Virus record (IMG/VR): IMGVR_UViG_3300037296_000114
Location: 1-61,371 of that record
Length of the DNA: 61,371 nt
Source of the DNA: a virus
Strand: one strand, 5' to 3'
The position numbers were made by a program, and so were the translations under genes. The first letter of the stretch is position 1. Each line of letters starts with the position of its first letter. The notes beneath the pieces are model-generated. The model saw only the letters and a list, made by a program, of their open reading frames with translations. It was not told the origin of the DNA and did not search any database. Shown one piece after another: positions 1 to 61,371 of the stretch.

Positions 1-943
1 TTGTGTTTTGGTCTGGGAAATTCCCACGCCCTTGTGTTGTTACAAACACCCATCCACCATTACGCGGCGTTGTGACTGTCCCAACAGCGTCATCAGCTAT
101 AGTCAGGTCAATTGATTTTATTGAGTTTCCCAACCCATACAAAGACTGCGCTACGGTTTCAGTAATGGCGGTTTTCCATTCGCTGAAATTGACGCCATCC
201 GCAGAGGATCTAAACACCATTTTGCCACTAAGAGAACGCTCAATCGCAATCTGACCGATCAGCGCACCGAAGCGGGTAAAGTTAACACCCGCACCAAGCG
301 AGAAAGGTGTATTTACATGCGTTGCGGCAAACTGGAAAAATCCGGTGGATTCGAAGTCATCCATATCATTGTTTGGCGGGCTTGGCGGGCTACCAGATCC
401 AAGACCTCCATACCCGACTTTCATCAGGCGATCAGCCGTCATGTCCAAATCACTTTGAGTAACCGCAGTGCCCGTAATAGGCACATCGACCTGAAACGCG
501 ATGTTGCTCAACAGCCAACGGCGCACGCCACCCGTGGATGCCGCCATTTGGTTGGACGCGGGGCGGTAAAGCCCTGTGTCGGGGTCAGACACAAACGACA
601 TTGACGGAAGCGAAGCTGTACCATTGAGGAACTTGCCTGCTCCCGCTCCATCAACAACGGATTGAAAGTTGCTGATTAGGTTCTGGATTGACGTGACCAG
701 ATCAAACTCCAGGCTGTTAGTGGGGAAGATCGCATACGACTGACCGGCTGCGGTTGACCCCTGATATGTCGTCTTTAGCGTCAGGGATGATGCGCTGATT
801 ACTGTCTCAATCTCATAGACACGGCCATCGGGACCGACCATGCCCCATCCCGTCTGGAGCGCACCAAACCACGACGAACCAGCGCCCGATACCGCAGTGC
901 TGCCGTTTGTGAATGATGCCGTTCCTACTGAATACCAAGCCAT
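1..943 (-). CDS. Tail adhesin with knob domain, 3' end cut by the window edge
   Basis: The 314 visible codons start at ATG 943, with an AGGA ribosome site about 7 nt upstream, and run off the edge without a stop. The protein is a paralogue of the complete gene at 57274-58434: both start M-A/S-W-Y, share the stretch SFVSDPDTGLYRPASNQMAA, and carry a pyocin-knob-like segment (NNDMDDFE, then GxxFQF). The knob fold is known from phage and pyocin fibres, so a host-binding role is inferred. Position 1 falls on the first base of codon 315, and position 57492 in the paralogue is also the first base of codon 315, so joining position 1 to 57491 gives an intact 386-residue gene. The gene follows the S74-type gene with a one-base gap. 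Confidence 0.8.
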   Translation of the reverse strand, partial: MAWYSVGTASFTNGSTAVSGAGSSWFGALQTGWGMVGPDGRVYEIETVISASSLTLKTTYQGSTAAGQSYAIFPTNSLEFDLVTSIQNLISNFQSVVDGAGAGKFLNGTASLPSMSFVSDPDTGLYRPASNQMAASTGGVRRWLLSNIAFQVDVPITGTAVTQSDLDMTADRLMKVGYGGLGSGSPPSPPNNDMDDFESTGFFQFAATHVNTPFSLGAGVNFTRFGALIGQIAIERSLSGKMVFRSSADGVNFSEWKTAITETVAQSLYGLGNSIKSIDLTIADDAVGTVTTPRNGGWVFVTTQGRGNFPDQNT

Positions 944-944
944 T

Positions 945-1937
945 TTATGTCCTACCTGTGATGCCGCGTGACGTCGGCTTTTGGAGTTTTACGGGGGGCA
1001 TGTTGCTTGTCAGCTTGTCGACCTTGGCTGACAACTCTTGAACAGCGCCCATTGTGACGCCGATAGCGTCAACGACGGGGATAGACTTACCGTCGCCCTT
1101 ACCTGTGGCTTTCTGGAAGTCTTCTGCGTAGGCGCCGATATGTTCGCCGCCGTCGCCCGCGCCGTCTTTGTACTTCCACTGCTCAACCGGCATGCTTTTC
1201 AGCGCCTCAAGGACGCCGCGTGCAGGCTTCTTGTTCTCCTTCACGTCCTTTGATGAAGGCATCATCATGGATAGGCCAAGGCCCGCGATACTGCCAAGCC
1301 CGCCGAATAGGCTGCTGCTGGCGGCTTGGTTGGCGTTGTATGATGCCATTTCCTGCTGATACTGCGTGTTGAGCATGTTGCCCATTTGCTGCTGGCCCTG
1401 CATGGCGCCACTGAAACCGCTGCTTCCTGACGAGTTTGCGAGGCCAAGCGAAGTTGCGGGATTAACCGCGAACCCAGACCCAAGATTTACCGCGTTCGCG
1501 CGCAAGGATCTGCCTTCGCTTTCAACCTGCTTACGCGCAGAGTTTGCCGCGCCCGCCAGTGCGAGGCTTTGCCCCACGCCTGCTGCTGCTTGCCCCGCCT
1601 GCGCACGACCGCTGCTTGGATCAATGCCCATGCGTGCGTTATTGCGGGCTGTGGTGGCGTTCGTTGTGCTTATTGCCTGCGATACGTCAGCCTGCGCTGC
1701 GCGCACCGCTTCCGCTCTAGCCGCAGGCGTATCGTAGTTTTGCGCCTCTTCTATGAAATTATCTTGAAGCGGCTCGAACACGCCTTTGTAGCGCGCGCGG
1801 TCTTTTTCCGCCCAATTATTTGAGATTTTCGCTTGATCCTGCATCCATGCCAGATAATCGCCGCCAAGTTCAGCACTTTTCAGCGCCGCCTCGCCAATGC
1901 GGGGGTCTGCTTCAGGTGCGCTGCTGCCCTTGCCCAT
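945..1937 (-). CDS. Virion protein with C-terminal peptidase S74 (intramolecular chaperone) domain
   Basis: The C-terminal ~100 residues match the S74 family, the self-cleaving trimerisation chaperone of endosialidase and other phage fibres. The pattern is S-S-K-D-V-K-E-N, then W-K-Y-K, G-A-Y-A-E-D-F, G-K-G-D-G and V-D-A-I-G-V. The Ser-Lys dyad would be about S228 and K233, spaced as in the family. The N-terminal part is rich in Ala, Asn, Gln and Ser, with a Gly-rich hydrophobic stretch just before the chaperone. I chose the ATG at 1937 because an AAGGA site lies 8 nt upstream; ATG 1943 is possible. It overlaps the GNAT gene and lies between tail fibre and adhesin, which suggests a structural tail or head-fibre protein whose tip matures by self-cleavage. 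Confidence 0.75.
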   Translation of the reverse strand: MGKGSSAPEADPRIGEAALKSAELGGDYLAWMQDQAKISNNWAEKDRARYKGVFEPLQDNFIEEAQNYDTPAARAEAVRAAQADVSQAISTTNATTARNNARMGIDPSSGRAQAGQAAAGVGQSLALAGAANSARKQVESEGRSLRANAVNLGSGFAVNPATSLGLANSSGSSGFSGAMQGQQQMGNMLNTQYQQEMASYNANQAASSSLFGGLGSIAGLGLSMMMPSSKDVKENKKPARGVLEALKSMPVEQWKYKDGAGDGGEHIGAYAEDFQKATGKGDGKSIPVVDAIGVTMGAVQELSAKVDKLTSNMPPVKLQKPTSRGITGRT

Positions 1938-2433
1938 CGCCATGTTCCTTACGTCGCTGGTGTTGCAACGCAGCATCATGCGCGTCCGTTTCTTCTGTTT
2001 CGTTATCGTGGTCGATGAATTTGCAATCGCTCCGCATGAGGCCAAACATGTTCATGTCGACCTGACCGTCAGCGCCGCGCTTGACGCCCTCGAACCGAAA
2101 CCCGAGTTTGAGTACCATGATCTGTGTCGGGATATTATCTACGGCTATCTGCGTCTGAACCCGAGCAAGACCCAACTCTACAAACGGATAATGGAAGAAC
2201 CCGCGCAGCGTTGACCTTGTGGCCCACCTGCGCGTCTTGGCGCTGGCAATGTGCATAAAGCACGCATTGTCGTAGAAGGCGTTGTAGATCACAACCGCAT
2301 GGATTGTCCCATCATCATCAACGGATGCCAGCGGGACACTTTCGGACGGCCATATCCTTTTCAGGCCAAGGCGCGATGCGGCCCAACCCAGAAGTAGGTA
2401 CGGTTCTTGTGACGTGATGCGCGCGGTCATCAT
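1912..2433 (-). CDS. GNAT-family N-acetyltransferase
   Basis: The 173-residue protein has the look of a RimJ/RimL-like GNAT fold: an N-terminal beta segment, a central region (residues ~75-115) with R-R-W-A-T-R-S-T-L-R-G, and the typical late strand L-G-F-R-F-E-G-V. GNAT enzymes move an acetyl group from acetyl-CoA to an amine; the substrate here is unknown. The ATGATG at 2433/2430 follows a weak GGGG ribosome site, and a further in-frame ATG at 2457 has no better one. It lies between two tail genes, so it may modify virion proteins or host surface components (inference). The last ~30 residues are polar and low-complexity, overlap the next gene, and may not be part of the fold. Confidence 0.65.
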   Translation of the reverse strand: MMTARITSQEPYLLLGWAASRLGLKRIWPSESVPLASVDDDGTIHAVVIYNAFYDNACFMHIASAKTRRWATRSTLRGFFHYPFVELGLARVQTQIAVDNIPTQIMVLKLGFRFEGVKRGADGQVDMNMFGLMRSDCKFIDHDNETEETDAHDAALQHQRRKEHGDGQGQQRT

Positions 2434-2498
2434 TACCCCATATGTTGTGTGCAGCATGCCATATATAACGCCAATGCGCTAGATGCTGTGTGCTGCGG

Positions 2499-5400
2499 TT
2501 AGGTGATCTTGTATATTCTTAGCCGCAAGCTGCCCGAGAATTGCTTTGTGACCCCGCGCGACCAGTATTCGATGCGCACGCGCAGGGATTGGTCACCGGT
2601 CCATCTGGTCAAAGGCAATATTTCCGCCTTCCATCCCCAATAGGTATCTGGGCTGGTGTTCGACTGCACGCCGCCGTTGACATGCTCTACAATCGCCTCA
2701 TAAACATCGTCTGCTCCGCCCCATGCGGTGATGGAGATAGGCGTTGACATGACGTAGATTGTGTAGCCGTGCGCAATATACTCATCGTCACGCACAGTCG
2801 TGGTCCTAGTTGTAAATCCTGTATTCGCGTCACCTACGAGTATGCTGCTCAAGCCTGTAGCGGATGGGACAAATTCAGGGAATGTTATAAGCTGTTCAGA
2901 GATTTGAAGCCTGCGACGTATGATTACGTCTTCAAACTCGGCCGTTCCGTCAGCCAAAATCCTCCATCCCTTTTGCCCTACAGTGAACCCGTCAGAGCGC
3001 AACTCGCCGCCGAACAGCGCAAGTCCGCTTGCTGTGAACGCCTCCGTGCTGACCATTACGGCGGCAAGATCCACAACATCAATCTTCTCGGCTGTAACGG
3101 ATCGCGTCACAAGGCCGTCTCCGGTCAGTAAGCTGGTGTTGCCCGTGCCGTAAGGGGATAGCCGCGCCTCGGCCACGGTCTCTGCGAAAAACGGCTGGAA
3201 AATATGCAGCTTTGCTTGCGCTGCCGTTGCGTCGTCAATGTATACGACGGGCCGCGCGAAGGCTGCATTTTCTGGCGATTCCACAAGGCCGCCATACTTC
3301 TCCCATTTTTGCGGATTAGCCGAATTGCCTTGCGGCACAGAGATATTACCCGCGATGATGCTCTCGGCTATCAGTGCGCCTGCCGCGTTGTAAAACTCTA
3401 CGCCTAGTCTGGCATTGCAGTTATCCGCAGACAGCTTGACCGAAAATTCAAACCACTTGCTATCTTCAATCGGGTATCCAGCCGTAGCTGTACCATCTGT
3501 ATCAAATAGGGTGAATTTGGCCCCGATGTATGCGTTTGAACGCACTACATTAGTGGTAGATGCTATGGTTAATGTCCGGTAATTGAACCCAGCCATATAA
3601 TCGCCTGGCTCATTGAGTTCCAAGCGGCCCGCGATGTTACCGGGTCTGTAGGTGACATTGAGTATGCCTTGGCTAAAGTCGCTGTTTTGCAGCATTTGCG
3701 CTGCATTACCGACCGCCAAGAGGTTTGCGTTGAGCGTGCCCTTAGCAAAAATGTAATCAGCGTCGAGCGTAATTGCAGATCCCGCCCCGCTGGCATTATC
3801 ATAGGCCACAACCTCAAGAGCGCCTGATGCCTCGCCAGCTACAGCGCGCAGCACAAATGCGGATGCAGCGTTTCCCTTTATATCCGCCATGACGCTGCCG
3901 AAGTTCTCAATCCCCGCAATCGTGCCGTTTGCCGCTACGCTCAACTCTGAAAGCATGGTTCCAAACGCGGTTCCGTTCAGGGCGCTCAAGTCCAGCCCCT
4001 TAACGTCTTGGATTTGGCCGTCCAGTTCGGATATTTCAGGCAGTTCGTCGGACTCTGCTGCGATCTGGACAAGGACGCGGGCGACTTCCGTGCTTTTATT
4101 GCCGCCGTTCAGGCCGCCAAAAATGCCGATATAGGAAGCGTCTGACGCAGCCCCAACCGGCACGTCGTAGAAGAAATTGAACCACCGCCATTGAGTGTCG
4201 AATGTACCTTGCGCGGACAATAGGCCAGAATTTCCGGTTGATCCGGCAGAGAACGCGATACCAAAGTTTGCAGCGGCCCCCGTTGAGGGCTTCCTTGCCA
4301 GCACAGACACCTTAACCCTGCGCGCAGCAAACTTCATGACCCATGGCGATTGCAGTTCAAGCACGGCACCGGCGCCAGTCGTTCCTGTGAATGAGGAAGG
4401 GGCTGATACCTCTCGCACACGGATCACTCCCGCTTGCCCAAGCGTGCTTTCGGCCACAAGAGTTGCGCGAGGCCCAGCGTGCAAGTCTTCAAGGCTATCC
4501 AGCGTGAACGAATACCCGGGCACGTCTCCCCTCAAAGCGGTGATCGAGGCGTTCAGAACCTCGCTTGAGGCCGTAATCGCGTTATTTGTCGCAACCTTCG
4601 TGAGGTAATCTGTATCAAGCGTCGCGGTGATTGAGGCGATTGCCTCGCTCTTGGCGTCTTCGATAGGCCCCTCTGGTCCGGTGAGGGCAGCGGCCAGCGA
4701 GGTGTTCGCAGACGATATGGCAGAGTTCGTTTGAACAGTCGTGAGGTAGTCAGCGTCCAGCGTTGCCGTAATTTCGCTTACCGCTCCATCCTTTGTCCCC
4801 TGAATAGGTCCGTCTGGTCCAGTCAGTGCAGCCGATAGGGCTGTACTGGCGGCTACTATCGCGCTTTCAGTGTCGGTTTTCGTGAAGTAGTCATTTGTCA
4901 GTGTTGCGGACAGATCGCCTATCGGTCCTTCTTCAATTTCAGCTTTCAAAGCCGTTCTGGCTGCTGCGATTGCTTCGTTGGTGCTGGTCTTGGTGAGATA
5001 GTTCAGTTGCAAGTTCGCTTGGACGCCACCTATGGAAGCGCCTAGATTTGTAATCTCTTCGGCCACCGCCTCTGCCTCTGTGGCGTAAACTCGTTGCTGC
5101 TGCTCAAGAGACGCAATGTTTCCACCTAGTGCAACACCCATAGACGTCACCGCCTCGGCCAGCGCGCTTCCATCTTCCTCCACTTTTGCCCGTAGATCGT
5201 TGGTGATGTATGCAAATTGCTGGCTGATACTGCTGCGCGCCTCATAGGCGTCCAGAACGTCACGCAGGTTCACTGACTGCAAGTCGCCCATAGACGCCCT
5301 AAGAGACGTTCCTGATGCCGCGATAGCCTCTTCTGTTGTGGCTTTCGTCAGGTAGTTATTTGATAGGTCGGCCCCAATTTCATTGGCGACCTCGGCGGCT

Positions 5401-6872
5401 AAAAGCAGCCCAGCAGAAGCGATTGCTTCGCCTGTTTGGGCACTTGTTAGGTAGTTTTGTGTAAGGCTTGCAGACACGCCGTTAATCTCTGCCTGTAGGC
5501 CGGTTATCTGCTCTGCTGATGCCGCCGCTTCACTGGCTGTAACAACTTGCTGCTGCTCAAGTAACGCAATGCTGCTACCGGTCTTTACGCCAAGCGAAGT
5601 GATCGCCTCGGCTAGAGCCGATCCGTCGTCCTCTACCTTTGCGCGCAAGTCATTCGTAACGTAAGCTATCTGTTCGGCTAGGCTCTCTCTGCCCTCATAT
5701 GCATCCATTAGGGCTTTCAGGTTCGTGGCACCTGAAATTGACGCAGCATCGTATAGATTGCGCACGTCCTGAACGGACTGGCTTATGCTTGCGCCGTCGA
5801 TGGTCTCTAGCGTGATTTCCGCCTGCGTCGTCCGCGTCTCAAGCGCGTCAAACTCGGTCTTGGTTGCCAGTAAATCAATGGCCCCTTGCAACCCGTCGAT
5901 GGTTGTTGACGCCTCGGATAGATCAATTACGAGACCGTCGACAATGGTTTGATCCGCCTTCGAGGTTATAGTGCTGGAAAGTGCATCTAGGTCAACTTCT
6001 ACATTGCTGATTTGCAGCGATAGATCATCGAGTAGCGGTATCTGGCTCGGGTCTAGGATCGCGTTGGAAATAGCTGCATTTACATAGGCAGTCGTGGCAC
6101 GAAGATTGATATTAGCCTCAACCGCATTGACCCTGATTTCAGTCTCGCTGATCCTCTCTTCTGTCGCGTCAATGGCGGAAATGCGTACAGTTCCATCCTC
6201 GGGGCTGACATAGATACCGGCATCGCGGAATGTACTGTCAACCTCGCTGATTTTGGTCAGAAGCCAAGCCACGCGCTGCGATATAGTGCTGATCGACTGC
6301 CCTATATCAACGCGCTCAATGTCCCGCAGTGCAAGTTGATCATTAAAATCATCCAGCCTTTGCACCTGATCTGCAAAGTCTTCGTTCAGCCCTGTTAAAG
6401 CGTTCGTGTAGGACGTGGTGAGGTCGTCAAGCCCAATGGATAGATCATTCACGTCTCCAAAAAGCACAGTTAGTTCGCTGTCTACTCCATCCAGTATCGC
6501 ATCAACGCTCGAAAACTCGTCAGCAAGTTTTCCTACGAATCCATCTGTGAGGGCTTCTAGGTCACTTCGCACATTTGCGGCCGCCAGCGCCGCTGCTGCC
6601 GCCTCCTGCCCCAGTGCATCTGCGTTCGCGATTGCCTGGGCGATCCGATAACGCAGCGTGCCCGGTTCTGCGTCAGTGCCTATTTCATCGGTGAGACGGA
6701 TATTTTCGTCCGTCGCCTTTCGTGCCAGCTTGAGGGAGATACCCAAGCCCGCATTTACGCCTTGCAGATCATCGAAACGGACAGCGTGCTTGCCTTTCGG
6801 TCCCCGAAAGCCCGCAAGTGTTTCAAGCCCTTCCTTTAGGCGGTTTGTCAGCCCTGATAGCCCGTTTTTCAT
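2499..6872 (-). CDS. Long coiled-coil tail fibre / tail tip protein
   Basis: The protein is 1457 residues. Its start at ATG 6872 overlaps the upstream stop as ATGA. The first ~250 residues are probably the virion attachment part. Residues ~200-850 are long heptad-like helices with internal repeats: two copies of an A-Y-E-x-R..TNDLRAKV-x-DGSALAEA unit and at least six N/D-Y-L/F-T-K-x-x-T units separated by ~35-65 residues. A beta-rich part follows, then a C-terminal ~130-residue tip with Trp/Tyr-rich strands. The arrangement fits a trimeric receptor-binding fibre. The N-terminal third is clearly homologous to the gene at 58885-61371 (for example I-L-D-P-S-Q-I-P-L-L-D-D versus V-L-D-P-S-Q-L-P-V-L-D-D), but the tips do not look related. 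Confidence 0.75.
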   Translation of the reverse strand: MKNGLSGLTNRLKEGLETLAGFRGPKGKHAVRFDDLQGVNAGLGISLKLARKATDENIRLTDEIGTDAEPGTLRYRIAQAIANADALGQEAAAAALAAANVRSDLEALTDGFVGKLADEFSSVDAILDGVDSELTVLFGDVNDLSIGLDDLTTSYTNALTGLNEDFADQVQRLDDFNDQLALRDIERVDIGQSISTISQRVAWLLTKISEVDSTFRDAGIYVSPEDGTVRISAIDATEERISETEIRVNAVEANINLRATTAYVNAAISNAILDPSQIPLLDDLSLQISNVEVDLDALSSTITSKADQTIVDGLVIDLSEASTTIDGLQGAIDLLATKTEFDALETRTTQAEITLETIDGASISQSVQDVRNLYDAASISGATNLKALMDAYEGRESLAEQIAYVTNDLRAKVEDDGSALAEAITSLGVKTGSSIALLEQQQVVTASEAAASAEQITGLQAEINGVSASLTQNYLTSAQTGEAIASAGLLLAAEVANEIGADLSNNYLTKATTEEAIAASGTSLRASMGDLQSVNLRDVLDAYEARSSISQQFAYITNDLRAKVEEDGSALAEAVTSMGVALGGNIASLEQQQRVYATEAEAVAEEITNLGASIGGVQANLQLNYLTKTSTNEAIAAARTALKAEIEEGPIGDLSATLTNDYFTKTDTESAIVAASTALSAALTGPDGPIQGTKDGAVSEITATLDADYLTTVQTNSAISSANTSLAAALTGPEGPIEDAKSEAIASITATLDTDYLTKVATNNAITASSEVLNASITALRGDVPGYSFTLDSLEDLHAGPRATLVAESTLGQAGVIRVREVSAPSSFTGTTGAGAVLELQSPWVMKFAARRVKVSVLARKPSTGAAANFGIAFSAGSTGNSGLLSAQGTFDTQWRWFNFFYDVPVGAASDASYIGIFGGLNGGNKSTEVARVLVQIAAESDELPEISELDGQIQDVKGLDLSALNGTAFGTMLSELSVAANGTIAGIENFGSVMADIKGNAASAFVLRAVAGEASGALEVVAYDNASGAGSAITLDADYIFAKGTLNANLLAVGNAAQMLQNSDFSQGILNVTYRPGNIAGRLELNEPGDYMAGFNYRTLTIASTTNVVRSNAYIGAKFTLFDTDGTATAGYPIEDSKWFEFSVKLSADNCNARLGVEFYNAAGALIAESIIAGNISVPQGNSANPQKWEKYGGLVESPENAAFARPVVYIDDATAAQAKLHIFQPFFAETVAEARLSPYGTGNTSLLTGDGLVTRSVTAEKIDVVDLAAVMVSTEAFTASGLALFGGELRSDGFTVGQKGWRILADGTAEFEDVIIRRRLQISEQLITFPEFVPSATGLSSILVGDANTGFTTRTTTVRDDEYIAHGYTIYVMSTPISITAWGGADDVYEAIVEHVNGGVQSNTSPDTYWGWKAEILPLTRWTGDQSLRVRIEYWSRGVTKQFSGSLRLRIYKIT

Positions 6873-8446
6873 GGCCGTCTGCTCAATTCTGCAAGCGAGG
6901 TTGCGAAGGTGATCGAGGAAATGGACGCGGAACCGGACACATGCACCTCCCAATGCTGCGCGCTCACGTCGGGCAGCCGCACTACCTGATTGAGTGATGT
7001 GACCGTGTGGACGCTCACACCGTCAGCAATAAACACGGCTTGGAAGTTGTCGGCGCCGGTCAGGTTGTCACCCTCGATCAATGCCCCTGAAAACGAGACA
7101 GGATAAGGCAGATCATACAGTTTGGTTTTCCACTCCTGCGCGCGATAGGTTTCAGACGCCGTGTCGTCAAAGACATGCAGTCGATTGTCGGCCTCCTGCA
7201 TGTAGAGGCGGCCAGTGCGAATGTCGTGGTAGCCGCACTTCATGACGGCATCGGTGCGCATGAAGAAAGGCTGGGCCCCAGTCAGGTCGATGATCCCCGT
7301 CTTTTCCTCTGCACCGGCCAGTGTGCCAGCAAATGCGAAGACGTAGCGCCCGCCCACTTGGCTTGCGACCATCGTTTCAGGCTGCATGCGTGCCCAAGCA
7401 CGTCGGTTGAACAGTTGCCTCGTGACTAGGCTGGTGCTGGTGCCCGATACCAGCACAAGACCTTCCGTCGATGGATATGCCGCAGCGTATCCAAGATCCA
7501 CGATTCCGCGCGCGGAGACGCAAGGCAGGTTCTCTTCAACGCGCTCAAGCTGGAACGTGTCAGGCTCGGACCCTTGGCCGCGATAGGGCTGACCCTTTGT
7601 CATGACCGCCAGTTGCGAGCCAAACGCGGCGAGGCCCACAATATCGTAGTCGACGGTCAGGGAGTAGGACACTGGCCATGCGTGCGGCTGGTATGGCTCA
7701 CAGAACCATATGTCGCGCGCTGTGTGTCCCACCATCATGCCGTTGGGCATGCTGATGATGCCGCGCAAGTCGTCAGGCGGGGGCGTGAAGTTCGTGGTGC
7801 TGATCGGTTCCGCGATAGGGTATGTCTCCTGATCGTGGTCGAATGTCGCCGCAGGTGTGATTTCAGCAACGAAGTACAGATCGGTCACGGATAAGTCAGA
7901 CGTCACGGAGCGATATATGCGGATTGCGGAAATGCCTCGGTTAAGAGGTGGCGTCTCCATCCCAGCCACGCGCACGGTAACACCCTCCGACGTGGATAGA
8001 GCCTCGGACACTGGCGACGGGGCGCTCTCCTCCCCAAACTCTGTGACAAAGGTGTAGGCGAACACTACCGTTTCCAGATTGTCTACGTCTGGTGTCGATG
8101 TTGTTGCGGTAGTGGGCGCTGTCGCCGGTGCGTTCAACGCAAGCGGATAGTACAGATCGTTGGTATACATCTTCGGCACGCCGTCACCGGTGATGTAGAG
8201 GCGGTCTGACGCGACGGGACCGGGCACGACATGAACATGATCGGCCCATGCCAGCCAAGTCGACCCGTTCAGATAAACGGTCTTTCGTGGCGTCGTCAGG
8301 TCTGTGGTGAATGTCGATCCCGATAGAGGCGTTATAGCCCCATCATCAAGCCGTGTGTTGACCGCCAGTTGCGCGGCGTTTGGCGGCAACATACGCGGGT
8401 GTTTCACTGGAAACTCGCCCATGAAGTCTGTGATGCTGATGATCAT
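6869..8446 (-). CDS. Tail hub / nozzle-like structural protein
   Basis: The 525-residue protein starts F-M-G-E-F-P-V-K-H-P-R-M-L-P and continues with A-V-N-T-R-L-D-D-G-A-I-T-P-L-S-G. This opening style is common in podovirus tail tube or nozzle proteins. A fibronectin-III-like segment lies near residues 125-150 (T-F-V-T-E-F-G-E-E-S-A-P-S-P). The remainder is beta-rich with repeated short blades, as in tail nozzle propellers. It lies between the adaptor proteins and the long fibre, and its stop overlaps the fibre start. The exact family cannot be settled by eye; tail tube B or P22 gp10-like needle-hub proteins are the nearest ideas. Confidence 0.6.
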   Translation of the reverse strand: MIISITDFMGEFPVKHPRMLPPNAAQLAVNTRLDDGAITPLSGSTFTTDLTTPRKTVYLNGSTWLAWADHVHVVPGPVASDRLYITGDGVPKMYTNDLYYPLALNAPATAPTTATTSTPDVDNLETVVFAYTFVTEFGEESAPSPVSEALSTSEGVTVRVAGMETPPLNRGISAIRIYRSVTSDLSVTDLYFVAEITPAATFDHDQETYPIAEPISTTNFTPPPDDLRGIISMPNGMMVGHTARDIWFCEPYQPHAWPVSYSLTVDYDIVGLAAFGSQLAVMTKGQPYRGQGSEPDTFQLERVEENLPCVSARGIVDLGYAAAYPSTEGLVLVSGTSTSLVTRQLFNRRAWARMQPETMVASQVGGRYVFAFAGTLAGAEEKTGIIDLTGAQPFFMRTDAVMKCGYHDIRTGRLYMQEADNRLHVFDDTASETYRAQEWKTKLYDLPYPVSFSGALIEGDNLTGADNFQAVFIADGVSVHTVTSLNQVVRLPDVSAQHWEVHVSGSASISSITFATSLAELSRRP

Positions 8447-8455
8447 TGCGGCCCC

Positions 8456-9133
8456 TCATATAAATTCTGGTCTGCTGCGACGGGGCGCGCGCTGCTGGCC
8501 GCGAAGTTCCGATGAAAAGTGCCGGTCGCAGGCTTCGTTGAAACGGCCGGCATAGTATCCGGCCATCTTGGGGTCGTGCCACTTGGTGTCCTTGATCGCC
8601 AAGAGCCGCGCCAGCGCGCCTTCTGCAATCTTCTCCGCAGACTGGATGAAGACGTGTTCAGGGATCACGTTGTATTTGTCCTGCAATGGGTCCGCAGGAT
8701 CGTTGCCGTACTCTGTGCCCGCCCGTGGTTTCAGGAATAGGGATAGAGACAGGCTGCCGACCATGAAGGGCAGCACAGTCACGGAGTTTGGCGATACCTG
8801 CGTAATATATCGAGGCGCGTTGCCCTCCATTGCCTCGGCGTCTGACAGCGATATTTGCGTGAATTGTGTTGCCACAAGTTCAGTGCTAGATACGGTTTCG
8901 CTTGAAAACTCTGCGCTCTCAATCTCGAATATGGTGGCGTAGTCGGGGGAGACGATTGCCTCCCCCTGCTCTGTCAGGTCCATTGTTGAGACGTGACGCC
9001 AGCAACGTGTGCGCTCGCACCACTCGATTGCAGCCAGACGCAGGTACTGCTCGGCCACGGGGCGCGGGCAGTATTGCGCATGCGGCAACACAAGCGGCAG
9101 GAAGTCACGCAGGGGGCGGGTTGGCACCTCCAT
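8456..9133 (-). CDS. Head-tail adaptor-type protein
   Basis: The 225-residue protein has an N-terminal helical pair (residues ~10-45, A-E-Q-Y-L-R-L-A-A-I-E-W-C-E-R-T) followed by a beta region and a long C-terminal helix. This is the pattern of adaptor or connector proteins that sit below the portal in short-tailed phages. The start ATG shares one base with the preceding stop (TAATG). Its place just downstream of a second adaptor-like gene and upstream of the tail hub supports a portal-tail joining role, which is inference from position and shape. The C-terminus is basic (Q-R-A-P-R-R-S-R). Confidence 0.6.
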   Translation of the reverse strand: MEVPTRPLRDFLPLVLPHAQYCPRPVAEQYLRLAAIEWCERTRCWRHVSTMDLTEQGEAIVSPDYATIFEIESAEFSSETVSSTELVATQFTQISLSDAEAMEGNAPRYITQVSPNSVTVLPFMVGSLSLSLFLKPRAGTEYGNDPADPLQDKYNVIPEHVFIQSAEKIAEGALARLLAIKDTKWHDPKMAGYYAGRFNEACDRHFSSELRGQQRAPRRSRPEFI

Positions 9134-9846
9134 TAGCCACGGTTCCGCGTATCATCGCCCGTTGAGTTTGTTGTCATGACCTGTTCGGTCTGCACCTTGA
9201 GGCCGATTGCATTGGCAAACATCTGGTAGTGCGCTTGCGCGCGGCTGGCGTTATTCGGGTCCGCCGCGTCCTTGGAGTAGGCGCGGTACATGACGTAATC
9301 CACCAGCGCGCCCCGCAGGACGTCAGGCAGCGTCAGTTCAGCCGTGTAGCTGTCAACGCTCAATGGGTTGGTAGGCTCTGCAATCTCGGTCGGCAGGATC
9401 GACACAACGGCCTCTACAATGCCAGTACCGTCATTGCCGGGCACGACGTAGAAGCTGCGGGGGTCTGCCATATCCTGAATGACATGCTCCACGGTCGCGG
9501 AGAAAGGCAGCACCGTGGCGTCCTGCCAACCGGCCATGATGCTGTCCAGCGTAGTGCGGCTGACTGCTGTGATGGCTGTCCCGCCCTTGCGCCCGCCCTC
9601 GTCCTCGTCAACGGAGGTGAGGTTGCGAGACATGCGAATGAGCGAGATATGATTGCCCTCTAGGCGTTGAAGTGTGCCTTCCTGTAGGGACAGCTCAATC
9701 GTGTCGGTGACAGCGTTTGGCTTGTGCAGGGCAATCGCCTGCATTGCGTCGTTGAGGTAGATCAGCAACTCGGGCACCGGCCAGCGAACAAAGCCGCTAT
9801 CCTGCAAGGTGATCGAGGCGCGGCGTAGGATTTCTTTGGCCTGCAT
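9133..9846 (-). CDS. Phage adaptor protein (DUF6682-like)
   Basis: The 237-residue protein opens A-K-E-I-L-R-R-A-S-I-T-L-Q-D, then V-R-W-P-V-P-E-L-L-I-Y-L-N-D-A. This matches the conserved start of the DUF6682 adaptor family found next to portal and tail genes of many podoviruses. Later blocks L-T-L-P-D-V-L-R-G-A-L-V-D-Y-V-M-Y-R-A-Y-S-K-D and a C-terminal helix (A-H-Y-Q-M-F-A-N-A-I-G) also fit. It would form the ring between portal and tail. It is the first gene after the capsid group and is translationally coupled to the next adaptor gene by a one-base overlap. Confidence 0.75.
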   Translation of the reverse strand: MQAKEILRRASITLQDSGFVRWPVPELLIYLNDAMQAIALHKPNAVTDTIELSLQEGTLQRLEGNHISLIRMSRNLTSVDEDEGGRKGGTAITAVSRTTLDSIMAGWQDATVLPFSATVEHVIQDMADPRSFYVVPGNDGTGIVEAVVSILPTEIAEPTNPLSVDSYTAELTLPDVLRGALVDYVMYRAYSKDAADPNNASRAQAHYQMFANAIGLKVQTEQVMTTNSTGDDTRNRG

Positions 9847-9892
9847 GGTGCAGCACTCCTTTTAAGACGTGGTAGCGGTGATTGGTGGGGGC

Positions 9893-10564
9893 TTATTCAG
9901 CCTCAACCAGCCCCATTTCAGCAGCTTTAGTGCGGATGAATTTCAGCACGGTTTCACGCTTGGCTTGGCCGTTTGGTTCACGGTCATGCGTTGCGACAAA
10001 TGCGGCCTTGATTGCCTCGTCGTCGGCGCTGTCAGGCATGGACAGAACGGCGGACACAAGATCGGCCTGCTCCTTCGATAGCCCGGATGCCTTCACGGCG
10101 GCATTGTAGCGGGCGCGCTCGGCTTTATCAGCGGCGGCCTTCTCGGCGGCGGCTTTGTCTTCTGCGGCCTTGTCTGCGGCTGCGCGTTCGGCCTCGGTCG
10201 CCTTATCCAGCGGATCGTTGACCGGCTCGGTTGGCGACTTGGTGTCAGGCTCGTTTGGCTCTGCGGCCTTGTCTGCGGCCGTCTTGCGGGCCTGCTCGGT
10301 TTCCGGCATGTCGGGATCGGTATCATCCGCCGCGTCTGGGTCTGCTGGTGGCTCGTCGTCGCTGGCAACGCCGCGCTCTTTCGCTACTTCTTCGCGATAA
10401 ATCTTGTAGGCTTCGCTGACGGACAGGAATTTTGCCACATGCTCGTCGTCCTCTACATCTTCGATGTGAGGCCCGTTCGGCACGCGCGGCTGGAAGTGGT
10501 ATTTCACGCCGCCCATAGTGACCTTTGTACCTTTATTCCGCTCAATTTTGCTTTGGATCAGCAT
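9893..10564 (-). CDS. Hypothetical protein with acidic Ala/Lys-rich linker
   Basis: The 223-residue protein is not recognised. Residues 1-55 look folded (I-Q-S-K-I-E-R-N-K-G-T-K-V, then V-K-Y-H-F-Q-P) and include an S-V-S-E-A-Y-K-I-Y-R-E-E helix. Residues ~65-165 are low-complexity and highly charged, rich in Asp, Pro, Ala and Lys (repeats of A-D-K-A-A). The last ~55 residues form a predicted helical domain (S-G-L-S-K-E-Q-A-D-L-V-S-A-V-L). It lies between capsid and adaptor genes and is bounded upstream by a strong terminator hairpin. A head-completion or structural role is possible from position only. Confidence 0.6.
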   Translation of the reverse strand: MLIQSKIERNKGTKVTMGGVKYHFQPRVPNGPHIEDVEDDEHVAKFLSVSEAYKIYREEVAKERGVASDDEPPADPDAADDTDPDMPETEQARKTAADKAAEPNEPDTKSPTEPVNDPLDKATEAERAAADKAAEDKAAAEKAAADKAERARYNAAVKASGLSKEQADLVSAVLSMPDSADDEAIKAAFVATHDREPNGQAKRETVLKFIRTKAAEMGLVEAE

Positions 10565-10592
10565 GTGGGTTTACTCCGGTTGTTGCTGCGTG

Positions 10593-10619
10593 AAAAAGGG
10601 CGGCTCATAGGGGCCGCCC
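10593..10619 (-). terminator. Intrinsic terminator after the capsid genes
   Basis: On the minus strand a GC-rich hairpin (arms at 10611-10619 and 10598-10606, pairing GGGCGGC with GCCGCCC, 4-nt loop) is followed at once by five T residues (10597-10593). It lies directly downstream of the gene at 10626-11069. It should separate or attenuate the capsid transcript from the downstream adaptor and tail genes. Confidence 0.8.
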
Positions 10620-10625
10620 GTTGGT

Positions 10626-11069
10626 TTAGAAGGTGTACTGGAACACCAGCGTAAGTGTCGCGGCGCCTGCGGCCTGATTGGCTGACAGTTGCACACCAAT
10701 GCCGCGATGCTTGTCCGACGGCGCGATTGCGAGACATTCCGCCATTGTGGCGGTGTCGCCTGCGGCGGTGGTCGGTGCGGCTGCGAACAGCGTGTCTGCG
10801 GTCAGGTCGCGGGTGTCGTCATTGTCACCAGCCTCGCCATCCAGCAGGCTTACCTCCGCTGTGGTGGCAGCGGTTACGCCGTCGCCAAAGACAGACGCGG
10901 CGATGATGCGGGCACCGGCTGGCAGCGTGGCAATCTCGATCAGATCAGTGGCTGTCGCGTAGGCTTTTGTGAACGCGAAACTGGCGATGCAGGCACCGAC
11001 AAGGCCGCTTTGATAGACCGAAGGGGGCGTGTCGATGCGACGTGCGATTTTGGACTGTTGAAGGGCCAT
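10626..11069 (-). CDS. Capsid-associated / decoration protein candidate
   Basis: The 147-residue protein is not recognised by motif. It is predicted all-beta with small residues: repeated Ala/Thr-rich strands, A-T-L-P-A-G-A-R-I-I-A-A-S-V-F-G-D-G, and a C-terminal strand T-L-T-L-V-F-Q-Y. It follows the major capsid gene directly and is closed by a terminator, so it is probably made at a high level with the capsid protein. In N4-gp56-type phages a small beta-rich decoration or head-stabilising protein is often encoded here. The function is therefore inferred from position and composition only. Confidence 0.55.
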   Translation of the reverse strand: MALQQSKIARRIDTPPSVYQSGLVGACIASFAFTKAYATATDLIEIATLPAGARIIAASVFGDGVTAATTAEVSLLDGEAGDNDDTRDLTADTLFAAAPTTAAGDTATMAECLAIAPSDKHRGIGVQLSANQAAGAATLTLVFQYTF

Positions 11070-11138
11070 TGGCTTCCTCTCTTCCGTGTGTGTGGTTGTG
11101 CGCAGGGCTGGTTATTCAGCCCCGCGCGTTAGATCGCC

Positions 11139-12242
11139 TTACTGGCTGACAGGCGCGGTTGCGGCGGTGTCGATTGCCATGACGCCGAAGTCAGACTTGC
11201 CAAAGCGGGTCTTGGTGAACCCGACAATCGTACCGGCGCAAACGGTCGGCTCGTTGTCGAAGTCTTCCATTTCCTCTTTCCACGAGAAGCGGGAACCCTT
11301 GGCAACGCCATAGGCGCAGATGCCAGCCTGACGGCCCATGAACAGGGCGCGGCTTGCTTCCACGTCACCGCCGACACCGTAGTCGTCAAAGCGGATGGTG
11401 GAGGGGTGGCTGTGCAGAACGACGTTGTTGATCATGCCAAGGTTGCCCTTGAAGATCTTGTTCTTGTTGCCCTCGGCAGCAGCAGCCGCCTTTTGGACCT
11501 CAAGCCAGCCGCCTGTGCCGGTCGCCGTGCGCATGTCATGCTCCTGATAGGGAGACATGACGGTCACATAGCGGTTCTCGCCTTCGATGGTGACAGGCAC
11601 CATGTTGGCGGTGGATGGATCACGGGCGCGCATCATGGCCGCGACCGTGACGGCGCGCTCAATCAGTTCGCGGCTCATAACGTCCGCAGTGGTCAGGCTG
11701 CCCTTGGACACGGCGGACCCACCAAACAGCAAGTGCTGGTTATCAGGCGCTCGCAGTGGGTTGCCACCGTGGCCGGTGTAGTCTTCGTCTTCGATGAAGT
11801 CTTCGTTCATGCCGCGCGCACCGGACAGGTAGATGAACATGAGTTCATCCATGTACTTCGCCCAATAGTCGCCAAGGCGGTTCTTACCGACTTTGCGCAG
11901 ATCGTGGGCGGTGCGCTTGCGGGTCATTTTACCGCCAGCGGACACGGTTTTGCGAAGCTGGTCGATGATCACTTCGTCCGTATAGAATTTCAGGTTCTCT
12001 TCCTTGCCCTTGACGCGCTTGTCGCCAGACGTGGGCTTGCCGCGCAACTGCACAGACAGGTCGAAGCTGATGCTGTCGCCCTGATCGGATTCGAGGTCCG
12101 TTTTTTCTTCGATGATGTTGTTGTCGCCACGTCCGACAAACTTCTTGGTGAAGTAGGCTTTTTCGAGCGTGTCGATAGCGAGGTTAGCAGACCATTTCTT
12201 TTGGGCCTTAACGTCGCCAAAGGGGATTACCGTTTGGGTCAT
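11139..12242 (-). CDS. Major capsid protein, N4-gp56 family
   Basis: The 367-residue protein matches the N4-gp56 capsid family: V-I-P-F-G-D-V-K-A-Q-K-K-W-S at the N-terminus, F-V-G-R-G-D-N-N-I-I, then G-D-S-I-S-F-D-L, G-K-M-T-R-K-R-T and M-D-E-L-M-F-I-Y-L-S-G-A-R-G. These are typical of HK97-fold shells in N4-like and many marine podoviruses. The start ATG 12242 has a GAGG site 8 nt upstream. In-frame upstream codons exist but overlap a regulatory element. It has its own candidate promoter element at 12281-12318, in keeping with the high output a capsid gene needs. Scaffold and decoration candidates flank it. Confidence 0.9.
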   Translation of the reverse strand: MTQTVIPFGDVKAQKKWSANLAIDTLEKAYFTKKFVGRGDNNIIEEKTDLESDQGDSISFDLSVQLRGKPTSGDKRVKGKEENLKFYTDEVIIDQLRKTVSAGGKMTRKRTAHDLRKVGKNRLGDYWAKYMDELMFIYLSGARGMNEDFIEDEDYTGHGGNPLRAPDNQHLLFGGSAVSKGSLTTADVMSRELIERAVTVAAMMRARDPSTANMVPVTIEGENRYVTVMSPYQEHDMRTATGTGGWLEVQKAAAAAEGNKNKIFKGNLGMINNVVLHSHPSTIRFDDYGVGGDVEASRALFMGRQAGICAYGVAKGSRFSWKEEMEDFDNEPTVCAGTIVGFTKTRFGKSDFGVMAIDTAATAPVSQ

Positions 12243-12280
12243 TTTGATGTCCTCATGTTGGATCGGTTGAGCCAGCATAA

Positions 12281-12318
12281 GCACATCTTGCGCCATACTA
12301 CGGAGACGCCTACCACAT
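12281..12318 (-). promoter_or_regulatory. Late-type regulatory element, copy 1 (capsid)
   Basis: Read on the plus strand, GCACATCTTGCGC (12281-12293) and GACGCCTACCACAT (12305-12318) both recur upstream of the endolysin gene (38578-38590 and 38601-38614) with nearly the same gap (11 versus 10 nt). The first block recurs again upstream of the giant gene. The element ends 38 nt before the capsid start. Conservation in non-coding DNA in front of three late transcription units suggests a late promoter or activator site. This is inferred; no experimental consensus is known to me. Confidence 0.6.
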
Positions 12319-12330
12319 ATGGTATAATCA

Positions 12331-12364
12331 GGGAAGCCCAAACCGTTTCTGGTCCGGGCTTCCC
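12331..12364. terminator. Perfect hairpin between csrA-like gene and capsid promoter element
   Basis: A 9-bp perfect stem pairs GGGAAGCCC (12331-12339) with GGGCTTCCC (12356-12364) around a 16-nt loop. It lies in the gap between the CsrA-like gene and the capsid element. There is no clean T-run on the minus strand, so it may be a weak terminator, a processing site or an mRNA-protecting structure, not a classical terminator. Confidence 0.45.
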
Positions 12365-12396
12365 TCTTTCGTGTCGCGCGTGCGTAACGCTTCTAT

Positions 12397-12576
12397 TTAG
12401 GCGGGCGCTGCGTCTCCGCAGTCTGGAATAATGTCTCCGCCGCGTGCATGCTTGATTTGCGTGTCGGCTGGGGCTTGAATTGCCAGCTTCAAGTTCTCGC
12501 CCGTCACTTTGCGCACCACGATCACAACGCCACCGATAGTGAGGCAGTCGCCGGTTTTTACTTTTCGTATCAGCAT
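12397..12576 (-). CDS. csrA: CsrA/RsmA-like RNA-binding regulator
   Basis: The 59-residue protein aligns along its length with CsrA: M-L-I-R-K-V-K-T-G-D-C-L-T-I-G at the start, a central V-x-V-x-x-V-x-G, then L-A-I-Q-A-P-A-D-T-Q-I-K-H-A-R. CsrA dimers bind GGA motifs in mRNA leaders and block or stabilise translation; the conserved L near residue 2 and R near residue 45 are the expected RNA contacts. The ATG at 12576 has an AAGG site 8 nt upstream. It is encoded inside the morphogenesis operon between scaffold and capsid, so it could tune late mRNA translation or redirect host carbon or motility control (inference). Recognition is by sequence pattern only. Confidence 0.75.
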   Translation of the reverse strand: MLIRKVKTGDCLTIGGVVIVVRKVTGENLKLAIQAPADTQIKHARGGDIIPDCGDAAPA

Positions 12577-12595
12577 CTGCCGAACCTTTCTGTGG

Positions 12596-13420
12596 TTATG
12601 AAATGTCGCGGGATGCAAAGTCGTCCCGCTGTTCTGGTGTCAGGCGGCGCATGGCGTCCTCGATCTGGTCGCTGTCACCGCGCTCAATCAGCAGTTCCAG
12701 CGCCGCATAGGGGCTGTCCACAACGCCAGACATATCGGACGCGGGGGCGCGGGCCAGTGATGGGGGCGGCGTGCGCATATCCTCGCCCTTCTCTTCCGCC
12801 TTTGGCGCTGGCTTTGCGCCTTTCAGGGGGGGCACGCCTTTAACCGCTCCACCCGCAATCATGCGGTGCGCCTCTGCAAGCTGCTCTGAATAACTCATAG
12901 CCGCGTAGGCGGAGTTTCCAGTAACCATGCGGACGGCTCCGTCGAAGGCTTTGAGCGCTGCATCGCTTTCCTGAAAGCCGGGGTTGGTCTTCATGTATCT
13001 GGCCACGGCGCCGTTCCACTGCTTTTCCTCTTGGTCTGCGGCGTGCTGGGCAACCGCCCGCTGCCCCACCAGTTCAGAGGACTGTTCGGCAATGCGGTTC
13101 AGTTCCTCTTTGTACTCTGCGCTGGTCAGGTCGCCGTCGTCGTACTTTTCGAGCAACGCCTCGCGTTCTTCGTTGAGGGCGGTGAGGTTGCCGTCAATCT
13201 CCTGAATGTCCACGCTGGGAGCGGGTGCCTGCTCCTGCTCTGAGGCTGCGGCTTCTAGATCATCTTCGCCACCAGTACCGGCAGCGGCTGTTGCTGCGGC
13301 GTCCTCAAGCGCTGCGTCTGCATTGCCGTCGCCGTCTTGGTGGTCCTCCATGTAGTCGCTGTCTTCGAGTGCCGCGCGCTCTGCGTCGGTCAGCAGGTCG
13401 TCATAATCGTTATCGGCCAT
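12596..13420 (-). CDS. Scaffolding (capsid assembly) protein
   Basis: The 274-residue protein is strongly acidic and helical. Its first ~65 residues are Asp/Glu/Ala-rich, followed by a coiled-coil stretch (residues ~75-135, L-N-E-E-R-E-A-L-L-E-K-Y) and a disordered Pro/Lys-rich part. A short C-terminal helix follows (A-M-R-R-L-T-P-E-Q-R). It lies between portal and major capsid genes, the usual place of a scaffold. The assignment rests on composition and position; scaffolds share little sequence. Confidence 0.7.
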   Translation of the reverse strand: MADNDYDDLLTDAERAALEDSDYMEDHQDGDGNADAALEDAAATAAAGTGGEDDLEAAASEQEQAPAPSVDIQEIDGNLTALNEEREALLEKYDDGDLTSAEYKEELNRIAEQSSELVGQRAVAQHAADQEEKQWNGAVARYMKTNPGFQESDAALKAFDGAVRMVTGNSAYAAMSYSEQLAEAHRMIAGGAVKGVPPLKGAKPAPKAEEKGEDMRTPPPSLARAPASDMSGVVDSPYAALELLIERGDSDQIEDAMRRLTPEQRDDFASRDIS

Positions 13421-13441
13421 GATTAGGCTCCTTTGGTTGGG

Positions 13442-13681
13442 TTAGTCTGAAATTTCGCGGCTATGTGCTGCGAGGTTGTGTATTGCCATCGTTAGGAGGC
13501 CCACTGCTTCCACGGCGTCGGCTGTGTCGAACCCCGTGGTGAATTTTCCATCGGTAAGCGTTCCTCCGAATACGATGGAGCGCAGTTCGCCCGACTTGGC
13601 GCGTTCCAGCAATTTCTCGCAAACGTCGATCACGCGCTGTTCGGGCTTTGCTTTCCCGATCTGGATGGGGGTTGTCTTCAT
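13442..13681 (-). CDS. Small hypothetical protein coupled to portal
   Basis: The 79-residue protein is not recognised. The start ATG overlaps the portal stop as ATGA, so it is probably translated by coupling. Its middle (F-G-G-T-L-T-D-G-K-F-T-T-G-F-D) is predicted beta and its C-terminal half is a helix ending in A-I-H-N-L-A-A-H. Small proteins at this site in related phages are unstudied. An accessory role in head assembly is a guess from position. Confidence 0.55.
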   Translation of the reverse strand: MKTTPIQIGKAKPEQRVIDVCEKLLERAKSGELRSIVFGGTLTDGKFTTGFDTADAVEAVGLLTMAIHNLAAHSREISD

Positions 13682-15984
13682 GGCATCATGCCTCCTTGTG
13701 GGCCTGCGGGTGCAGGCATGGGTTGTTCTTGCGCCATAGGGTCAACTGGCGGCGCTACGGGCTGCTGTTGTGGCATGGCGGGTTGCTGTGGCGCCGGTTC
13801 AGAGGGTTGCCCCGCAAAGCCTGCTTCGAGAAGGAAGCTGTCAGCGACTGCCGCGACGGCTTGGTCGCCAGCGATGGCGATGGCGGCCTCGATCGCTTTC
13901 ATCTGGGTGTCGACGTCCTGCCCAGACGTCTTGGACAGGATCGCGCGTATCTCGGCCTTCACCTTCTCGCTTTGACCGATGGAGAGGGCAGCGCGGGCTT
14001 GACGCTCTGCCGCTGTGGCCTCTTTCTCGGCTACCTCGGCCTCTTGCGCACGCTGCTGCATCTTCTGCTGTGCGGCCTGTGCCTGCTTGCGTGCGATGGT
14101 TTCCTCGTCGGGGTTGTCAGGGTCTGCGTCTGGGTCTTCAGCCCCTGTGAGGCTACGCACGCGCTTCACCAACTCTTCGCGCTGCGGCACGTCCATCGTC
14201 TCAATGAGAAGATCGAGGATCGCCATAACCACCTCTGGGGAGGTGCCCGCCAGCATCTGCATCAACTCAATAAGCTGTTGCGTCTGCGCTTGCCGGATAG
14301 TGCTGTTCCAATCCTCTTCGCTGATGATGAAATCAGCCTTGCTTGAAACAATATCGTTCTCGGGAAGCCCGTCGTTGACCGTGATAAACTCGGGCCGTCC
14401 GCGCTGGTTGGTAATGCGGAATTGCTTTTCCTGCTCCATGAATTGTTCTGTGAGGGACAGCATCTTTTCGCCATGGACCTGACGCGCATAGCGCAGGTTG
14501 TCGAAGATCGTGCTTGTTGCCAGTGAGCCTTGATCCTGACGCGCTACGATAGCCTTGCCGCTGGTGGCGTTGGTCGTGCGCCCCATATTCTCGTCTGTGA
14601 TGCCACTGGCCTGCTGCACCATGCTGATAGAGCGAGACATAATGTCGAGGTGCGCGGGTGCCAACTCGCGGTCCACGCCCATTTCAAGCTGCTTACCCTG
14701 CCGTTTGACGATGATGCCGTCTGGCCGGTTCGCTTCTTCTTGGAACGTCGCCATGTCGGCAACCGCGCCCTCGTCCATGATCGTCTTGTTGGTGGACAAG
14801 ATGTAGAGAGCCTTCGAGAAACGCTTGTTAATGTCGCTCTGCGGGTCTCGCATCTGGCGCACCGGTGCATAGGGCATGTTGTCCCGGTCCATCCGGTAGG
14901 CCCAGATCGGGGTGAATGGGTAGAGGTTGTGGCGGTACGGTGACTTTGACAGGTGCAGGAGGCCGTTCTCGGTCATGATTGCCACGAACATGCGCATCCG
15001 CACACGCCTGGTCACTGACGCGCGGCCCGCTTCGACCTCGCGCATGTGGCCTTGGCTCTGCGGGTCGAACAATTCGCCACGGAATTGCCCGCCGCTCATG
15101 TACTTGTCCTCTACGGGCACGCGAAACCATGCCTCGATCACACGCAGGCGTCGACGGTCTGACTGTTCGTGCGCTAGGCCACTGGACAGGGATAGCTGGT
15201 GTGCGTCCTCCATCGCGTCCATTGCATCATCCCCGCTGCCGGATAGGGCTTGCAAGAAGTCGAGGGTGTTGGATGCCGCAATCTCGATCTGATATTTGCG
15301 CTCTGGGAACATGTGGGCCGCAATGTCGGTGTCCATCCACTTCGAGCGGAACATGAACCGCGCGTCGCTCAAGTCTGGCTCCATCGCAATGCTGTCCCAT
15401 AGCATGTTGCGCCACGTCTCGCGGCGGTCGAAGATGGGTTCGCCCTCGTCGTCGGCCTGCACGCCGCTTTCCAGCCAGCCCACGCCCACCTTGGCGCAGT
15501 CTGCAAACGCGGCAGAGACGTGGAACTCACTGCGGTTGACGTCTGACAGGTACTTGAGCAACTGGCTCTTGCGCTCTGCTGCCTTGCTGGCCTCTTTTTG
15601 GCGGGGGAGGATCTTGTAATCCGTGCGCCCGCGCTTCTCGGTGCCCAGCAGCCATTGATAGGAGGTCGCAATCACGTTGTAGACAAGCGGCTGTTGACCG
15701 CGTGCGCGCAGGAGCGCTGCGTCTTGGCTGTCCCATTGCAGGCCGTCCACAAAGTCGGCGTCGATTGCCTGCTGGCGTCTGTTGACCTCCTGACGCAGCA
15801 ACTCCGACTGGTAGAACCCAAGAAGTTTGCTGTGGAGCGCCTGATAGTCGATGTTGTCGAGTTTGTTCGAGACAACTTTCTCTGTGATGGGCTGCTTTGC
15901 CAGCCGGTCGATGGGGTCGTTCGACTTGCGGCCGCCGTCCGTCACCTGACCCGCAAAGGCTGGATCATCCTGTGTATTATACAA
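13678..15984 (-). CDS. Portal protein, P22-like family
   Basis: The 768-residue protein matches P22-type portals: N-terminal Y-Q-A-L-H-S-K-L-L-G-F-Y-Q-S-E and D-F-V-D-G-L-Q-W, V-Y-N-V-I-A-T-S-Y-Q-W-L-L-G-T-E-K-R-G-R, W-R-N-M-L-W-D-S, then a helical barrel region and a Gln/Pro/Met-rich tail. It forms the dodecameric vertex ring for DNA packaging and tail attachment. The first usable start is TTG 15984, overlapping the previous stop by 8 nt, with only a weak GGGGG upstream; no in-frame ATG occurs for ~190 codons. The C-terminal ~110 residues (helical, Ala/Gln-rich) resemble the long barrel of P22 portal. Confidence 0.9.
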   Translation of the reverse strand: MYNTQDDPAFAGQVTDGGRKSNDPIDRLAKQPITEKVVSNKLDNIDYQALHSKLLGFYQSELLRQEVNRRQQAIDADFVDGLQWDSQDAALLRARGQQPLVYNVIATSYQWLLGTEKRGRTDYKILPRQKEASKAAERKSQLLKYLSDVNRSEFHVSAAFADCAKVGVGWLESGVQADDEGEPIFDRRETWRNMLWDSIAMEPDLSDARFMFRSKWMDTDIAAHMFPERKYQIEIAASNTLDFLQALSGSGDDAMDAMEDAHQLSLSSGLAHEQSDRRRLRVIEAWFRVPVEDKYMSGGQFRGELFDPQSQGHMREVEAGRASVTRRVRMRMFVAIMTENGLLHLSKSPYRHNLYPFTPIWAYRMDRDNMPYAPVRQMRDPQSDINKRFSKALYILSTNKTIMDEGAVADMATFQEEANRPDGIIVKRQGKQLEMGVDRELAPAHLDIMSRSISMVQQASGITDENMGRTTNATSGKAIVARQDQGSLATSTIFDNLRYARQVHGEKMLSLTEQFMEQEKQFRITNQRGRPEFITVNDGLPENDIVSSKADFIISEEDWNSTIRQAQTQQLIELMQMLAGTSPEVVMAILDLLIETMDVPQREELVKRVRSLTGAEDPDADPDNPDEETIARKQAQAAQQKMQQRAQEAEVAEKEATAAERQARAALSIGQSEKVKAEIRAILSKTSGQDVDTQMKAIEAAIAIAGDQAVAAVADSFLLEAGFAGQPSEPAPQQPAMPQQQPVAPPVDPMAQEQPMPAPAGPQGGMMP

Positions 15985-16414
15985 AGTCCCATACCCCCGC
16001 TTCGCGGGTCTTGCCCGTGTTGGTATCGGTCTGCTCCACGTCGGCCACGCGAACCATGTCGGCGTCTGTGAGGGGGCGCATGGTCAGCAGGTCGCCAAGG
16101 TGGTCGCGGATGATCGAGGTGAGGCGCAGCAGCGTGCGCGGGTCGTTCTGGGATAGCCCCAGCGCCGCAGCGAATTGCCACGTCATTTGCGCGCAGTGGA
16201 TGGCGTCGCCTGTGTACTCGTCCCACATGTAGGCCAGATCGAGGGGGACAAGGCATGGTGTTACCTTGTCCGCGTCGAGGGTGCGGCGGCTGTTTGGCAT
16301 CAGGACCATAACAGGCCGCCCGTTGTGCATAGACCATGTGCCTATGACCACGACGTCGCCCTGCTCTCGCTTCCAGTCGTATCGGGTTAGATCAATGATA
16401 GGTGTATCGCTCAC
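15977..16414 (-). CDS. Hypothetical protein between terminase and portal
   Basis: The 145-residue protein starts at GTG 16414, which overlaps the terminase stop as GTGA and follows a perfect AAGGAGG site. A longer upstream extension is not supported. It has an N-terminal beta-rich half (D-V-V-V-I-G-T-W, R-P-V-M-V-L-M-P-N-S) and a helical C-terminal half (A-A-A-L-G-L-S-Q-N-D-P-R-T-L-L-R-L). I do not recognise a family. The strong ribosome site and the position between packaging and portal genes suggest a packaging- or head-related role. Confidence 0.6.
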   Translation of the reverse strand: MSDTPIIDLTRYDWKREQGDVVVIGTWSMHNGRPVMVLMPNSRRTLDADKVTPCLVPLDLAYMWDEYTGDAIHCAQMTWQFAAALGLSQNDPRTLLRLTSIIRDHLGDLLTMRPLTDADMVRVADVEQTDTNTGKTREAGVWDFV

Positions 16415-18096
16415 GATGCCATTCCTCCTTGGGGTTGGCTGCGGCGGACCTTCTTGATCGCGGCATATGAATTTGTCAGTGCTGTTGCGGGGTCGAAGCC
16501 TTGCGCCCACTGGCGCAGGGCGTCTGCTGCCTCGGAGTGTCCATCGCCTTTCTCTGGCTCGTTGGACCACAAACCAAGGCGGCTGTTCCATTTCTTGTGG
16601 TATAGAGAAACGTGGTTGAGACCTTCCTTGCACCCTACCTCGTCAAAGTACGCCTGATTGAACTTGCTGCGCAGAAGGTCGATACCGTTCTGGAGAAATT
16701 GCACGCGCGGGACGATTTCGAAATTCCAGCTTGGCGCAAGCTCTGATAGCAGATCCTGCGGCGAAGCTACCCTATCCTGCATTTGCCGCTGGTGTGATGC
16801 GTCATGAGGCAGGTAGTGCGTGCCAAAAACCACGCCAAGGTTCATTAGCTTTGATACGAAGAACTCGTATGATTGCGCCCAATCCTCAATAAACAAAGGG
16901 AACCGGTGCTGTGATCCCACATACTGCATCAGCCATATCGCCGTGCCATCTCCTGCGCCTATATCCCAGAATGTGTGGACGGGTACGTTGGTGATGAACG
17001 GATAGCGCCCTATGCGGCCTTCCGATCTGGCTCTGGATAGCTGCGGGGCAAAGAACGTGCCTGCTGTAGACTGCATCCAGCACTCTGCGGGTGTCGACGG
17101 GTTTTCCTGCCACATACGTTCAGGATCGCCGTTCATTTCGTTCTCGCGCTTGGAGACGTACCACTTGCGTTGTCGCAGGTCGATCTTGCAGCACATTTCA
17201 TTTTCTATGCCGTCGAAGTATTCGTGATCTGTTGCGCTTACTGGCGTGTTGTCGTTGGCAGGGCTCCTGTATCCGGCGTGCTGCCACCATGAGTAAAAGA
17301 AGAACCGAAAATCGCCCCTGTCGAGAGTTTTCCCCATCTGTGCCTTTGCCTCGGCCCTTGTCGCATAGTCAAAGAACGCGCCACTGCGTCCTTCTGCTGT
17401 GCTCTCTATGATCACAATGCCAGTGCCAGGTACTGATGGAATAGAACCTCTTATGATTTCCTCTGCTTTAGCAGGGTACTTCACGCCAATCTTACCTAAC
17501 TCACTCACATGCAATCGGTGGATTGTTCCACCGCGCATCGAGGTCGCCACACGTATGCTGCTGCTGTTGTGCGCAAAATAAAGAGTTGTTTCAGTCTGTT
17601 TGCGGGTGGGAAACATCTCAAGAATTTCAGGGGGTAGGTTTTCATATGCAAAAATTACTTTGTCGCGGAATATAACCTCTGCATCCTCTTGGGTATGCGC
17701 AATAATACCTACGCGCTGACCGGTGACGAATAGCGCGTGATCAAGCCACATGATCGCAGACATGGTGGTCATGCCAAGCTGCCGGGCTTTAAGGATCACG
17801 TTTCGGTAGTGCAAGTTTTCCACGAAGTCGCGCTGCTCTGCGTTTGGCTTGAATTGGACTATCTCACCAACATCGTCGTCGTCATTCTTGGTTAGGATCT
17901 TGTAAAGCTGGCCGGATAACACGCGCCAGCGCCATGACCGCAGGCACCACTCCATTTCGGCCTCTGTGGTGGGCACAAAGTCTTCCGGCGCCGGTCCTGT
18001 GAGGACTGCGTGCGGGGTAGCTTTATGTGCCTGCTGTTGGGTCACGTCGCTATCTGGTGTTTTCTGGGTGGATTTCGTCGGACAGGCGGTATTCAT
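16411..18096 (-). CDS. terL: Terminase large subunit (ATPase-nuclease)
   Basis: The 561-residue protein drives DNA packaging into the procapsid. Its ATPase half has a variant Walker A, K-A-R-Q-L-G-M-T-T (residues ~103-111), with the L-K-A-R-Q form typical of phage terminases. It also has the R-L-H-V-S-E-L-G-K strand (residues ~194-202) as Walker B region and I-I-E-S-T-A-E-G (~229-236) as coupling motif. The C-terminal RNase H-like nuclease has W-D-I-G-A-G-D-G (~370) and H-Y-L-P-H-D-A, giving acidic metal ligands. The start overlaps the upstream gene by 47 nt. Confidence 0.92.
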   Translation of the reverse strand: MNTACPTKSTQKTPDSDVTQQQAHKATPHAVLTGPAPEDFVPTTEAEMEWCLRSWRWRVLSGQLYKILTKNDDDDVGEIVQFKPNAEQRDFVENLHYRNVILKARQLGMTTMSAIMWLDHALFVTGQRVGIIAHTQEDAEVIFRDKVIFAYENLPPEILEMFPTRKQTETTLYFAHNSSSIRVATSMRGGTIHRLHVSELGKIGVKYPAKAEEIIRGSIPSVPGTGIVIIESTAEGRSGAFFDYATRAEAKAQMGKTLDRGDFRFFFYSWWQHAGYRSPANDNTPVSATDHEYFDGIENEMCCKIDLRQRKWYVSKRENEMNGDPERMWQENPSTPAECWMQSTAGTFFAPQLSRARSEGRIGRYPFITNVPVHTFWDIGAGDGTAIWLMQYVGSQHRFPLFIEDWAQSYEFFVSKLMNLGVVFGTHYLPHDASHQRQMQDRVASPQDLLSELAPSWNFEIVPRVQFLQNGIDLLRSKFNQAYFDEVGCKEGLNHVSLYHKKWNSRLGLWSNEPEKGDGHSEAADALRQWAQGFDPATALTNSYAAIKKVRRSQPQGGMAS

Positions 18097-18454
18097 AGCC
18101 TGTCAGGTCAAAGTCGCGGTGCAACGGCAGGCCGCAGCCCTTGAGGCGGTACAGCGGCGGCCCATTACTGCACTCGAAGTCGACCAACAGCGGCCCTTCG
18201 TGGCGGACCAGCAGCATGAAGGCCGATTCACTGATCGTGATGGATACGGGCTTGGGCGGGCAGTCTCCGGCGCTGATTAAGATTTCTGCCACGCTCAAGA
18301 AGTAATCGCAGTCAGTTCCGTTAAGATCGAGGACAGGCTCCAGCGCCTTTCTCCATTCGGCGCCAGCGATCAGAGCATCCAGTACGTCGTCGTTGATCTG
18401 CTCGAATAGCTGCGCGGCTGTAGGCGCGTCTGGGATTGCGTGGTTATCCATCAT
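18050..18454 (-). CDS. Hypothetical protein upstream of terL
   Basis: The 134-residue protein is not recognised. The ATGATG at 18454/18451 overlaps the previous stop. It contains a helical N-terminal part, a beta stretch (S-I-T-I-S-E-S-A-F-M-L-L-V-R-H-E-G-P-L-L-V-D-F) and a C-terminal R-L-K-G-C-G-L-P-L-H-R-D-F-D. All genes between the terminase subunits here are coupled by 1-47 nt overlaps, so they are co-translated with packaging genes. Confidence 0.55.
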   Translation of the reverse strand: MMDNHAIPDAPTAAQLFEQINDDVLDALIAGAEWRKALEPVLDLNGTDCDYFLSVAEILISAGDCPPKPVSITISESAFMLLVRHEGPLLVDFECSNGPPLYRLKGCGLPLHRDFDLTGYEYRLSDEIHPENTR

Positions 18455-18642
18455 GCCCTCACCCCCATCGTTGCTGTGACCGTGGCCAGCGCCTTTGCCA
18501 GCCTTGCGCGGATGCCTGCGGTCTTGTTGGACTTGGTGGACTTGCAGGGGCAGTCTGCCAGCGCGACTTGCAGGCTGTGGACCTCGGACAAAGGCACGCG
18601 AATGACCGCGAACCCGTCCTCAACTGTGACGCGGCGGCCCAT
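18451..18642 (-). CDS. Small hypothetical protein
   Basis: The 63-residue protein starts at ATG 18642, sharing one base with the previous stop (TGATG). It has an N-terminal beta part (V-E-D-G-F-A-V-I-R-V-P) with an H-S-L-Q-V-A-L-A-D-C helix and a basic C-terminal half. No family is recognised. A 10-codon upstream extension is possible but would overlap the preceding gene more deeply. Confidence 0.5.
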   Translation of the reverse strand: MGRRVTVEDGFAVIRVPLSEVHSLQVALADCPCKSTKSNKTAGIRARLAKALATVTATMGVRA

Positions 18643-18995
18643 CAGTGCATGGCCTTTGCGGGCTTGACGCAATCGTCACAAGTGCATCTGGCCTCGCTGG
18701 TCAGGTCGTGTCCGTGCAGCAGCCCCTGCTGTACAAGGCTGGCTGTAATGCCCAGCATGTTGCCAACCATATCCTCTATGGATTGCATAAAGTCCCGTTG
18801 ACCTGCCGTGCTGAATAGATATGCGCGGAGAAGCGGCATTGCGGCTTCTTGCAACGCCTCTGTGACCGCTTCGGCCTCCATGTCGCGCCCGCCGTCGCGC
18901 GAGCGCATGGCCTCGTCCAGCGCGTCCTGCAATGAGGCAAAATCAACGGAAATGTTCGCGACCATTGCGTCTGGCTTTTCGGGTGCGTCAGTCAT
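18642..18995 (-). CDS. Hypothetical helical protein with C-terminal Cys cluster
   Basis: The 117-residue protein is mostly helical and acidic, with A-S-L-Q-D-A-L-D-E-A near the N-terminus. The C-terminus has a C-T-C-D-D-C cluster that could bind a metal. The start ATG overlaps the previous stop as ATGA. No family is recognised. It is part of the terS-terL inter-gene group. Confidence 0.5.
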   Translation of the reverse strand: MTDAPEKPDAMVANISVDFASLQDALDEAMRSRDGGRDMEAEAVTEALQEAAMPLLRAYLFSTAGQRDFMQSIEDMVGNMLGITASLVQQGLLHGHDLTSEARCTCDDCVKPAKAMH

Positions 18996-19261
18996 ACCGG
19001 CTGCCCCCCTGCACGCAGCATGGCATCTGCCATGAGGTAACAGTCACGGGCAATGTCGTCATGGCTTGCGTCGTTGTCAGCGTTTGCAATCAGCGCCAAC
19101 CCCGCGAAGTATTCGCGCAGCGTCATGCCGCCCTGCTCGTGCATGATCGGCTGCTTTGGGAACGCTGGCCCGCCGTCTGCTGGCTTAGGCGGGAAAAACT
19201 CGCCGCGCTCCTTCATGGCCTTGAGGTCTTTAAGATACGCGGTTTTAATGTTGTCTGTCAT
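18992..19261 (-). CDS. Conserved phage protein with GMTLREYFAG motif
   Basis: The 89-residue protein contains D-G-G-P-A-F-P followed by G-G-M-T-L-R-E-Y-F-A-G-L-A-L, a signature of a widespread small phage protein family of unknown function. The C-terminal helix has D-C-Y-L-M-A-D-A-M-L. Its start overlaps the terminase small subunit stop as ATGA. Confidence 0.6.
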   Translation of the reverse strand: MTDNIKTAYLKDLKAMKERGEFFPPKPADGGPAFPKQPIMHEQGGMTLREYFAGLALIANADNDASHDDIARDCYLMADAMLRAGGQPV

Positions 19262-20142
19262 GGTAGGATTTCCTCTCCATCTTGGAAGGTTTCGGGTTGG
19301 TTGTGGGCTGCGTCCATCGGGTGCGAGGCTGCGATTGGAGCGCTTGGTGTGTCTGGGCGCACGGGAATGGCGCTGGCGCTCTGTGCGAGGCGCTGTACGA
19401 GGCGTGCGAGGGGGCTTGTGGTCTCTTCCTCGACCTTTCCCGCGTACATGCCGATGTGCTTGGCGAAGCGGTCCAACGCGATCTGCCTGTCATTGATCTT
19501 GAACTTTTTGCCCTGCTTGGTTTCCTCGACACCCTCGAAGAGAAGGCGCGCGCCGGGACTGAGCGTGCGGGTGTCAGCCATGCGGACGATTTCAACGCCA
19601 AAGCCGGAACACTCGGCGCAGTCTGGGTTTGGCGTGTCGTTGAGGTTGTAGCCGTAGCCTCCGGCGTCTGTGGGCAGGCGTGCATCCTCGATCGCGCCAT
19701 CTATCGCCATGTCGCGCAGGTCAGGATCATCGAAGAGGTCGAAGCACGCCAGCTTGTGCGCTTCGCGGAACTCGCGGGGGGTGCGCCATTGGTATTCGCC
19801 GTCCGTGCCATGGCAGTAGCGGCATGGGGCGTGAATGTTCGAGGTCAACTCGGTGGGGTCAGCGAGGGCCAGCTCAAGCCACTGTGCGGCCACCTCCTCC
19901 GCCGACATGAGCGCTTTGGCTTCGATCTGTGCGCGGCCTTCCTCGATAGCGGCCTTGATACCATCATTTACCATCAATCGTGGCCCGTGCATGTTCGGCT
20001 GCTTGTAGCCAGCGCGTCTGGCCGATTCCGTGGCGTTCTGGGTTTCGAGGTAGGCGAGAACGAACAGGCGCTGCTTGTCGCTCAAGCCGTGCTTGTCGAG
20101 CCAATCCGTGCTGTTCGCTGGTGTTGGTGCCTGATTGCCCAT
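19258..20142 (-). CDS. terS: Terminase small subunit with zinc-finger-like insertion
   Basis: The 294-residue protein starts with a Terminase_2-type helix-turn-helix: G-L-S-D-K-Q-R-L-F-V-L-A-Y-L, then N-A-T-E-S-A-R-R-A-G-Y (residues ~19-46). It recognises phage DNA for packaging. It is longer than usual because of a ~90-residue insertion. Two cysteine pairs in it (C107-x2-C110 and C175-x2-C178, both followed by H/S-G) could form a zinc site. The C-terminal helix R-Q-I-A-L-D-R-F-A-K-H-I-G-M-Y is typical. ATG 20142 has a GAGG site 6 nt upstream. It is the first gene of the late block. Confidence 0.8.
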   Translation of the reverse strand: MGNQAPTPANSTDWLDKHGLSDKQRLFVLAYLETQNATESARRAGYKQPNMHGPRLMVNDGIKAAIEEGRAQIEAKALMSAEEVAAQWLELALADPTELTSNIHAPCRYCHGTDGEYQWRTPREFREAHKLACFDLFDDPDLRDMAIDGAIEDARLPTDAGGYGYNLNDTPNPDCAECSGFGVEIVRMADTRTLSPGARLLFEGVEETKQGKKFKINDRQIALDRFAKHIGMYAGKVEEETTSPLARLVQRLAQSASAIPVRPDTPSAPIAASHPMDAAHNQPETFQDGEEILP

Positions 20143-20183
20143 GCCCTGCCTCTGGTGCGCGCTCCACGCTTCCGTGTGGCCTC

Positions 20184-20214
20184 ACCATACAGGTTTGATG
20201 ATGCAGATTGCAAC
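20184..20214 (-). promoter_or_regulatory. Terminase promoter with overlapping operator
   Basis: The palindrome GATGCAGATTGCAAC (20200-20214) matches the GTTGC-N5-GCAAC operator at 9 of 10 defined positions. On the minus strand TTGCAA (20213-20208) and TATGGT (20189-20184), 18 bp apart, make a plausible -35/-10 pair in front of terS. The operator covers the -35, so repressor binding would block late transcription. This is pattern-based and not demonstrated. Confidence 0.45.
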
Positions 20215-20282
20215 AATTTGAATTTCAAAAATGGGGGCTTTGCGCCCACCACCACCTCTCTTGTTAACCTTATTACTTTACT

Positions 20283-20467
20283 GCGTCCCGTTTTGCGTCC
20301 CGTTTTGCGTCCATACATGCTCTTTATTGTTTGTTATCAACAACATATATGCGTCCCGTTTTGCGTCCCGTTTTGCGTCCGTCCTTTTTTATGCGTCCCG
20401 TTATGCGTCCATGCAGTCGGTTTATCGTTTGTTATCAGATACATATATGCGTCCCGTTTTGCGTCCC
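20283..20467. repeat. Iteron-like GCGTCC repeat array in the control region
   Basis: Ten copies of GCGTCC start at 20283, 20295, 20307, 20351, 20363, 20375, 20393, 20405, 20449 and 20461. Most are in the form GCGTCCCGTTTT with a 12-bp period; groups are separated by 44-bp steps. A 47-bp larger unit (20323-20369 and 20421-20467) is repeated with a 98-bp period and 43 matching bases, each containing GTTTGTTATCA and ACATATAT. The array lies between divergent late and early blocks. It could be a replication origin or a cooperative regulator site. Confidence 0.8.
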
Positions 20468-20477
20468 AAATCCTGAA

Positions 20478-20511
20478 TTTGTAGACATTAACCCCTGTTT
20501 TGTAGACATTA
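20478..20511. repeat. Direct repeat TTTGTAGACATTA, 21-bp period
   Basis: The 13-mer TTTGTAGACATTA occurs at 20478-20490 and again at 20499-20511, exactly two helical turns apart, just upstream of the early promoter. The spacing suggests an activator or second regulator binding on one DNA face. Confidence 0.6.
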
Positions 20512-20518
20512 TTATTTT

Positions 20519-20548
20519 GTTGCACTGTGCAACATGTTCCTGTAGAAC
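20519..20548 (+). promoter_or_regulatory. Early promoter with overlapping operator
   Basis: The perfect palindrome GTTGCACTGTGCAAC (20519-20533) contains TTGCAC as -35 (20520-20525). After 17 bp TAGAAC (20543-20548) can serve as -10. The first early gene starts at 20576 behind an AAGGAG site. The same -35-in-operator layout occurs at the integrase promoter, which supports control by the phage repressor. Confidence 0.6.
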
Positions 20549-20575
20549 TGGTGGCAGAACAAAGGAGACGGCAAG

Positions 20576-20704
20576 ATGCTTTCTGAAATTTTGAACATTA
20601 TCGAGCGCACCGCCTTGCGCGAATTTGCGGGCGACTTCGTGGGCATCATCGCCTTCGCACTGATCGTTATCTTCGGCTTTTTGTCGGTGGGGGTGGCGCA
20701 ATGA
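20576..20704 (+). CDS. Small membrane protein, first gene of the early operon
   Basis: The 42-residue protein has an N-terminal amphipathic start and one hydrophobic segment (residues ~20-40, I-I-A-F-A-L-I-V-I-F-G-F-L). The AAGGAG site lies 8 nt before ATG 20576, and the stop overlaps the next start as ATGA. Being first in the early operon, it could be a membrane-acting host-takeover or exclusion peptide, but the function is unknown. Confidence 0.6.
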   Translation: MLSEILNIIERTALREFAGDFVGIIAFALIVIFGFLSVGVAQ

Positions 20705-20880
20705 CGCGGCCAGCAACAGCCGCAGAGGTCCGCAGTCACTACAAATCAAACGGCGATACAGTCCGCATTTCGCGTGCTGGCCGCGTCACGTTTAGGTCTG
20801 ACGGTGAGGGCATTTGGCTCGAAGGCCGGTGGGTCGAGGAATATCAGGTAATGGATTGCGGAAAGGTGGTGTTGATATGA
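20701..20880 (+). CDS. Small hypothetical early protein
   Basis: The 59-residue protein is predicted mostly beta (D-T-V-R-I-S-R-A-G-R-V-T-F-R) with W-L-E-G-R-W-V-E-E-Y in the middle. It overlaps its neighbours on both sides as ATGA, so it is firmly within the operon. No family is recognised. Confidence 0.55.
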   Translation: MTRPATAAEVRSHYKSNGDTVRISRAGRVTFRSDGEGIWLEGRWVEEYQVMDCGKVVLI

Positions 20881-21170
20881 TCCGCCAGTACCGCGCAGGA
20901 CGCCACACAATGATCGACACGGCACGCGGTCGCCTGCCTGTCGGCACCATCGACGTCGGGACCATCTTCAAGCCTTCGGGCCGCTTCGCGCCGCTGATCG
21001 TAGAGGGCTGGTTGTCCCGCGATTACGCCAAGTATGACGGCGCTGCGCGCACCATGCGCACCGTCCGTATCTCTGGCGGTCACATCGCGGTCGTCCGCTG
21101 CCTCGCGTCTGGCAAGCGCATGCACGTCGCAGACTGCCGTATCCGTCAGGCGGAGGACACATTCAGATGA
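20877..21170 (+). CDS. Hypothetical early protein
   Basis: The 97-residue basic protein is rich in Arg. It has a beta-like central part (T-I-F-K-P-S-G-R-F-A-P-L-I-V-E-G) followed by V-R-I-S-G-G-H-I-A-V-V-R. No family is recognised. Start and stop overlap neighbouring genes by 4 nt. Confidence 0.55.
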   Translation: MIRQYRAGRHTMIDTARGRLPVGTIDVGTIFKPSGRFAPLIVEGWLSRDYAKYDGAARTMRTVRISGGHIAVVRCLASGKRMHVADCRIRQAEDTFR

Positions 21171-21469
21171 AAACCGTGACACGGAAGATTGGAAGCAACA
21201 AGGGCCGCCCGCGTCTCTGGATCGAGGGCGCACACCTTGTCGCGGCTGGATTTGCGCGGGGCGACAACTGGACGCTGCGCCAGACCCGCACCGGCTTGGT
21301 GATCGACAAGGACGTTGAAGGTTCCCGCAGGGTCTCGGGCAAGGGTGACCGGCCTGTGATCGACATTATGGGCGCTTCTCTCGGCGTCCTCGCGGAAGGT
21401 TTTGAGCGCGCGAAACTCACATACCGGCCTGCACAGGGCTTGATCATTATCGAAGGTGCAAGCGAATGA
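21167..21469 (+). CDS. SymE/AbrB-like small protein
   Basis: The 100-residue protein has P-R-L-W-I-E-G-A-H-L-V-A-A-G-F-A-R-G-D-N-W, which resembles the SymE toxin and AbrB-type swapped-hairpin pattern (L-x-L-x-G-x-W-L-x-x-A-G-F-x-x-G). A strand L-V-I-D-K-D follows, then S-G-K-G-D-R-P-V-I-D-I, and a second strand L-I-I-I-E-G. Such folds bind nucleic acid as regulators or act as RNA toxins. The match is a motif-level guess. It is coupled to both neighbours by 4-nt overlaps. Confidence 0.5.
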   Translation: MKTVTRKIGSNKGRPRLWIEGAHLVAAGFARGDNWTLRQTRTGLVIDKDVEGSRRVSGKGDRPVIDIMGASLGVLAEGFERAKLTYRPAQGLIIIEGASE

Positions 21470-21708
21470 AAAGCAAGATCAAACACACCTCGTTCATCAC
21501 CAGCAAAAGCGATGTTGACGCGATGGTTCGCGCCCTGTCGGTCATGCCCGACGTTGACGTAACCAGAACAGAAACAGGCGTAGTCGTGAAGGCCGGAAAG
21601 AGCGGGATTGAGGTGCTGCGCGCAATGATCGGAAGCAGCGGAAGCTACCTCGTCCGTCACGTTGAGGGCATTTTCCTCGCCCCAGAACACACAGAAAAAA
21701 AGGCATAA
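21466..21708 (+). CDS. Small hypothetical early protein
   Basis: The 80-residue protein has alternating helix and strand: S-D-V-D-A-M-V-R-A-L, V-D-V-T-R-T-E-T-G-V-V-V-K-A-G, I-E-V-L-R-A-M-I-G-S-S-G-S-Y-L-V-R-H-V. The beta-alpha-beta pattern could be an RNA- or DNA-binding small fold. No family is recognised. Confidence 0.5.
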   Translation: MKSKIKHTSFITSKSDVDAMVRALSVMPDVDVTRTETGVVVKAGKSGIEVLRAMIGSSGSYLVRHVEGIFLAPEHTEKKA

Positions 21709-21712
21709 CATC

Positions 21713-22451
21713 ATGAAAAATCAATCAACCATCGTTCAGAAAATCATCGACTTGCGCCGCAAGGCAGAAAACGATGGCTGCACAGAGGCGGAGGCTATGC
21801 AGTGTGCCGCGATGGCGTCGCGACTCATGTCCAAGCACGAAGTCACAGCCGACGATCTGGAGCGCGCGGAGGCGGCTGGCGAGGATACAGGCGTGGGCAC
21901 CGAGACGGTGGAACAAAAAACCAAATCCTGCGACGACGCGATCAAATATGCATGCGCCGGAATTGCCAAGCTGGCGGAGGTCGAGATTTATTTCAGATCG
22001 GTGAAGCGCGGGGGCCGTAAAGTTAGTGAAACCCCTGTTGTTGTTGGCCTAGAAGCTGACCGCGAATTTGCACTGTACCTGATCGAGTTGGTGCGCGGTG
22101 CTTCATTGCGGGGGGTGGAAGCAGGCGCAGGCGGACAATGGGTATTCGTCAAGCGATAGCCGTGCGCGGCGCTGGTTCAAGATCGGCTTGGGCGTGCGTG
22201 TAGGTGAGCGCGCTACCGAATTGGCAGTGGAGCGCAAGAAAGCGCGCGCGGCCACTACCGGCACCAATATCCTCGTCTTGAAGGACCAGATCATCAAAAA
22301 GGAAATGGCGGGCCTGTCGCTTCGTCAACCCCGCTCGACATCGACGGCAAGCATGGACGGCGGCGCATTTCTCGCAGGTCAGGCGGCTGGGTCTCGCGTC
22401 GGAATGGGTCGGCCTGATGGCGAAGGGTCTCGCGCACAATCACTCCGCTGA
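21713..22451 (+). pseudogene. DUF2786-type gene split by a +1 frameshift in a G run
   Basis: From ATG 21713 the frame encodes a DUF2786-like start (K-I-I-D-L-R-R-K-A-E-N, A-M-Q-C-A-A-M-A-S-R-L-M) but stops at 22159. The typical C-terminal half continues in the next frame to the stop at 22451 (R-W-F-K-I-G-L-G-V-R-V, then N-I-L-V-L-K-D-Q-I-I-K-K-E, A-G-Q-A-A-G-S-R-V-G). Removing one G from the six-G run at 22110-22115 joins both halves as S-L-R-G-W-K-Q-A-Q-A-D into one protein of about 245 residues. It may be an indel mutation, a sequencing error or a phase-variable run. The cellular role of DUF2786 proteins is not settled. Confidence 0.7.
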
Positions 22452-22529
22452 CGCATTGCCTGTCCCTGCGTGTCGGGGGCAGCGCCATGCGGCAGCGTGA
22501 AACACAAACACAAGACAGGATACAGTGAA

Positions 22530-22724
22530 ATGACCGACACCAATCTGACCCGCGACGACACCAATAGCCACATTTCAGTGATCTGGGATGCACTCATGGC
22601 ATTTCGTGAGGATTGCATACCGGAAGGCAGCGACAACCACGACCAGCAGTGGAACGACATTTGCACCGCGATGGCGTGGATTGTGGAGGATCACCCTGAC
22701 CTGACTGATCCAGTGCCAGCATGA
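22530..22724 (+). CDS. Small acidic hypothetical protein
   Basis: The 64-residue acidic protein starts at ATG 22530, with AGGA about 10 nt upstream. It is helical with several Trp residues (V-I-W-D-A-L-M-A-F-R, A-M-A-W-I-V-E-D-H). No family is recognised. Its stop overlaps the next start. Confidence 0.55.
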   Translation: MTDTNLTRDDTNSHISVIWDALMAFREDCIPEGSDNHDQQWNDICTAMAWIVEDHPDLTDPVPA

Positions 22725-22954
22725 AGCGCAAAAACAAGTCTGGGGCCGGTCGGCCTCCCACATACCCCCTTATGTCGCTCTGCGTCGGTGGCGAGTTTTA
22801 CATACCGCAATCACACGACGGCGCGCAGCCGGTCCAGAACAGCCGGAACGTGAAGGTAGCGCGGGCAGCATACACCCATGCCGCAGCGCACGACCGGAAA
22901 TACCAAGTCAGCAAGCAGCCATGCGGCGGATACACAGTCAGGAGAACACAGTGA
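22721..22954 (+). CDS. Small basic hypothetical protein
   Basis: The 77-residue basic protein starts M-K-R-K-N-K-S-G-A-G-R-P-P-T-Y-P and ends Q-P-C-G-G-Y-T-V-R-R. The middle has G-E-F-Y-I-P and a K-V-A-R-A-A-Y-T-H-A-A-A helix, the general layout of small phage DNA-binding proteins. No family is recognised. It is linked to its neighbours by 4-nt overlaps. Confidence 0.5.
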   Translation: MKRKNKSGAGRPPTYPLMSLCVGGEFYIPQSHDGAQPVQNSRNVKVARAAYTHAAAHDRKYQVSKQPCGGYTVRRTQ

Positions 22955-23844
22955 AGGAACTAGCAAAAGTAAACGGCGGGCGCATACCGCACAAAGAACA
23001 CCGGAAACTCAACATAGAGGATTCAGTCGAGTACATTCTTGATCGGCTCATTTTTGCAAAGCTGGAAGACGTCAAGGACGTACGCAAAGACTGCATGTTT
23101 ATGCCTCATGAAATGGGTCCTTTGTGGATGCGCGGGGTCGGGGAAAATGAACTCCTGTTCAACCACCCCGAAGAAGTTGATGATCCTCGGCTTGTTTGGC
23201 CTATGTCTGTCGGGACTGTCGGTTATGTGGACGATCCCGCGATGGGTCGGACAATCCAGTGCAACTCATTTGGCTCCGTTCCAGCCAAGGTTTTGCGCGG
23301 AAAGTACCGGTTCATAGGCAAATACAACATGGGCTTCGCCACGGGGCGGTTCATCGAGCATAATCAATTCATATCTTCGATTGAATATGCGTGCTGGTCG
23401 ATGAACCGGTGGAGATCTTCACAGAGGCTGCGCTTCGATCAAGCGTTTCTCAAAAACGTCCCTAACGCTGGCACCGCGCCAATAGAAAGGTACGTCGATA
23501 AGGGCGAGGATGATATTGGCGCGATGTGCGCGCTAGGTCAAAGCATAGCCCTCACCTATCGGTATGAATGGGGTGCGCAATTCTCCATTGGAAACTCTGC
23601 TAGGGTCGTCGTGCCCACTACTCCGCAGGGCATCCGGTCCCTTTTCGATGATCGAGACAAGCCTGTCGATCGTGATCGCCGTGCAGCCATCCGGCATTGG
23701 GTCAATGAGCATATGCGCCGGAAGCCAGCAGGCAGTTTCTCATCTATCCGCGAACATATGCGGGGTCAGGTCAAGTTTTCATGGCGTGGCTTTGATGTAG
23801 AAATACTGCCTAGCAAATTCGACACCGAAAGGGTGGGGAAATGA
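22951..23844 (+). CDS. Conserved phage protein of unknown function, 297 residues
   Basis: The start is GTG 22951, overlapping the previous stop as GTGA. The protein is mixed alpha/beta with P-L-W-M-R-G-V-G-E-N-E, C-N-S-F-G-S-V-P-A-K-V-L-R-G-K-Y-R-F-I-G and a C-terminal R-R-A-A-I-R-H-W-V-N-E-H-M-R-R. The last two segments resemble features seen in roseophage proteins of unknown function. It is the largest gene of the early operon and may be a key early function, but no catalytic motif can be named. Confidence 0.6.
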   Translation: MKELAKVNGGRIPHKEHRKLNIEDSVEYILDRLIFAKLEDVKDVRKDCMFMPHEMGPLWMRGVGENELLFNHPEEVDDPRLVWPMSVGTVGYVDDPAMGRTIQCNSFGSVPAKVLRGKYRFIGKYNMGFATGRFIEHNQFISSIEYACWSMNRWRSSQRLRFDQAFLKNVPNAGTAPIERYVDKGEDDIGAMCALGQSIALTYRYEWGAQFSIGNSARVVVPTTPQGIRSLFDDRDKPVDRDRRAAIRHWVNEHMRRKPAGSFSSIREHMRGQVKFSWRGFDVEILPSKFDTERVGK

Positions 23845-24005
23845 GCAATCTCGAAGAACACGAAGCCGAGCAGGCTGAAATCACAGCCGCGTGCGAGGCT
23901 GGCGAGTGCGACCACCCCGAGTGTCAGCCGCAGGACGAACCCGCGACCGGCATGCGCTGCCCAGACTGCACAAAAACAGGAATCGTACAGGAGTTCCAGA
24001 TATGA
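23841..24005 (+). CDS. Small Cys-rich (zinc-binding) protein
   Basis: The 54-residue acidic protein contains C-E-A-G-E-C-D-H-P-E-C and later C-P-D-C, enough Cys/His for one zinc site. Both ends overlap neighbouring genes as ATGA. The function is unknown. Confidence 0.55.
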   Translation: MSNLEEHEAEQAEITAACEAGECDHPECQPQDEPATGMRCPDCTKTGIVQEFQI

Positions 24006-24418
24006 ACACCAGGCTCGAATTACCCAAGCCTCCAAAACGCCCCTGCGGCTCATGCCCATACCGGAAGGACGTGCCATCCGGCGTGTGGGCTGCGGAGGAG
24101 TACGCCAAGCTGCCCCAATACGACGGCGATACGGGCGAACAGTTCATGAAGGGGGCGGTGGCTCTGTTTATGTGCCACCAGCGCGACGGGTGCCTGTGCG
24201 GCGGCTGGCTACAAACTCACGGCGCGGACCATCTTGCGGCGCTTCGCGTGCGCGCGGTGGACCCATCGGCCTATGGCTATCAGTCTGACGTTGAGACGTT
24301 TGCGAGAGGCGAGGAGGCGATGCTGCACGGCTTGGCCGACATTGACAGCCCAAGCGATAAAGCGCTGAAAATATCCTCCAAGATTGCCCCGCTCGTAGGG
24401 CGCAGGAGGGCATCATGA
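24002..24418 (+). CDS. DUF6283-like Cys-rich protein
   Basis: The 138-residue protein has the DUF6283 pattern: P-C-G-S-C-P-Y-R-K-D-V-P-S-G-V-W near residues 14-30, then E-E-Y-A-K-L-P-Q-Y-D, and later F-M-C-H-Q-R-D-G-C-L-C-G-G-W-L. The conserved Cys/His residues probably bind metal. The family is common in actinobacterial and proteobacterial phages with no known role. Confidence 0.7.
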   Translation: MNTRLELPKPPKRPCGSCPYRKDVPSGVWAAEEYAKLPQYDGDTGEQFMKGAVALFMCHQRDGCLCGGWLQTHGADHLAALRVRAVDPSAYGYQSDVETFARGEEAMLHGLADIDSPSDKALKISSKIAPLVGRRRAS

Positions 24419-24597
24419 TCCGCGCTCTATGCCGCATCATCCGCCGCCAGAAACCGGTCCGAAAGGGCGTTGAGTGTCTTGTGCATTGCTTCGATTTCAA
24501 CCCGACACGCCCGACAACAGGCGCGCGGGATCAATGGACACAAGACCAGCTTGCGGCAGTGTGCCGTTTGGAAGGAGATACCGATGCAGCCCAGTGA
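24415..24597 (+). CDS. Small basic hypothetical protein
   Basis: The 60-residue protein has a basic N-terminus (I-R-A-L-C-R-I-I-R-R-Q-K) and a polar remainder. It overlaps the previous gene by 4 nt and the next by 14 nt. No family is recognised; existence is supported mainly by operon packing. Confidence 0.45.
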   Translation: MIRALCRIIRRQKPVRKGVECLVHCFDFNPTRPTTGARDQWTQDQLAAVCRLEGDTDAAQ

Positions 24598-24736
24598 TGA
24601 AGCCACCCGCCAGCGCCGCATGATCCTCGCCCACCACGCATTCAACGCCGCGCTCCTGCTGACCGTGATCGGCGCGATGCTGTTTGTCGCAGCGGCGGGC
24701 GCTCTGCCAACTGAATTGGAGGGGCATGGGCGATGA
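24584..24736 (+). CDS. Small single-span membrane protein
   Basis: The 50-residue protein has one membrane segment (residues ~20-41, A-A-L-L-L-T-V-I-G-A-M-L-F-V-A-A-A-G) after a basic N-terminus. ATG 24584 follows a good GGAGA site. The topology suggests inner-membrane location. The function is unknown. Confidence 0.6.
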   Translation: MQPSDEATRQRRMILAHHAFNAALLLTVIGAMLFVAAAGALPTELEGHGR

Positions 24737-25026
24737 ATATTAACCCTGAAGAATATGACGTAATCGCGCACGCTCTAGGGCTGAGCGGGACATATGACCG
24801 ATACAAGCCACGCCGCCGCTGGGCATACCGCAACTACTTCGCGGCGGGCGGAAAGGATGTGCAGACTTGGGAAAGCCTTGTGGCGCGAGGATTGGCCGCC
24901 ACTCTGCGTCCAGTTAATCCTGACAACACCACGCCGGGATTTTCTGTAACGCACGCGGGCACTGTAGCTGCCGGACTGCGGAATTATGTTCCTGCCAGCA
25001 TCTTGAAGCGGGAGATGCCAGAATGA
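24733..25026 (+). CDS. Conserved small phage protein
   Basis: The 97-residue protein has Y-R-N-Y-F-A-A-G-G-K-D-V-Q-T-W-E-S-L-V-A-R-G-L-A followed by P-G-F-S-V-T-H-A-G. This layout is seen in many small phage proteins where a short helix packs on a beta hairpin. The function is unknown. Confidence 0.6.
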   Translation: MNINPEEYDVIAHALGLSGTYDRYKPRRRWAYRNYFAAGGKDVQTWESLVARGLAATLRPVNPDNTTPGFSVTHAGTVAAGLRNYVPASILKREMPE

Positions 25027-25235
25027 CCCGCCACCCAACAGAAGGCAGCGCCATCGCAGCCGACGCGCACTATGACCGCCACGAGATAGGCCAGCACGAA
25101 GGCGAGGCGTGCGGACGCTACCCCGAGCCTGACGAAGACCAGCCGCGCGGATACAGGCCGAAGCCTTGCCCCGGCGTGATGGTAGACCTCAACGGAATGG
25201 CCGTGTGCGACACCTGCGGCGAGATTGGAGAATAG
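25023..25235 (+). CDS. Small protein with CxxC motif
   Basis: The 70-residue polar protein has C-P-G-V-M-V-D-L near the middle and C-D-T-C-G near the end, so a zinc site is possible. It overlaps the previous stop by 4 nt. No family is recognised. Confidence 0.5.
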   Translation: MTRHPTEGSAIAADAHYDRHEIGQHEGEACGRYPEPDEDQPRGYRPKPCPGVMVDLNGMAVCDTCGEIGE

Positions 25236-25237
25236 AT

Positions 25238-25432
25238 ATGAAAAGCAACATCATCGACATAGACGGGGCCATTGAGGCGCGCACCGAAAAGGCTGTGCTG
25301 TTCCACGCTGGCGACAAAGAGGACGCCGCATGGCTGGCCTTGTCGCAGATCGAAATTGAGGAAACTGGCATCGGCGGGATTTTCACCGTGACGCTGCCCG
25401 AATGGCTGGCGTTGGAAAAGGGGCTGATATGA
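25238..25432 (+). CDS. Small hypothetical protein
   Basis: The 64-residue acidic protein starts at ATG 25238. It has a beta-alpha pattern (I-I-D-I-D-G-A-I-E, A-V-L-F-H-A-G-D) and ends with T-V-T-L-P-E-W-L-A-L-E-K-G-L. The last part resembles the conserved tail of small phage proteins whose role is unknown. Confidence 0.5.
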   Translation: MKSNIIDIDGAIEARTEKAVLFHAGDKEDAAWLALSQIEIEETGIGGIFTVTLPEWLALEKGLI

Positions 25433-25800
25433 CACCGGAACAGATTAAATGGACGCGAGCGCAAGAGGTCATACGCGCGGCGATATGCTTTGAGGCAGCG
25501 GTTGAAGGCTACATCACGGAAACGGAATACGAGCTTGACGCCTCACTGTCCGAGCCTGCCGCGACGATCAGTGTTTGCGGAAGTGAATCGTTGCAATTCG
25601 TCAAAGACATGGCCGCGCACATCATCGCCCAGCGTGAGCAGATCGAAGAACTGGAAGCGCGCGTGAAGGCGGCAATAGTTATGGCCGATACACTAGAAAA
25701 ATGGGAGGGAGACGGATTCATGTTTTCTGTAGATCATCTGCACGCTATCAGCCGCACCACTGTTTTATTTCGCGCCACAGAAGGGCAGGACAATGAGTGA
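25429..25800 (+). CDS. Hypothetical protein with coiled-coil
   Basis: The 123-residue protein is acidic and helical, with a short coiled coil (residues ~60-85, I-A-Q-R-E-Q-I-E-E-L-E-A-R-V). It is in an ATGA overlap with the previous gene. No family is recognised. Confidence 0.5.
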   Translation: MTPEQIKWTRAQEVIRAAICFEAAVEGYITETEYELDASLSEPAATISVCGSESLQFVKDMAAHIIAQREQIEELEARVKAAIVMADTLEKWEGDGFMFSVDHLHAISRTTVLFRATEGQDNE

Positions 25801-26107
25801 GGTTGACCGCCCATGCCCAAACTGCGGGCATACACTGAATGGATGCAGCGGATTGCGTAGCTACGGCACGTATCAAACGCACGACACCGCGTATTGCTTG
25901 CGATACCTGCGAGATGATCGCGCCACCCTCCGCGCCCAGCTTGCCGAGGCACAGGCGCAGGTACAGACGGCGCGGGATGCGCTGCGTGAGGCTATTGCCC
26001 TTTGCGATTGGGATACCAGCGACAGCGAACTTTTCGCGCTGGAAAATAAACTGCGCGCCCTGATCCAAACCACAGAACCCCGCCCCGATGCGGCAAAGGA
26101 GGAATAG
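25793..26107 (+). CDS. Zinc-ribbon plus coiled-coil protein
   Basis: The 104-residue protein opens with R-P-C-P-N-C-G-H-T, a CxxC pair, and has a further Cys near residues 18 and 35, followed by a helix/coiled coil (L-R-A-Q-L-A-E-A-Q-A-Q-V). Such small early proteins are common in Rhodobacterales phages. The function is unknown. Confidence 0.55.
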   Translation: MSEVDRPCPNCGHTLNGCSGLRSYGTYQTHDTAYCLRYLRDDRATLRAQLAEAQAQVQTARDALREAIALCDWDTSDSELFALENKLRALIQTTEPRPDAAKEE

Positions 26108-26111
26108 AACG

Positions 26112-26294
26112 ATGAAAGATTTGAGATACCACACCTGCACGGTAGATGATCCGTGGAGTGAAGCGACGGGCAAGCGAGGCTTGCACCCTGACGCCATTGA
26201 AGGCGAACAGACAGAAAGTGACTTTGGCGGTGACATCGTGCGCTGGCATTGCCCGACTTGTGGCGTGAGATGGAAACAGGAGCTACCCGAATGA
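26112..26294 (+). CDS. Small zinc-binding protein
   Basis: The 60-residue protein has H-T-C near the start and H-C-P-T-C-G-V-R-W at the end, which could form a zinc ribbon. ATG 26112 follows an AGGA site in the preceding gene end. No family is recognised. Confidence 0.5.
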   Translation: MKDLRYHTCTVDDPWSEATGKRGLHPDAIEGEQTESDFGGDIVRWHCPTCGVRWKQELPE

Positions 26295-26818
26295 CCCCCG
26301 CACAGACAGACGTGGAGCGCGTGGCGCGCGACCTTGAACACACAGGTGAACTATCCATGCCATACCGCTGTGAGATTGCCGACATGCTGCGCGATCTTGC
26401 AGGCCACACACAGCACAAGGCGGGTCTGACAGAGGATGCCCGTATCATGCAAAAGCGCATTGGCTCTACGCCATTTCCCGAAGGGTTTCAGCAGATCGCG
26501 GACGATGCTCATGTTATGATTGCAAGGCAGGCATTTCGCATTGCCGACCTTGAGAAGCGCATAGCCGCCATGCAGCCCAGCGTTGTGGCTGCGGCGAAGG
26601 TATTGTGCGCAACAGAGTTGCCTTACTATGTCGTAGAAATGCCCCTCACAGAATCCGGCAACGGACCCGCAACAATAGGCTTTGACGCAGCTAAAATGAC
26701 ATACGAAGTTTGGGATGCTTACACGCTTGAAATTGTGGGTGCGCCTTACGAGTTGCTTTCAGATGCAAACCGCGCATGGCTCCGCGCCCTCGCCAAAGGA
26801 GCCACCGATGACCGCTAA
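26291..26818 (+). CDS. Hypothetical early protein, helical N-terminus
   Basis: The 175-residue protein has a helical first half (V-E-R-V-A-R-D-L-E-H, A-R-Q-A-F-R-I-A-D-L-E-K-R) and a mixed second half with F-D-A-A-K-M-T-Y-E-V-W-D-A. The start overlaps the previous stop as ATGA. No family is recognised. Confidence 0.55.
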   Translation: MTPAQTDVERVARDLEHTGELSMPYRCEIADMLRDLAGHTQHKAGLTEDARIMQKRIGSTPFPEGFQQIADDAHVMIARQAFRIADLEKRIAAMQPSVVAAAKVLCATELPYYVVEMPLTESGNGPATIGFDAAKMTYEVWDAYTLEIVGAPYELLSDANRAWLRALAKGATDDR

Positions 26819-26873
26819 ACCAGACACCACGCCGATGGCCGCGCTTGGTCTGGCACCGCAGGGGGAGCGTTGA
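26808..26873 (+). CDS. Possible 21-residue coupled peptide
   Basis: A 21-codon frame begins at ATG 26808 behind a good AAGGAG site and ends one base before the next gene start. Its first 13 bases (ATGACCGCTAAAC) are identical to the start of the gene at 27136. It may be a leader peptide for the next gene or a remnant of a duplicated gene start. Low confidence because of length. Confidence 0.3.
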   Translation: MTAKPDTTPMAALGLAPQGER

Positions 26874-26874
26874 T

Positions 26875-27126
26875 ATGGCATATCCCCGCGATGAATTTGA
26901 GCGCATAGGCGACGAGGCTATGCAAGAGGCGCTATCCCCTATGTCTTGGTCAGCCATCAAGAGCCGAATCCAGCACCTTGACCACTGCGCTGTCGGCGGC
27001 GTGTCGATTGACGCTACGCTGATCGCTTCGCTGGCCGTAAAGGTTGCAGTAAAGCACATGAATGGCGCACGCGTAACGGTGCAGGAAGCTGCAACGCTAA
27101 TTTCTGCGACGGCGGAAAAGCCATGA
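26875..27126 (+). CDS. Small hypothetical protein
   Basis: The 83-residue protein is helical with A-Y-P-R-D-E-F-E-R-I-G-D-E-A at the start and A-S-L-A-V-K-V-A-V-K-H-M in the C-terminal half. ATG 26875 lies one base after the preceding short frame. No family is recognised. Confidence 0.5.
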   Translation: MAYPRDEFERIGDEAMQEALSPMSWSAIKSRIQHLDHCAVGGVSIDATLIASLAVKVAVKHMNGARVTVQEAATLISATAEKP

Positions 27127-27135
27127 TGCGCGTCA

Positions 27136-27435
27136 ATGACCGCTAAACGAAAGCCTTGTGCAGTGGAGGCTGCTGTACTGGATCGCGCTGCGCGTGGTCA
27201 CAACGGCGGCCCAGCCCTCGACCCGTTACCAGTGCCGAAGCCAAAGGCGCAACCATTCGGCCTGCGGGCTGCGTGGTTGCGCTTCGCGCATGAGGTTGAG
27301 TTGCGCCGCCTCGCGGTCCTGCACGTCAGGATCGAGCGAAAGAAGGCGACGATGGATGAACTGGTGAAGGAGCGGCAGCGTATCATGCAGCGATGTATCA
27401 GGCGCGGGCGCAGGATAGCCGGAAAAGACCTATAG
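27136..27435 (+). CDS. Hypothetical protein with HNGGP motif and coiled coil
   Basis: The 99-residue basic protein contains R-G-H-N-G-G-P-A-L-D, a short motif frequent in alphaproteobacterial phage proteins. It is followed by a Pro-rich linker and a long basic helix (H-E-V-E-L-R-R-L-A-V-L-H-V-R-I-E-R-K-K). It is the last gene of the operon, directly before a terminator. The function is unknown. Confidence 0.55.
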   Translation: MTAKRKPCAVEAAVLDRAARGHNGGPALDPLPVPKPKAQPFGLRAAWLRFAHEVELRRLAVLHVRIERKKATMDELVKERQRIMQRCIRRGRRIAGKDL

Positions 27436-27442
27436 TAGACGT

Positions 27443-27469
27443 AAAAGCGGCCCCGTCTGGGGCCGTTTT
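27443..27469. terminator. Bidirectional terminator between converging operons
   Basis: A 7-bp perfect stem, CGGCCCC (27448-27454) with GGGGCCG (27459-27465), has a 4-nt loop. TTTT follows on the plus strand (27466-27469) and AAAA precedes (27443-27446), so it can stop both the plus early operon and the minus replication operon whose last stop is at 27470. Confidence 0.85.
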
Positions 27470-27946
27470 CTATTGGGGATGATCTTCTGGTGCCTTTGGT
27501 GGCTCGAATGGCTTATGCGGCGGCAGGCGCGGCGGGCTTGAGTTAAGAAAGCCTGCCTCGGATAGTATCTCGTCCGTTTCCTCCTTTGACAGTTTGGGCT
27601 CCTTTTTGCGCGCCTCCATTGCTGGGTCTGCTTTGCTGGTCGGCGTCACTCGCGGGACCAGCTTGATCGCTTCAACATAGATCGCACCGGGCGTCGGCTT
27701 GTCCGACCGCTTTGGATGGGCGCGCAAGTAGCGGATGCACGCCTCTTCAACAGCATCTTGAGGCAGGCTTTGCAACACCTTGGCCCAATCCCTGCCCATA
27801 GAGTGAGATAGCGGGATAGGATCATCGTCACGGTAATAGTGGGATAGGAGCGTGTATACGCGCCCGCCCAGCCATTCAAGATGCGCTACGCGCTCCGGCG
27901 ACAAATGCGTTGAGGCTTTGCTCTGTTCTGTCGGGACTTCTAGCAC
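27470..27946 (-). CDS. Replication accessory / helicase-loader-like protein
   Basis: The ~158-residue protein has a helical domain with W-A-K-V-L-Q-S-L-P-Q-D-A-V-E-E-A-C-I-R-Y-L and H-P-K-R-S-D-K-P-T-P-G-A-I. This is the pattern of small loader or primosome-type proteins encoded next to phage initiators. A long charged, Pro-rich tail follows. GTG 27946 is chosen because AAAGGA lies 6-7 nt upstream; ATG 27961 has a poor site. It overlaps the initiator gene by ~70 nt. The role is inferred from pattern and neighbour. Confidence 0.5.
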   Translation of the reverse strand: MLEVPTEQSKASTHLSPERVAHLEWLGGRVYTLLSHYYRDDDPIPLSHSMGRDWAKVLQSLPQDAVEEACIRYLRAHPKRSDKPTPGAIYVEAIKLVPRVTPTSKADPAMEARKKEPKLSKEETDEILSEAGFLNSSPPRLPPHKPFEPPKAPEDHPQ

Positions 27947-28655
27947 TTGATTTCCTTTCATATGGCTCTTTTGGTGTTAAGGCGGGCGCTGTGTTCAGGC
28001 CCGCGCGCCGCGTCATAGCTTTCGTGAAAAATCTGAATGAGTTTGGCGGATCGTCACCGGCTACGCGCGTGGCCATAACTTCGCGCACGACGTCAACTTG
28101 ATCTGCCACGGTCAGGCCCAGATCGACTGACCATTTTCGCGCCTCGATCATGTCGGACGATGTGCCGGCCGCGCGGGACGATGGGTCAGCGCCCATTGCT
28201 GCCAGCAGGCTTTCCCGTTGCCGGTCACCGTCTGGCGGGCGCTCCCGCTCAATTGGCGGCCCGCCGTTGTGCAGGTTCATTGGCTTTGTGGTTGCGTCCT
28301 GCTTTTGGCTCGTTTGATAATCGTCATAATTCAGGATTTCGATATGCGTTCTACTGCCCCTGCGTTGACCGGATGATCCGACTTCCACCATGCCTTCGTC
28401 GCAGAGACGGGCGAGGAACCCACGGACCCGCTTGTCAGACTCCCAGCCGAAGGCGGCGGCAAGATCACGCAGCGTGGTCACGATGGACCCCCGTGGAACC
28501 AATATCCGCTTGCTGCCGACTTTATGCGTCGTGTCTCTGTATGCGGCATTGGCAATCAGCCATATCCAAGCCTCGCGGGAGGACATAGGTTCACCGTCGA
28601 ACATATCATGATCGAAGATCCTGCGGTGAAGCTGTATCCATCCCGGCTTGATCAT
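27876..28655 (-). CDS. Replication initiator-like winged-helix protein
   Basis: The 259-residue protein begins G-W-I-Q-L-H-R-R-I-F-D-H-D-M-F, then S-S-R-E-A-W-I-W-L-I-A-N-A, matching phage replisome organiser or O-like proteins. It goes on with a winged-helix segment (L-R-D-L-A-A-A-F-G-W-E-S-D-K-R-V-R-G-F-L, then V-E-V-G-S-S-G). A variable linker (residues ~125-165) precedes a helical end. The protein would bind the phage origin and recruit host replication proteins. It is translated with the DUF1064 gene (4-nt overlap) and the loader-like gene. Confidence 0.75.
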   Translation of the reverse strand: MIKPGWIQLHRRIFDHDMFDGEPMSSREAWIWLIANAAYRDTTHKVGSKRILVPRGSIVTTLRDLAAAFGWESDKRVRGFLARLCDEGMVEVGSSGQRRGSRTHIEILNYDDYQTSQKQDATTKPMNLHNGGPPIERERPPDGDRQRESLLAAMGADPSSRAAGTSSDMIEARKWSVDLGLTVADQVDVVREVMATRVAGDDPPNSFRFFTKAMTRRAGLNTAPALTPKEPYERKSSARSPDRTEQSLNAFVAGARSAS

Positions 28656-29044
28656 ACCTCGACCACCTCGATCCCCTGACTGCGCAGGATCGCCTTTTTG
28701 AGCGAGTAGAGCGGGAGGATCATGCCTTTTGCGTCCTCGGTGACCGTCTGGCCCGTGGTTACGTCTGTATATTGGAAGTCAGCGATGTAGACCAAGCCGT
28801 GATTGTTGGAGCCAAGCAACTGTCCTGACGCGCCCATGAGCGGGATACGGACCTGCAATTTTAGATCACGAATGAGGCCGTGCCGCTGCTTATCCCGCAG
28901 GATCAGGTAGCGATCAGCCTCGCGCTTACTGTCAAATTCGATGCCAGCAACGGTCACCTTTTTGGCGCTATACTTGTTCTTACGCGGCTCATCGCCGCTT
29001 TTTCTTTGCGTGGCGAGGAACTGCGCGGCGGTCATTTTTTCCAT
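28652..29044 (-). CDS. DUF1064 protein, PDDEXK-nuclease-like
   Basis: The 130-residue protein has the DUF1064 pattern: N-K-Y-S-A-K-K-V, G-I-E-F-D-S-K-R-E-A-D-R-Y, Y-I-A-D-F-Q-Y and E-D-A-K-G-M. The E-A-D, D-F and E-D-x-K residues fit a PDDEXK nuclease core, and family members are placed near phage replication genes as possible resolvases or nucleases. ATG 29044 has a GAGGT site 7-8 nt upstream. It is first in the replication operon. Confidence 0.75.
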   Translation of the reverse strand: MEKMTAAQFLATQRKSGDEPRKNKYSAKKVTVAGIEFDSKREADRYLILRDKQRHGLIRDLKLQVRIPLMGASGQLLGSNNHGLVYIADFQYTDVTTGQTVTEDAKGMILPLYSLKKAILRSQGIEVVEV

Positions 29045-29197
29045 TCTACGCACCTCGCGTTATCAACCCCGCCTCTATCTAAAGGCTCTCGGATGGGTAG
29101 CCGATTGGTGGCGTGATTTCGGTTACAAGAATCCAGAAGGCGCCCGAAGGCATCACACCCATGCACTGCCCAATTCGCAGTGAGAAAAACGCGCCTC

Positions 29198-29434
29198 CTA
29201 TGGGTCGGGGTCACCTTCGTCCACCTCTTCCGGCAGGACAAACGGAACCCAGCTATTCGGGCAAACAATCCCACCGGTTGCGATGTGGATTTTTTGCTGT
29301 GTGCGCCCGCCTGGTGTTCGCTTACCGCTCAAGATCAAGCTAAGATACGAACGACCGATTCCCAGATGCTTCGCAACAACGGCTTGCGATGCGTCTGGAA
29401 ACTTTGCGGAGATATACTGTTCAAGTGTCATCAT
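29198..29434 (-). CDS. Cro-like helix-turn-helix regulator
   Basis: The ~78-residue protein has a helix-turn-helix with T-L-E-Q-Y-I-S-A-K-F, Q-A-V-V-A-K-H-L-G-I-G-R-S-Y-L-S-L-I-L-S-G-K-R-T-P, the type found in Cro- or YdaS-like phage regulators. It is divergent from the XRE regulator at 29559. The start (ATGATG 29434/29431) has no ribosome site, and the operator GTTGCCATTTGCAAC ends 5 nt upstream, so the message may be leaderless. A TTGACA -35 is at 29473-29468. It probably competes with the XRE repressor for the same operators. Confidence 0.75.
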   Translation of the reverse strand: MMTLEQYISAKFPDASQAVVAKHLGIGRSYLSLILSGKRTPGGRTQQKIHIATGGIVCPNSWVPFVLPEEVDEGDPDP

Positions 29435-29438
29435 AATA

Positions 29439-29453
29439 GTTGCCATTTGCAAC
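29439..29453. promoter_or_regulatory. Operator GTTGCCATTTGCAAC at the Cro-like gene
   Basis: A perfect GTTGC-N5-GCAAC palindrome lies just ahead of the Cro-like start, where it would cover the -10 region of its promoter. The same palindrome family occurs at the other control points of this phage, so this is most likely the lysogeny repressor/Cro binding site. Confidence 0.7.
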
Positions 29454-29485
29454 ATTTTGCAAAGCAGTGTCAACCGTCCTTATTG

Positions 29486-29500
29486 GTTACGCCTTGCAAC
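29486..29500. promoter_or_regulatory. Operator GTTACGCCTTGCAAC between the divergent regulators
   Basis: This second member of the operator family (GTTAC-N5-GCAAC) lies 47 bp from the first, between the Cro-like and XRE genes. It is placed to control the XRE gene and, together with the first, to form the genetic switch. Confidence 0.65.
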
Positions 29501-29558
29501 ACAGGCGCTTTTCGTGTCTAAATCAGACTTCAACCCCATATATTTAAGGGAAATTAGT

Positions 29559-29873
29559 ATGCGTGTAAGGATAGCAGAGGTCAGGAAGTCGCTTGGTGTC
29601 AGCCAAGGAGAACTTGCTGAAAGAGTCGGGATGTCGCGCCCGTACCTTGCTCAAATTGAGAACGGGACTCGCAACATGACAACAGCAAAGCAGGTTTCTA
29701 TCGCAGAGGCGCTGGGTGTCGACCCCGGCAAGCTGGTAGACTTCACCGCTCCAGACCCGAGTGATGAAGACTATTTATTGCAATCGTTTAGATCGCTTTC
29801 GCCACAACAACGAAGGGAGTGGTTGGATTTGGCCCGCGTGGCTACGGGGCTTGCGAAGCCAAAAGGCGGATGA
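29559..29873 (+). CDS. XRE-family repressor candidate (CI-like)
   Basis: The 104-residue protein has an N-terminal XRE helix-turn-helix: I-A-E-V-R-K-S-L-G-V-S-Q-G-E-L-A-E-R-V-G-M-S, then Y-L-A-Q-I-E-N-G-T-R-N (residues ~4-36). The short C-terminal part is D-Y-L-L-Q-S-F-R-S-L-S-P-Q-Q-R-R-E-W. There is no LexA-type protease domain, so induction would not use RecA-stimulated self-cleavage. ATG 29559 follows AAGGGA. A TATATT sequence at 29539-29544 may be the -10. It is probably the lysogenic repressor of the operators described. Confidence 0.75.
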   Translation: MRVRIAEVRKSLGVSQGELAERVGMSRPYLAQIENGTRNMTTAKQVSIAEALGVDPGKLVDFTAPDPSDEDYLLQSFRSLSPQQRREWLDLARVATGLAKPKGG

Positions 29874-29994
29874 AGTCTTTGCGCTGATCTGCTGTCATTG
29901 AGCGGAAAATGCGCAAAGCCTCCTGCACGTCCTTTTCAACCCCTGCATCTACCCTAATGTCTTCCTGCCTATTTCGATCCGCGCTGCTGGTCAT
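29842..29994 (-). CDS. Small antisense protein resembling the repressor C-terminus
   Basis: A 50-residue frame from ATG 29994 (GGGGAG site 6 nt upstream) overlaps the 3' end of the XRE gene on the other strand by 32 nt. Its C-terminal half reads R-I-F-R-S-M-T-A-D-Q-R-K-D-F-I-R-L-L-A. It parallels the repressor C-terminus (S-F-R-S-L-S-P-Q-Q-R-R-E-W-L-D-L-A-R). It has no DNA-binding domain. It may bind the repressor and modify its activity. Operators at 30077-30109 lie upstream, so it could itself be under switch control. Confidence 0.55.
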   Translation of the reverse strand: MTSSADRNRQEDIRVDAGVEKDVQEALRIFRSMTADQRKDFIRLLASQAP

Positions 29995-30076
29995 AGCAAA
30001 CTCCCCTATTGGATTTCATCAAAAAAAACACGGCGCGCCGATCAAACTCTAGCGAGAAAGGCAGCGCGCCGATTGT

Positions 30077-30109
30077 GTTACATTGCGCAACAATTAGGCA
30101 TGATGCAAC
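30077..30109. promoter_or_regulatory. Operator pair upstream of the antisense gene
   Basis: GTTACATTGCGCAAC (30077-30091) fits the operator consensus. Three bases on, TAGGCATGATGCAAC (30095-30109) has one intact half-site and one degenerate one. A second feature of this region is a GC-rich GGCGCGCC palindrome near 30030 and a partial copy near 30065. This stretch of the 30000-30216 gap has no other gene. Confidence 0.55.
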
Positions 30110-30178
30110 ACTACTACACGGTTTTTTTGACCGGCTCTAGTCAAAATCAGTATTTTTTATTGCATTCCGCTGCTACTT

Positions 30179-30230
30179 GTTGCAAATAGTAACAATAAGT
30201 AACGGAGGACCGCAAATTGCATGATGCAAT
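30179..30230. promoter_or_regulatory. Operators at the start of the recombination operon
   Basis: GTTGCAAATAGTAAC (30179-30193) lies in front of the recombination genes and ATTGCATGATGCAAT (30216-30230), a fully symmetrical variant, covers the TTG start codon at 30217. Binding here would block both transcription and translation initiation of the exonuclease-RecT operon. Confidence 0.6.
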
Positions 30231-30516
30231 CAAGAGCGATGCAGGCGCAGCGCCTGTAGATAAAAAGCTGGTGGAGTTGATCGACGCCACCATCCACCTA
30301 TTCGCACCCATGAAGGACGGCGGGAAGTACATCGCCCTGATCGGGAATATGTCTTATGCCTTCAAGGGCAACACGCCTCTAGCTGCGCACAAACGCGCAG
30401 ACGACTGGCGCAAGGGTGAGTGGGAGAAGATCACCAGCAAGGCGCACCGTGAGCGGCATGCCGCAACAAAAGCGCCAGCGAAGGCGGCAGCATCCGCAGA
30501 TGTGGTGCAGCCATGA
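30217..30516 (+). CDS. Hypothetical protein, first gene of the recombination operon
   Basis: The 99-residue protein starts with TTG 30217, supported by a GGAGG site 8 nt upstream. Sequence: K-L-V-E-L-I-D-A-T-I-H-L-F-A-P, then Y-I-A-L-I-G-N-M-S-Y, and a basic Ala/Lys-rich C-terminus. No family is recognised. It overlaps the exonuclease gene by 4 nt, so a role in recombination is possible. Confidence 0.6.
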   Translation: MHDAIKSDAGAAPVDKKLVELIDATIHLFAPMKDGGKYIALIGNMSYAFKGNTPLAAHKRADDWRKGEWEKITSKAHRERHAATKAPAKAAASADVVQP

Positions 30517-31505
30517 GCGACATTGCGGTTATCGACCCTATCGGTACAGGCAGCAACCTTATCCGCCAGACCTGCTGGACGCCGGATATGCCAAACGAGG
30601 TGTATCACGGGGACTGCTGCATTGGCCCATCCATCTCGGCCAGCAGTGTGAAGGCGATCCTTTCGGACCCCGCCGAATTTTGGCGCACGTCTGCGATCAA
30701 CCAGCACGCTGCGGAGCGCGAGGTGAAGCAGGCGTTTAGCGTAGGAACGACTGCGCACACGATGGTTTTGGAACCCGAGTTGCTGGCGGAAACCATCGCG
30801 GTCGTACCAGCGGAAATTCTTGCCTCAAACGGTGCCCTTTCAACGAAAGCGGCGAAAGAGTTTGTCATTGATCAGACCGAAGCGGGGCGCACCGTTGTCA
30901 CGCCTGATCAATGGGACGCCGTGTGCAGCATGGCGGAGAACATCAAGGCGAACGGTCTGGTGATGCGCGCTCTCGAAGGCGGGATCATCGAACCATCCCT
31001 CTTCGTGCGAGACGAAGAAACCGGCCTGTTCATGAAAAGTCGTCCCGACGTCGCGCCTGCGGAGAGCGGGCGGTTTATCGTGGACCTCAAGACCACGGAC
31101 CACGAAAGCATTGCAGCTTGGGAGAAGGCCGCCACCGTTGATCTGCGCTACGACATTCAGGGCGCGCTGATGATGAACCACGTTCAGAAGACCATGAACG
31201 TCACCGCCGCAGGCGTGATGTATGTGGTCTCCTGCAAAAAGGAGCCGCACCGCGTCGGCGTACGCGTCCTGCGGCCCAACACAGAATCCGGCCAAGACCT
31301 TCTTGCGACCGGCTGGGCTGACATTCTGGAAGCGCAGCGGATTTTCAACGCCTGCTGGTCAGACGGCGTGTTTCCGTCGCCTTGGGACAGCGTGTCGGAC
31401 CTTGAGCCACCGGAGTTTCGCAGGCGGCAGATCGTCAGGGCGCTGGAAGATGCCGGATACCCTGAAACACCATTCTCACATTGGGGGGAGCCATCAACAT
31501 GGTAA
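30513..31505 (+). CDS. RecE/exonuclease VIII-like PDDEXK nuclease
   Basis: The 330-residue protein has the domain pattern of phage PD-(D/E)XK exonucleases paired with RecT: G-T-T-A-H-T-M-V-L-E-P with H82, S-R-P-D-V with D179, and V-D-L-K-T-T (D191, K193). Later Y-D-I-Q-G-A-L-M is the typical helix with an essential Gln/Tyr. It would resect 5' ends of double-stranded DNA to give single-stranded tails for RecT. A short unknown gene lies between it and recT. Confidence 0.85.
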   Translation: MSDIAVIDPIGTGSNLIRQTCWTPDMPNEVYHGDCCIGPSISASSVKAILSDPAEFWRTSAINQHAAEREVKQAFSVGTTAHTMVLEPELLAETIAVVPAEILASNGALSTKAAKEFVIDQTEAGRTVVTPDQWDAVCSMAENIKANGLVMRALEGGIIEPSLFVRDEETGLFMKSRPDVAPAESGRFIVDLKTTDHESIAAWEKAATVDLRYDIQGALMMNHVQKTMNVTAAGVMYVVSCKKEPHRVGVRVLRPNTESGQDLLATGWADILEAQRIFNACWSDGVFPSPWDSVSDLEPPEFRRRQIVRALEDAGYPETPFSHWGEPSTW

Positions 31506-31963
31506 TCAATGCAAAGGGCGAAGGGATGCCGTCTGGCGCCTTCGCCACGGTTATAGAGGGCAAGCACGAAGGCCCATTGCTAATGGAGGCTGTGGGCAGC
31601 GGCTTCACATATGACAGCGCGGGCGAACGTGCCGAGAAAATGCGCCAGCGCCCTGACATTATTCGCACTTGCGTTGTCCAGCTTCGCTTTTTTACCGGCA
31701 ACGAACTGCTCTTTTCGCAGGTCGGCGGTGCCCCCTTGGTTGTAGATTTCGACACCACCCTTTTCGGCTTCATCATCGAGAAGAAAAGCTACGGGCCGAC
31801 CCTTTGGGAAGGTGCGGCTGGGTGTCTGAACGAAGGCCGCGCCAATGAAGCGTACATGCGCTTTGCATCCCAGCCCGACACCATCCGAGCGTGCATTGTC
31901 GGACTGACATTCGCGCAAGGCAATCATCAACTTTTCCTCGATCTTGAAAGGATCAACCAATGA
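31499..31963 (+). CDS. Hypothetical protein between exonuclease and recT
   Basis: The 154-residue protein overlaps both neighbours (ATG 31499 lies inside the last codons of the exonuclease). It has two related halves: I-R-T-C-V-V-Q-L-R-F-F-T-G-N-E-L-L-F and I-R-A-C-I-V-G-L-T-F-A-Q-G-N-H-Q-L-F. These suggest an internal duplication. Its function is unknown; position suggests an accessory to recombination. Confidence 0.6.
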   Translation: MVINAKGEGMPSGAFATVIEGKHEGPLLMEAVGSGFTYDSAGERAEKMRQRPDIIRTCVVQLRFFTGNELLFSQVGGAPLVVDFDTTLFGFIIEKKSYGPTLWEGAAGCLNEGRANEAYMRFASQPDTIRACIVGLTFAQGNHQLFLDLERINQ

Positions 31964-33150
31964 ACGAACTGACCACGCAGCAAAACGCACCGGCCCCGCA
32001 GCGCCAAGGCGCAGAAAACATTGATTGGGGTGTATCTCCACTCATGAACCCAGCGCGGTTTGATCACATGTACCGCATTGGCCGCATGCTGGCCTCATCC
32101 GCGCTTTGGCCTGCACACCTGAAAGGCCGCAACCCAGAAGAGGGAGCGGCTAACGGCATGCTGTGCCTGAACATGGCAGAACGCCTACGCGAAGATCCAC
32201 TTACCGTTGCACAGAACATCTACTTTGTTTCCGGCAAGCCCGGATGGAACACCACCTACATGATCGCCAAAGCGAATATGCACGGAGTGTTCAGCGATCC
32301 GATTGATTGGGACGTGAAGGGGACCGGCGATAACCTGTCTGTGACTGCTTTCGGGCTGATGAAAGGCACGGGAAAGCGCGTCGAGGTCACATGCGGCATG
32401 GCGATGGCAAAGGCCGAGGGCTGGACGAAGAACAGCAAGTATCAATCCATGCCGGAGCAAATGCTGCGCTATCGCTCTGCCGCGTTCCTGATCCGCCTGT
32501 ACGCGCCGGAAGTGATGATCGGCGTGCCTGCCCAGATCGAACTCGAACTGGACCGCGATTATAAGGACGTGACGCCCCAAGAAGCCGCGCCACAGGCGTC
32601 GATCATGGAGGCTGTGACCGGCAGCGTTGAAGGTAATGCGGGACGCATTGCGGCACCGGAGGCAGCAAAGGTTGACCGCACGCCCCCTGCCCCCGCCGTG
32701 ACGGAAAAGACCGAGGCAGACGCCAAGGCCAAGGCCGAAGCGGAAGCCGCGGCTAAAGAGAAGGCCGAGAAAGCAGAGGCTGACGCCAAGGAAAAGGCGG
32801 AGAAGGCAGCCAAGGTGCAAGCCGACAAGGAGGCGAAGGAGGCCGCAGAACAGGGGGCCGCAGCGAAGGCAGAAGCTGACCACAACGCGAAAGTGAAGGC
32901 TAACGCAGACGCCGCCGCACAGCAGGAAACGCCGCACGATCCAGACACCGGCGAGGTTTTGGATCAGCCCCCTGCAACCGGCGAAGCATACGAGCGCATG
33001 GCAGCGACGGCCAAGGCGATCATGCGCGACCTCGAAGGTAACAGCGACCCCGACGGCGTGCTGCAATTCTACGAAGAGCAGATCGACCAGATGAAAGCGC
33101 AGGCGCCCGAACTGCACGCTGAAATCATGGAAGCAGCCGCTCCCGCGTAA
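31960..33150 (+). CDS. recT: RecT-family single-strand annealing protein with long Ala/Lys linker
   Basis: The 396-residue protein is RecT-like: I-G-R-M-L-A-S-S-A-L-W-P, Q-N-I-Y-F-V-S-G-K-P-G-W, then W-T-K-N-S-K-Y-Q-S-M-P-E-Q-M-L-R-Y-R-S-A-A-F-L-I-R, the conserved block of these proteins. RecT anneals complementary single strands in phage recombination. The core ends near residue ~205. A ~110-residue low-complexity region of repeated A-K-E-K-A-E units follows, then a short acidic helical end, making it longer than E. coli RecT (269 residues). It is followed by a terminator. Confidence 0.85.
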   Translation: MNELTTQQNAPAPQRQGAENIDWGVSPLMNPARFDHMYRIGRMLASSALWPAHLKGRNPEEGAANGMLCLNMAERLREDPLTVAQNIYFVSGKPGWNTTYMIAKANMHGVFSDPIDWDVKGTGDNLSVTAFGLMKGTGKRVEVTCGMAMAKAEGWTKNSKYQSMPEQMLRYRSAAFLIRLYAPEVMIGVPAQIELELDRDYKDVTPQEAAPQASIMEAVTGSVEGNAGRIAAPEAAKVDRTPPAPAVTEKTEADAKAKAEAEAAAKEKAEKAEADAKEKAEKAAKVQADKEAKEAAEQGAAAKAEADHNAKVKANADAAAQQETPHDPDTGEVLDQPPATGEAYERMAATAKAIMRDLEGNSDPDGVLQFYEEQIDQMKAQAPELHAEIMEAAAPA

Positions 33151-33183
33151 CACCGCAGCGCGCAACCTCCCGCGCGCCACCTT

Positions 33184-33211
33184 GCGGGGCGGCCAAGTCG
33201 CCCCGCCTTTT
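33184..33211 (+). terminator. Terminator after recT
   Basis: An 8-bp stem pairs GCGGGGCG (33184-33191) with CGCCCCGC (33199-33206), with a 7-nt loop and CTTTT after it. It should end most of the recombination transcript before the next group of plus-strand genes. Confidence 0.8.
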
Positions 33212-33235
33212 CACCAATCAAAGTTGGAACTGCAA

Positions 33236-33391
33236 GTGACCACAACACAGCACGACATTGAAAACATGAGCGAGGCCGACATGAAAGCGGCCTGCAAGAA
33301 GCTGGAAGCCGAAGAGGGCCCAACACGCGCGGTTGAACTGCGCAAGTCTTGGAACTTTGAACACCAGCCATGGAAGAAAAAGAACAGATAG
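33236..33391 (+). CDS. Small hypothetical protein
   Basis: The 51-residue protein starts at GTG 33236 with a weak GGA site. It is charged and helical (M-S-E-A-D-M-K-A-A-C-K-K-L-E-A-E-E) and ends W-K-K-K-N-R. No family is recognised. Confidence 0.45.
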   Translation: MTTTQHDIENMSEADMKAACKKLEAEEGPTRAVELRKSWNFEHQPWKKKNR

Positions 33392-33400
33392 GAGGCCAAG

Positions 33401-33889
33401 ATGGCGCTACTTAAATACAAGCCGGAGCAAGTAGATCGTGCCCTTGAGCAACGTGAACGCGGGCGCTCATTTGGCGAGATTGCAGTGTTCACCGGAATGA
33501 CGGTCAACGCAGTGAAGTACCACTGCCTGAAAAATGGTGTAGAGGGGCCGCGCCTGTCGGAACTGTCGCCTCCCCGTGCCGAGCGCAAGACATATGTGCG
33601 CAACGGCATAGTCGTGCGCCTGTTCACCGCAGAAGAGGACCGCACAATCCTCGAAATGTCCATGTCAGGGAAGACCTCACGCCAGATCGGCGCGGCTATG
33701 GGGCGGGATCGCACTGTCGTCGCAAATCGCCTTCGCGCGCTGGCGCGGCGTGAACAGCGTAAGGAAATACCCCCAGTCTGCGAGACGTGCGATGGTGAAG
33801 GCGAGACTGTGGTTGCGGTCCTTCTTCCATCCGGCCATTCCGAACAGATAGGGACGTGCCCAGATTGCAGCGGGAGGGGCACAGCATGA
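33401..33889 (+). CDS. DNA-binding protein with Myb/GcrA-like helix-turn-helix and Cys-rich C-terminus
   Basis: The 162-residue protein has an N-terminal sequence with R-G-R-S-F-G-E-I-A-V-F-T-G-M-T-V-N-A-V-K-Y-H-C and a second, Myb-like unit (F-T-A-E-E-D-R-T-I-L-E-M-S, G-K-T-S-R-Q-I-G-A-A-M-G-R-D-R-T-V-V-A-N-R-L). The C-terminus has C-E-T-C-D-G-E-G and C-P-D-C-S-G-R-G, the DnaJ-type zinc pattern. The domain mix suggests a transcription regulator acting on phage or host promoters; it is a candidate activator for the late-type elements (inference). An AGGAGG site precedes the ATG. Confidence 0.65.
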   Translation: MALLKYKPEQVDRALEQRERGRSFGEIAVFTGMTVNAVKYHCLKNGVEGPRLSELSPPRAERKTYVRNGIVVRLFTAEEDRTILEMSMSGKTSRQIGAAMGRDRTVVANRLRALARREQRKEIPPVCETCDGEGETVVAVLLPSGHSEQIGTCPDCSGRGTA

Positions 33890-34107
33890 TCCCTTGTAAA
33901 TTCCAGATGGACAGGAGCGGCAGCACGATCCTTGCCTACAGCGAGGACCGCACGCCCATACACATAATGGTATTAGACCTAGAACTGGTTGATCACATTG
34001 CCAAGCACGTCGACCTGACGCCGTTTTTAAAGGGCTATGCGATGGCTGACGTGGACGCTGCGGGGCAACTTATCTTGGGTGACGTTCTACCCGACCAGGC
34101 GTTTTAA
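33886..34107 (+). CDS. Small hypothetical protein
   Basis: The 73-residue protein has a beta-rich N-terminus (C-K-F-Q-M-D-R-S-G-S-T-I-L-A-Y) and a helical middle (E-L-V-D-H-I-A-K-H-V-D-L-T-P-F-L). It overlaps its neighbours (ATGA at its start, one base at its end). No family is recognised. Confidence 0.5.
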   Translation: MIPCKFQMDRSGSTILAYSEDRTPIHIMVLDLELVDHIAKHVDLTPFLKGYAMADVDAAGQLILGDVLPDQAF

Positions 34108-34811
34108 TGGCCGCCTCAACAAAATCTCTGTTCAAGGCAACGAAGCAGAAACGGCACGTCGATCGCTCGCAGTCTGTGATTGCTGGCCTGCATGATCAGA
34201 CCAAGCCCGCCGACGTGCGCGACCCGCTGGACTATGACCCAACGCCCATTGACGCCACACTGGCGTTTCTGGGCGCGGAGGGCGACCGCATGCGCGAAAT
34301 AGGCGGGCCTGTCTGGGAGCCAGCAGTGGGCGGCGGTCACATGGCGCGCGGGCTGGAACACGCTGGCTTTGAGGTGATCGGGTCCGACATTGTGAACAGG
34401 GGCTGGCCCAGAACAATCACGCGCCCGTTTTACAGTTGGGACGGGACGCACCGCAACATGGGCTGCGCTCCGGCGCGCCTGCTTGTGACGAACCCGCCCT
34501 ACAACGAGGTCAGCGCGCGTGACGGGCATGGGCGATGGCTCCGGCACATCATGGACTTGGGTGTCCCGTATGCCGCCATGCTGCTGAACTGGGATTGGAT
34601 CGCTGCGAGGATCAACGGCATGGACGAACTGCACCAGCTATTTCCGGTCAGCCGCGCCTATGTCTGCACATGGAAGATCGACTTTCGCGGTCTTGGATCA
34701 CCGCCCCAGCGCAATGGCTGGCTGGTCTGGGACCGCGAATGGCAGGGCGAGACGGTATTGAGACGCCTCTACAAAGAGGCCGGTGATCCAAAACAGGAGA
34801 AACTGCTATGA
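34107..34811 (+). CDS. DNA N6-adenine (or N4-cytosine) methyltransferase
   Basis: The 234-residue protein has the S-adenosylmethionine-binding motif W-E-P-A-V-G-G-G-H (residues ~70-78) followed by V-I-G-S-D-I, and the catalytic motif N-P-P-Y (residues ~129-132). This is typical of amino-methyltransferases, most often N6-adenine. It probably methylates phage DNA for protection from host restriction, or alters regulation through GANTC-like sites used by Alphaproteobacteria. No target recognition domain or nuclease partner is present nearby. Confidence 0.8.
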   Translation: MAASTKSLFKATKQKRHVDRSQSVIAGLHDQTKPADVRDPLDYDPTPIDATLAFLGAEGDRMREIGGPVWEPAVGGGHMARGLEHAGFEVIGSDIVNRGWPRTITRPFYSWDGTHRNMGCAPARLLVTNPPYNEVSARDGHGRWLRHIMDLGVPYAAMLLNWDWIAARINGMDELHQLFPVSRAYVCTWKIDFRGLGSPPQRNGWLVWDREWQGETVLRRLYKEAGDPKQEKLL

Positions 34812-34981
34812 CCGCGCCGCAGTACATCAAGGTCGCTCATGTCGCGACGCAGTACGGTATCAGCCGCTACAAGTTATATCGTTTGCAAAACGAAGGCCGG
34901 TTGACCATTCACAAGTTGGACGGGGCCGCGCTGGTGAAGGTGGCCGACCTTGTTGGGCTGATTGAGGGGGCACCGGCCTAG
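34808..34981 (+). CDS. Excisionase-like MerR/AlpA-type helix-turn-helix protein
   Basis: The 57-residue protein has a winged-HTH of the HTH_17/Xis type: Y-I-K-V-A-H-V-A-T-Q-Y-G-I-S-R-Y-K-L-Y-R-L-Q-N, then V-K-V-A-D-L-V. Its place directly upstream of the integrase, across a stretch with direct repeats, makes excisionase the most likely role. It overlaps the methyltransferase stop by 4 nt. Family call by motif only. Confidence 0.6.
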   Translation: MTAPQYIKVAHVATQYGISRYKLYRLQNEGRLTIHKLDGAALVKVADLVGLIEGAPA

Positions 34982-35014
34982 ACCGCAGCACAATCTACTT
35001 GGGGGGTAAATTGG

Positions 35015-35039
35015 GGGGTGGCGAAAGCCGCCCCTTTTT
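35015..35039 (+). terminator. Terminator after the xis-like gene
   Basis: GGGGTGGC (35015-35022) pairs with GCCGCCCC (35027-35034) around a GAAA loop and is followed by five T residues. It ends the plus-strand operon before the integrase. Its left arm overlaps the first arm-type repeat. Confidence 0.8.
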
Positions 35040-35142
35040 CTTTGCTATAAAAATAGGGGCTTTTCGCTAAATTCAACGTGCCCACCACATGCACATTGTA
35101 GCTGTAGCAACATGTAGCATGAGCGAAATATCCCCATAATAT

Positions 35143-35172
35143 GTTGCACCATGTAACACTCGCGGCTACAAA
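35143..35172 (+). promoter_or_regulatory. Integrase promoter with overlapping operator
   Basis: GTTGCACCATGTAAC (35143-35157) is a consensus operator. TTGCAC (35144-35149) and TACAAA (35167-35172) with 17 bp between them form a likely -35/-10 pair, the same layout as the early promoter. Weaker half-sites occur at 35088-35118. The integrase starts at 35244. Confidence 0.6.
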
Positions 35173-35243
35173 GCCCATGCAACGCGTATCATCGCAGCGC
35201 CCTCTACTTGGGGGGTAAATTGGGGGGGTGCTTCTTGGCAGGA

Positions 35244-36434
35244 ATGAACAAATTGACCGCCGTAGCGATCAAGGCTGCGCCGGTAGGGGTGAAGTTACAG
35301 GACGGCGGCGGGCTGATATTGGAGCGCACGGCCAGCGGTGGGCGCTGGATATTCCGCTACTCGTTTCAGGGGCGGCGCCGTGAAATGGGGATAGGCTCGA
35401 TGCCCGACGTCAGCCTGTCCGCAGCCCGTAGCGCCCGCAACGAGTGGGCCGCCATTCTGAAAACCGGCGTCGATCCTATCGTGGAGCGCCAGCGCATGAA
35501 GGACGAGGCCGCCGCAGAAGCAAGCCGCCACGATCCTACATTCGGGGAAATGACGCAGGTGGCGTTTGAGGCCCGCAAGCAGATACTGCGCGACGATGGA
35601 AAGCGCGGAAGGTGGTTATCGCCAATCTCGATCCACGTTCTGCCCAAGATCGGGTCTCTCCGCGTTTCCAATCTGCACCAGCGCGATATTCACGACGCCA
35701 TCGACCCGATATGGCGGACCAAGCACGAAACCGCGCGCAAGGCTTTGTTCAGAACAAGATTGATTTTGAAGCATGCAAAGCTGTCAGGGTACGATGTTGA
35801 CCCATTCATATGCGATGCTGCGCAGCACATGTTAGGGCACTATGATCACGTCGAAACTCCATTAGCTGCGACGCCGTGGCAGGATTTGCCTGACCTGTAT
35901 GAGACCCTATCGAGCAAGCCTCACCCCTCATATCTAGCGTTGCGCTGGATCATCCTCACCGTAGCGCGGAGCGATTCGGCGCGCGGGGCGCGGTTCAGTG
36001 AGATTGAGGGCGACGTCTGGACAGTGCCAGCCGACCGGATGAAAGGGCGGCGCGGCAAGGTCCAGCCGTTCAGGGTTCCGCTTTCAGGTGCCGCAATCAG
36101 TGTGGTTGAAGAGTGCCGGGAGTATGCGCGCGGTGATCTGATGTTCCCATCGCCTCGAAATGATAGCGTGACAGGTTACATTCTGACAAAGACACTCAAG
36201 GATTTAGGCGAAGCCGGTAAGCCGCATGGGTTCAGGACCAGCTTTAGAACGTGGACGCAGGACACAGGGCAACCGTGGGACGTGGCGGAGACTGCGCTAG
36301 GCCACGTCATCGGCGGGAAGGTGGAGCGCGCTTACGCTCGGTCAGACCTGCTGGACCGGCGAAGGATCTTGCTGGACCGCTGGGCCGCGCATGTAACTGG
36401 CAGCACGTCCAACGTGGTGGCGTTGAAGAGGTAA
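35244..36434 (+). CDS. int: Tyrosine recombinase (integrase), DUF4102 N-terminus
   Basis: The 396-residue protein has an N-terminal DUF4102-like arm-binding part (D-G-G-G-L-I-L-E, W-I-F-R-Y-S-F-Q-G-R-R-R-E-M-G-I-G) and a core-binding domain (~95-190). In the catalytic domain, R242 lies in L-T-V-A-R-S-D-S-A-R, a Lys-containing hairpin in M-K-G-R-R-G-K-V, H328-x2-R331 in H-G-F-R-T-S-F-R, H354 in L-G-H, and Tyr364 in R-A-Y-A-R-S-D. All catalytic residues are present. It should integrate the phage into the host chromosome, often at a tRNA-type site. Confidence 0.9.
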   Translation: MNKLTAVAIKAAPVGVKLQDGGGLILERTASGGRWIFRYSFQGRRREMGIGSMPDVSLSAARSARNEWAAILKTGVDPIVERQRMKDEAAAEASRHDPTFGEMTQVAFEARKQILRDDGKRGRWLSPISIHVLPKIGSLRVSNLHQRDIHDAIDPIWRTKHETARKALFRTRLILKHAKLSGYDVDPFICDAAQHMLGHYDHVETPLAATPWQDLPDLYETLSSKPHPSYLALRWIILTVARSDSARGARFSEIEGDVWTVPADRMKGRRGKVQPFRVPLSGAAISVVEECREYARGDLMFPSPRNDSVTGYILTKTLKDLGEAGKPHGFRTSFRTWTQDTGQPWDVAETALGHVIGGKVERAYARSDLLDRRRILLDRWAAHVTGSTSNVVALKR

Positions 36435-36465
36435 AAAAGCCCGCCGCCGAATAAACGGGGCGGGC
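36433..36465 (-). terminator. Terminator of the lysis operon
   Basis: On the minus strand GCCCGCC (36465-36459) pairs with GGCGGGC (36445-36439) and six T residues follow (36438-36433). It lies at the integrase stop codon, ends transcription coming from the lysis genes and protects the integrase from antisense reading. Confidence 0.8.
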
Positions 36466-36573
36466 AAGTCGGTGAGATTTCCGAACAGGCAAGTACGGAA
36501 ATGGTATTCTGGAAAAACCTTTCCTATCTAGTAAAATGCGACTGAAACCCGTCGCCGGCATTCCAAAGCGTGC

Positions 36574-36885
36574 CTAGCGGTTGAAGTAGCCCTGCATACG
36601 CGCGCTTTCAATCTCAAGCCGCTCAAGGCGGCGGTTTGCCTGCTTCACGTCCTCATGCAGTTCATCCTGCTTGCGCATAGTTTCACGCAGCGACGTGCGG
36701 TCAAACTCGGACCACTGGCAGGTTACGGGCGTAACCACGTCAGATATAGCCTTAACGGGATCAACCCCATTCTTGCGGTTATAGTAGATCGCCGCGACGA
36801 TCATGCATGTGGCAAGGATCAGTATAAGGCCCGTCAGGCCAAACAGTTCACCAATGACAGTAAGTGCATTAGGTATCCACTCCAC
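36574..36885 (-). CDS. Membrane-anchored coiled-coil protein of the lysis cassette
   Basis: The 103-residue protein starts at GTG 36885, overlapping the preceding stop, with a GGAGC site. One N-terminal membrane segment (residues ~12-35, G-L-T-G-L-I-L-I-L-A-T-C-M-I-V-A-A) is followed by a short linker and a C-terminal coiled coil (Q-D-E-L-H-E-D-V-K-Q-A-N-R-R-L-E). Such topology resembles an Rz-type or inner-membrane spanin component, or a holin accessory. Its partner lipoprotein was not found. Confidence 0.5.
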   Translation of the reverse strand: MEWIPNALTVIGELFGLTGLILILATCMIVAAIYYNRKNGVDPVKAISDVVTPVTCQWSEFDRTSLRETMRKQDELHEDVKQANRRLERLEIESARMQGYFNR

Positions 36886-37330
36886 GGATGCGCTCCCAGA
36901 TCAGTTCCAAAGATATGGCGAAGCGATCTAGGTTCAGAATGAACAGCAACGAGTACCCGACCGCCATAGCCATGTAGATATATACGCCAGTGCTACTCGG
37001 TTGTTGGTGCATGATCGTGACGCTCAAATTCATCAAAAAAACAACTGCGGCAATGCAAGACGTGCCGCGCGCAATGGGCGTCCACATCATCCCTCTGCCG
37101 TTGATCTGGATTGCAATGGCGTAGATTGTCCCTACCGCGATACCAGAAAGCCCCAGACTTCTCCACGGCGGTCCGAGACCCCAACCCGCAGCAGACTTAC
37201 GCAGCATGTCAAATGCCTGCGCAGAAACCGCCTTATCTGGCCCCCAAGACAACACCCAAAGCCCCCACCCGAAAATGAGAGCGGCTGCAAAATACTCAAT
37301 AGAAGACATGCGTATCAACTTGGGAGCCAT
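36869..37330 (-). CDS. Multi-span membrane protein, lysis-associated
   Basis: The 153-residue protein has about four hydrophobic segments (for example A-A-A-L-I-F-G-W-G-L-W-V-L, G-I-A-V-G-T-I-Y-A-I-A-I, C-I-A-A-V-V-F-L-M-N-L, A-M-A-V-G-Y-S-L-L-F-I-L). It is coupled with the coiled-coil gene. Position beside holin and endolysin suggests a second holin or antiholin. No family is recognised. Confidence 0.5.
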   Translation of the reverse strand: MAPKLIRMSSIEYFAAALIFGWGLWVLSWGPDKAVSAQAFDMLRKSAAGWGLGPPWRSLGLSGIAVGTIYAIAIQINGRGMMWTPIARGTSCIAAVVFLMNLSVTIMHQQPSSTGVYIYMAMAVGYSLLFILNLDRFAISLELIWERIRGVDT

Positions 37331-37335
37331 GAGCG

Positions 37336-37683
37336 TTACCCCGACTTTTTGGCTGCTGCGATAGCCTCGGCGGCGTATCGGCCAGCAATGGTTTTCAGGG
37401 CGTCAGGCGTTGCTTGCGGGATGCGCCGGATGGCGTCAGGCGCAGAGCGGTAAAGGTGTGCAAGAGCGGCGTTCTTGACGACCTCGAAGCCCGCAGTGGG
37501 GCCATTTTTGAGCGCGGCTGTAGCGCCAGATTGCAACGCGCTATGGATGGCGCGCTGGTCCTTCTCTTCGATCTGGATGCCGGTCCAGCGGGCGAAGAAA
37601 ACGGCAAACGCGGGGACCGCGATAGTCAAAGCGAGATTTGAGACCAGCGGAAGTACCGCCGTCATAAGTGCCATATAGTCCAT
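37336..37683 (-). CDS. Holin, LLH-like
   Basis: The 115-residue protein has an N-terminal hydrophobic segment (residues ~5-32, A-V-L-P-L-V-S-N-L-A-L-T-I-A-V-P-A-F-A-V-F), then I-E-E-K-D-Q-R-A-I-H-S-A-L-Q-S-G, and a helical basic C-terminus. This is the pattern of Holin_LLH proteins that let endolysin reach the wall. It lies directly downstream of the endolysin gene, with an AAAGG site before ATG 37683. Confidence 0.65.
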   Translation of the reverse strand: MDYMALMTAVLPLVSNLALTIAVPAFAVFFARWTGIQIEEKDQRAIHSALQSGATAALKNGPTAGFEVVKNAALAHLYRSAPDAIRRIPQATPDALKTIAGRYAAEAIAAAKKSG

Positions 37684-37704
37684 TTTTTTACCTTTCAGGT
37701 TGGG

Positions 37705-38532
37705 TTAGGAGACGGCGCGATCCGTCCATTCGCGGTCAATGACCTCGAAGCCTGGGCACAGCTTTGCAGCTACCTCACGATGGCCCATGAGGCGGCGCAG
37801 CTGCGTGCGCTGTGCAATGCTCTCGATGTGGTCCTTCGTGGCGGCCAGCGTCTGCGGGGTGAAATAGTCCTCCGCGCGCTTTGTGCTTGTGATGGTGCCG
37901 ACCTCAATCATCAGGTGATGATAGACGCCGCGATTGTAGCCCACGGCACCGGCGCCATACCGATCCTCGGGGCGCGCGTCGAACCGTTCACCGTCTGGCG
38001 TGCAGATCGAGTGATAGCCGGTATCAGACCAGCCGCGCCCGCCACGGCTCACAGGGTCGGTGTGCATCCGGTGAATGTCCGCGACAATTTCGGCGTTTGT
38101 CTTGTAGCGGTGCCAATCACCGGGCACGGCGGCGCAGTGGATCATGAATGCGTCGATCACCGTGCCAGCCCCGCCTTGGCGCATTACCTCCGCATGCCGA
38201 TCCGGCAGGAGCGCGGGCTTGGTCGGCGTCAAAACCTCTGTGGATGCTGACACGCTGGCAAATGGAAGGCCGTCTGCGTCCACAAGGGCGCGCAGAGCGG
38301 CATATGTGTCGCCGTCGAAGTTGTCTGTGACGCCGTGGGGCAAGTAGCCCAGCCCCTCAAGGCCGCGATTCAGAGTGTTGATCGCCCAGATCGAGGACTT
38401 TTGCGGCCCGTTCATGGAAAGATGATGCGCGGCGGCGCGTGTGCGCTTGCCCCACCAGCCGTCTACCGGCCCCGCGTCTACGCCAAGGGACTTCGATGCC
38501 AACTGAATAAGGCGGTATGAGGGATGCTGCAT
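37705..38532 (-). CDS. Endolysin: N-acetylmuramoyl-L-alanine amidase with peptidoglycan-binding N-terminus
   Basis: The 275-residue protein has an N-terminal peptidoglycan-binding segment (Y-R-L-I-Q-L-A-S-K-S-L-G-V, G-P-V-D-G-W-W-G) and a C-terminal amidase_2/PGRP-like domain: F-M-I-H-C-A-A, G-Y-H-S-I-C-T-P-D-G, G-Y-N-R-G-V-Y, and G-H-R-E-V-A-A-K-L-C-P-G. Histidines in M-I-H and G-H-R and the Cys of L-C-P are the expected zinc ligands. ATG 38532 has an AGGAG site 8 nt upstream. It cuts the peptide from the glycan to release virions. Confidence 0.85.
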   Translation of the reverse strand: MQHPSYRLIQLASKSLGVDAGPVDGWWGKRTRAAAHHLSMNGPQKSSIWAINTLNRGLEGLGYLPHGVTDNFDGDTYAALRALVDADGLPFASVSASTEVLTPTKPALLPDRHAEVMRQGGAGTVIDAFMIHCAAVPGDWHRYKTNAEIVADIHRMHTDPVSRGGRGWSDTGYHSICTPDGERFDARPEDRYGAGAVGYNRGVYHHLMIEVGTITSTKRAEDYFTPQTLAATKDHIESIAQRTQLRRLMGHREVAAKLCPGFEVIDREWTDRAVS

Positions 38533-38576
38533 TGGGAATACTCCTGCGCAATGTGACAATATGGCTTTCGGCCTGT

Positions 38577-38614
38577 CGCACATCTTGCGCGGGTATTCCT
38601 GACGCCTACCACAT
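38577..38614 (-). promoter_or_regulatory. Late-type regulatory element, copy 2 (lysis)
   Basis: The plus-strand sequence CGCACATCTTGCGCGGGTAT (38577-38596) is identical over 20 bases to 53766-53785. The adjacent block GACGCCTACCACAT (38601-38614) matches the capsid copy at 12305-12318. It lies 45 nt upstream of the endolysin start on the minus strand. Together with copies 1 and 3 it defines a candidate late promoter or activator element. Confidence 0.65.
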
Positions 38615-38776
38615 GTTGTGCTTTCGATAAAGGGGGCGATTTGTAGCGTAGAAAAACCCTAAAAGACACTTGTTTCTATTTGCAACATGTGGCAACTTCT
38701 GGCTGCTGCTGCGTGGCAACTCATATGTGTGAAGAAGAAGCATAGCCGGACTTAATCCACGCTAAGAATGGCCCCA

Positions 38777-38850
38777 GCTATCAGGGCAAAAGGCTGAACC
38801 GCAAAGCCTGACGGATAGCAGGCGGTGACAGGAGGCAGAGACCCCATACA
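38777..38850 (+). promoter_or_regulatory. Possible structured leader of the TerB gene
   Basis: The leader can fold: GCTATC (38777-38782) pairs with GATAGC (38814-38819), enclosing AGGCT...AGCCT (38791-38795 with 38804-38808), and GCCTG (38806-38810) can instead pair with CAGGC (38819-38823). These are mutually exclusive structures in the 5' leader of a lone plus-strand gene, as in attenuators or riboswitches. It resembles no riboswitch class I can name with confidence. Confidence 0.3.
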
Positions 38851-38891
38851 CAGGCCGCCAAAGGCCAAAAAAATTAGAGAAGGATTCTCCG

Positions 38892-39323
38892 ATGTTTAAA
38901 GGACTTAAAGAAAAGCTGTCAGGTAGCGCAAAGCGCATGTCAGGCCGCACTGATCTGCTTGAAGCTGTTTGCGCTGGTGCGGCCCTCGTAGCGGCAGCGG
39001 ATGGCGACATTGACGATGCCGAAGTGGAGGCGACAATCAAAGCCGTTACTGCAAACGAAACGCTGAATACAGCCTTTGCCGCCAACGCTATCAACGGCTG
39101 CATTGAACGCATGCTTGACCGCGCCAACGGTGGCCGCGTCGGCAAGCTGGGTCTCTACAAGGAGATTGAGGACGTTGCAGGCAACGCAGAAGAGGGTGAA
39201 ATCGTCCTTTTGACTGCGATGGATATTGCCGATGCTGACGGCAGCGTCGATCCATCTGAAAAGGCTGTGCTTGAGAAAATCGCCTCCAAGCTGGGCCTCA
39301 AGTTGAGCAATTACGATGCTTGA
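38892..39323 (+). CDS. TerB-like tellurite-resistance family protein (moron)
   Basis: The 143-residue protein starts M-F-K-G-L-K-E-K-L and has two helical repeats typical of TerB: C-A-G-A-A-L-V-A-A-A-D-G-D-I-D-D-A-E, and A-M-D-I-A-D-A-D-G-S-V-D-P-S-E-K (metal-binding D-G-D-I-D-D and D-G-S-V-D). TerB proteins are linked to tellurite/phage resistance and membrane-associated stress; the mechanism is not known. ATG 38892 has an AAGGA site 8 nt upstream. The gene is on the plus strand among minus-strand late genes, with its own leader and terminator. Confidence 0.8.
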   Translation: MFKGLKEKLSGSAKRMSGRTDLLEAVCAGAALVAAADGDIDDAEVEATIKAVTANETLNTAFAANAINGCIERMLDRANGGRVGKLGLYKEIEDVAGNAEEGEIVLLTAMDIADADGSVDPSEKAVLEKIASKLGLKLSNYDA

Positions 39324-39486
39324 TAAACTGCGCCAGCATGTTTTGGCGTGGACTACAAGCGCGGCCCTGACGCTCACAGGATTCCAAATATTCGCCCCCG
39401 CTATGGTTGATTGGATTCTGGACTTTGCCGTGGTCGGTTTGGTGTTCGTCGCTGCGAAGTTGGCAGGGACCGCGCCTAAATCGTAA
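39316..39486 (+). CDS. Small membrane protein linked to TerB
   Basis: The 56-residue protein starts at ATG 39316 inside the end of the TerB gene (8-nt overlap). It has hydrophobic segments A-L-T-L-T-G-F-Q-I-F-A and I-L-D-F-A-V-V-G-L-V-F-V-A-A. It may anchor TerB to the membrane or act with it. A terminator follows. Confidence 0.6.
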   Translation: MLDKLRQHVLAWTTSAALTLTGFQIFAPAMVDWILDFAVVGLVFVAAKLAGTAPKS

Positions 39487-39513
39487 GGCAAAGCCAAGAA
39501 CCAAAATTCAGAA

Positions 39514-39545
39514 GCCCGCGCAGCTTGATAGCCGCGCGGGCTTTT
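39514..39545 (+). terminator. Terminator after the TerB moron
   Basis: An 8-bp GC stem pairs GCCCGCGC (39514-39521) with GCGCGGGC (39534-39541), 12-nt loop, followed by TTTT (39542-39545). It lies between the moron and the converging end of the giant gene (stop at 39550). Confidence 0.8.
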
Positions 39546-39549
39546 CCCA

Positions 39550-42500
39550 TTATTTTCCTGACAGCAGCGGCGCCGCGTCGTCCCTGATCCGGTCGTTCAG
39601 TTTCGGATTAAGCTGGATGCCAAACTCGTTGCGCACGCTGGCCCGCTCCCTGCCCCCGATTGACTGTTTTAGGCTCTTGCTTGTGATCGGGTACTCGGGA
39701 ACGCGCTCATTGAAGTCTTTGACCTTTCCAACAACGCTCTCTGGCAGGCCGCGCCCCTTCATGACGGATTTTGCGGCTTCCTTCATAATCCCGCTGCGCT
39801 CCTTCATGATCCGCTTCTCTTCGTTCTTCATACGCGTGTTTGCGTCGTACCGCTCGGACAGGCGCGCAGGCGTGAAGCCGATTGCCTGACCGATGATTTC
39901 GCCCGTTCCAAACGTGTCGATGATGGGATCTCCGTTGTAGGTCTCTGCTCCGTCCACGGCATACCGGCCAGCGCGCATAGGGTCTCGGATGAATTTCGGG
40001 ACCATAGTTTCAACGCCGCGATACGCCTTGCTGGCGTCGCCCTCGCCCACACCCTCGGCCAGCGTGTCCGCGCCCTTGAGGATGCGCACCGCCATGCCCG
40101 GCACCGCGCCCAGAAGCTGCATGATCCAGTAGGTGTATTCGTCCTCGCCCTCCAACTCGCGGTCGGAACTGCGGAACCATAGATCAGGCATACCGATGCG
40201 CGACCGCAGGTCGATCCCAAGAGCCTGACCGGGCACGCCGTTCAGCATGGCGCCGACAACGGGGCGAGGAAGGTAGGCGGACAGCGCCTTTTCCATCTCC
40301 TTTTCGGCCTCGTCGCCGCCTCCAGCAAAGAACATTCCGGCGAACATCATCAGCAGCGAGTAGCCCCATGTGCCCTTGATGCCAGCGTTCAACATCATCT
40401 GCGCGGTGATCCCGACAAGCTGGCGCCGCGCCTCGTCTTTTACCGCCTGATTTTCGGCATTAATTGCTTGGTGAGTGTCCCTGAAAAGACGCCACAGCAT
40501 GTTGATCTGGAAATTTTTGAAGACTAGAGCCACCCTTGCCGTGTCGTTCTGCATAAGTCTCGGGCGCGACGTGTTCTGATAATCGAAGTGGGTTTTCCAC
40601 GTCAGGTCCGATGCAGCTTTCACCGCTGCATCCTGATCCATGCCCTTCTCCTTGGCCATGCGGTACGCTGCGAGGAATGTTATCTCGCGGTTGGCGCGCT
40701 CCGCATGGTGGAACATGTAGGATATGACGCCCATTACCTTTGTGCGGATGGCGCTATACTCAACACCGCTATCACCGATACCGGCCAGATCATGCGACTG
40801 CGACCTGTCGATCGCTCCAATATCGTATGCCGTATTCATCGCCGCCTTTTCGTTGGCCGTGATATGCTTGCTCTCCGTCAGGTGTAGCTTGTCCGCCCGC
40901 GTGAAGTCTGCCGCAGCTTTCGTCAGCGCCGCTGCGGCCTTCGCCTGTCCACCCTTCCCGTGGAACGCCCCAAGGACAGGGATGCCGACAACAACGGTCT
41001 GCGTCATGTTCACCAGCGCCGCAGCCGGTGTCATGCCCAGATAGTAGACAAAGGCCGCGCTGGTGGCCGCTTGAGACCATGCCGCCCCCTTCGGGTTCAT
41101 CGTGTATTCGTGGCGTTTGTTGATTTCATCCACGACAAGCCCAGACCGCACAGGGTCGCTGTCTCTCGCAGCTTCCGCCTTCGCCACGGTCAGCGCCTCT
41201 TCCATATCCAGCGAATAGGTAAGCCGCGCCAACTGGTGCGCGCTATGGAACATGTGATTGCCGTATGCGCGGAAAGCGTCGCCGGAAAAGCCTGGGGTGC
41301 CCTTGCGGTGGATCTTGGTCTTGCGCATGGACATGTCTGGGAGGGTCATAAGCCACCGCTGCCAGATCGCGTCCATGATGGCGCTGTCTGCGTCGATGCC
41401 GTCCAGCAGGCCGGTAATGTCCGCGACAAACGCAGGGTCCACGGCGTCCCTCATGGTCTTGGTGGTCAACACGCCGGTCTCTACGTCGTACCCCTGCGCG
41501 CGAAGTTCCTCTGCCGCCTGTCGCTGCTTTCTGGCGCTCTCGAACAGGCTGAAACTGACAACCTTCTTGTTCTTGTCGCGCACTGTGACTTGGAATTGAC
41601 CAAAGCGAGACAGTGGAAAGTACGGCCCTTGTAGTTTGTTGCTCTCGAACCGCTGGCGCAACTGGCGCAGGCGGGCGAGATTGCCCCAACCGCCCTTCTT
41701 TACGACGGTCGCAAGTTCTGCGTCCGCGTCCGCGATTGCATCATCGCGCACCTTGCCGGTCAGCCCCTCATCGTCAATCTCCTGCATGCGCTCGGCGTGC
41801 GCGCGCTCGGCCCGCCGCTTGGTGACCTCCATCGCCTTCGCGGCATTGGCTACAATCGCCTCCTGAAAGTCCCTGTCGATCTTGTCGTACCCGTCGCGCA
41901 CATCTCGATACATGTCGCGGTATGCCTTGGGCAGCGCGTCAAAACGCTCTTTCAGGTCGTCATAATCCCGCTGCCGCTTGGCCTCCTTCCGCAGCCGGTA
42001 GTTGGCCGCCTTGTAGCCGTATGTGCTGGGGTCGCCGTTGCGCACGGTCGCCTCGTCAGTGGTGAGGGTGATAGGGTTGTGCGGAAGTGTCGGGTCGATC
42101 CCCGCAATGGTGCTGTCGTGCATAATATCCATGAGGGCAGTATTCGACTTGCCGTCTGCCCCGATCAGCTTCCGCCAGCGCTGCGCCAGCTTGTCTGTGT
42201 CTGCGTGCTTTTCGTTGCGCAGGGTATCCATCTTCTGTTTCAGCGCTAGGTATGTCTGTGCGGCCGGAATTTTCCGGCCCATTTCAGCAATGAGGGGGCG
42301 GCCCGGGACAAGCGCCAGCAGGTTCATCCCCGACTTGCCCGCCATTGCTTGCGTCAGCACATCGCTCACAAACTGCTTGGACGTGGCCGCAGCCTTTTTG
42401 GCTGCTGCTTTGCTCGGTGCGCGGCTCTCGCTCACTCCGCCGCCCGGTCCCGTCGGGTTTGGATCACCGCGACCAGCCACGCCCCCATCAGCGATGGCCT

Positions 42501-45500
42501 GCATGACAGACGCTTGGCTGTTGAAGCCATTGCCGCGCAGCACGTTCGCCAGCGCCTCAAAGAATGACTTGATCTTAGAAATGGGGCCCGCCTCTGTGTC
42601 GCCCCCTGCCTCGCGCCACATGCGGTATTGCTCCGCGATGTTTTCCTCCATCAACTGTGCGCTGTTCAGATCAGGATACAGGCCAGCCACACGGTCCATT
42701 GTGGCTTTGTCAGCCCGCGCAGCACGCACCAGCGACTTCCATTCTGCGGCGGTAAACAGGCCGTAGGGCTTGCCCCATAGTTCAGCGTCGCGCAGCGCGT
42801 GGATGATTTCGTGACGCAGCGTACCAACGGCCCCATTGGCGGAACGCGCCGACACCTGAATAGCGCCACGGCCTTTGGCGTATGCGCCCTGCACCTCGCG
42901 GCCCTCCGCCAAGTTCATCACCGTGCGCAGAACCTTGGCCGGAACCTTCCCCCGCAAGCCGGTTGCTGCAATCTCCGCGTCAACGTCCGCCTGTATCGAG
43001 CGCAGTTCGTTGTTCGTCAGCGCCGGGGGCGGCGTGTCTGGGTCAACCATGCCCCAGCCTGCCGGTGCGCGCGATTCCTGCGTTCCAAAGTCTGGCAGTG
43101 TCTCGCCCGTGATCGTACGCGCCTCGTCCTTATGAGTGCGCGCTGTCAGAACCGTGCCCAGCGTCTCCTGATAGACCTTCAAGACCGCTTTCAGGTTCTC
43201 GGCATTGAGCCGCTTGTTGTATGGGCCAGACCGCGCGGAGAAGTCGCCCGCTATTTCGCGCACACGAGGGCTTAGAATGTATGGCTTCCCACCCTTCTTC
43301 TCAACGGTCATGAGGTAGTCGCCGCTGTAGGCGCGCTGCACCTTCAACACACCATCTTCTGACGTGAGAAGCGCGGGCGCGTCCCGATGTCCCGCCGTGT
43401 CAACAAATTGCATTGCCTGATCGAGGTCGCGGAATGTCACGTCCTGATCTTGCAGAGCCTTCTCCGCGTCGAAGTCCTTGGGCATAAGGATGCCCTGCCC
43501 CGTCGTGCCGTCGTCCTTGGTGTAGATCACGATTTGACCGCGCCCAAACTTCTCAAAGCCACCGATGATGTTGCCGGTGACAATCTGGCGCTTCTCGCGG
43601 GTTTCAGCCAAGCCGTTCGTAAACGCCCGAGTGACTGTTGCCTCATTGGCGTTCATCACGTCGTACTGTGATTCCTGCCCTGCAAAGCGAAGCAGCGGGA
43701 CGTTCAGTGTGCGCGCGGGGCTGGCAAGCGCAATGCTTACCTTGGCGCGGCCTAGAGCGGTCGGGTTGCCCTTCATCTTTGAAAGATCGACCCCCAGCGC
43801 GATACCATAGACGCTATCTACAGTGCTGCCCTTTTCCAGCACGTTGACCATCACAGGCTTGCCCACCTTGAATTTGTGCAGGAGGTCTTTTGTATCGGAC
43901 ACAGCCTTATCAAAGCCTGCAATTCGCTTATCTAGGCGGTTGATAGCGTCTGCCGCTTTGTCTTTCTGCTTGTCCGTTTTCGCCTCGGCCAGCCGCTTTT
44001 CAAGCGTCGGTCGCATGGCCTCCATCTTGTCTTTTTCAAGAACGGTCATTTCATTTATGGCGTCGATCTGACTTGCCATATGGTCGGCAGGGGTTTGACC
44101 GCCAAGCGCCTTGGACACCGAATCCGCCACCTGCTCCAGCGTCATAGGCTTGCCGATAACCTTCACGTCAACATCTTCAAGCACAGTGTCTCCGCCAAAG
44201 GCGCTGGACAGCTCTGTGCCCTCCGATACGATGGTGCGGCTTTCTGTGCGGGCGTCCAGTTCAACAACCTTTGCCTCAAGGCCGTTTTGCCCCATGCTAT
44301 CCAGTTCCTGAATATAGGACGTGTATAGGGTCTCAATGTCGTCAAAAATTTCAGCAACCTGTTTCGGGTCGAGGATCGCCAGCTTGCCTGTGAATTTGGC
44401 GGCAATGCCATCTGCTGTGCTTTTGTTCTTGGGGATAGCAACGCCGGTCAGCGCCGCCAGTTCTGGGTTTTCACGCAGGTAATCCAGTACGATTTCATCG
44501 CCATACTTGTTCATGAAGTCGGTCACGTTATCGAGGCTTACCGCCGACTTCTTGCTGGCCGTCGTGTTGGCGTTGAGTGATGCCATTTTCTTCATCAGCA
44601 CAGCAGCCGGCCGTTTTTCTACGGCGAGGTCGGAGACGGCAATCGTGTACTTTGGCAACTCGATCTGGCCCGTCCGGTTGACCCGGCCCAGCATCTGCAT
44701 GAAGGTGTCGATGTTGGGGTCGGGTTGCAGGATGAACATGTGGCGCACCTTGCCGTCGTTCTTTGCCGTCGCGTGCAGCGAGAAGCCGGTGGCGCCAGAC
44801 CGGTTGATAATAAGCGCGTCCATTTGGCCGGAATTAAACTGGTTCATCTGACGCTTGTTCGATGCCGCGCTGCTGTCACGGGACGCATACTTGCCGTCTT
44901 TGATGATCTTGCCGCGTCCGGTGACCTCGCCCACGTTCATGCCTGCTGCTGACAGGCGGTCACGGATATAGTCGATTGGCGAAGCTGGCATGCCTTGGAA
45001 GTCTACGCTGTCGATGTAGGCTTCAACGCGCTTCAACTCTTCCAGTGCAAATTCTCCACCGTGGATAGACACGTCCATATCCGTCATGTTGACATGCTCT
45101 TTGGTGTTTTCGTCAATCTTCACCGTGATCCGGCGCAGGCGCTGGACGTAGCGGCGCAGAATCTCGTTGAATGGAATATCGAAGTCGTCACCGATAGCGA
45201 TACCCTCATCTGACGCATAATCCTCCATGATCGCCGCGTTGGTGTTTGACAGGGCAATGATAGGCTTTTCGCCTCGCTTGTGGGCTTCAATCGCCTTATC
45301 GACTACTGCCTCGGCCTTGATCGCCAGCAGAACCTGATTGACGGCGTTGTGCATGATCGAAGAGAAGTTTGTGCTGGATGCCCCGGCGTCTCCGACTGCA
45401 TTGTCCGAGGCCACACCTTCGCCTTCGTCCTTGTAGGTTTCAGCAAAGGATTCGCGCGCATCTGTCATGAAGTTCTGATCGAGGGTGAAAATCTCACGCA

Positions 45501-48500
45501 GAGACTTTGCGCTATCCGCAGCAAGCAGTGGGTCAGTTTCCATCTGCTCAAGGTTCATGCTGATCCCCTCATATGTCCGTTCGCGGCGCAGATACTGGCC
45601 GTCTTGGGTCAATGAGGACGACATGATCTGTTGCAACGGGACACCGCCCTGCGTGATAATGTCTTCCAGCTTGGAAATATCAGGCGCAGCCAACTGAATG
45701 TTGGTTTTGAAGTACAGCGACATGACGGCTGGGTTCTTTGCAAAGGTCGCAGAAGAGAAGAAAACTCCATTCTCCGAGTCCGCCAGCAATCCACGGATGA
45801 ACACAGAGCGCGGCTCCGGCCCCTCTGGGTCAGTGCGCCCAGCCGCCGTGCCGCCTGCTTCGTGGCTTTCGTCCAAGATGAACATGGCATTTGGCGCAAT
45901 GGCTTTGATCGCGTCCATGCGCTCCGTAACCTTGCCTTTCTGGGTGTTCATCTGGTCGTAGGTCGTGAAGATTACCTTCTTGCCCTTCGGCAATTTGCTG
46001 GTCTTCCTCAATGCTGTGATCGCATTGCCTTGCGCGGCCTTTGTCAGCGACATGAGTTTGTCCGCTGGGTTGTCCTCGGAAAGAGGAATTGCCTTACTGC
46101 CGCGCAAATCGTTGGTCGGGAAGGCGTACTTATCCGCGTCCTTCTCGCCAATGTCGCGCAGATCGCGAACCATATCACCAAACAGACCGGGCTTAACCGT
46201 GACGAAAACAGGCAACTTACCCGAACGGATGGCGTAACGGATCATAGCTGCGTTAATCCGGCCCTTCCCTACGCCGGTCTGGTCCCCGATGATGAAGCCC
46301 TTGCCATTTTCGATGTTGTCAATAGCAAGGGCCGCCGCGTCGACCTGCTCGGCGCTGAACGCGCCCTGTGTGCCTTCGGTGCCTTTTGTCGTGGGTTGAT
46401 TGAGCGCGCTATGGAAAGCCTGCATTGCAACCTTGCCCTCTTCCCCAACCCAAGACCAGACGGTATCGCCGTCCGTAATGTCAAAGTCCTCGCCAAACAT
46501 ATCATCAACGCGACCGCTGCTGATATAATTGTAGATAGAGTTAGATATGGAAGCATCGAAATCGAACGCCTGTGTGGTCCTCTCATCCCAAAGCGCGATG
46601 TAATCGCCAGTCATATCATCCCAAAGTCGAATTTGGATTGAGTTGTTCGATGATGATTTACTTACATTACGAACAGCCCTCGCGTGTATCTCAACGCTGT
46701 AACCCTCTGGAGTTTGGACGCCCCCATACGAAGCCCAGCCGCTCTCCCCCTCTGGCGCGCTCCATTCATCCATAGCGTTCCCAAAGTGAAGTATTCCGTC
46801 AGTTCCTTGCGTGCCTTCGGTGCCAAGCATTTCATCAATGGTATAGCCCAGCTTGTCAGCAACGAAGCTGTCAATATCGCCAACGCGCGCCTCAAGTTCA
46901 TCAAGCGCGCGGCTGGCTGCCTCCTGCATGTTTTTTGGGACAAGGGTGCCTACGGCAAACTTCGCACCGGAGCGCGGCGCATACTGCACCTGAAAGTCTG
47001 TTTCAGCCTCTTGGTTGTCGCGCTCTACCGGCTTCCGTTTTACGGGTAGAGGTTTGCCAGAAATGTCTCCAGCGTTTCCACTTGGAGCGCCTGCATTGCT
47101 TCCTTGCTGTCCTGCATTGCTTCCGGCTGGATCGGCCACGTCTGGACGCGCCCCGCCGTCTTGTTGTGCAGTGTCTCGCTCTCCATCGCCAGAAGGTGCC
47201 CCAGATTGCGCGGGTCGTCCGCTGGTGTCAGGCTGTCGTTCTCCCACATCGGCGCTGCTGCCATCGCCACGGGGTCCAGATTGTCCGCCTGCGCTTGGGT
47301 TGCCAGTCGGTCGATCTTGTCCGCCAGCAGGCCGCGATACGCCACCAGCGTCAGGGGCTTGACCGGTTTGCGCATCCGTATCGCCCCCAGATAGTTCTCG
47401 CTGCCCTCTGGGGTCCAAGTTATCCGTGCGTCCATCGAGCCTGCTCCTGAAATCTAGCCAGTTGGTATAAACCGTTGGTGCTTCCTTCATAGGATACACC
47501 TTTTCGGACGGTTTGCGACCATCAATCACGATCACGTCAACCGGCCAGCCTGCACCTTGCCGCTCGTACAGGCGCCCGTCAACGGTGAAGTGTTCCGTCA
47601 CATTGTAGGTATCGTACAGTTTCTTGTAGAATTTGCGCGATTGAGCGCCACGATACTTCGCCTTGCGTGCATCCGCGTCGCCTTGGTGTCCGCCAACGAT
47701 AAGGACCGCCTTGCCGTCTGGCTTCATTGCATCCAGCGCGCGGAAGGAAATAGCGTGGTCAATCTCCGTCGTGGTGCCATCCTGCCCAGAAATGGGGAAT
47801 TTGACTGTTTTTCCGTCCTGCATCTTCACCTTTCCGAATGGCGGGTTGGCGATAACCACGTCCCTCGCCCCCGGCTGATCTACGGTCATGGCGTCGGCGT
47901 TGGTGATCGTCGCCCCCGGCAGTGCATTGCGCAACTGCCCGTAGCGGTCTGCGTTCAACTCATTGGCCGTGACGTTGGTGTCACTCGCAGAGATTGCCAG
48001 CATGCCATTGCCCGCGCTCGGCTCGTAGATCGTCGTGTTCTGGTCGATCCCGACAAGGTGCGAGGCGAGGAAGGCCAGCGGCGCGGGCGTCGAGTACGCT
48101 TGCTGCTCAATGCTGGTGCTGGTGCGCTGCGCCAGCTTCGGTTGTGAGGCGTAGAGCGCAACAAGATAACCGTATTTCTCCTTTGGGCTGCCATCCTGCG
48201 CCGCAATCGCGCGGGCACGCTCAACGATAGCGGCCTCGATCGCTTCCTCCACCATCTTGAGGTCAGGCTCGGTCAGCGTGCGGCCAAGAACCTCGGCGGC
48301 CTCTTTGCGCGCCTGCACGATTGTCGTGTACGATTTTCCGTCCTTGAACGCGGCATAGAAATGCCTGGTGATCTTCGTGCGCTCCGCCTGCCCGCCAGCC
48401 TTGAGCGCGGGGGTCGGTTCTGTTGTCGGTGTGGGTTCTGGCGTCGTCTCTGGCTTTACCTCTGCCGCGCGCAGATCCCGAACCGCCTGCAAAACCTCTT

Positions 48501-51500
48501 GGCTGGTCTGCATGCCGGTAAGGTCCTGACCGTCGAGGTCCATGTCGTCGCGCAACTGGTTGTAGGCGTTGCGGGCGATGGGCTGCGCCTGCTCAAGCGT
48601 CAGGCCAACGCCGTCCATAAGAGCCTTGATGAAGTCGGTAAACCGGCGCTTACCCTGCCGAATGTAGAGCGTGCCCATACGATAGGCGATCTGCACCAGC
48701 TTTGGGTCAAGCCCGCTGTTGATCTGGCCCTTCATCATCGCGGCCATTTCGGCCTCAAGGGCGTCGAGTTCCGCGCTTTCTGCTTCGGACAGGCCCGCGC
48801 GTTTCTTGACCGGCTCTTGATTTTGGGCGGTGCTTTCCTGCGCCTCGCCTTCGTTTACTGGCGCTGCGTTCTTGATCGGCTTTTCGTTTTTGGACTGCCG
48901 CTCAACCTCCGGCCCGAATATCGCCTGCTTGAGCGCTTCGTGCTGGTCTCCATCAAGCGTCTTGGACACATCTGAAAGCATAGGTATCTGCTGGAATAGA
49001 TCGCTGACGCCTGCATTTTTCAGGGCGGTACGGCGCAAGTCTGGGTTGTTTGTCCACCACCAATCCATACGGCGGGGACCGCGCGGTTGTGGATTGAGCG
49101 GTTCAGTTTGGTTGCTGTCAGCCTTCACGCCCAGCGGCCCCATGCCATCGAGCGGCGCAATCTGCGGCGGTGACTTGCGCGGGGCTGGCTTTGGTCGCGC
49201 TTCCTTGTTGGCGTTAAGTTCCGCCTCAAATTCTGGCGTAATGAATAGGAATTGACCACGGCGCACGATCTTCTTCTGCTCCAGCAGTTTTGTCGTGACC
49301 CAAAGCGCCTCTGCGCGGTCATACTTCGGGATGCCCTGCGCCTCATAGCCTTCGCTGTTGGCGGGGGTTAGTGCGAAGCTATTCCCCTGCTGCGTGCCGC
49401 TCACCATGCCAGCCTTCGAGACAAGTTCGTCAATTCGGCTCTGTGTGGGTTCGGTCGTTCCCGCGCTTTCCAGTAGGCGGCGAGCCTCGTCGGGCTTCAT
49501 TTTCTGAAACTCAAGCCCCATAGTTACCTGCTGGATAACAACCTGTTTCAAATCATCGGAAAGATCGGCGGGCTTTTTCGTATCCTGATCCTTGAGCCAG
49601 CCCTTGAAGCTGGAAACGTCCGTGCTGTTGATCCCGCCCATGCGCTTGTCACCGGACCCATCGGAGAACCCAGCGCGATACAGCTTCAAAGCCTCGTCTT
49701 GGCTGGTGGTGCCCAAGATAACCTTATGCTCGTCAAACTTACCGGTTTTCGGGTCGACCTGATTGATGATGTGAACCGTGTTGCTGTCGGGGTTGTCGCC
49801 CATGTAGAAGTCGATGGGGTCACCATCCGCGCCCTCGGTGCGTTTTATGTCGCCGTAGTGCGCGGGCATGGTCACAGACCACTCATTGCCGTCTGGGTCC
49901 GTGCCCTTACGCTCTCCCCCCTTGGCAGTCTCGATCACCAGCGGCATACCGTTCCATGAGAACCGGCCCTTCTTGTAATTCCCCGCCTCTGCCTGCGCGG
50001 GTGTCGGCTCTGGCGCTACCTGCGCGGCCTCGGCCTCGATCTTGGCGGCAATTTCGTTTTTCCTTTTGATCCCAGCCCGCTCGCCGTCTACTTTGCGCTG
50101 ATTGTCAAATTCAGCCTGTTTTTGCATACGCTTGACCAGTTCCTGCTGTTCAAGGATGCGCAAGCCTACGTCTTTACCGCGACGGCCGTTTGAAACCATG
50201 CCCTCTGACGCTTGTTCAGCCTTCATGTCAGACAGATCGTTCAGCGCGTCGGAGAGTGCATAGCCGCTATCTCCGACTTGTGGGCGCGGGGTGCCGTCAG
50301 GGGGTGTCGGGCCGGTCGGCGCCGGTGCCATCGCGGCGATAGCGGCCTCAACCTTGTCGGTATGCTTGCGGGAGAAGATGAACCCGCCCGCGCGCTCGTC
50401 CCATTTCAGGGAGATATTGCCCACGTCTGGCGGGCTGTCTTTGGGCACGCCTTTCAAAACGGCCGCTTTCTCGCGGATATTTTCTATGGTGGGATTAACC
50501 GCGGGGATTTGTGCGGGGGCTGCGACACTAGGCGTGGCAGGAGGCGTGTCGAACATGTCGGTTTGATCCCGCGCGCCGGTATCGAACAGGCCAAAGTCTG
50601 TGGCCGCGTCGCCGCCGCGCTTGGGCTTTTTGGCTTGGAGTTCAGCGCGGTCCTTGTCAGTGACCGGAGCAACGCCCTCGATCAGCGTCTGTTCGCCTTC
50701 CGGTGTCTGCTCTGTGGCTGGCTGTGTGGACTTGAGGGCGCGGTATCCAATCGTGTCCAGTTCCCCGTTCACAATCTCGGTGAGGCTGGCGAGGTCCGTC
50801 CATGCGTCCCCACCAATGCCTTCTTTCGTCAGGCCCACCTGCTTTGCCGCGTGGCGGGCTTTGGGCAGGTTGCTCCACCAGCGGTCCTGTAGGGCTGGCT
50901 CCGGCCCTACTTGGGCTGTTTGGCTTCCAGCGCCGTCAGGATTTCCATCTTGCGCGCCGCCTGCGCCCTCTGTTCCGGCGTCGCGTTCGGGTCGCTGTTC
51001 ACCTTCTGCGAATGGGTCCGTACCAACTGCGCCGTCTTGTCCCTGTGTTTCTTGCTCAAGGAGAGGGGGGCCGGAATTTTCGCCGTCGTCTGATTGTTCT
51101 GTGGCACTGGTTTGATCCTCTTCAATCCCGTTTCTCAACTGCCACCATACAGCATCCTCTGCAACGCCGCCATACTCGCGCAGGCGGGCGTCAATCTCGT
51201 AGTATTCCGTCGGTGTCAGGGTGATACCAATGCGCTGCTCTACGCCGGTCAGGACGGAGCGCATGCGGATGCCGTAGTTTTCGCCCGCGTCGAAGTCGTC
51301 CATTTCAGAATACGGGGCCATCGCTACTGTTGCCCAATCCTCTGAAATGGGGTCAATCTCGATCATGCCCTGATCATCGACGGCAATGCCTTGGCTTTCG
51401 AGTTCAGCCATTTCCGCCTTATAATCAGCGACGGCCTGCGCCTCGATCTGGCTTGTATCCTGCACCGGACGGCCTGCTGCCTCTTCGGCCAGCGCACTAA

Positions 51501-53751
51501 TCAGCGCGTCGCGGTCGAGGTATCCGTTGTCGTCGTTCTGGATCAAATAGCCAAAATCGCCAAATTCGCTGGCGGGCAGGTTATCAAGATCCTTCAATCC
51601 GTCATTTCTGAACAGGCCCATTGTCGTCTGCGGTGTCACGCCAAGGTTTTTCAGTTCGATCCCTGCGGGGCTGTTGGGGTCGACGTAGATGTTGTTGGAC
51701 TTCATGAAGTTTGTGAGGGGCCGCTTTTGCAGCTTGGGCGCGCCCTCCTTCTGCGGCCGTCGCGCGTGCGCGGGCGGAATGACTGCGGGGGCTGCGACAC
51801 TTGCGACTTCCGCGACAACTGGCGATTCCTCTGCTACGGGCTGGCTCAATGGCGTGACCGCAGTTACCTGCACATCACCGGCTTCAATCTCGGCGCGCGG
51901 GATGAAGAACGGGTTGCCGTCCTGCTCGAACGTGATGCCTTCGTCCGTCTCTTCTTGGAAAGTGGCGTCGATGGGCTTTCCCCCAGGCACTGTGATCGAG
52001 ACGCGCGACCCTTTGGGCTGGTTGCGGGCAAGCGGCTGCAATGCCTCTGGCTCTGGCGCGACGGCGGGCGCTTGTTCTGCGGCGCGGCCTACGGGGCCGG
52101 TCGGCTTCGGCGGGACGTTCATCATTCCCGCCATTTCAGCCTCAAGGGCCGCCAATTCGGCTTCCTCTTGATCCGTCAGGCCATTCAGCGGCACCGGTGG
52201 AGGCGTTGCGTCCGCCGGTGCGGGCATGGGGGCCGCCGTAGTATCTGCGCCGGTCGGCACCGGTGGGGCGAGTTGAGGTGGCGGCCCTGCTGGTGCAGCG
52301 CCGCCGTCACCCTGCGGCAGCGGCGGGGGTGCGCGCTTTGGTGCTGGTAGCGCAAGTGGCGGATCTGCCTCCGCTTTCTGGCCGTTCATCGCGCCGGATG
52401 CGCCGCCGACAACACCACCGCCAAGGGCGCCAAGCATGAAATTGTTGAGGCTGTCCGCCGTCAGGTCCACCTCCATCTGCGCAGCTTGGCTCAATCCAAA
52501 CTTTGAAGCCACACCCTCCGCGACTTCCTGCAAACCCTCTTCTGCGCCGGAAATAGCGGCGGTCCCTGCAATGCGTGTCGCCGCCCCACGTCCAGCGAGG
52601 CTGGCGAGTGGCCTTGATACGATTGCACCGGTCGCTGCACCGCCAAGCGCACCGGGCACGGCGGCCCAGCCTGCCGCAAGCTGCTGTGCTGCCATCGACA
52701 CAATGTCAGCCGCTTCCTCTTCCGATTTGCCGCTGGCAATGAGCGCCTGATACTGCTTACTTTCGCGCGCCAGCTTTGAGACGCCGCTTTCGTCCTTGTC
52801 TGCCAGTAGCGCCTTGATGTCCTCACGCGCCTGATCCGCCCCAGCGCCGGCCGATTGCGCGCCGCCAGCGGCAGCGCCTGCCAACGAACTGCCGCGCGTA
52901 GCCAGCGCTGCGATAATAACCGGCCCCATGCTGCCCAAAACGTCTGCTGTGAGGTGCGCCAGACCTGTCGCGCTCGGCGCTTCCGGCATTTCCCATGTGG
53001 AGGGCTTGAAGAGGTCACCCTTGAACGTAGAACCCTGCATTGCCTCGGTGGAGCCTTTGCTGATGAAGCCCGCAACCTGATCGGCTTTGCCTTTAAGATA
53101 TTCATTGGCTGCACGTCCGCCTTTCGCGCCCATGCCCTCGCGGGGGTCTACGCGCTTCGCGTCCATGATCGGCATGCCGTTTTCATCGGTCCCGACTTGC
53201 TCACTGACAATCTCGCGGCCTACACCGGATGCAGCATCCATCCCACGCCCTGCGCCCTCTGCGGCCATCCCGACACCTTTGACGAACCCGCTGGCGCCAC
53301 GAAGCGCCACGCCACCCAAGCCGCCGATACCGTCAGACTGTGAAGCCCCTGCGCTTGCGTCCGGTGCTGGTGTCGCGGCGCTGCCCACGCCCTTGCCAAT
53401 CTCGACCGCACGCCCAAGGATAGCAGAAGTATCAACGCCTTCACCGAACGCCTCGCGCATGGCGTCCTGCATGCCTTTACCGGATGATAGTGATTGGCCG
53501 ATTGCCCCTGACGCCTTCGAGGTGAAATCGTTGAGTTGCGCGGGGTCCGTGATACCAGACGCTTCTGCAATCGCCTCGATTACGTTTGTGGGTACTCTGG
53601 TGGTCCGTGCAAGATCCTCGAAGCCTACGCCAGCGGGGGCTTTCGGCGCTTGGTCAGATATAATGCCGCGCGTTCTGGTGTCTGCGCGCTCTGTTGCAAT
53701 CTGGACGGGGGATTTCGAGAAGATGTTATCAGCCACGGCAAACCTCTGCAT
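39550..53751 (-). CDS. Giant polyvalent ejection protein (methylase-helicase-protease)
   Basis: The protein is about 4733 residues, a polyvalent protein as seen in phages and conjugative elements that inject proteins with DNA. Order: an N-terminal helical and hydrophobic Gly/Ala-rich region (~50-520); a pyrophosphatase-like domain (~1265-1400; G-A-D-G-D-P-I-D-F-Y-M-G, D-E-H-K-V-I-L-G); an N6-adenine methylase (~1880-2060; E-P-S-A-G-N-G, N-P-P-F near 1970). A Strawberry-notch-like SF2 helicase follows (~2470-3080; G-D-Q-T-G-V-G-K-G-R, D-E-S-H, G-R-V-N-R-T-G-Q), then a zinc protease motif H-E-I-I-H (~3650) and a helical C-terminus (~4220-4733) of the LPD38 type. It probably enters the host and protects or processes incoming DNA (DarB-like idea). 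ATG 53751 lacks a clear ribosome site. Confidence 0.85.
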   Translation of the reverse strand: MQRFAVADNIFSKSPVQIATERADTRTRGIISDQAPKAPAGVGFEDLARTTRVPTNVIEAIAEASGITDPAQLNDFTSKASGAIGQSLSSGKGMQDAMREAFGEGVDTSAILGRAVEIGKGVGSAATPAPDASAGASQSDGIGGLGGVALRGASGFVKGVGMAAEGAGRGMDAASGVGREIVSEQVGTDENGMPIMDAKRVDPREGMGAKGGRAANEYLKGKADQVAGFISKGSTEAMQGSTFKGDLFKPSTWEMPEAPSATGLAHLTADVLGSMGPVIIAALATRGSSLAGAAAGGAQSAGAGADQAREDIKALLADKDESGVSKLARESKQYQALIASGKSEEEAADIVSMAAQQLAAGWAAVPGALGGAATGAIVSRPLASLAGRGAATRIAGTAAISGAEEGLQEVAEGVASKFGLSQAAQMEVDLTADSLNNFMLGALGGGVVGGASGAMNGQKAEADPPLALPAPKRAPPPLPQGDGGAAPAGPPPQLAPPVPTGADTTAAPMPAPADATPPPVPLNGLTDQEEAELAALEAEMAGMMNVPPKPTGPVGRAAEQAPAVAPEPEALQPLARNQPKGSRVSITVPGGKPIDATFQEETDEGITFEQDGNPFFIPRAEIEAGDVQVTAVTPLSQPVAEESPVVAEVASVAAPAVIPPAHARRPQKEGAPKLQKRPLTNFMKSNNIYVDPNSPAGIELKNLGVTPQTTMGLFRNDGLKDLDNLPASEFGDFGYLIQNDDNGYLDRDALISALAEEAAGRPVQDTSQIEAQAVADYKAEMAELESQGIAVDDQGMIEIDPISEDWATVAMAPYSEMDDFDAGENYGIRMRSVLTGVEQRIGITLTPTEYYEIDARLREYGGVAEDAVWWQLRNGIEEDQTSATEQSDDGENSGPPLLEQETQGQDGAVGTDPFAEGEQRPERDAGTEGAGGAQDGNPDGAGSQTAQVGPEPALQDRWWSNLPKARHAAKQVGLTKEGIGGDAWTDLASLTEIVNGELDTIGYRALKSTQPATEQTPEGEQTLIEGVAPVTDKDRAELQAKKPKRGGDAATDFGLFDTGARDQTDMFDTPPATPSVAAPAQIPAVNPTIENIREKAAVLKGVPKDSPPDVGNISLKWDERAGGFIFSRKHTDKVEAAIAAMAPAPTGPTPPDGTPRPQVGDSGYALSDALNDLSDMKAEQASEGMVSNGRRGKDVGLRILEQQELVKRMQKQAEFDNQRKVDGERAGIKRKNEIAAKIEAEAAQVAPEPTPAQAEAGNYKKGRFSWNGMPLVIETAKGGERKGTDPDGNEWSVTMPAHYGDIKRTEGADGDPIDFYMGDNPDSNTVHIINQVDPKTGKFDEHKVILGTTSQDEALKLYRAGFSDGSGDKRMGGINSTDVSSFKGWLKDQDTKKPADLSDDLKQVVIQQVTMGLEFQKMKPDEARRLLESAGTTEPTQSRIDELVSKAGMVSGTQQGNSFALTPANSEGYEAQGIPKYDRAEALWVTTKLLEQKKIVRRGQFLFITPEFEAELNANKEARPKPAPRKSPPQIAPLDGMGPLGVKADSNQTEPLNPQPRGPRRMDWWWTNNPDLRRTALKNAGVSDLFQQIPMLSDVSKTLDGDQHEALKQAIFGPEVERQSKNEKPIKNAAPVNEGEAQESTAQNQEPVKKRAGLSEAESAELDALEAEMAAMMKGQINSGLDPKLVQIAYRMGTLYIRQGKRRFTDFIKALMDGVGLTLEQAQPIARNAYNQLRDDMDLDGQDLTGMQTSQEVLQAVRDLRAAEVKPETTPEPTPTTEPTPALKAGGQAERTKITRHFYAAFKDGKSYTTIVQARKEAAEVLGRTLTEPDLKMVEEAIEAAIVERARAIAAQDGSPKEKYGYLVALYASQPKLAQRTSTSIEQQAYSTPAPLAFLASHLVGIDQNTTIYEPSAGNGMLAISASDTNVTANELNADRYGQLRNALPGATITNADAMTVDQPGARDVVIANPPFGKVKMQDGKTVKFPISGQDGTTTEIDHAISFRALDAMKPDGKAVLIVGGHQGDADARKAKYRGAQSRKFYKKLYDTYNVTEHFTVDGRLYERQGAGWPVDVIVIDGRKPSEKVYPMKEAPTVYTNWLDFRSRLDGRTDNLDPRGQRELSGGDTDAQTGQAPDAGGVSRPAGGQDRPTGNPSAGGQSGPRGDGSSADVGERQPDTSGRPAQSGAPSGDGERDTAQQDGGARPDVADPAGSNAGQQGSNAGAPSGNAGDISGKPLPVKRKPVERDNQEAETDFQVQYAPRSGAKFAVGTLVPKNMQEAASRALDELEARVGDIDSFVADKLGYTIDEMLGTEGTQGTDGILHFGNAMDEWSAPEGESGWASYGGVQTPEGYSVEIHARAVRNVSKSSSNNSIQIRLWDDMTGDYIALWDERTTQAFDFDASISNSIYNYISSGRVDDMFGEDFDITDGDTVWSWVGEEGKVAMQAFHSALNQPTTKGTEGTQGAFSAEQVDAAALAIDNIENGKGFIIGDQTGVGKGRINAAMIRYAIRSGKLPVFVTVKPGLFGDMVRDLRDIGEKDADKYAFPTNDLRGSKAIPLSEDNPADKLMSLTKAAQGNAITALRKTSKLPKGKKVIFTTYDQMNTQKGKVTERMDAIKAIAPNAMFILDESHEAGGTAAGRTDPEGPEPRSVFIRGLLADSENGVFFSSATFAKNPAVMSLYFKTNIQLAAPDISKLEDIITQGGVPLQQIMSSSLTQDGQYLRRERTYEGISMNLEQMETDPLLAADSAKSLREIFTLDQNFMTDARESFAETYKDEGEGVASDNAVGDAGASSTNFSSIMHNAVNQVLLAIKAEAVVDKAIEAHKRGEKPIIALSNTNAAIMEDYASDEGIAIGDDFDIPFNEILRRYVQRLRRITVKIDENTKEHVNMTDMDVSIHGGEFALEELKRVEAYIDSVDFQGMPASPIDYIRDRLSAAGMNVGEVTGRGKIIKDGKYASRDSSAASNKRQMNQFNSGQMDALIINRSGATGFSLHATAKNDGKVRHMFILQPDPNIDTFMQMLGRVNRTGQIELPKYTIAVSDLAVEKRPAAVLMKKMASLNANTTASKKSAVSLDNVTDFMNKYGDEIVLDYLRENPELAALTGVAIPKNKSTADGIAAKFTGKLAILDPKQVAEIFDDIETLYTSYIQELDSMGQNGLEAKVVELDARTESRTIVSEGTELSSAFGGDTVLEDVDVKVIGKPMTLEQVADSVSKALGGQTPADHMASQIDAINEMTVLEKDKMEAMRPTLEKRLAEAKTDKQKDKAADAINRLDKRIAGFDKAVSDTKDLLHKFKVGKPVMVNVLEKGSTVDSVYGIALGVDLSKMKGNPTALGRAKVSIALASPARTLNVPLLRFAGQESQYDVMNANEATVTRAFTNGLAETREKRQIVTGNIIGGFEKFGRGQIVIYTKDDGTTGQGILMPKDFDAEKALQDQDVTFRDLDQAMQFVDTAGHRDAPALLTSEDGVLKVQRAYSGDYLMTVEKKGGKPYILSPRVREIAGDFSARSGPYNKRLNAENLKAVLKVYQETLGTVLTARTHKDEARTITGETLPDFGTQESRAPAGWGMVDPDTPPPALTNNELRSIQADVDAEIAATGLRGKVPAKVLRTVMNLAEGREVQGAYAKGRGAIQVSARSANGAVGTLRHEIIHALRDAELWGKPYGLFTAAEWKSLVRAARADKATMDRVAGLYPDLNSAQLMEENIAEQYRMWREAGGDTEAGPISKIKSFFEALANVLRGNGFNSQASVMQAIADGGVAGRGDPNPTGPGGGVSESRAPSKAAAKKAAATSKQFVSDVLTQAMAGKSGMNLLALVPGRPLIAEMGRKIPAAQTYLALKQKMDTLRNEKHADTDKLAQRWRKLIGADGKSNTALMDIMHDSTIAGIDPTLPHNPITLTTDEATVRNGDPSTYGYKAANYRLRKEAKRQRDYDDLKERFDALPKAYRDMYRDVRDGYDKIDRDFQEAIVANAAKAMEVTKRRAERAHAERMQEIDDEGLTGKVRDDAIADADAELATVVKKGGWGNLARLRQLRQRFESNKLQGPYFPLSRFGQFQVTVRDKNKKVVSFSLFESARKQRQAAEELRAQGYDVETGVLTTKTMRDAVDPAFVADITGLLDGIDADSAIMDAIWQRWLMTLPDMSMRKTKIHRKGTPGFSGDAFRAYGNHMFHSAHQLARLTYSLDMEEALTVAKAEAARDSDPVRSGLVVDEINKRHEYTMNPKGAAWSQAATSAAFVYYLGMTPAAALVNMTQTVVVGIPVLGAFHGKGGQAKAAAALTKAAADFTRADKLHLTESKHITANEKAAMNTAYDIGAIDRSQSHDLAGIGDSGVEYSAIRTKVMGVISYMFHHAERANREITFLAAYRMAKEKGMDQDAAVKAASDLTWKTHFDYQNTSRPRLMQNDTARVALVFKNFQINMLWRLFRDTHQAINAENQAVKDEARRQLVGITAQMMLNAGIKGTWGYSLLMMFAGMFFAGGGDEAEKEMEKALSAYLPRPVVGAMLNGVPGQALGIDLRSRIGMPDLWFRSSDRELEGEDEYTYWIMQLLGAVPGMAVRILKGADTLAEGVGEGDASKAYRGVETMVPKFIRDPMRAGRYAVDGAETYNGDPIIDTFGTGEIIGQAIGFTPARLSERYDANTRMKNEEKRIMKERSGIMKEAAKSVMKGRGLPESVVGKVKDFNERVPEYPITSKSLKQSIGGRERASVRNEFGIQLNPKLNDRIRDDAAPLLSGK

Positions 53752-53765
53752 ATGCGGAATGTGGC

Positions 53766-53785
53766 CGCACATCTTGCGCGGGTAT
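53766..53785 (-). promoter_or_regulatory. Late-type regulatory element, copy 3 (giant gene)
   Basis: The plus-strand CGCACATCTTGCGCGGGTAT is identical to 38577-38596. The outer block seen at the other two copies is weaker here (GCGCAACGTAG). It ends 15 nt upstream of the giant gene start at 53751. The codons it would specify in an upstream extension of the giant gene are therefore likely regulatory DNA and not coding. Confidence 0.55.
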
Positions 53786-53827
53786 GTTGGCGCAACGTAG
53801 CAGAGAGTTAGGCTGTCGGGAAGATGC

Positions 53828-54052
53828 TTAGACTTTGTCTTTGCGCCTGTCGACGGTCCATTCGCGGCGACGGTCTTCCGACCGGACCATGAAGACAGTA
53901 GCCACAACGCCAGACACGGCACCAATGACAGCGGACAGGGCGATATTTCCAGTGATTGCGAAGGCGATAACCCCAAACATTGAAATTAGGCCAATGGCCC
54001 CGAAGATGTAGCCAATAGCTATGGCGACGTTCATGCGTTGAAAATAATCCAT
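53828..54052 (-). CDS. Small membrane protein
   Basis: The 74-residue protein has two hydrophobic segments (A-I-A-I-G-Y-I-F-G-A-I-G-L-I-S-M-F-G-V-I-A-F and A-L-S-A-V-I-G-A-V-S-G-V-V-A-T-V-F-M) with a basic C-terminus (R-S-E-D-R-R-R-E-W). It lies between two ejection protein genes and may help form a membrane channel for DNA entry (inference). No clear ribosome site. Confidence 0.5.
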   Translation of the reverse strand: MDYFQRMNVAIAIGYIFGAIGLISMFGVIAFAITGNIALSAVIGAVSGVVATVFMVRSEDRRREWTVDRRKDKV

Positions 54053-54089
54053 ATCATTTAGATAGGACCGTTGGTTTCAAAATGCAACA

Positions 54090-54113
54090 GCGCCGCAAGT
54101 TTCCCTGCGGCGC
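54090..54113. terminator. Strong hairpin after the second ejection gene
   Basis: An 8-bp stem pairs GCGCCGCA (54090-54097) with TGCGGCGC (54106-54113), 8-nt loop. On the minus strand it lies right after the stop of the gene at 54120, but the following sequence is only T-rich (CTGTTGCATTTTG), so it may be a partial terminator. Confidence 0.5.
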
Positions 54114-54119
54114 GCTTTG

Positions 54120-55958
54120 TCAGTCACCCAGATAGAGGTCTGGCAAGGGTTGCTGCTGCGGTGCCGCCAGCGCCGCCCCTGCCGCGCGGTTGGACTGAAC
54201 ATACTCAATCGCCATCTGCGTTTGCTGATCTGGCGTGAGTTTGGCCCACTCACCAAAGTCAAGCTGCTCGGACAGTGCCTTTTTTGCGCCCGCAATGTCG
54301 TCCGCGTTCGAGGCTGGTGCTTTCGCCCCAGCTTTGACTTGTTCGAGGATGATGCTGCGCTCAAACTTGCGCTGATCCGCCGCGACCTCGCCCGCCTGCG
54401 AAAGCTGGCCCCAAAGGTTCTCGAACACCTGTTCAGGAGAGAGGGCATAGAGACCTTCGCGGATAATGTCGGCCTGATCCTCGTACTTCTTCACAAACGT
54501 CTCGCCGGTCTCTACGTTTTTGAACGTGATCTGCGCGCCGGTCACAGCCCCGTCGCTCCCGCGCTCAAAACCCGATTCAGCACGGATAACCTCATATCCA
54601 TCATCGTATGAGTTGTAGGTGTCCGACATGTGATCAAGGAAGGCATCATCGTCACCAATGGTCGCGGCATGCACGGCCTTGCCCCAGCTTTCAAGCTGCC
54701 CGCGCGCCTCACGGCTACCCGCCCACGTCTCAAATGCCTGGGCTTTCTCGATGTTACCCTGCGAGGCGTAATACTGGATGATCTTGGGCACGGCGGTTTC
54801 CGCGTAGTGATCCAAGAAACTCTTTGACGCGCGATCTGCCTGCGCCTTCGTCGTCTTGACCGCACCATTCGGCCCCACAACACCCTTGGGCTTTGGCGCT
54901 GTCTCTGCTGCCGATGCAAGGGATGGTGCGCCGCCCTTGTCTGGTGGCGCGGTGACGGCCTGCTCGAAGTCTGCCGCAGCTTCCGCTTGATCCTGTGGCG
55001 CAACGGCCGCCGCAGGTGAGGTGTTCACGGGCGCGTCAGGCCCGCCCTGTGGTGGCGCTGGTTGCTGCACTACCGAACGCGGCACCGGAGACTGTGCAGC
55101 GGGTGTGACCGGCTGTTGTCCGTTGGTTGGTGCTGGCCCTGCCATTTGCGGGGTTGCACGCCCTACGTCCGGTCCCTGCCCCTCGTTCGCAGCTGGTGCT
55201 TGATTGCCTGCCCCAACAACATACTGGCGGCGCATTTCTGTCTCTTGCGGCGTCAGTGGCTCATATGTCTGGCTATTCAGGCCCGTCTGCAATTCACGCC
55301 GCGCCGTTTCTGCAATCTGCGCAGCATCCTGCCCCGCCGCAGACGGTTGCCATGAAGGCATTGGCTGGTCCGTCTCTGCTGGGCGCTGTGGGCGCTGTGC
55401 AACGCGGGGCATGCCCGCTGGAACCTGCTGTGCGGACTGCACGGCTGGCGTGCCTGACATTGCCGCCTGACCCAAGCCGCGAGGTTGGCGAGGCGCCTGT
55501 GGGGCGCCATAGCCTTGCGCATACTGCGGTGCGCCGCGCTCAAATTCAGGCTGATCGGCAGGACGTCGCGCGGGATCGGCAGACACCGCCGCACCTTCCG
55601 GCCCCTGTGGTGCGCCTGCGGATGGATCGTCTGGCTGTACGGGCGTCCCGCCGTACGTCTCATACTCGGCATAGCTGTCTTCTGCGTCCTGACCAATGGC
55701 GGCCAGAACCGAACGCTCCTTTTCCGCGCGGTTGTATTCGGTGTCGGTGCGGCCCCATACAGTTTCTTGGCGGGCGCGCGTTTTGTCGGTCCATGCGTCG
55801 TCCCGCTCCCACGATTCCTCCTGACGCTCACGCGACTTTGCCAGCCAATCGTCGTCCTTGGACTTGCGTTCACGATCCTTTTTCTTGTCTTTCAGGTCTT
55901 CGCCGTAGGTGTATCCACCGAAAGCGCCTTGAATAAATGATCCCAGACCACGTTGCAT
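54120..55958 (-). CDS. Ejection/internal virion protein candidate, 612 residues
   Basis: The start ATG 55958 has an AAGG site 9 nt upstream and lies one base after the stop of the previous gene. N-terminus: G-L-G-S-F-I-Q-G-A-F-G-G-Y-T-Y-G-E-D-L-K-D-K-K-K-D-R-E, which parallels the neighbouring glucosaminidase N-terminus. Next is a charged helix with repeated W-x-x-R/K units, a long Pro/Gln/Ala-rich linker (residues ~100-340), then a helical C-terminal part. The protein probably travels in the virion and is delivered with DNA. No enzyme motif was found. Confidence 0.6.
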   Translation of the reverse strand: MQRGLGSFIQGAFGGYTYGEDLKDKKKDRERKSKDDDWLAKSRERQEESWERDDAWTDKTRARQETVWGRTDTEYNRAEKERSVLAAIGQDAEDSYAEYETYGGTPVQPDDPSAGAPQGPEGAAVSADPARRPADQPEFERGAPQYAQGYGAPQAPRQPRGLGQAAMSGTPAVQSAQQVPAGMPRVAQRPQRPAETDQPMPSWQPSAAGQDAAQIAETARRELQTGLNSQTYEPLTPQETEMRRQYVVGAGNQAPAANEGQGPDVGRATPQMAGPAPTNGQQPVTPAAQSPVPRSVVQQPAPPQGGPDAPVNTSPAAAVAPQDQAEAAADFEQAVTAPPDKGGAPSLASAAETAPKPKGVVGPNGAVKTTKAQADRASKSFLDHYAETAVPKIIQYYASQGNIEKAQAFETWAGSREARGQLESWGKAVHAATIGDDDAFLDHMSDTYNSYDDGYEVIRAESGFERGSDGAVTGAQITFKNVETGETFVKKYEDQADIIREGLYALSPEQVFENLWGQLSQAGEVAADQRKFERSIILEQVKAGAKAPASNADDIAGAKKALSEQLDFGEWAKLTPDQQTQMAIEYVQSNRAAGAALAAPQQQPLPDLYLGD

Positions 55959-55959
55959 G

Positions 55960-56805
55960 TTATATCGCCTTTTTGCCGTAGAACCGTGAGAGGATTTCCT
56001 CACCGGCTGGTTTCTTTGGGATTACGCCTCTGCTGTAGCTCAAGGGCTTGCCAGATGATACCGACGCAGGTGCGGCTGTGGGGGCTGGTGGCGGCGCTGC
56101 ACGCTCCTTTGGCGCTGCGCTCGGCAACCTGATCGAGTTGGCGATAGAGCCGACACTGGCGGCGTAGTTTGGGTCTGTCGCGTACCCAGACCTGCCAAGA
56201 GCGGCAAGTTGACCGTCAAGGTCTCCGGCTGCCAGCATCGGCTTGTAGCGGGGGTTGGTTTGCAGGAACTCGCCATAGCCGCGCACACTGTCCCCCATCC
56301 CTTCGTAGCCCCGAAAGCTGTCGTTGATGCGAACAGTCTGGCCGTTCACCACCTCGTTCGTCGCCATCGTGTTGCCACCAGCCTTGCCGTGAGACTTTAT
56401 CCCAAAGAAGTTGTTGCCGGGAGCAGACTTGCCCCAGCCGGTTTCCTGTGCGGCCTGCGCGATGATGAGGCGAGGATCGAGGCCCGTTTGCTGGCCCACC
56501 TCAATCGCGTAGGGCATCATGTCGGCGATAAACGTGTCGCGGTTTCCGCCCCCGCTGTAGGACGTGCTGGCCCGACCGCCGCCACCGCTTGTTGCCGCAC
56601 CGCCGCCCATTTTCCCCGCCGCATCAAAGCCCCGCTCCATACCGTCGTAATAGATGCCACGCTCCGTCTGCTTACGGTCTGCGCTGGCTTGCATTGCATC
56701 CGTGCGCGCGTTCTGCGCCTCACGATCCTTGCGGCGCTCTTTCAGGTTCAGGCCCGTGGATGCTCCACCAGCCAAGCCCGAGAAAAAGGAACCCGCGCCG
56801 CTCAT
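55960..56805 (-). CDS. Virion-associated glucosaminidase
   Basis: The 281-residue protein has an N-terminal Gly-rich segment like the next gene's, and a glucosaminidase domain (FlgJ/LYZ2 type; residues ~88-235): D-P-R-L-I-I-A-Q-A-A-Q-E-T-G-W-G with catalytic Glu121, then N-N-F-F-G-I-K, D-S-F-R-G-Y-E and A-T-D-P-N-Y-A. It cuts peptidoglycan, probably to let DNA and ejection proteins cross the wall. ATG 56805 overlaps the upstream stop as ATGA. The last ~45 residues are Pro/Ala-rich. Confidence 0.85.
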   Translation of the reverse strand: MSGAGSFFSGLAGGASTGLNLKERRKDREAQNARTDAMQASADRKQTERGIYYDGMERGFDAAGKMGGGAATSGGGGRASTSYSGGGNRDTFIADMMPYAIEVGQQTGLDPRLIIAQAAQETGWGKSAPGNNFFGIKSHGKAGGNTMATNEVVNGQTVRINDSFRGYEGMGDSVRGYGEFLQTNPRYKPMLAAGDLDGQLAALGRSGYATDPNYAASVGSIANSIRLPSAAPKERAAPPPAPTAAPASVSSGKPLSYSRGVIPKKPAGEEILSRFYGKKAI

Positions 56806-57263
56806 GCACCAATACCGAACAGTTCGTCGATCTGTACTTCTGTCAAAGAAAGCCATGAACCCAAAGACAAAACAAACGGATGCAGTCGGTCAACGCTTCC
56901 GGTCGCAGCCCACTCGATCTGCGCGTCTACCGACTGCGCAGGGTCTAGGAATGACAAGAAGCTGTCCATCACGGCAGGCCACTCGCCTTTGGCCGCAGCG
57001 ATTGCGTCAGTAGGTTGCAAAACGCCTTCTGTGGCAAGTGCGATGCAAAACTCGCGGCGCGTGATCGACACTGCTCTTTTTGCCGCTATCTCTTTTACAG
57101 TGATGGAATCTATCTCGGCTTGTGTAGGCGGTGGCGGGTAGGCGGTGTCAATTGCGTCCTGCTCGGTGTTGGCAGTCTCGCGCAAGAAAACAGTTTGGCT
57201 CAAACCATCCTCGTCGTTTTCGACGATCCACTCGTTACCGCCCTTATTTATAGCTGTAATCAT
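56802..57263 (-). CDS. Tail-associated protein between adhesin and glucosaminidase
   Basis: The 153-residue protein has an N-terminal beta part (W-I-V-E-N-D-E-D-G-L-S), a helical middle (I-T-V-K-E-I-A-A-K-R-A-V-S-I-T-R-R-E-F) and the C-terminal pattern W-L-S-L-T-E-V-Q-I-D-E-L-F, which recurs in phage tail-fibre-associated proteins. It follows the adhesin gene by 10 nt and overlaps the glucosaminidase. A fibre assembly or tail accessory role is inferred. Confidence 0.55.
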   Translation of the reverse strand: MITAINKGGNEWIVENDEDGLSQTVFLRETANTEQDAIDTAYPPPPTQAEIDSITVKEIAAKRAVSITRREFCIALATEGVLQPTDAIAAAKGEWPAVMDSFLSFLDPAQSVDAQIEWAATGSVDRLHPFVLSLGSWLSLTEVQIDELFGIGA

Positions 57264-57273
57264 GCTGTGCCTC

Positions 57274-58434
57274 TTACAAGAATGTCATTTGGATAGTTAC
57301 GGATGCGCCTGTTCTGTTCTCAACTTTCAGTGTGCCGTTTGCCGGTTGTGCGGATACTGTCAGATCCCCGTCAATTCCCGCCGTGCCTGTTAGGACCAAG
57401 TCGTTTGAGACCTTAAAATTGGCGCTGGTGCCCCCTGTAGTCACCTTGTCCATGCGCGGAGACCCGCCCGTGTCGTAGTAAGTAAGCCCGCTTGTGTTTT
57501 GGTCTGGGAAATTCCCACGCCCTTGTGTTGTTACAAACACCCATCCACCATTACGCGGCGTTGTGACTGTCCCAACAGCGTCATCAGCTATAGTCAGGTC
57601 AATTGATTTTATTGAGTTGCCCAATCCGTACAATGACTGAGCGGTGGTTTCAGTAATGACGGTTCTCCAGTCGCCAAACGTGGTGCCGTCTGGTGACGGT
57701 CTATAGGCCATTCTTCCATTTGGGGCGCGTTCGATTGCAAGCTGACCGCCCAGAGCGTCAAATCGTGCAAGGTTAATACCTGCGCCAAAGGAGAAAGGTA
57801 TATTTGCATCAGTGGAGGTAAACTGGAAAAATCCGCAAATTTCAAAATCGTCCATATCATTATTTGGCGGGCTCGGCGGGCTGCCTGATCCAAGACCGCC
57901 GTACCCGACTTTCATCAAGCGACCAGACGTCATGTCCAAATCATTTTGAGTAACCGCAGTGCCCGTAATCGGCACATCGACCTGAAACGCGGTGTTGCTC
58001 AACAGCCAACGGCGCACGCCACCCGTGGATGCCGCCATTTGGTTTGACGCGGGGCGGTAAAGCCCTGTGTCGGGGTCAGACACAAACGACATTGACGGAA
58101 GCGCAGCTGTACCATTCAGGAACTTGCCTGCTCCTGCGCCGGTCAACACGCTTTCGTAATTGACCAACAGCGTATTCAAGCGCGTGTTAAAGGAGACAAG
58201 CGCGGCGTAGGTCGGGAATATGCCATAGGCAGCACCAGGCTGCGAACTCCCCACATATGCTGGCGAGATGGTCAACTGTGTAGCGCTGATGACCGCAACA
58301 ACCTCATACACCTGCCTGTTCGGGCCAACGAAGGCGGCACCTGCCTGTACCGCGCCAACAAACAGCGTGCCCGCACCTGTGACCGTCGCGCTTCCGTTGG
58401 TCACCGTGACGGTGCCCGTTTTGTACCAGCTCAT
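57274..58434 (-). CDS. Tail adhesin with knob domain (complete copy)
   Basis: The 386-residue protein is the full-length paralogue of the gene at 1-943. N-terminal ~90 residues: beta-rich (T-G-T-V-T-V-T-N-G-S-A-T-V-T-G-A-G-T-L-F, A-Y-G-I-F-P). Middle: F-L-N-G-T-A-A-L-P-S-M-S-F-V-S-D-P-D-T-G-L-Y-R-P, a T4-gp-like stretch seen in many fibres. Residues ~185-260 are pyocin-knob-like. The C-terminus is beta-rich and ends in hydrophobic residues. Start ATG 58434 follows AGGAG. It probably binds the host surface. Confidence 0.8.
   Translation of the reverse strand: MSWYKTGTVTVTNGSATVTGAGTLFVGAVQAGAAFVGPNRQVYEVVAVISATQLTISPAYVGSSQPGAAYGIFPTYAALVSFNTRLNTLLVNYESVLTGAGAGKFLNGTAALPSMSFVSDPDTGLYRPASNQMAASTGGVRRWLLSNTAFQVDVPITGTAVTQNDLDMTSGRLMKVGYGGLGSGSPPSPPNNDMDDFEICGFFQFTSTDANIPFSFGAGINLARFDALGGQLAIERAPNGRMAYRPSPDGTTFGDWRTVITETTAQSLYGLGNSIKSIDLTIADDAVGTVTTPRNGGWVFVTTQGRGNFPDQNTSGLTYYDTGGSPRMDKVTTGGTSANFKVSNDLVLTGTAGIDGDLTVSAQPANGTLKVENRTGASVTIQMTFL
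57492..57618. repeat. 127-bp exact repeat of the window start
   Basis: Bases 57492-57618 equal bases 1-127 exactly. The next base differs (57619 G versus 128 T), and 57491 has no counterpart because position 1 is the edge. Codon phase and number in the two adhesin genes agree. An exact match of 127 bases at a contig end is typical of a de Bruijn assembly overlap of k=127, so the window probably closes here. Confidence 0.9.
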
Positions 58435-58435
58435 C

Positions 58436-58888
58436 TTACTCTCCTAATTCAAAAGTGATCCCGAAGCTGATCACCGCATCAGCCACGCCCCCGTCTCCGG
58501 GCATAATCTGCGTAAAGGTATTGCCCTGCCTGATCTGGATGCCACCCATCGGGACGACGTCGCCCACGTGAGTTCGAAATGTTCGCCCGTCATGCGGGTA
58601 GAGCGCTAGCCCAGCGAACACTGCCACCTGGCCCTTGGGCCACTTCACCACAGGCAAAGCGGCAAGAACTGCGACAGACCCGCGACCGTAGCTGTTGCGG
58701 TAGGCACCGACACTGTAATCCAACCCCAACGCGCGGTGTTCCCACGTCAGAAATACGCCTGGGTTGACCTGCTCAAAGTTCACTGATGCGCCAAGATGCT
58801 GAGAGCCGAGCAGAACAGACATGCGATCAGGTTCAGCAGTAGCTGGATTAGAAAGCAGCGCGGTGAGAAGAAGAACATGGCGCATCAT
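58436..58888 (-). CDS. Exported outer-membrane-barrel-like protein
   Basis: The 150-residue protein has a cleavable signal peptide (M-M-R-H-V-L-L-L-T-A-L-L-S-N-P-A-T-A, then E). The body is beta-rich with V-N-F-E-Q-V-N-P-G-V-F-L-T-W-E, V-G-A-Y-R-N-S-Y-G-R-G-S-V-A and V-F-A-G-L-A-L-Y-P, a pattern in small outer-membrane barrels carried by phages near tail fibre genes. It may alter the host surface (receptor masking) or be a virion part. It overlaps both neighbours as ATGA or by a one-base gap. Confidence 0.65.
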   Translation of the reverse strand: MMRHVLLLTALLSNPATAEPDRMSVLLGSQHLGASVNFEQVNPGVFLTWEHRALGLDYSVGAYRNSYGRGSVAVLAALPVVKWPKGQVAVFAGLALYPHDGRTFRTHVGDVVPMGGIQIRQGNTFTQIMPGDGGVADAVISFGITFELGE

Positions 58889-61371
58889 TTGTTCACCTGC
58901 TTAATTTCGGCAGTCATGTTGAAGATCTGCGTCTGAGCGCCCGTTGTGCCGTATGAAGCGCGCACTCTAATCTTTGGAAACGAGGCCAGGTAAACTGAAC
59001 TCACGACGTTTATCGGGATGATCTTGACAGAACCGCTCAGCCTGCTTCCGTTGTTACCAGCCCCGAAATAGAATGGCTTCGGAGGACCGGTTACGGCTGT
59101 CGTGCCGTCGTTACGTACCCCGTCAACACGGAAAACAACGCTGCCGGCACTATCGGACTGAGGCTGAACTTCAAAGTGCATTTCGATGACTATCGGGTTT
59201 AGAACGCCTCCTTCGCTATTGAACTCGAAAGGAGAAAAGGAGACGTTGATCGGCCCTACTACGACTTCATTTGCGTCTAGATCCTGACCATTGGGGAACC
59301 CAGTGATATAGGTCTTGCTGATAGCGCCGATTTCAACATTTCGGCTCGTGATGGCCCCGTCCACAATCAGATCACCGGTGATCTGAACGTTCGAGAAAAA
59401 CTCGGCCAGATCGCCCACAAATTTGAACCGGTCGGAGCGCACAACGAATTGCGCCGCGACACCATTGCTGACCAGCTCGACCTCACCCGTCACGCCGCCT
59501 GCACGCGCCCGCCAGAGATAGCCCGCCTGCAAGCCATCGACCCCTGCTTTGGCCAGCGAGGTGGCTGTCGCCAGCGCATCAAGGCTGCCGTAACTGGCAC
59601 TGATCGTTTGCGTGACCGCCGAAACAGCACCGGCTGCCGTAACTCGGGTGCTCTCAAGCGTGGATACACGCCCCCGAGTAGCAGCCAGCCCTGTGGTCGC
59701 ATTGTAGACCGTGCTCTCAAGGTTGGTCGACCGCTGTGCCAGCGCGCTGTCGGCGTTTGCTGAGGTCGTAGACAGGTCAGAAAGCGCCGCCGAGGTCGCC
59801 GAGACGTCATCCTCCAGATCACCGGCCCGTGCTTCTAGATTGGTCGCACGCTGGGCCAGTGCGGCATCGGCATTGGCGGACGCCGTGGAGAGGTTGCTCA
59901 CCGCCGCCGTGGTGGCAGAGACGTCGCCCTCCAGATCAGTGGCTCGCGCTTCAAGGTTGGTCGCACGCTGGGCCAGCGCACTGTCGGCATTCGCCGAGGC
60001 CGTGGCGAGGTTACTCACCGCCGCCGTGTTGGCAGATACGTCACCCTCCAGATCACCAGCCCGTGCTTCGAGATTGGTCGCACGCTGCGCCAGCGCGCTG
60101 TCGGCGGTCGCAGAGGCCGTAGCCAGGTCAGAAAGCGCCGCCGAGGTGGCCGAGGCGTCATCCTCCAGATCACCAGCCCGTGCTTCAAGATTGGTCGCAC
60201 GCTGGGCCAGCGCACTGTCGGCATTCGCCGAGGCTGTGGCGAGGGTATTTACCGCCGCTGAAGTGGCACCCACCTCATTCTCCAGATCGTCCGCTCGCGC
60301 CTCAAGGCTTGTCGCTCGCTGCGCCAAAGCACTATCTGCATCCGAGGTGGCTGTTGCGAGGTCAGTAACAGCCGCAGAGGTCTGGGCCACATCGGTCTCA
60401 AGGTCACCCACTCGCGCGGTCACATCCTGCCGTGCACTTGCCTCTGCGGACAACGCATCTGCGCGTGCTTCAGCCTCCTGCAACACCAGCGCTTCGCTGG
60501 CTTCGATCGCGGCTGCAAGCTCCACCTCCAGCTGAGCGAGAGCCGTCCGGCCCTCGTCAATATCAGCACTCAAAGACAGGCGCGCAGAGGCCAGATCGGC
60601 GCGACGCTGCTCACCTTCTTCATAGATCCGCAAGAGGCCCGCCAGATCCGCCACCGCGGATGCTTCGCTTTCACCCGACAGCCGGCGCACGTCTCGCAAT
60701 GCAATATCGAACGCCGCCCCGTCCAGAGTGGAAAGCTCCAGCTCGGCACTGGCCACCCGCGCCTCGACGGCGCTGACTTCAGTGGAAAGTGCGCGGGCAG
60801 CGACCGCTGCGTCTAGAGCGCTGATCTCCAGCTCCGCCTGATCCTGCCGTGCGCCGAGCGTTGAGACGGTGCTTGCGTCAGCTTTTGCCGCCAGCGATGC
60901 CGTTGCGGCGTCCAGAACCAGCTGCACCTCGTTGACCTGCGCGATGATGTCGTCCAGCACGGGAAGTTGAGACGGATCCAACACCTGAGCCGCAATCTCT
61001 TCGCGGACGAACTGCTGCGATGCAAAAAGCCCGATCTGCCCAGCGATTTCATTGACGGCAATCTGCGTTTCGAACAGCGCACCCTCTAGGCTCTTGACGC
61101 CCTCGATTTTGACACTGCCATCCTCCTCATCCACGTAGACGCCAGCGCGCGCGATCGTACTACGCGTGTCACTCACCCGCATAAGCAGATCCGTAATCCG
61201 CGCCGAAATCTGCTCAAGTGAATCGTCTATGATCCGGTCCGCAGGCACCCGCGCACGCGCATCCGCCTCTACCCGCTCTTGGGTCTGCAACGCAAACTGC
61301 TCAACGACACCTACAGCTTGTCCGACGGCGCCGACCGCTTCTACTGTGTCCTCAATCACCTGCGTCACTAC
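58885..61371 (-). CDS. Second long tail fibre, N-terminus beyond the window
   Basis: The frame runs to the edge; the GTG at 61368 is probably not the true start. At least 827 residues are visible. The N-terminal third is homologous to the fibre at 2499-6872. Then six full and one partial 39-residue repeats (D-V-S-A-T-T-A-A-V-S-N-L..., encoded by ~117-bp DNA repeats between about 59700 and 60450) form a coiled coil. The C-terminal ~220 residues are beta-rich and unrelated to the other fibre. Base composition is visibly more GC-rich than that of 2499-6872, suggesting a different recent origin. Confidence 0.75.
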   Translation of the reverse strand, partial: VVTQVIEDTVEAVGAVGQAVGVVEQFALQTQERVEADARARVPADRIIDDSLEQISARITDLLMRVSDTRSTIARAGVYVDEEDGSVKIEGVKSLEGALFETQIAVNEIAGQIGLFASQQFVREEIAAQVLDPSQLPVLDDIIAQVNEVQLVLDAATASLAAKADASTVSTLGARQDQAELEISALDAAVAARALSTEVSAVEARVASAELELSTLDGAAFDIALRDVRRLSGESEASAVADLAGLLRIYEEGEQRRADLASARLSLSADIDEGRTALAQLEVELAAAIEASEALVLQEAEARADALSAEASARQDVTARVGDLETDVAQTSAAVTDLATATSDADSALAQRATSLEARADDLENEVGATSAAVNTLATASANADSALAQRATNLEARAGDLEDDASATSAALSDLATASATADSALAQRATNLEARAGDLEGDVSANTAAVSNLATASANADSALAQRATNLEARATDLEGDVSATTAAVSNLSTASANADAALAQRATNLEARAGDLEDDVSATSAALSDLSTTSANADSALAQRSTNLESTVYNATTGLAATRGRVSTLESTRVTAAGAVSAVTQTISASYGSLDALATATSLAKAGVDGLQAGYLWRARAGGVTGEVELVSNGVAAQFVVRSDRFKFVGDLAEFFSNVQITGDLIVDGAITSRNVEIGAISKTYITGFPNGQDLDANEVVVGPINVSFSPFEFNSEGGVLNPIVIEMHFEVQPQSDSAGSVVFRVDGVRNDGTTAVTGPPKPFYFGAGNNGSRLSGSVKIIPINVVSSVYLASFPKIRVRASYGTTGAQTQIFNMTAEIKQVNK

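Follow-up and report, generated by a model that had tools for sequence, protein, structure and literature searches.

The podoviruses Bcep22, BcepIL02 and JC1 of Burkholderia, together with PEp14, LASTA, PBC5, POI1126 and Atu_ph08, are Bcep22-like phages with genomes of 57-64 kb, in which a capsid protein, portal, terminase, internal virion protein, S74 protein and DarB-like giant protein recur. The cultured alphaproteobacterial phages PBC5, Atu_ph08 and POI1126 have genomes of 57,416, 58,966 and 59,782 bp, respectively. Passages of one account describe Bcep22, BcepIL02 and JC1 as circularly permuted (PMC9144972) and a passage of another has POI1126 existing as a plasmid prophage (PMC5492332), and a genome of this kind is therefore expected to form a circle in an assembly. 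As regards assembly itself, metaSPAdes leaves end overlaps of maxK length at breakpoints according to a passage of the COBRA paper (PMC10914622), and a metagenome announcement listed for JGI and IMG gives k values up to 127 (PMC7171226).

The window analysed here comprises the whole of a virus record, 61,371 bases long, and this record most likely consists of the complete circular genome of a short-tailed phage, 57,491 bases in length, the assembly having gone once round and then about 3.75 kb into the tail genes of another phage. With a probability of roughly 0.85 we take positions 1-57491 (the loop) to be the whole podovirus circle and 57619-61371 (the branch) to come from a different, long-tailed phage, the two having met at a shared adhesin tip. 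Taken at face value, the record would give a podovirus two adhesins together with a tail gene of a siphovirus, and it would conceal the completeness of the genome.

The podovirus loop

Judged from its predicted proteins the loop is a Bcep22/PEp14-type podovirus, with a major capsid protein of the group type, a P22-like portal and a terminase large subunit, and its genome adds a new member to a group already known. Its features relevant here are:

1-127: repeat copy 1, putative junction k-mer at the record start; adhesin codons 273-315; diverges at 128
2-943, minus strand: adhesin/tail fibre, codons 1-314 (phrog_2712 and phrog_1980, tail fiber); cut by the record edge and completed at 57491-57274
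945-2045, minus strand: virion structural protein with an S74 endosialidase-chaperone domain, a podovirus core gene (phrog_8003, 5.7e-96; PF13884, 2.8e-07)
1912-2457, minus strand: Acyl-CoA N-acyltransferase of the late block (phrog_4470)
2499-6953, minus strand: 1484-aa tail fibre with a J-type stalk domain (phrog_37064; 29% over 586 aligned positions to the branch protein)
6869-8446, minus strand: internal virion protein (phrog_511, 1.3e-153)
11139-12341, minus strand: major capsid protein of Bcep22/PEp14 type (phrog_334; about 60-71% to PEp14, Itty13, BcepIL02, JC1 and PBC5)
13678-15984, minus strand: P22-like portal protein (PF16510, 5.4e-172, 573.8 bits)
16411-18096, minus strand: terminase large subunit (phrog_2; 40% to PBC5)
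37705-38583, minus strand: amidase endolysin (68% to the endolysin of the long-tailed phage L044)
39550-53976, minus strand: 4808-aa DarB-like giant virion protein (42% to PBC5 and 40% to the Atu_ph08 DarB-like protein, over the C-terminal 900-970 aa)
54120-56003, minus strand: 627-aa virion structural protein, which follows S74 in relatives (phrog_9667; 58/58 loci)
55960-56856, minus strand: glucosaminidase (PF01832)
56802-57263, minus strand: 153-aa protein; homolog after the adhesin in the long-tailed L044/L045 (65%) and in L068 (42%)
57274-57491, minus strand: adhesin C-terminal tip and stop, the common end of both alleles as assembled
57492-57618: repeat copy 2, putative junction k-mer within the right-hand adhesin gene

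The capsid, portal, terminase, internal virion, S74 and DarB-like giant proteins are thus as in the phages named above, but the loop differs from Bcep22-like podoviruses in having the adhesin and the 153-aa gene between S74 and the glucosaminidase, and in that its fibre bears a J-type stalk. The giant DarB-like gene, 39-42% alike in the loop and three cultured phages, lies near the amidase lysis gene in the loop; PBC5 and Atu_ph08 have it on the opposite strand. A RecT-like protein and a tyrosine integrase are encoded as well. A search of the phage collection with 1-12000 returned no near DNA relatives beyond a stretch of 74.5% to Itty13.

Two repeated elements were furthermore observed in the loop. 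At 20282-20467 a block of about 79 nt occurs in two copies 98 nt apart (86%) with units like ATGCGTCCCGTTTTGCGTCC, possibly an origin or regulatory site, and at 34984-35227 two 35-nt copies (91%), 209 nt apart and containing CTACTTGGGGGGTAAATTGGGGGG, lie about the point where the integrase gene begins (35208) and could be integrase arm or att-related sites. The plus-strand open reading frame 56209-57141 was dropped as a gene in favour of the minus-strand frames 56802-57263 and 55960-56856.

The exact repeat and the proposed join of 57491 to 1

Bases 1-127 and 57492-57618 are identical by exact string comparison and part at the very next base, which is T at 128 and G at 57619. These 127 bases are the full length of the repeat and the longest exact repeat in the window, the next ones being of 58, 52, 44 and 31 bases; the 127-mer occurs twice on the plus strand and not at all on the minus strand of the window, in which the final 127 bases occur just once. 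The repeat is not due to chance, since the two places are homologous genes and since it begins at the very first base of the record. An ungapped alignment of 1-943 with 57492-58434 has 717 of 943 positions identical, or 72% identity outside the 127-bp repeat, and includes a second near-identical stretch (98%) of the two adhesin genes at 481-600. By codon arithmetic, position 1 is where the left adhesin (ATG 943) has the first base of its codon 315, and in the right adhesin (ATG 58434) that base is 57492; when 57491 is joined to 1 the adhesin frame is open over 386 residues with one terminal stop and the circle measures 57,491 bp. The original prediction had claimed an identity that ends at the next base, a common codon start at 1/57492 and a join that restores an intact 386-residue adhesin, and in all of this it agrees with the letters of the window. 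Exact searches of the viral contigs with 59 bases of the repeat and with 63 bases from the right end of the window found no second contig.

Independently of the repeat, the 57,491-bp circle is the natural reading because of gene order and genome size in the relatives. Gene order was surveyed by tblastn in 158 fetched loci (all except L001 and L002), 70 of which have the S74 gene, and 58 of these 70 also have the 627-aa gene. In every one of the 58 (about 54 distinct records, at least four contigs being counted twice, namely L027/L090, L029/L115, L030/L116 and L031/L114) the S74 gene stands directly before the 627-aa structural gene on the same strand, the latter lying 243-2683 bp downstream from hit to hit. 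The corresponding distance in the window, from 945-2045 to 54120-56003, is 2,433 bp by way of the join as against 55,058 bp as the record is written, and the order capsid, internal virion protein, acyltransferase, S74, 627-aa gene and DarB is found only with 57491 joined to 1. Once the circle is closed the late-gene order matches that of Bcep22-like podoviruses, and in the cultured PBC5, Atu_ph08 and POI1126 the order from capsid to S74 is that of the loop; a homolog of the 627-aa gene was not found in POI1126. In L099, L106 and L128 a glucosaminidase homolog starts within about 30 bp of the end of S74. That the join makes the late genes from terminase to endolysin a single block had been foreseen, and the resulting neighbours are those predicted by the 58 loci and the cultured phages, from which we infer that the loop closes on itself.

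For comparison with the length of the repeat, end overlaps were measured in nine relatives from metagenomes, each 60 kb or longer, taken from lists of relatives that include the best 80 of at least 575. Between their first and last 600 bases the longest exact match was 127, 127, 126, 123, 122 and 44 bases in six and 10 bases, the chance level, in three, where an end overlap is absent. Overlaps of 122-127 bp are thus present in five of the nine near-complete relatives and measure exactly 127 bp in two. The relative with the 126-base match, G006 (L171/L172; 63,896 bases), has its last 126 bases at positions 144-269, an end-against-interior layout like that of the window on a smaller scale, and is probably a circle of about 63.6 kb and a second case of overshoot. 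These overlaps, and the maxK overlaps described in the passage of the COBRA paper (PMC10914622), support the claim that the edge of the window is a graph junction of assembler k length, and the k used for this record was presumably 127. The likeness to the overlaps in that passage is an exact overlap of 127 bases at a contig end; the difference is that one copy in the window is interior, the path seemingly having circled and then left along a second branch. As a genomic feature, the 127-bp repeat is most likely an assembly artefact.

The record would in that case be a lollipop-shaped path through the assembly graph. The loop would be a circularly permuted or plasmid-like molecule that assembles as a circle, with 57491 followed by 1, and the stick, 57619-61371, a second path that departs from the 127-base junction k-mer, contributed by a siphovirus-type phage of the same sample that has a J gene, a PagP-like gene and an adhesin in a row. 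One edge of the graph, that of the podovirus, would leave and re-enter the 127-mer, a second edge, that of the siphovirus, would only leave it, and the assembler would have traversed the first in full and then departed by the second. The identical tip bases of both adhesins would presumably stem from recent recombination between phages that infect the same host. Conserved gene order across a join, combined with an interior exact overlap of assembler length, makes a simple test, which could bring to light further complete genomes overlooked by screening for equal ends, because such screening fails when the path overshoots.

The branch and the long-tailed phages

The features of the branch side are:

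57619-61371: the branch, reached from the junction solely by the second path; its probable source is a long-tailed phage
57492-58434, minus strand: branch adhesin allele, N-terminal 314 codons (58% to the L044 adhesin, residues 1-210)
58436-58888, minus strand: 150-aa PagP-like outer-membrane-type protein (weak match to phrog_3600, 1.3e-06, residues 5-74)
58885-61371, minus strand: J-type tail-tip protein, C-terminal 828 residues, with 39-residue (117-nt) tandem repeats; extends beyond the end of the record

Single-sequence searches with the 828-aa protein and with the PagP-like protein gave no matches. Alignment of the stalk region (A2) led to L043-L046, four viral contigs of nearly one lineage, to which the J-type stalk of the branch is 67% alike over 281 aa, and to the J protein of L046 the branch protein is 47% alike over residues 3-828, that is nearly to the end of the record. 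The L046 J protein has 1399 aa, and the genes ahead of it encode, according to PHROGs, HK97-type capsid/protease, major tail, tape-measure and distal tail proteins; Pfam returned nothing at E 0.001 for four tail proteins of this contig. In a stalk tree of 41 sequences the branch groups with L043/L046 at 100/100, the loop fibre being placed elsewhere, and in a tree of the N-terminal half of the adhesin with 45 sequences the branch allele again falls with L043/L046 (100/99), the loop allele being their sister; from both trees identical rows were left out, and so were J rows of fewer than 150 and adhesin rows of fewer than 110 residues.

The long-tailed L043-L046, L003 and L037-L041 (Roseobacteraceae/Paracoccaceae genome loci) have J followed by an adhesin, as in the branch, but the C-terminal tip of their adhesin differs from that of the window, which had no match in the fetched loci at E 0.1. 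In L046, furthermore, the adhesin homolog follows 34 bp after J with no gene in between, whereas the branch has its PagP-like gene there. The latter overlaps the J stop by 4 bases. No relative of it was found in the viral contigs or phage records, and it could point to the podovirus side, since the Bcep22-like BcepIL02 and DC1 carry a PagP-like gene according to a passage of PMC9144972. Nor is a J-stalk sequence alone proof of a siphovirus, since J-type stalks are also found in the podoviruses L054, L057, L058 and L067 and in the loop fibre. The N-terminal portion of the branch J protein, by which a long-tailed phage could be proved, falls beyond the end of the record. GC content does not separate the branch (59.4%) from the loop (58.0%). 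The 93 loci with podovirus hallmarks and the 33 with siphovirus tail hallmarks, the latter labelled by hand from tblastn output, do however not overlap at all. The notion that 57619-61371 is a second path and not a downstream part of the circle is in agreement with the distinctness of the branch and the grouping of its J protein with long-tailed phages. What the present analysis adds is that the branch is probably not a strain variant and, by the sequence of its tail-tip protein, probably belongs with the long-tailed phages, which suggests a separate origin.

Within the branch J protein five tandem copies of the 117-nt (39-residue) unit span 59600-60367; the stalk of the L003 J protein likewise has tandem units, and variation in stalk length seems to be common in these J-type tail-tip proteins.

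Alternative readings and a presumably shared adhesin tip

Tail genes are the most variable genes between closely related phages, and the branch might accordingly belong to a variant strain of the podovirus itself, one equipped with a different fibre-adhesin module, reflecting receptor-binding variation within a species. The loop too has a J-stalk fibre before its adhesin, and the PagP-like genes known from Bcep22-like phages (a passage of PMC9144972) are in agreement with such a variant. We nonetheless consider it improbable, since the branch has neither an S74 gene nor an acyltransferase between fibre and adhesin, whereas S74 precedes the 627-aa gene in all 58 loci, and since the stalk tree places the J protein of the branch among long-tailed phages (100/100), this protein being only 32-36% alike to podovirus fibres.

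Another reading is that a single genome larger than 61.4 kb holds both adhesin modules in direct repeat, the record edge then marking a repeat that the assembler failed to resolve, and such a podovirus might even swap its adhesin by recombination. The deposited contig does hold both modules, a left repeat longer than k would give an identical 127-bp picture, and multiple tail-fibre genes are usual, JC1 and BcepIL02 having 3-4 according to a passage of PMC9144972. A genome of this kind is very unlikely, with or without swapping, since long-tailed tail-tip hallmark genes occur in none of the 93 podovirus-hallmark loci and the insertion would split the S74 and 627-aa genes, which are at most 2.7 kb apart in the 58 loci. 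It is hardly credible that the 127 bp belong to a linear genome as its true terminal repeat or serve to switch between adhesins: direct repeats at contig ends can be genuine and adhesin alleles in direct repeat could recombine, but the second copy lies 3.75 kb inside the record and within a coding frame, two relatives that come from other metagenomes have end overlaps of that very length, and, as against a terminal repeat, Bcep22-like phages are reported as circularly permuted in a passage of PMC9144972.

On the preferred reading of a podovirus circle followed by part of a long-tailed phage, the shared junction k-mer means that two phages have adhesin tips in which 127 bases or more are identical, and this points to a receptor-binding tip common to unlike phages. 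An exchange of the tip between phages, whatever its direction and age, would account for it. It is likely that a cassette for host binding and lysis is actively moving between the two virion types, podovirus and siphovirus, of one community, in which the adhesin tips are identical over at least 127 bases at 72% identity in the remainder compared, and whose kin share the 153-aa gene and the endolysin. Hints of such a travelling cassette of adhesin, 153-aa gene and endolysin come from L044, where the adhesin is followed by a 104-aa gene and then by homologs of the window's 153-aa gene (65%), endolysin (68%) and 115-aa protein (33%).

The podovirus amidase at 37705-38583 has its 68% counterpart at 8987-9826 of L044, a contig with which the loop also shares the adhesin and the 153-aa gene.

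Follow-up and report, generated by a model that had tools for sequence, protein, structure and literature searches.

The genome of an uncultured temperate phage of marine-type alphaproteobacteria contains ~10 copies of the 15-letter palindrome GTTGC-N5-GCAAC ahead of key phage genes, which raises the question of whether these copies are operators and which protein reads them. We analysed the whole IMG/VR virus record IMGVR_UViG_3300037296_000114, i.e. a window of 61,371 nt.

A palindrome family in non-coding DNA

A preliminary description of this DNA had listed eight palindromes, nearly all in non-coding stretches. All eight were found where it had placed them (Table 1): the motif is perfect at 20519 and 29439, has a single mismatch at 20200, 29486, 30077, 30179 and 35143, and takes the form of a perfect ATTGC-N5-GCAAT at 30216. 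With the exception of 30216, which lies over an ORF start, they are intergenic (seven of eight sites). Moreover, we found two further sites, at 38672 and 54074, that were absent from that list. The family had been called genome-wide; it does extend across the phage and, the window being the whole virus record, the term means phage-wide.

Table 1. Candidate operators and the genes of the switch and its targets. Matches are to GTTGC-N5-GCAAC; rank is that in the leave-one-out matrix scan.
Feature	Position	Strand	Location or content	Support
Candidate operator, terminase small subunit (terS) promoter	20200..20214		58 bp before terS (minus-strand gene)	9/10; rank 1
Candidate operator GTTGCACTGTGCAAC	20519..20533		upstream of rightward 20576 operon	10/10; rank 1
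Candidate operator GTTGCCATTTGCAAC, O_R-like	29439..29453		4-7 bp upstream of Cro-like start	10/10; rank 1
Candidate operator GTTACGCCTTGCAAC, O_R-like	29486..29500		~60-73 bp upstream of XRE	9/10; rank 1
Candidate operator GTTACATTGCGCAAC, O_L-like cluster	30077..30091		upstream of leftward 50-aa ORF	9/10; rank 1
Candidate operator GTTGCAAATAGTAAC, O_L-like cluster	30179..30193		upstream of recombination operon	9/10; rank 1
Weak candidate operator ATTGCATGATGCAAT	30216..30230			8/10, perfect dyad; rank 11
Candidate operator, integrase promoter	35143..35157		87 bp before integrase	9/10; rank 1
Candidate operator GTTTCTATTTGCAAC	38672..38686		between leftward amidase-type and rightward TerB-like genes	9/10; rank 1
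Candidate operator GTTTCAAAATGCAAC	54074..54088		upstream of leftward operon with 4733-aa gene	9/10; rank 1
Terminase small subunit	19258..20142	-		Terminase_2 E 6e-23
Leftward replication genes	27876..29053	-	Holliday-junction-type (DUF1064) and DnaD-like loader	
Cro-like HTH protein	29198..29434	-	heads leftward replication operon	HTH_3 E 5e-5
XRE repressor (CI-like, SinR-like)	29559..29873	+	104 aa	HTH_3 E 5e-14
50-aa ORF, candidate antirepressor	29842..29994	-	convergent with XRE	resembles XRE C-terminal hairpin
Rightward recombination operon start	30217..31505	+	99-aa ORF and exonuclease VIII-type gene	DUF3799 / phrog_412
Tyrosine integrase	35208..36434	+	ATG start probably at 35244	Phage_integrase, Arm-DNA-bind_3

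Matches of at least 9 of 10 bases were counted in the non-coding DNA and compared with 1000 dinucleotide shuffles of that DNA. Nine non-coding sites reached this threshold, while 0.42 were expected (maximum 3). The whole window holds 13 such matches, nine of them within the 6.5 kb that is non-coding and four within the 54.9 kb that is coding; the motif is not equally frequent inside genes, its non-coding density being ~19 times the genic density. Only a spacer of 5 was enriched, and spacers of 0-4 and 6-12 gave 0-3 non-coding sites each. In a leave-one-out matrix scan, nine of the ten sites ranked first among all positions of the 61 kb, and only 30216 did not (rank 11).

The XRE and Cro-like genes are divergent, with the replication operon on one side and the recombination operon on the other. 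At the head of the latter, the TTG start codon of the ORF at 30217-30516 lies within the site at 30216, as described earlier; however, this site is the weakest family member and is doubtful as an operator because its leave-one-out rank is only 11. The proposal that -35 hexamers are embedded in some of the palindromes is plausible but weak: the pairs picked out by eye are TTGCAC-17-TAGAAC (20519), TTGCAA-18-TATGGT (20200, minus strand) and TTGCAC-17-TACAAA (35143), and the hexamer pairs match only ~4/6+4/6. At 54074, a -35-like hexamer lies within the palindrome (promoter match 9/12), and a terminator-like hairpin immediately precedes the site.

Conservation of position in related phages

The matrix built from the window also finds sites in relatives. 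Sulfitobacter brevis encodes an XRE orthologue that is 65% identical, and prophage G393 one that is 61% identical. In 60 kb of S. brevis, the top two matches are found ahead of the XRE orthologue (GTTACATGTTGCAAC, 66-80 bp upstream) and of the homologous integrase; the joint rank against column-permuted matrices gave p ~0.002. In prophage G393, GTTGCTTCCTGCACC is located 57 bp before terS, compared with 58 bp in the window, and TTTGCAGGATGCAAC is located 87 bp before the integrase, as in the window. No site was found within 150 bp of the G393 XRE gene, the nearest lying upstream at ~310 bp, where it precedes a small leading ORF.

A window-type site was detected upstream only of those XRE homologues whose recognition helix is identical or close to that of the window XRE, and was absent from more distant XRE proteins, including the viral matches L004-L011. 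At one helix position, Gln goes with TTGC half-sites and Glu with TCGC/TCGA in a small sample of lineages that are not independent; the window XRE has Gln32, and the G315 XRE has Glu. Switches of the same layout (Sulfitobacter phage pCB2047-A, Paracoccus phage Pthi1, G265, G315, G231 and G052) have different dyads at both places flanking the XRE gene. G265, pCB2047-A and Pthi1 each have a Cro-like homologue at the corresponding place, and the pCB2047-A dyad before its Cro-like gene matches the position of 29439. pCB2047-A and Pthi1 also share the gene order around the repressor with the window; however, their operators differ in sequence and the strong ones are restricted to the immunity region, and thus dispersal is not general to such switches.

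Among other relatives, G112 contains a frameshifted XRE remnant without an operator, and L012 a related integrase without one. A DNA-level search using the immunity region as the query matched no phage, scans for related loci using the Cro-like protein and the exonuclease gave no relatives, genus-level searches gave no additional orthologues, and a plasmid search gave just unrelated short HTH matches. Starting from the motif, a scan for tandem sites in viral contigs returned 57 contigs, only three of which have an XRE-type gene within 500 bp (~1.4 expected), and therefore the motif alone is not specific; in one of the three, L090, divergent XRE genes surround the tandem. In the literature searched, no published repressor or operator was found for the present phage group. 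In total, the analysis shows that the sites exist, that they are significant, that they sit near promoters and that they keep their positions in relatives.

The candidate binder and its alternatives

It is extremely improbable that the listed dyads are coincidental matches chosen by eye. With one mismatch allowed, RTTGC-N5-GCAAY occurs 24 times where 11.5 are expected, and because of these numbers many weak matches to this pattern are regarded as noise; chance is nevertheless countered by the non-coding shuffles, the spacer controls, the leave-one-out ranks and the conserved positions, and these tests disfavour it for every site except 30216. Some members could have another role, in that the integrase site may belong to the attP/integrase arm region rather than being a repressor operator. 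Conserved TGTAGC repeats are present in the same region in three relatives, and the aligned position in S. brevis reads GTTTCACCAGAAAC, with a better match ~30 bp further on; however, the dyad fits the operator consensus and its distance to the integrase start is kept in G393. We consider this role for the site improbable, and the conserved repeats adjoining it are probably the integrase arm sites.

Scarcely more probable is that the motif is read by a host regulator whose regulon the phage has borrowed. Phages do exploit host regulators, and possible -35 hexamers overlap some sites, but the sequence varies between phages while the position stays; a host regulon was rejected, the motif being unenriched in the S. 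brevis genome (10 sites vs 20 for a reversed control). Alternatively, the distant sites could be bound mainly by the Cro-like protein; the family would then be chiefly a lytic-phase off-switch, with XRE reading the immunity-region sites only. Cro-like proteins normally share CI operators, and the recognition helices of the Cro-like and XRE proteins are alike within each phage. Against this, S. brevis and G393 keep the sites and the XRE orthologue, whereas tblastn of the 60 kb found no Cro-like homologue; moreover, the Gln shared by XRE and the G265 Cro-like protein is replaced by Leu in the Cro-like helix of the window. We regard this division of roles as unlikely, although the Cro-like protein very probably shares sites with XRE and would probably read part of them.

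We infer the identity of the binder and the direction of regulation. The XRE protein, proposed earlier as the probable common repressor, is supported as the best candidate binder, because same-layout phages have other palindromes at both XRE-flanking places and because the same operator is located upstream of the orthologue in S. brevis and near that in G393. Judged from sequence, the palindromes are very likely the operators through which a CI/Cro-type switch encoded by the phage itself reaches beyond the immunity region to terminase, integrase and late promoters. The sites most likely let one small repressor hold early, packaging and integration genes off in lysogeny; the earlier statement that a single repressor shuts all lytic promoters is too strong.

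In the proposed mechanism, the XRE repressor would bind GTTGC-N5-GCAAC as a dimer. The two sites between the divergent genes would keep the leftward replication operon repressed and adjust the expression of XRE itself, and the two or three sites past the XRE gene would repress the rightward recombination operon and the leftward 50-aa ORF. This repressor would also control late and integration promoters, through copies at terS, the 20576 operon, the integrase, the TerB-like region and the operon with the 4733-aa gene, and the prophage would therefore be silenced at many promoters simultaneously.

A possible hairpin-only ORF and comparison with known switches

The AlphaFold model of XRE (pLDDT 83) consists of the HTH and a C-terminal hairpin (helices 70-78 and 82-95). 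Its best full-length PDB match in Foldseek is SinR (1b0n_A, E 1.2e-4), with the sequence match limited to the HTH. The 50-aa ORF aligns locally with the tail of its own XRE (shuffle p 0.0002; HMM E 0.5 over 13,626 ORFs). The corresponding comparison gave p 0.0006 in G307, p 0.003 in G315 (HMM E 7e-6) and 0.026 in G265, and was not significant in pCB2047-A, Pthi1 and G214. Neither XRE nor the 50-aa ORF matched Pfam SinI, and the stand-alone hairpin ORF of G315, searched across 397 genomes, found its own genome only, a result probably explained by the shortness and divergence of the query.

The 50-aa ORF may be a SinI-like antirepressor, and would then be a separately encoded copy of the hairpin through which the repressor itself oligomerises. 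With candidate repressor operators upstream of this ORF, repressor and antirepressor would form a double-negative, bistable loop. That a family of Rhodobacteraceae phage switches pairs a SinR-like repressor with a convergent hairpin-only ORF, and that such a loop releases the ~10 dispersed operators together without self-cleavage, is a tentative proposal to which we give less than an even chance. The switch resembles Bacillus subtilis SinR/SinI in its short XRE protein, with a helical hairpin predicted at the C terminus, and in a nearby small ORF that may be related to this hairpin; here, however, the switch is a phage switch, the small ORF is convergent and the operator is different.

The layout shares with lambda-type CI/Cro the divergent repressor and Cro-like genes (both HTH_3 here), operators between the two genes (29439/29486) and beyond the repressor (30077/30179), a Cro-like gene heading the replication operon and a far cluster facing the recombination operon. 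It differs in the 5-N5-5 operators and in the extra operators at terminase, integrase and late promoters. An S24/LexA-like self-cleavage domain, present in lambda CI and absent from many phage repressors, was not found in the 104-aa XRE, for which Pfam matches the HTH only. Repeats far from the immunity region (20200, 20519, 35143, 38672 and 54074) recall the dispersed operators of L5 and SPbeta. In mycobacteriophage L5 (Cluster A), one repressor has many genome-wide operators/stoperators, and the sites diverge with the repressor (PMC6550527); the 20-30 L5 sites lie mostly outside promoters and are oriented with transcription, whereas the ~10 sites here are palindromic and nearly all promoter-near. 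In Bacillus phage SPbeta, the 15-bp SPBRE precedes scattered operons and is bound by the master repressor MrpR (PMC10516654), which is tyrosine-recombinase-like, whereas the candidate binder here is an HTH_3 protein.

The general repressor scheme is known; what is new in detail is that the sites are scattered in this way and that the repressor may come with an off-switch of its own. In total, our analysis provides, for an uncultured temperate phage, a concrete set of candidate operators together with the protein that is the best candidate to bind them, and a CI/Cro layout in which the operators change along with the recognition helix of the repressor. Moreover, it connects the probable control of integration and packaging promoters with a short repressor that lacks a self-cleavage domain. 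Should the hairpin-only ORF prove to be an antirepressor, this would explain how such repressors are switched off.

Dyads at the promoters of the window

All eight GTTGC-N5-GCAAC-type dyads (15 bp) of the preliminary description were found, i.e. those starting at 20200, 20519, 29439, 29486, 30077, 30179, 30216 and 35143; two further sites, absent from that list, start at 38672 and 54074. For gene calling, long ORFs served to train a codon model; three calls were adjusted by hand, and 6.5 kb were left as non-coding. In this non-coding DNA, nine dyads have at least 9/10 matches, compared to 0.42 expected and a maximum of three in 1000 dinucleotide shuffles, whereas the 54.9 kb of coding DNA contain four; thus, matches as frequent inside genes, the objection foreseen in the preliminary description, were not observed. 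Among spacers of 0-12, enrichment was detected at spacer 5 only. With leave-one-out matrices, nine of the ten sites rank first among all window positions; 30216 ranks 11th and, until tested, is better left out of the operator count. The sites suggest a longer consensus, GTTGCA-N3-TGCAAC.

The sites are promoter-proximal. On the left of the switch, the Cro-like HTH gene is accompanied by one gene of DUF1064/Holliday-junction type and one for a DnaD-like loader, and rightward lie XRE (encoding the 104-aa SinR-like candidate repressor), the intergenic operator cluster, and then a 99-aa ORF plus a gene of exonuclease VIII type. This gene order is that of a CI/Cro immunity region, and by position 29439/29486 correspond to O_R and 30077/30179(/30216) to O_L. 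Sites 20200 and 20519 are located at opposite ends of the intergenic region between the divergent terS and 20576, in which the TGCGTCCCGTTT repeats are possibly an origin or packaging signal. Site 35143 is upstream of the integrase gene, and the adjoining conserved TGTAGC repeats are probably integrase arm-binding sites. Finally, 54074, whose dyad contains a -35-like hexamer, is placed between a terminator-like hairpin and a leftward operon with the giant gene.

Coordinates of features in the window and in related genomes and loci
Feature	Location	Remark
TGCGTCCCGTTT repeats	window 20282-20380	between 20200 and 20519; more GCGTCC copies up to 20468
Cro-like HTH gene	window 29198-29434 (-)	
XRE	window 29559-29873 (+)	
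Small convergent ORFs overlapping XRE 3' end	window 29842-29994 (-); L058 1359-1568; L064 1371-1580; L059 1365-1571	
TGTAGCA repeats	window 35095-35130; L013 8345-8385; L042 19000-19030	upstream of integrase; conserved in three relatives
TerB-like gene (tellurite-resistance family)	window 38892-39323	adjoins 38672
Single 4733-aa ORF	window 39550-53751	14.2 kb
CRISPR-like repeats	G112 (L049 9301-9420)	immediately upstream of frameshifted XRE remnant related to window repressor

The virus and its relatives

The window is a complete IMG/VR record (61,371 bp) and, because the integrase gene is central and flanked on both sides by phage genes, it resembles the permuted genome of a free phage. Its TerL is closest to those of 61-63 kb Bcep22-type phages, e.g. 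Burkholderia JC1, BcepIL02 and Erwinia PEp14 (identity ~48-52%). A giant protein, like that of the 4733-aa ORF, is typical of Bcep22-like podoviruses; in the related genome G393, a fragment-like homologue of this ORF lies beside the XRE gene. All close relatives found come from Rhodobacteraceae genomes.

In Sulfitobacter brevis (L013, G001), an XRE orthologue (65% identical) has GTTACATGTTGCAAC 66-80 bp upstream and adjoins an integrase 65% identical to that of the window. Over 60 kb of this contig, the best scores of the window matrix were at 1246 (XRE; 20.3) and 2743 (integrase, GTTGCAACTTGTATC; 17.1), and the next was 10.9. In G393, with an XRE 61% identical and homologous terS and integrase, sites are present 57 bp before terS (58 bp in the window) and 87 bp before the integrase, as in the window, and two perfect dyads lie nearby; the joint rank of the four sites is equalled by column-permuted matrices with p ~0.002.

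Other relatives have different dyads at the same places. G265 (XRE ~42% identical; same Cro/DUF1064/recombination layout and structural genes) has four TTTGC/TTAGC-N5-GCAAA-type sites, two per side of XRE; two weaker matches upstream of terS are only suggestive. Dyads flank the repressor gene on either side in G315 (GTCGC/TTCGC-N5-GCGAC), Sulfitobacter phage pCB2047-A (GTCGA-N5-TCGAC; no strong copies were found away from the repressor flanks), Paracoccus phage Pthi1 (CAGGAATATTCCTG-type), G231 and G052, and are clear on the upstream side only in G307 and G214. Therefore, site position is conserved, and site sequence varies with the phage.

The candidate regulator and its possible off-switch

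Among ~40 XRE homologues, a window-type site within 150 bp upstream accompanies only recognition helices identical or close to that of the window XRE. Half-site TTGC goes with a Gln equivalent to window Gln32 (window, S. brevis, G265), and TCGC or TCGA with a Glu in its place (G315, G231, G307, G214, pCB2047-A); G052 (Met; GTCGC/GTCAC) is outside both classes. This pairing agrees with direct reading by XRE, the lineages being few and not independent. The Cro-like protein likely shares the predicted sites, because Cro-like helices follow the same rule in part (Gln in G265, Glu in G315 and pCB2047-A, Leu in the window). Five viral contigs (L079, L081, L089, L105, L116) have three to seven close GTTGCANNNTGCAAC-like dyads each, near which no XRE-type gene of this repressor family was found; these dyads may be used by another regulator or as iterons.

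XRE does not conform to the self-cleaving CI type, and no peptidase domain was found in it. Its AlphaFold model has the SinR/SinI-type repressor fold, an HTH and a C-terminal two-helix hairpin, and, over its full length, the PDB structure that matches it best is SinR from the SinR/SinI complex. The SinR-SinI interface is built from hairpins that are conserved in the two proteins, and SinI prevents SinR from binding DNA (PMC3163267). The product of the convergent 50-aa ORF resembles the XRE tail (FRSMTADQRKDF vs FRSLSPQQRREW; shuffle p 0.0002), as do those in G315 (HMM E 7e-6) and G307 (p 0.0006); the likeness is weak in G265 (p 0.026) and individually not significant in pCB2047-A, Pthi1 and G214, so that three of the seven loci reach significance. 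Combining the loci gives p 4e-7, an overoptimistic value given that the HMM or visual inspection had selected some of the cases; therefore, an antirepressor role of the 50-aa product is a possible reading outside our main interpretation.

In total, we infer that XRE binds the dyads and represses from them, silencing the lytic promoters. The system would work like a lambda-type switch whose operators are dispersed.
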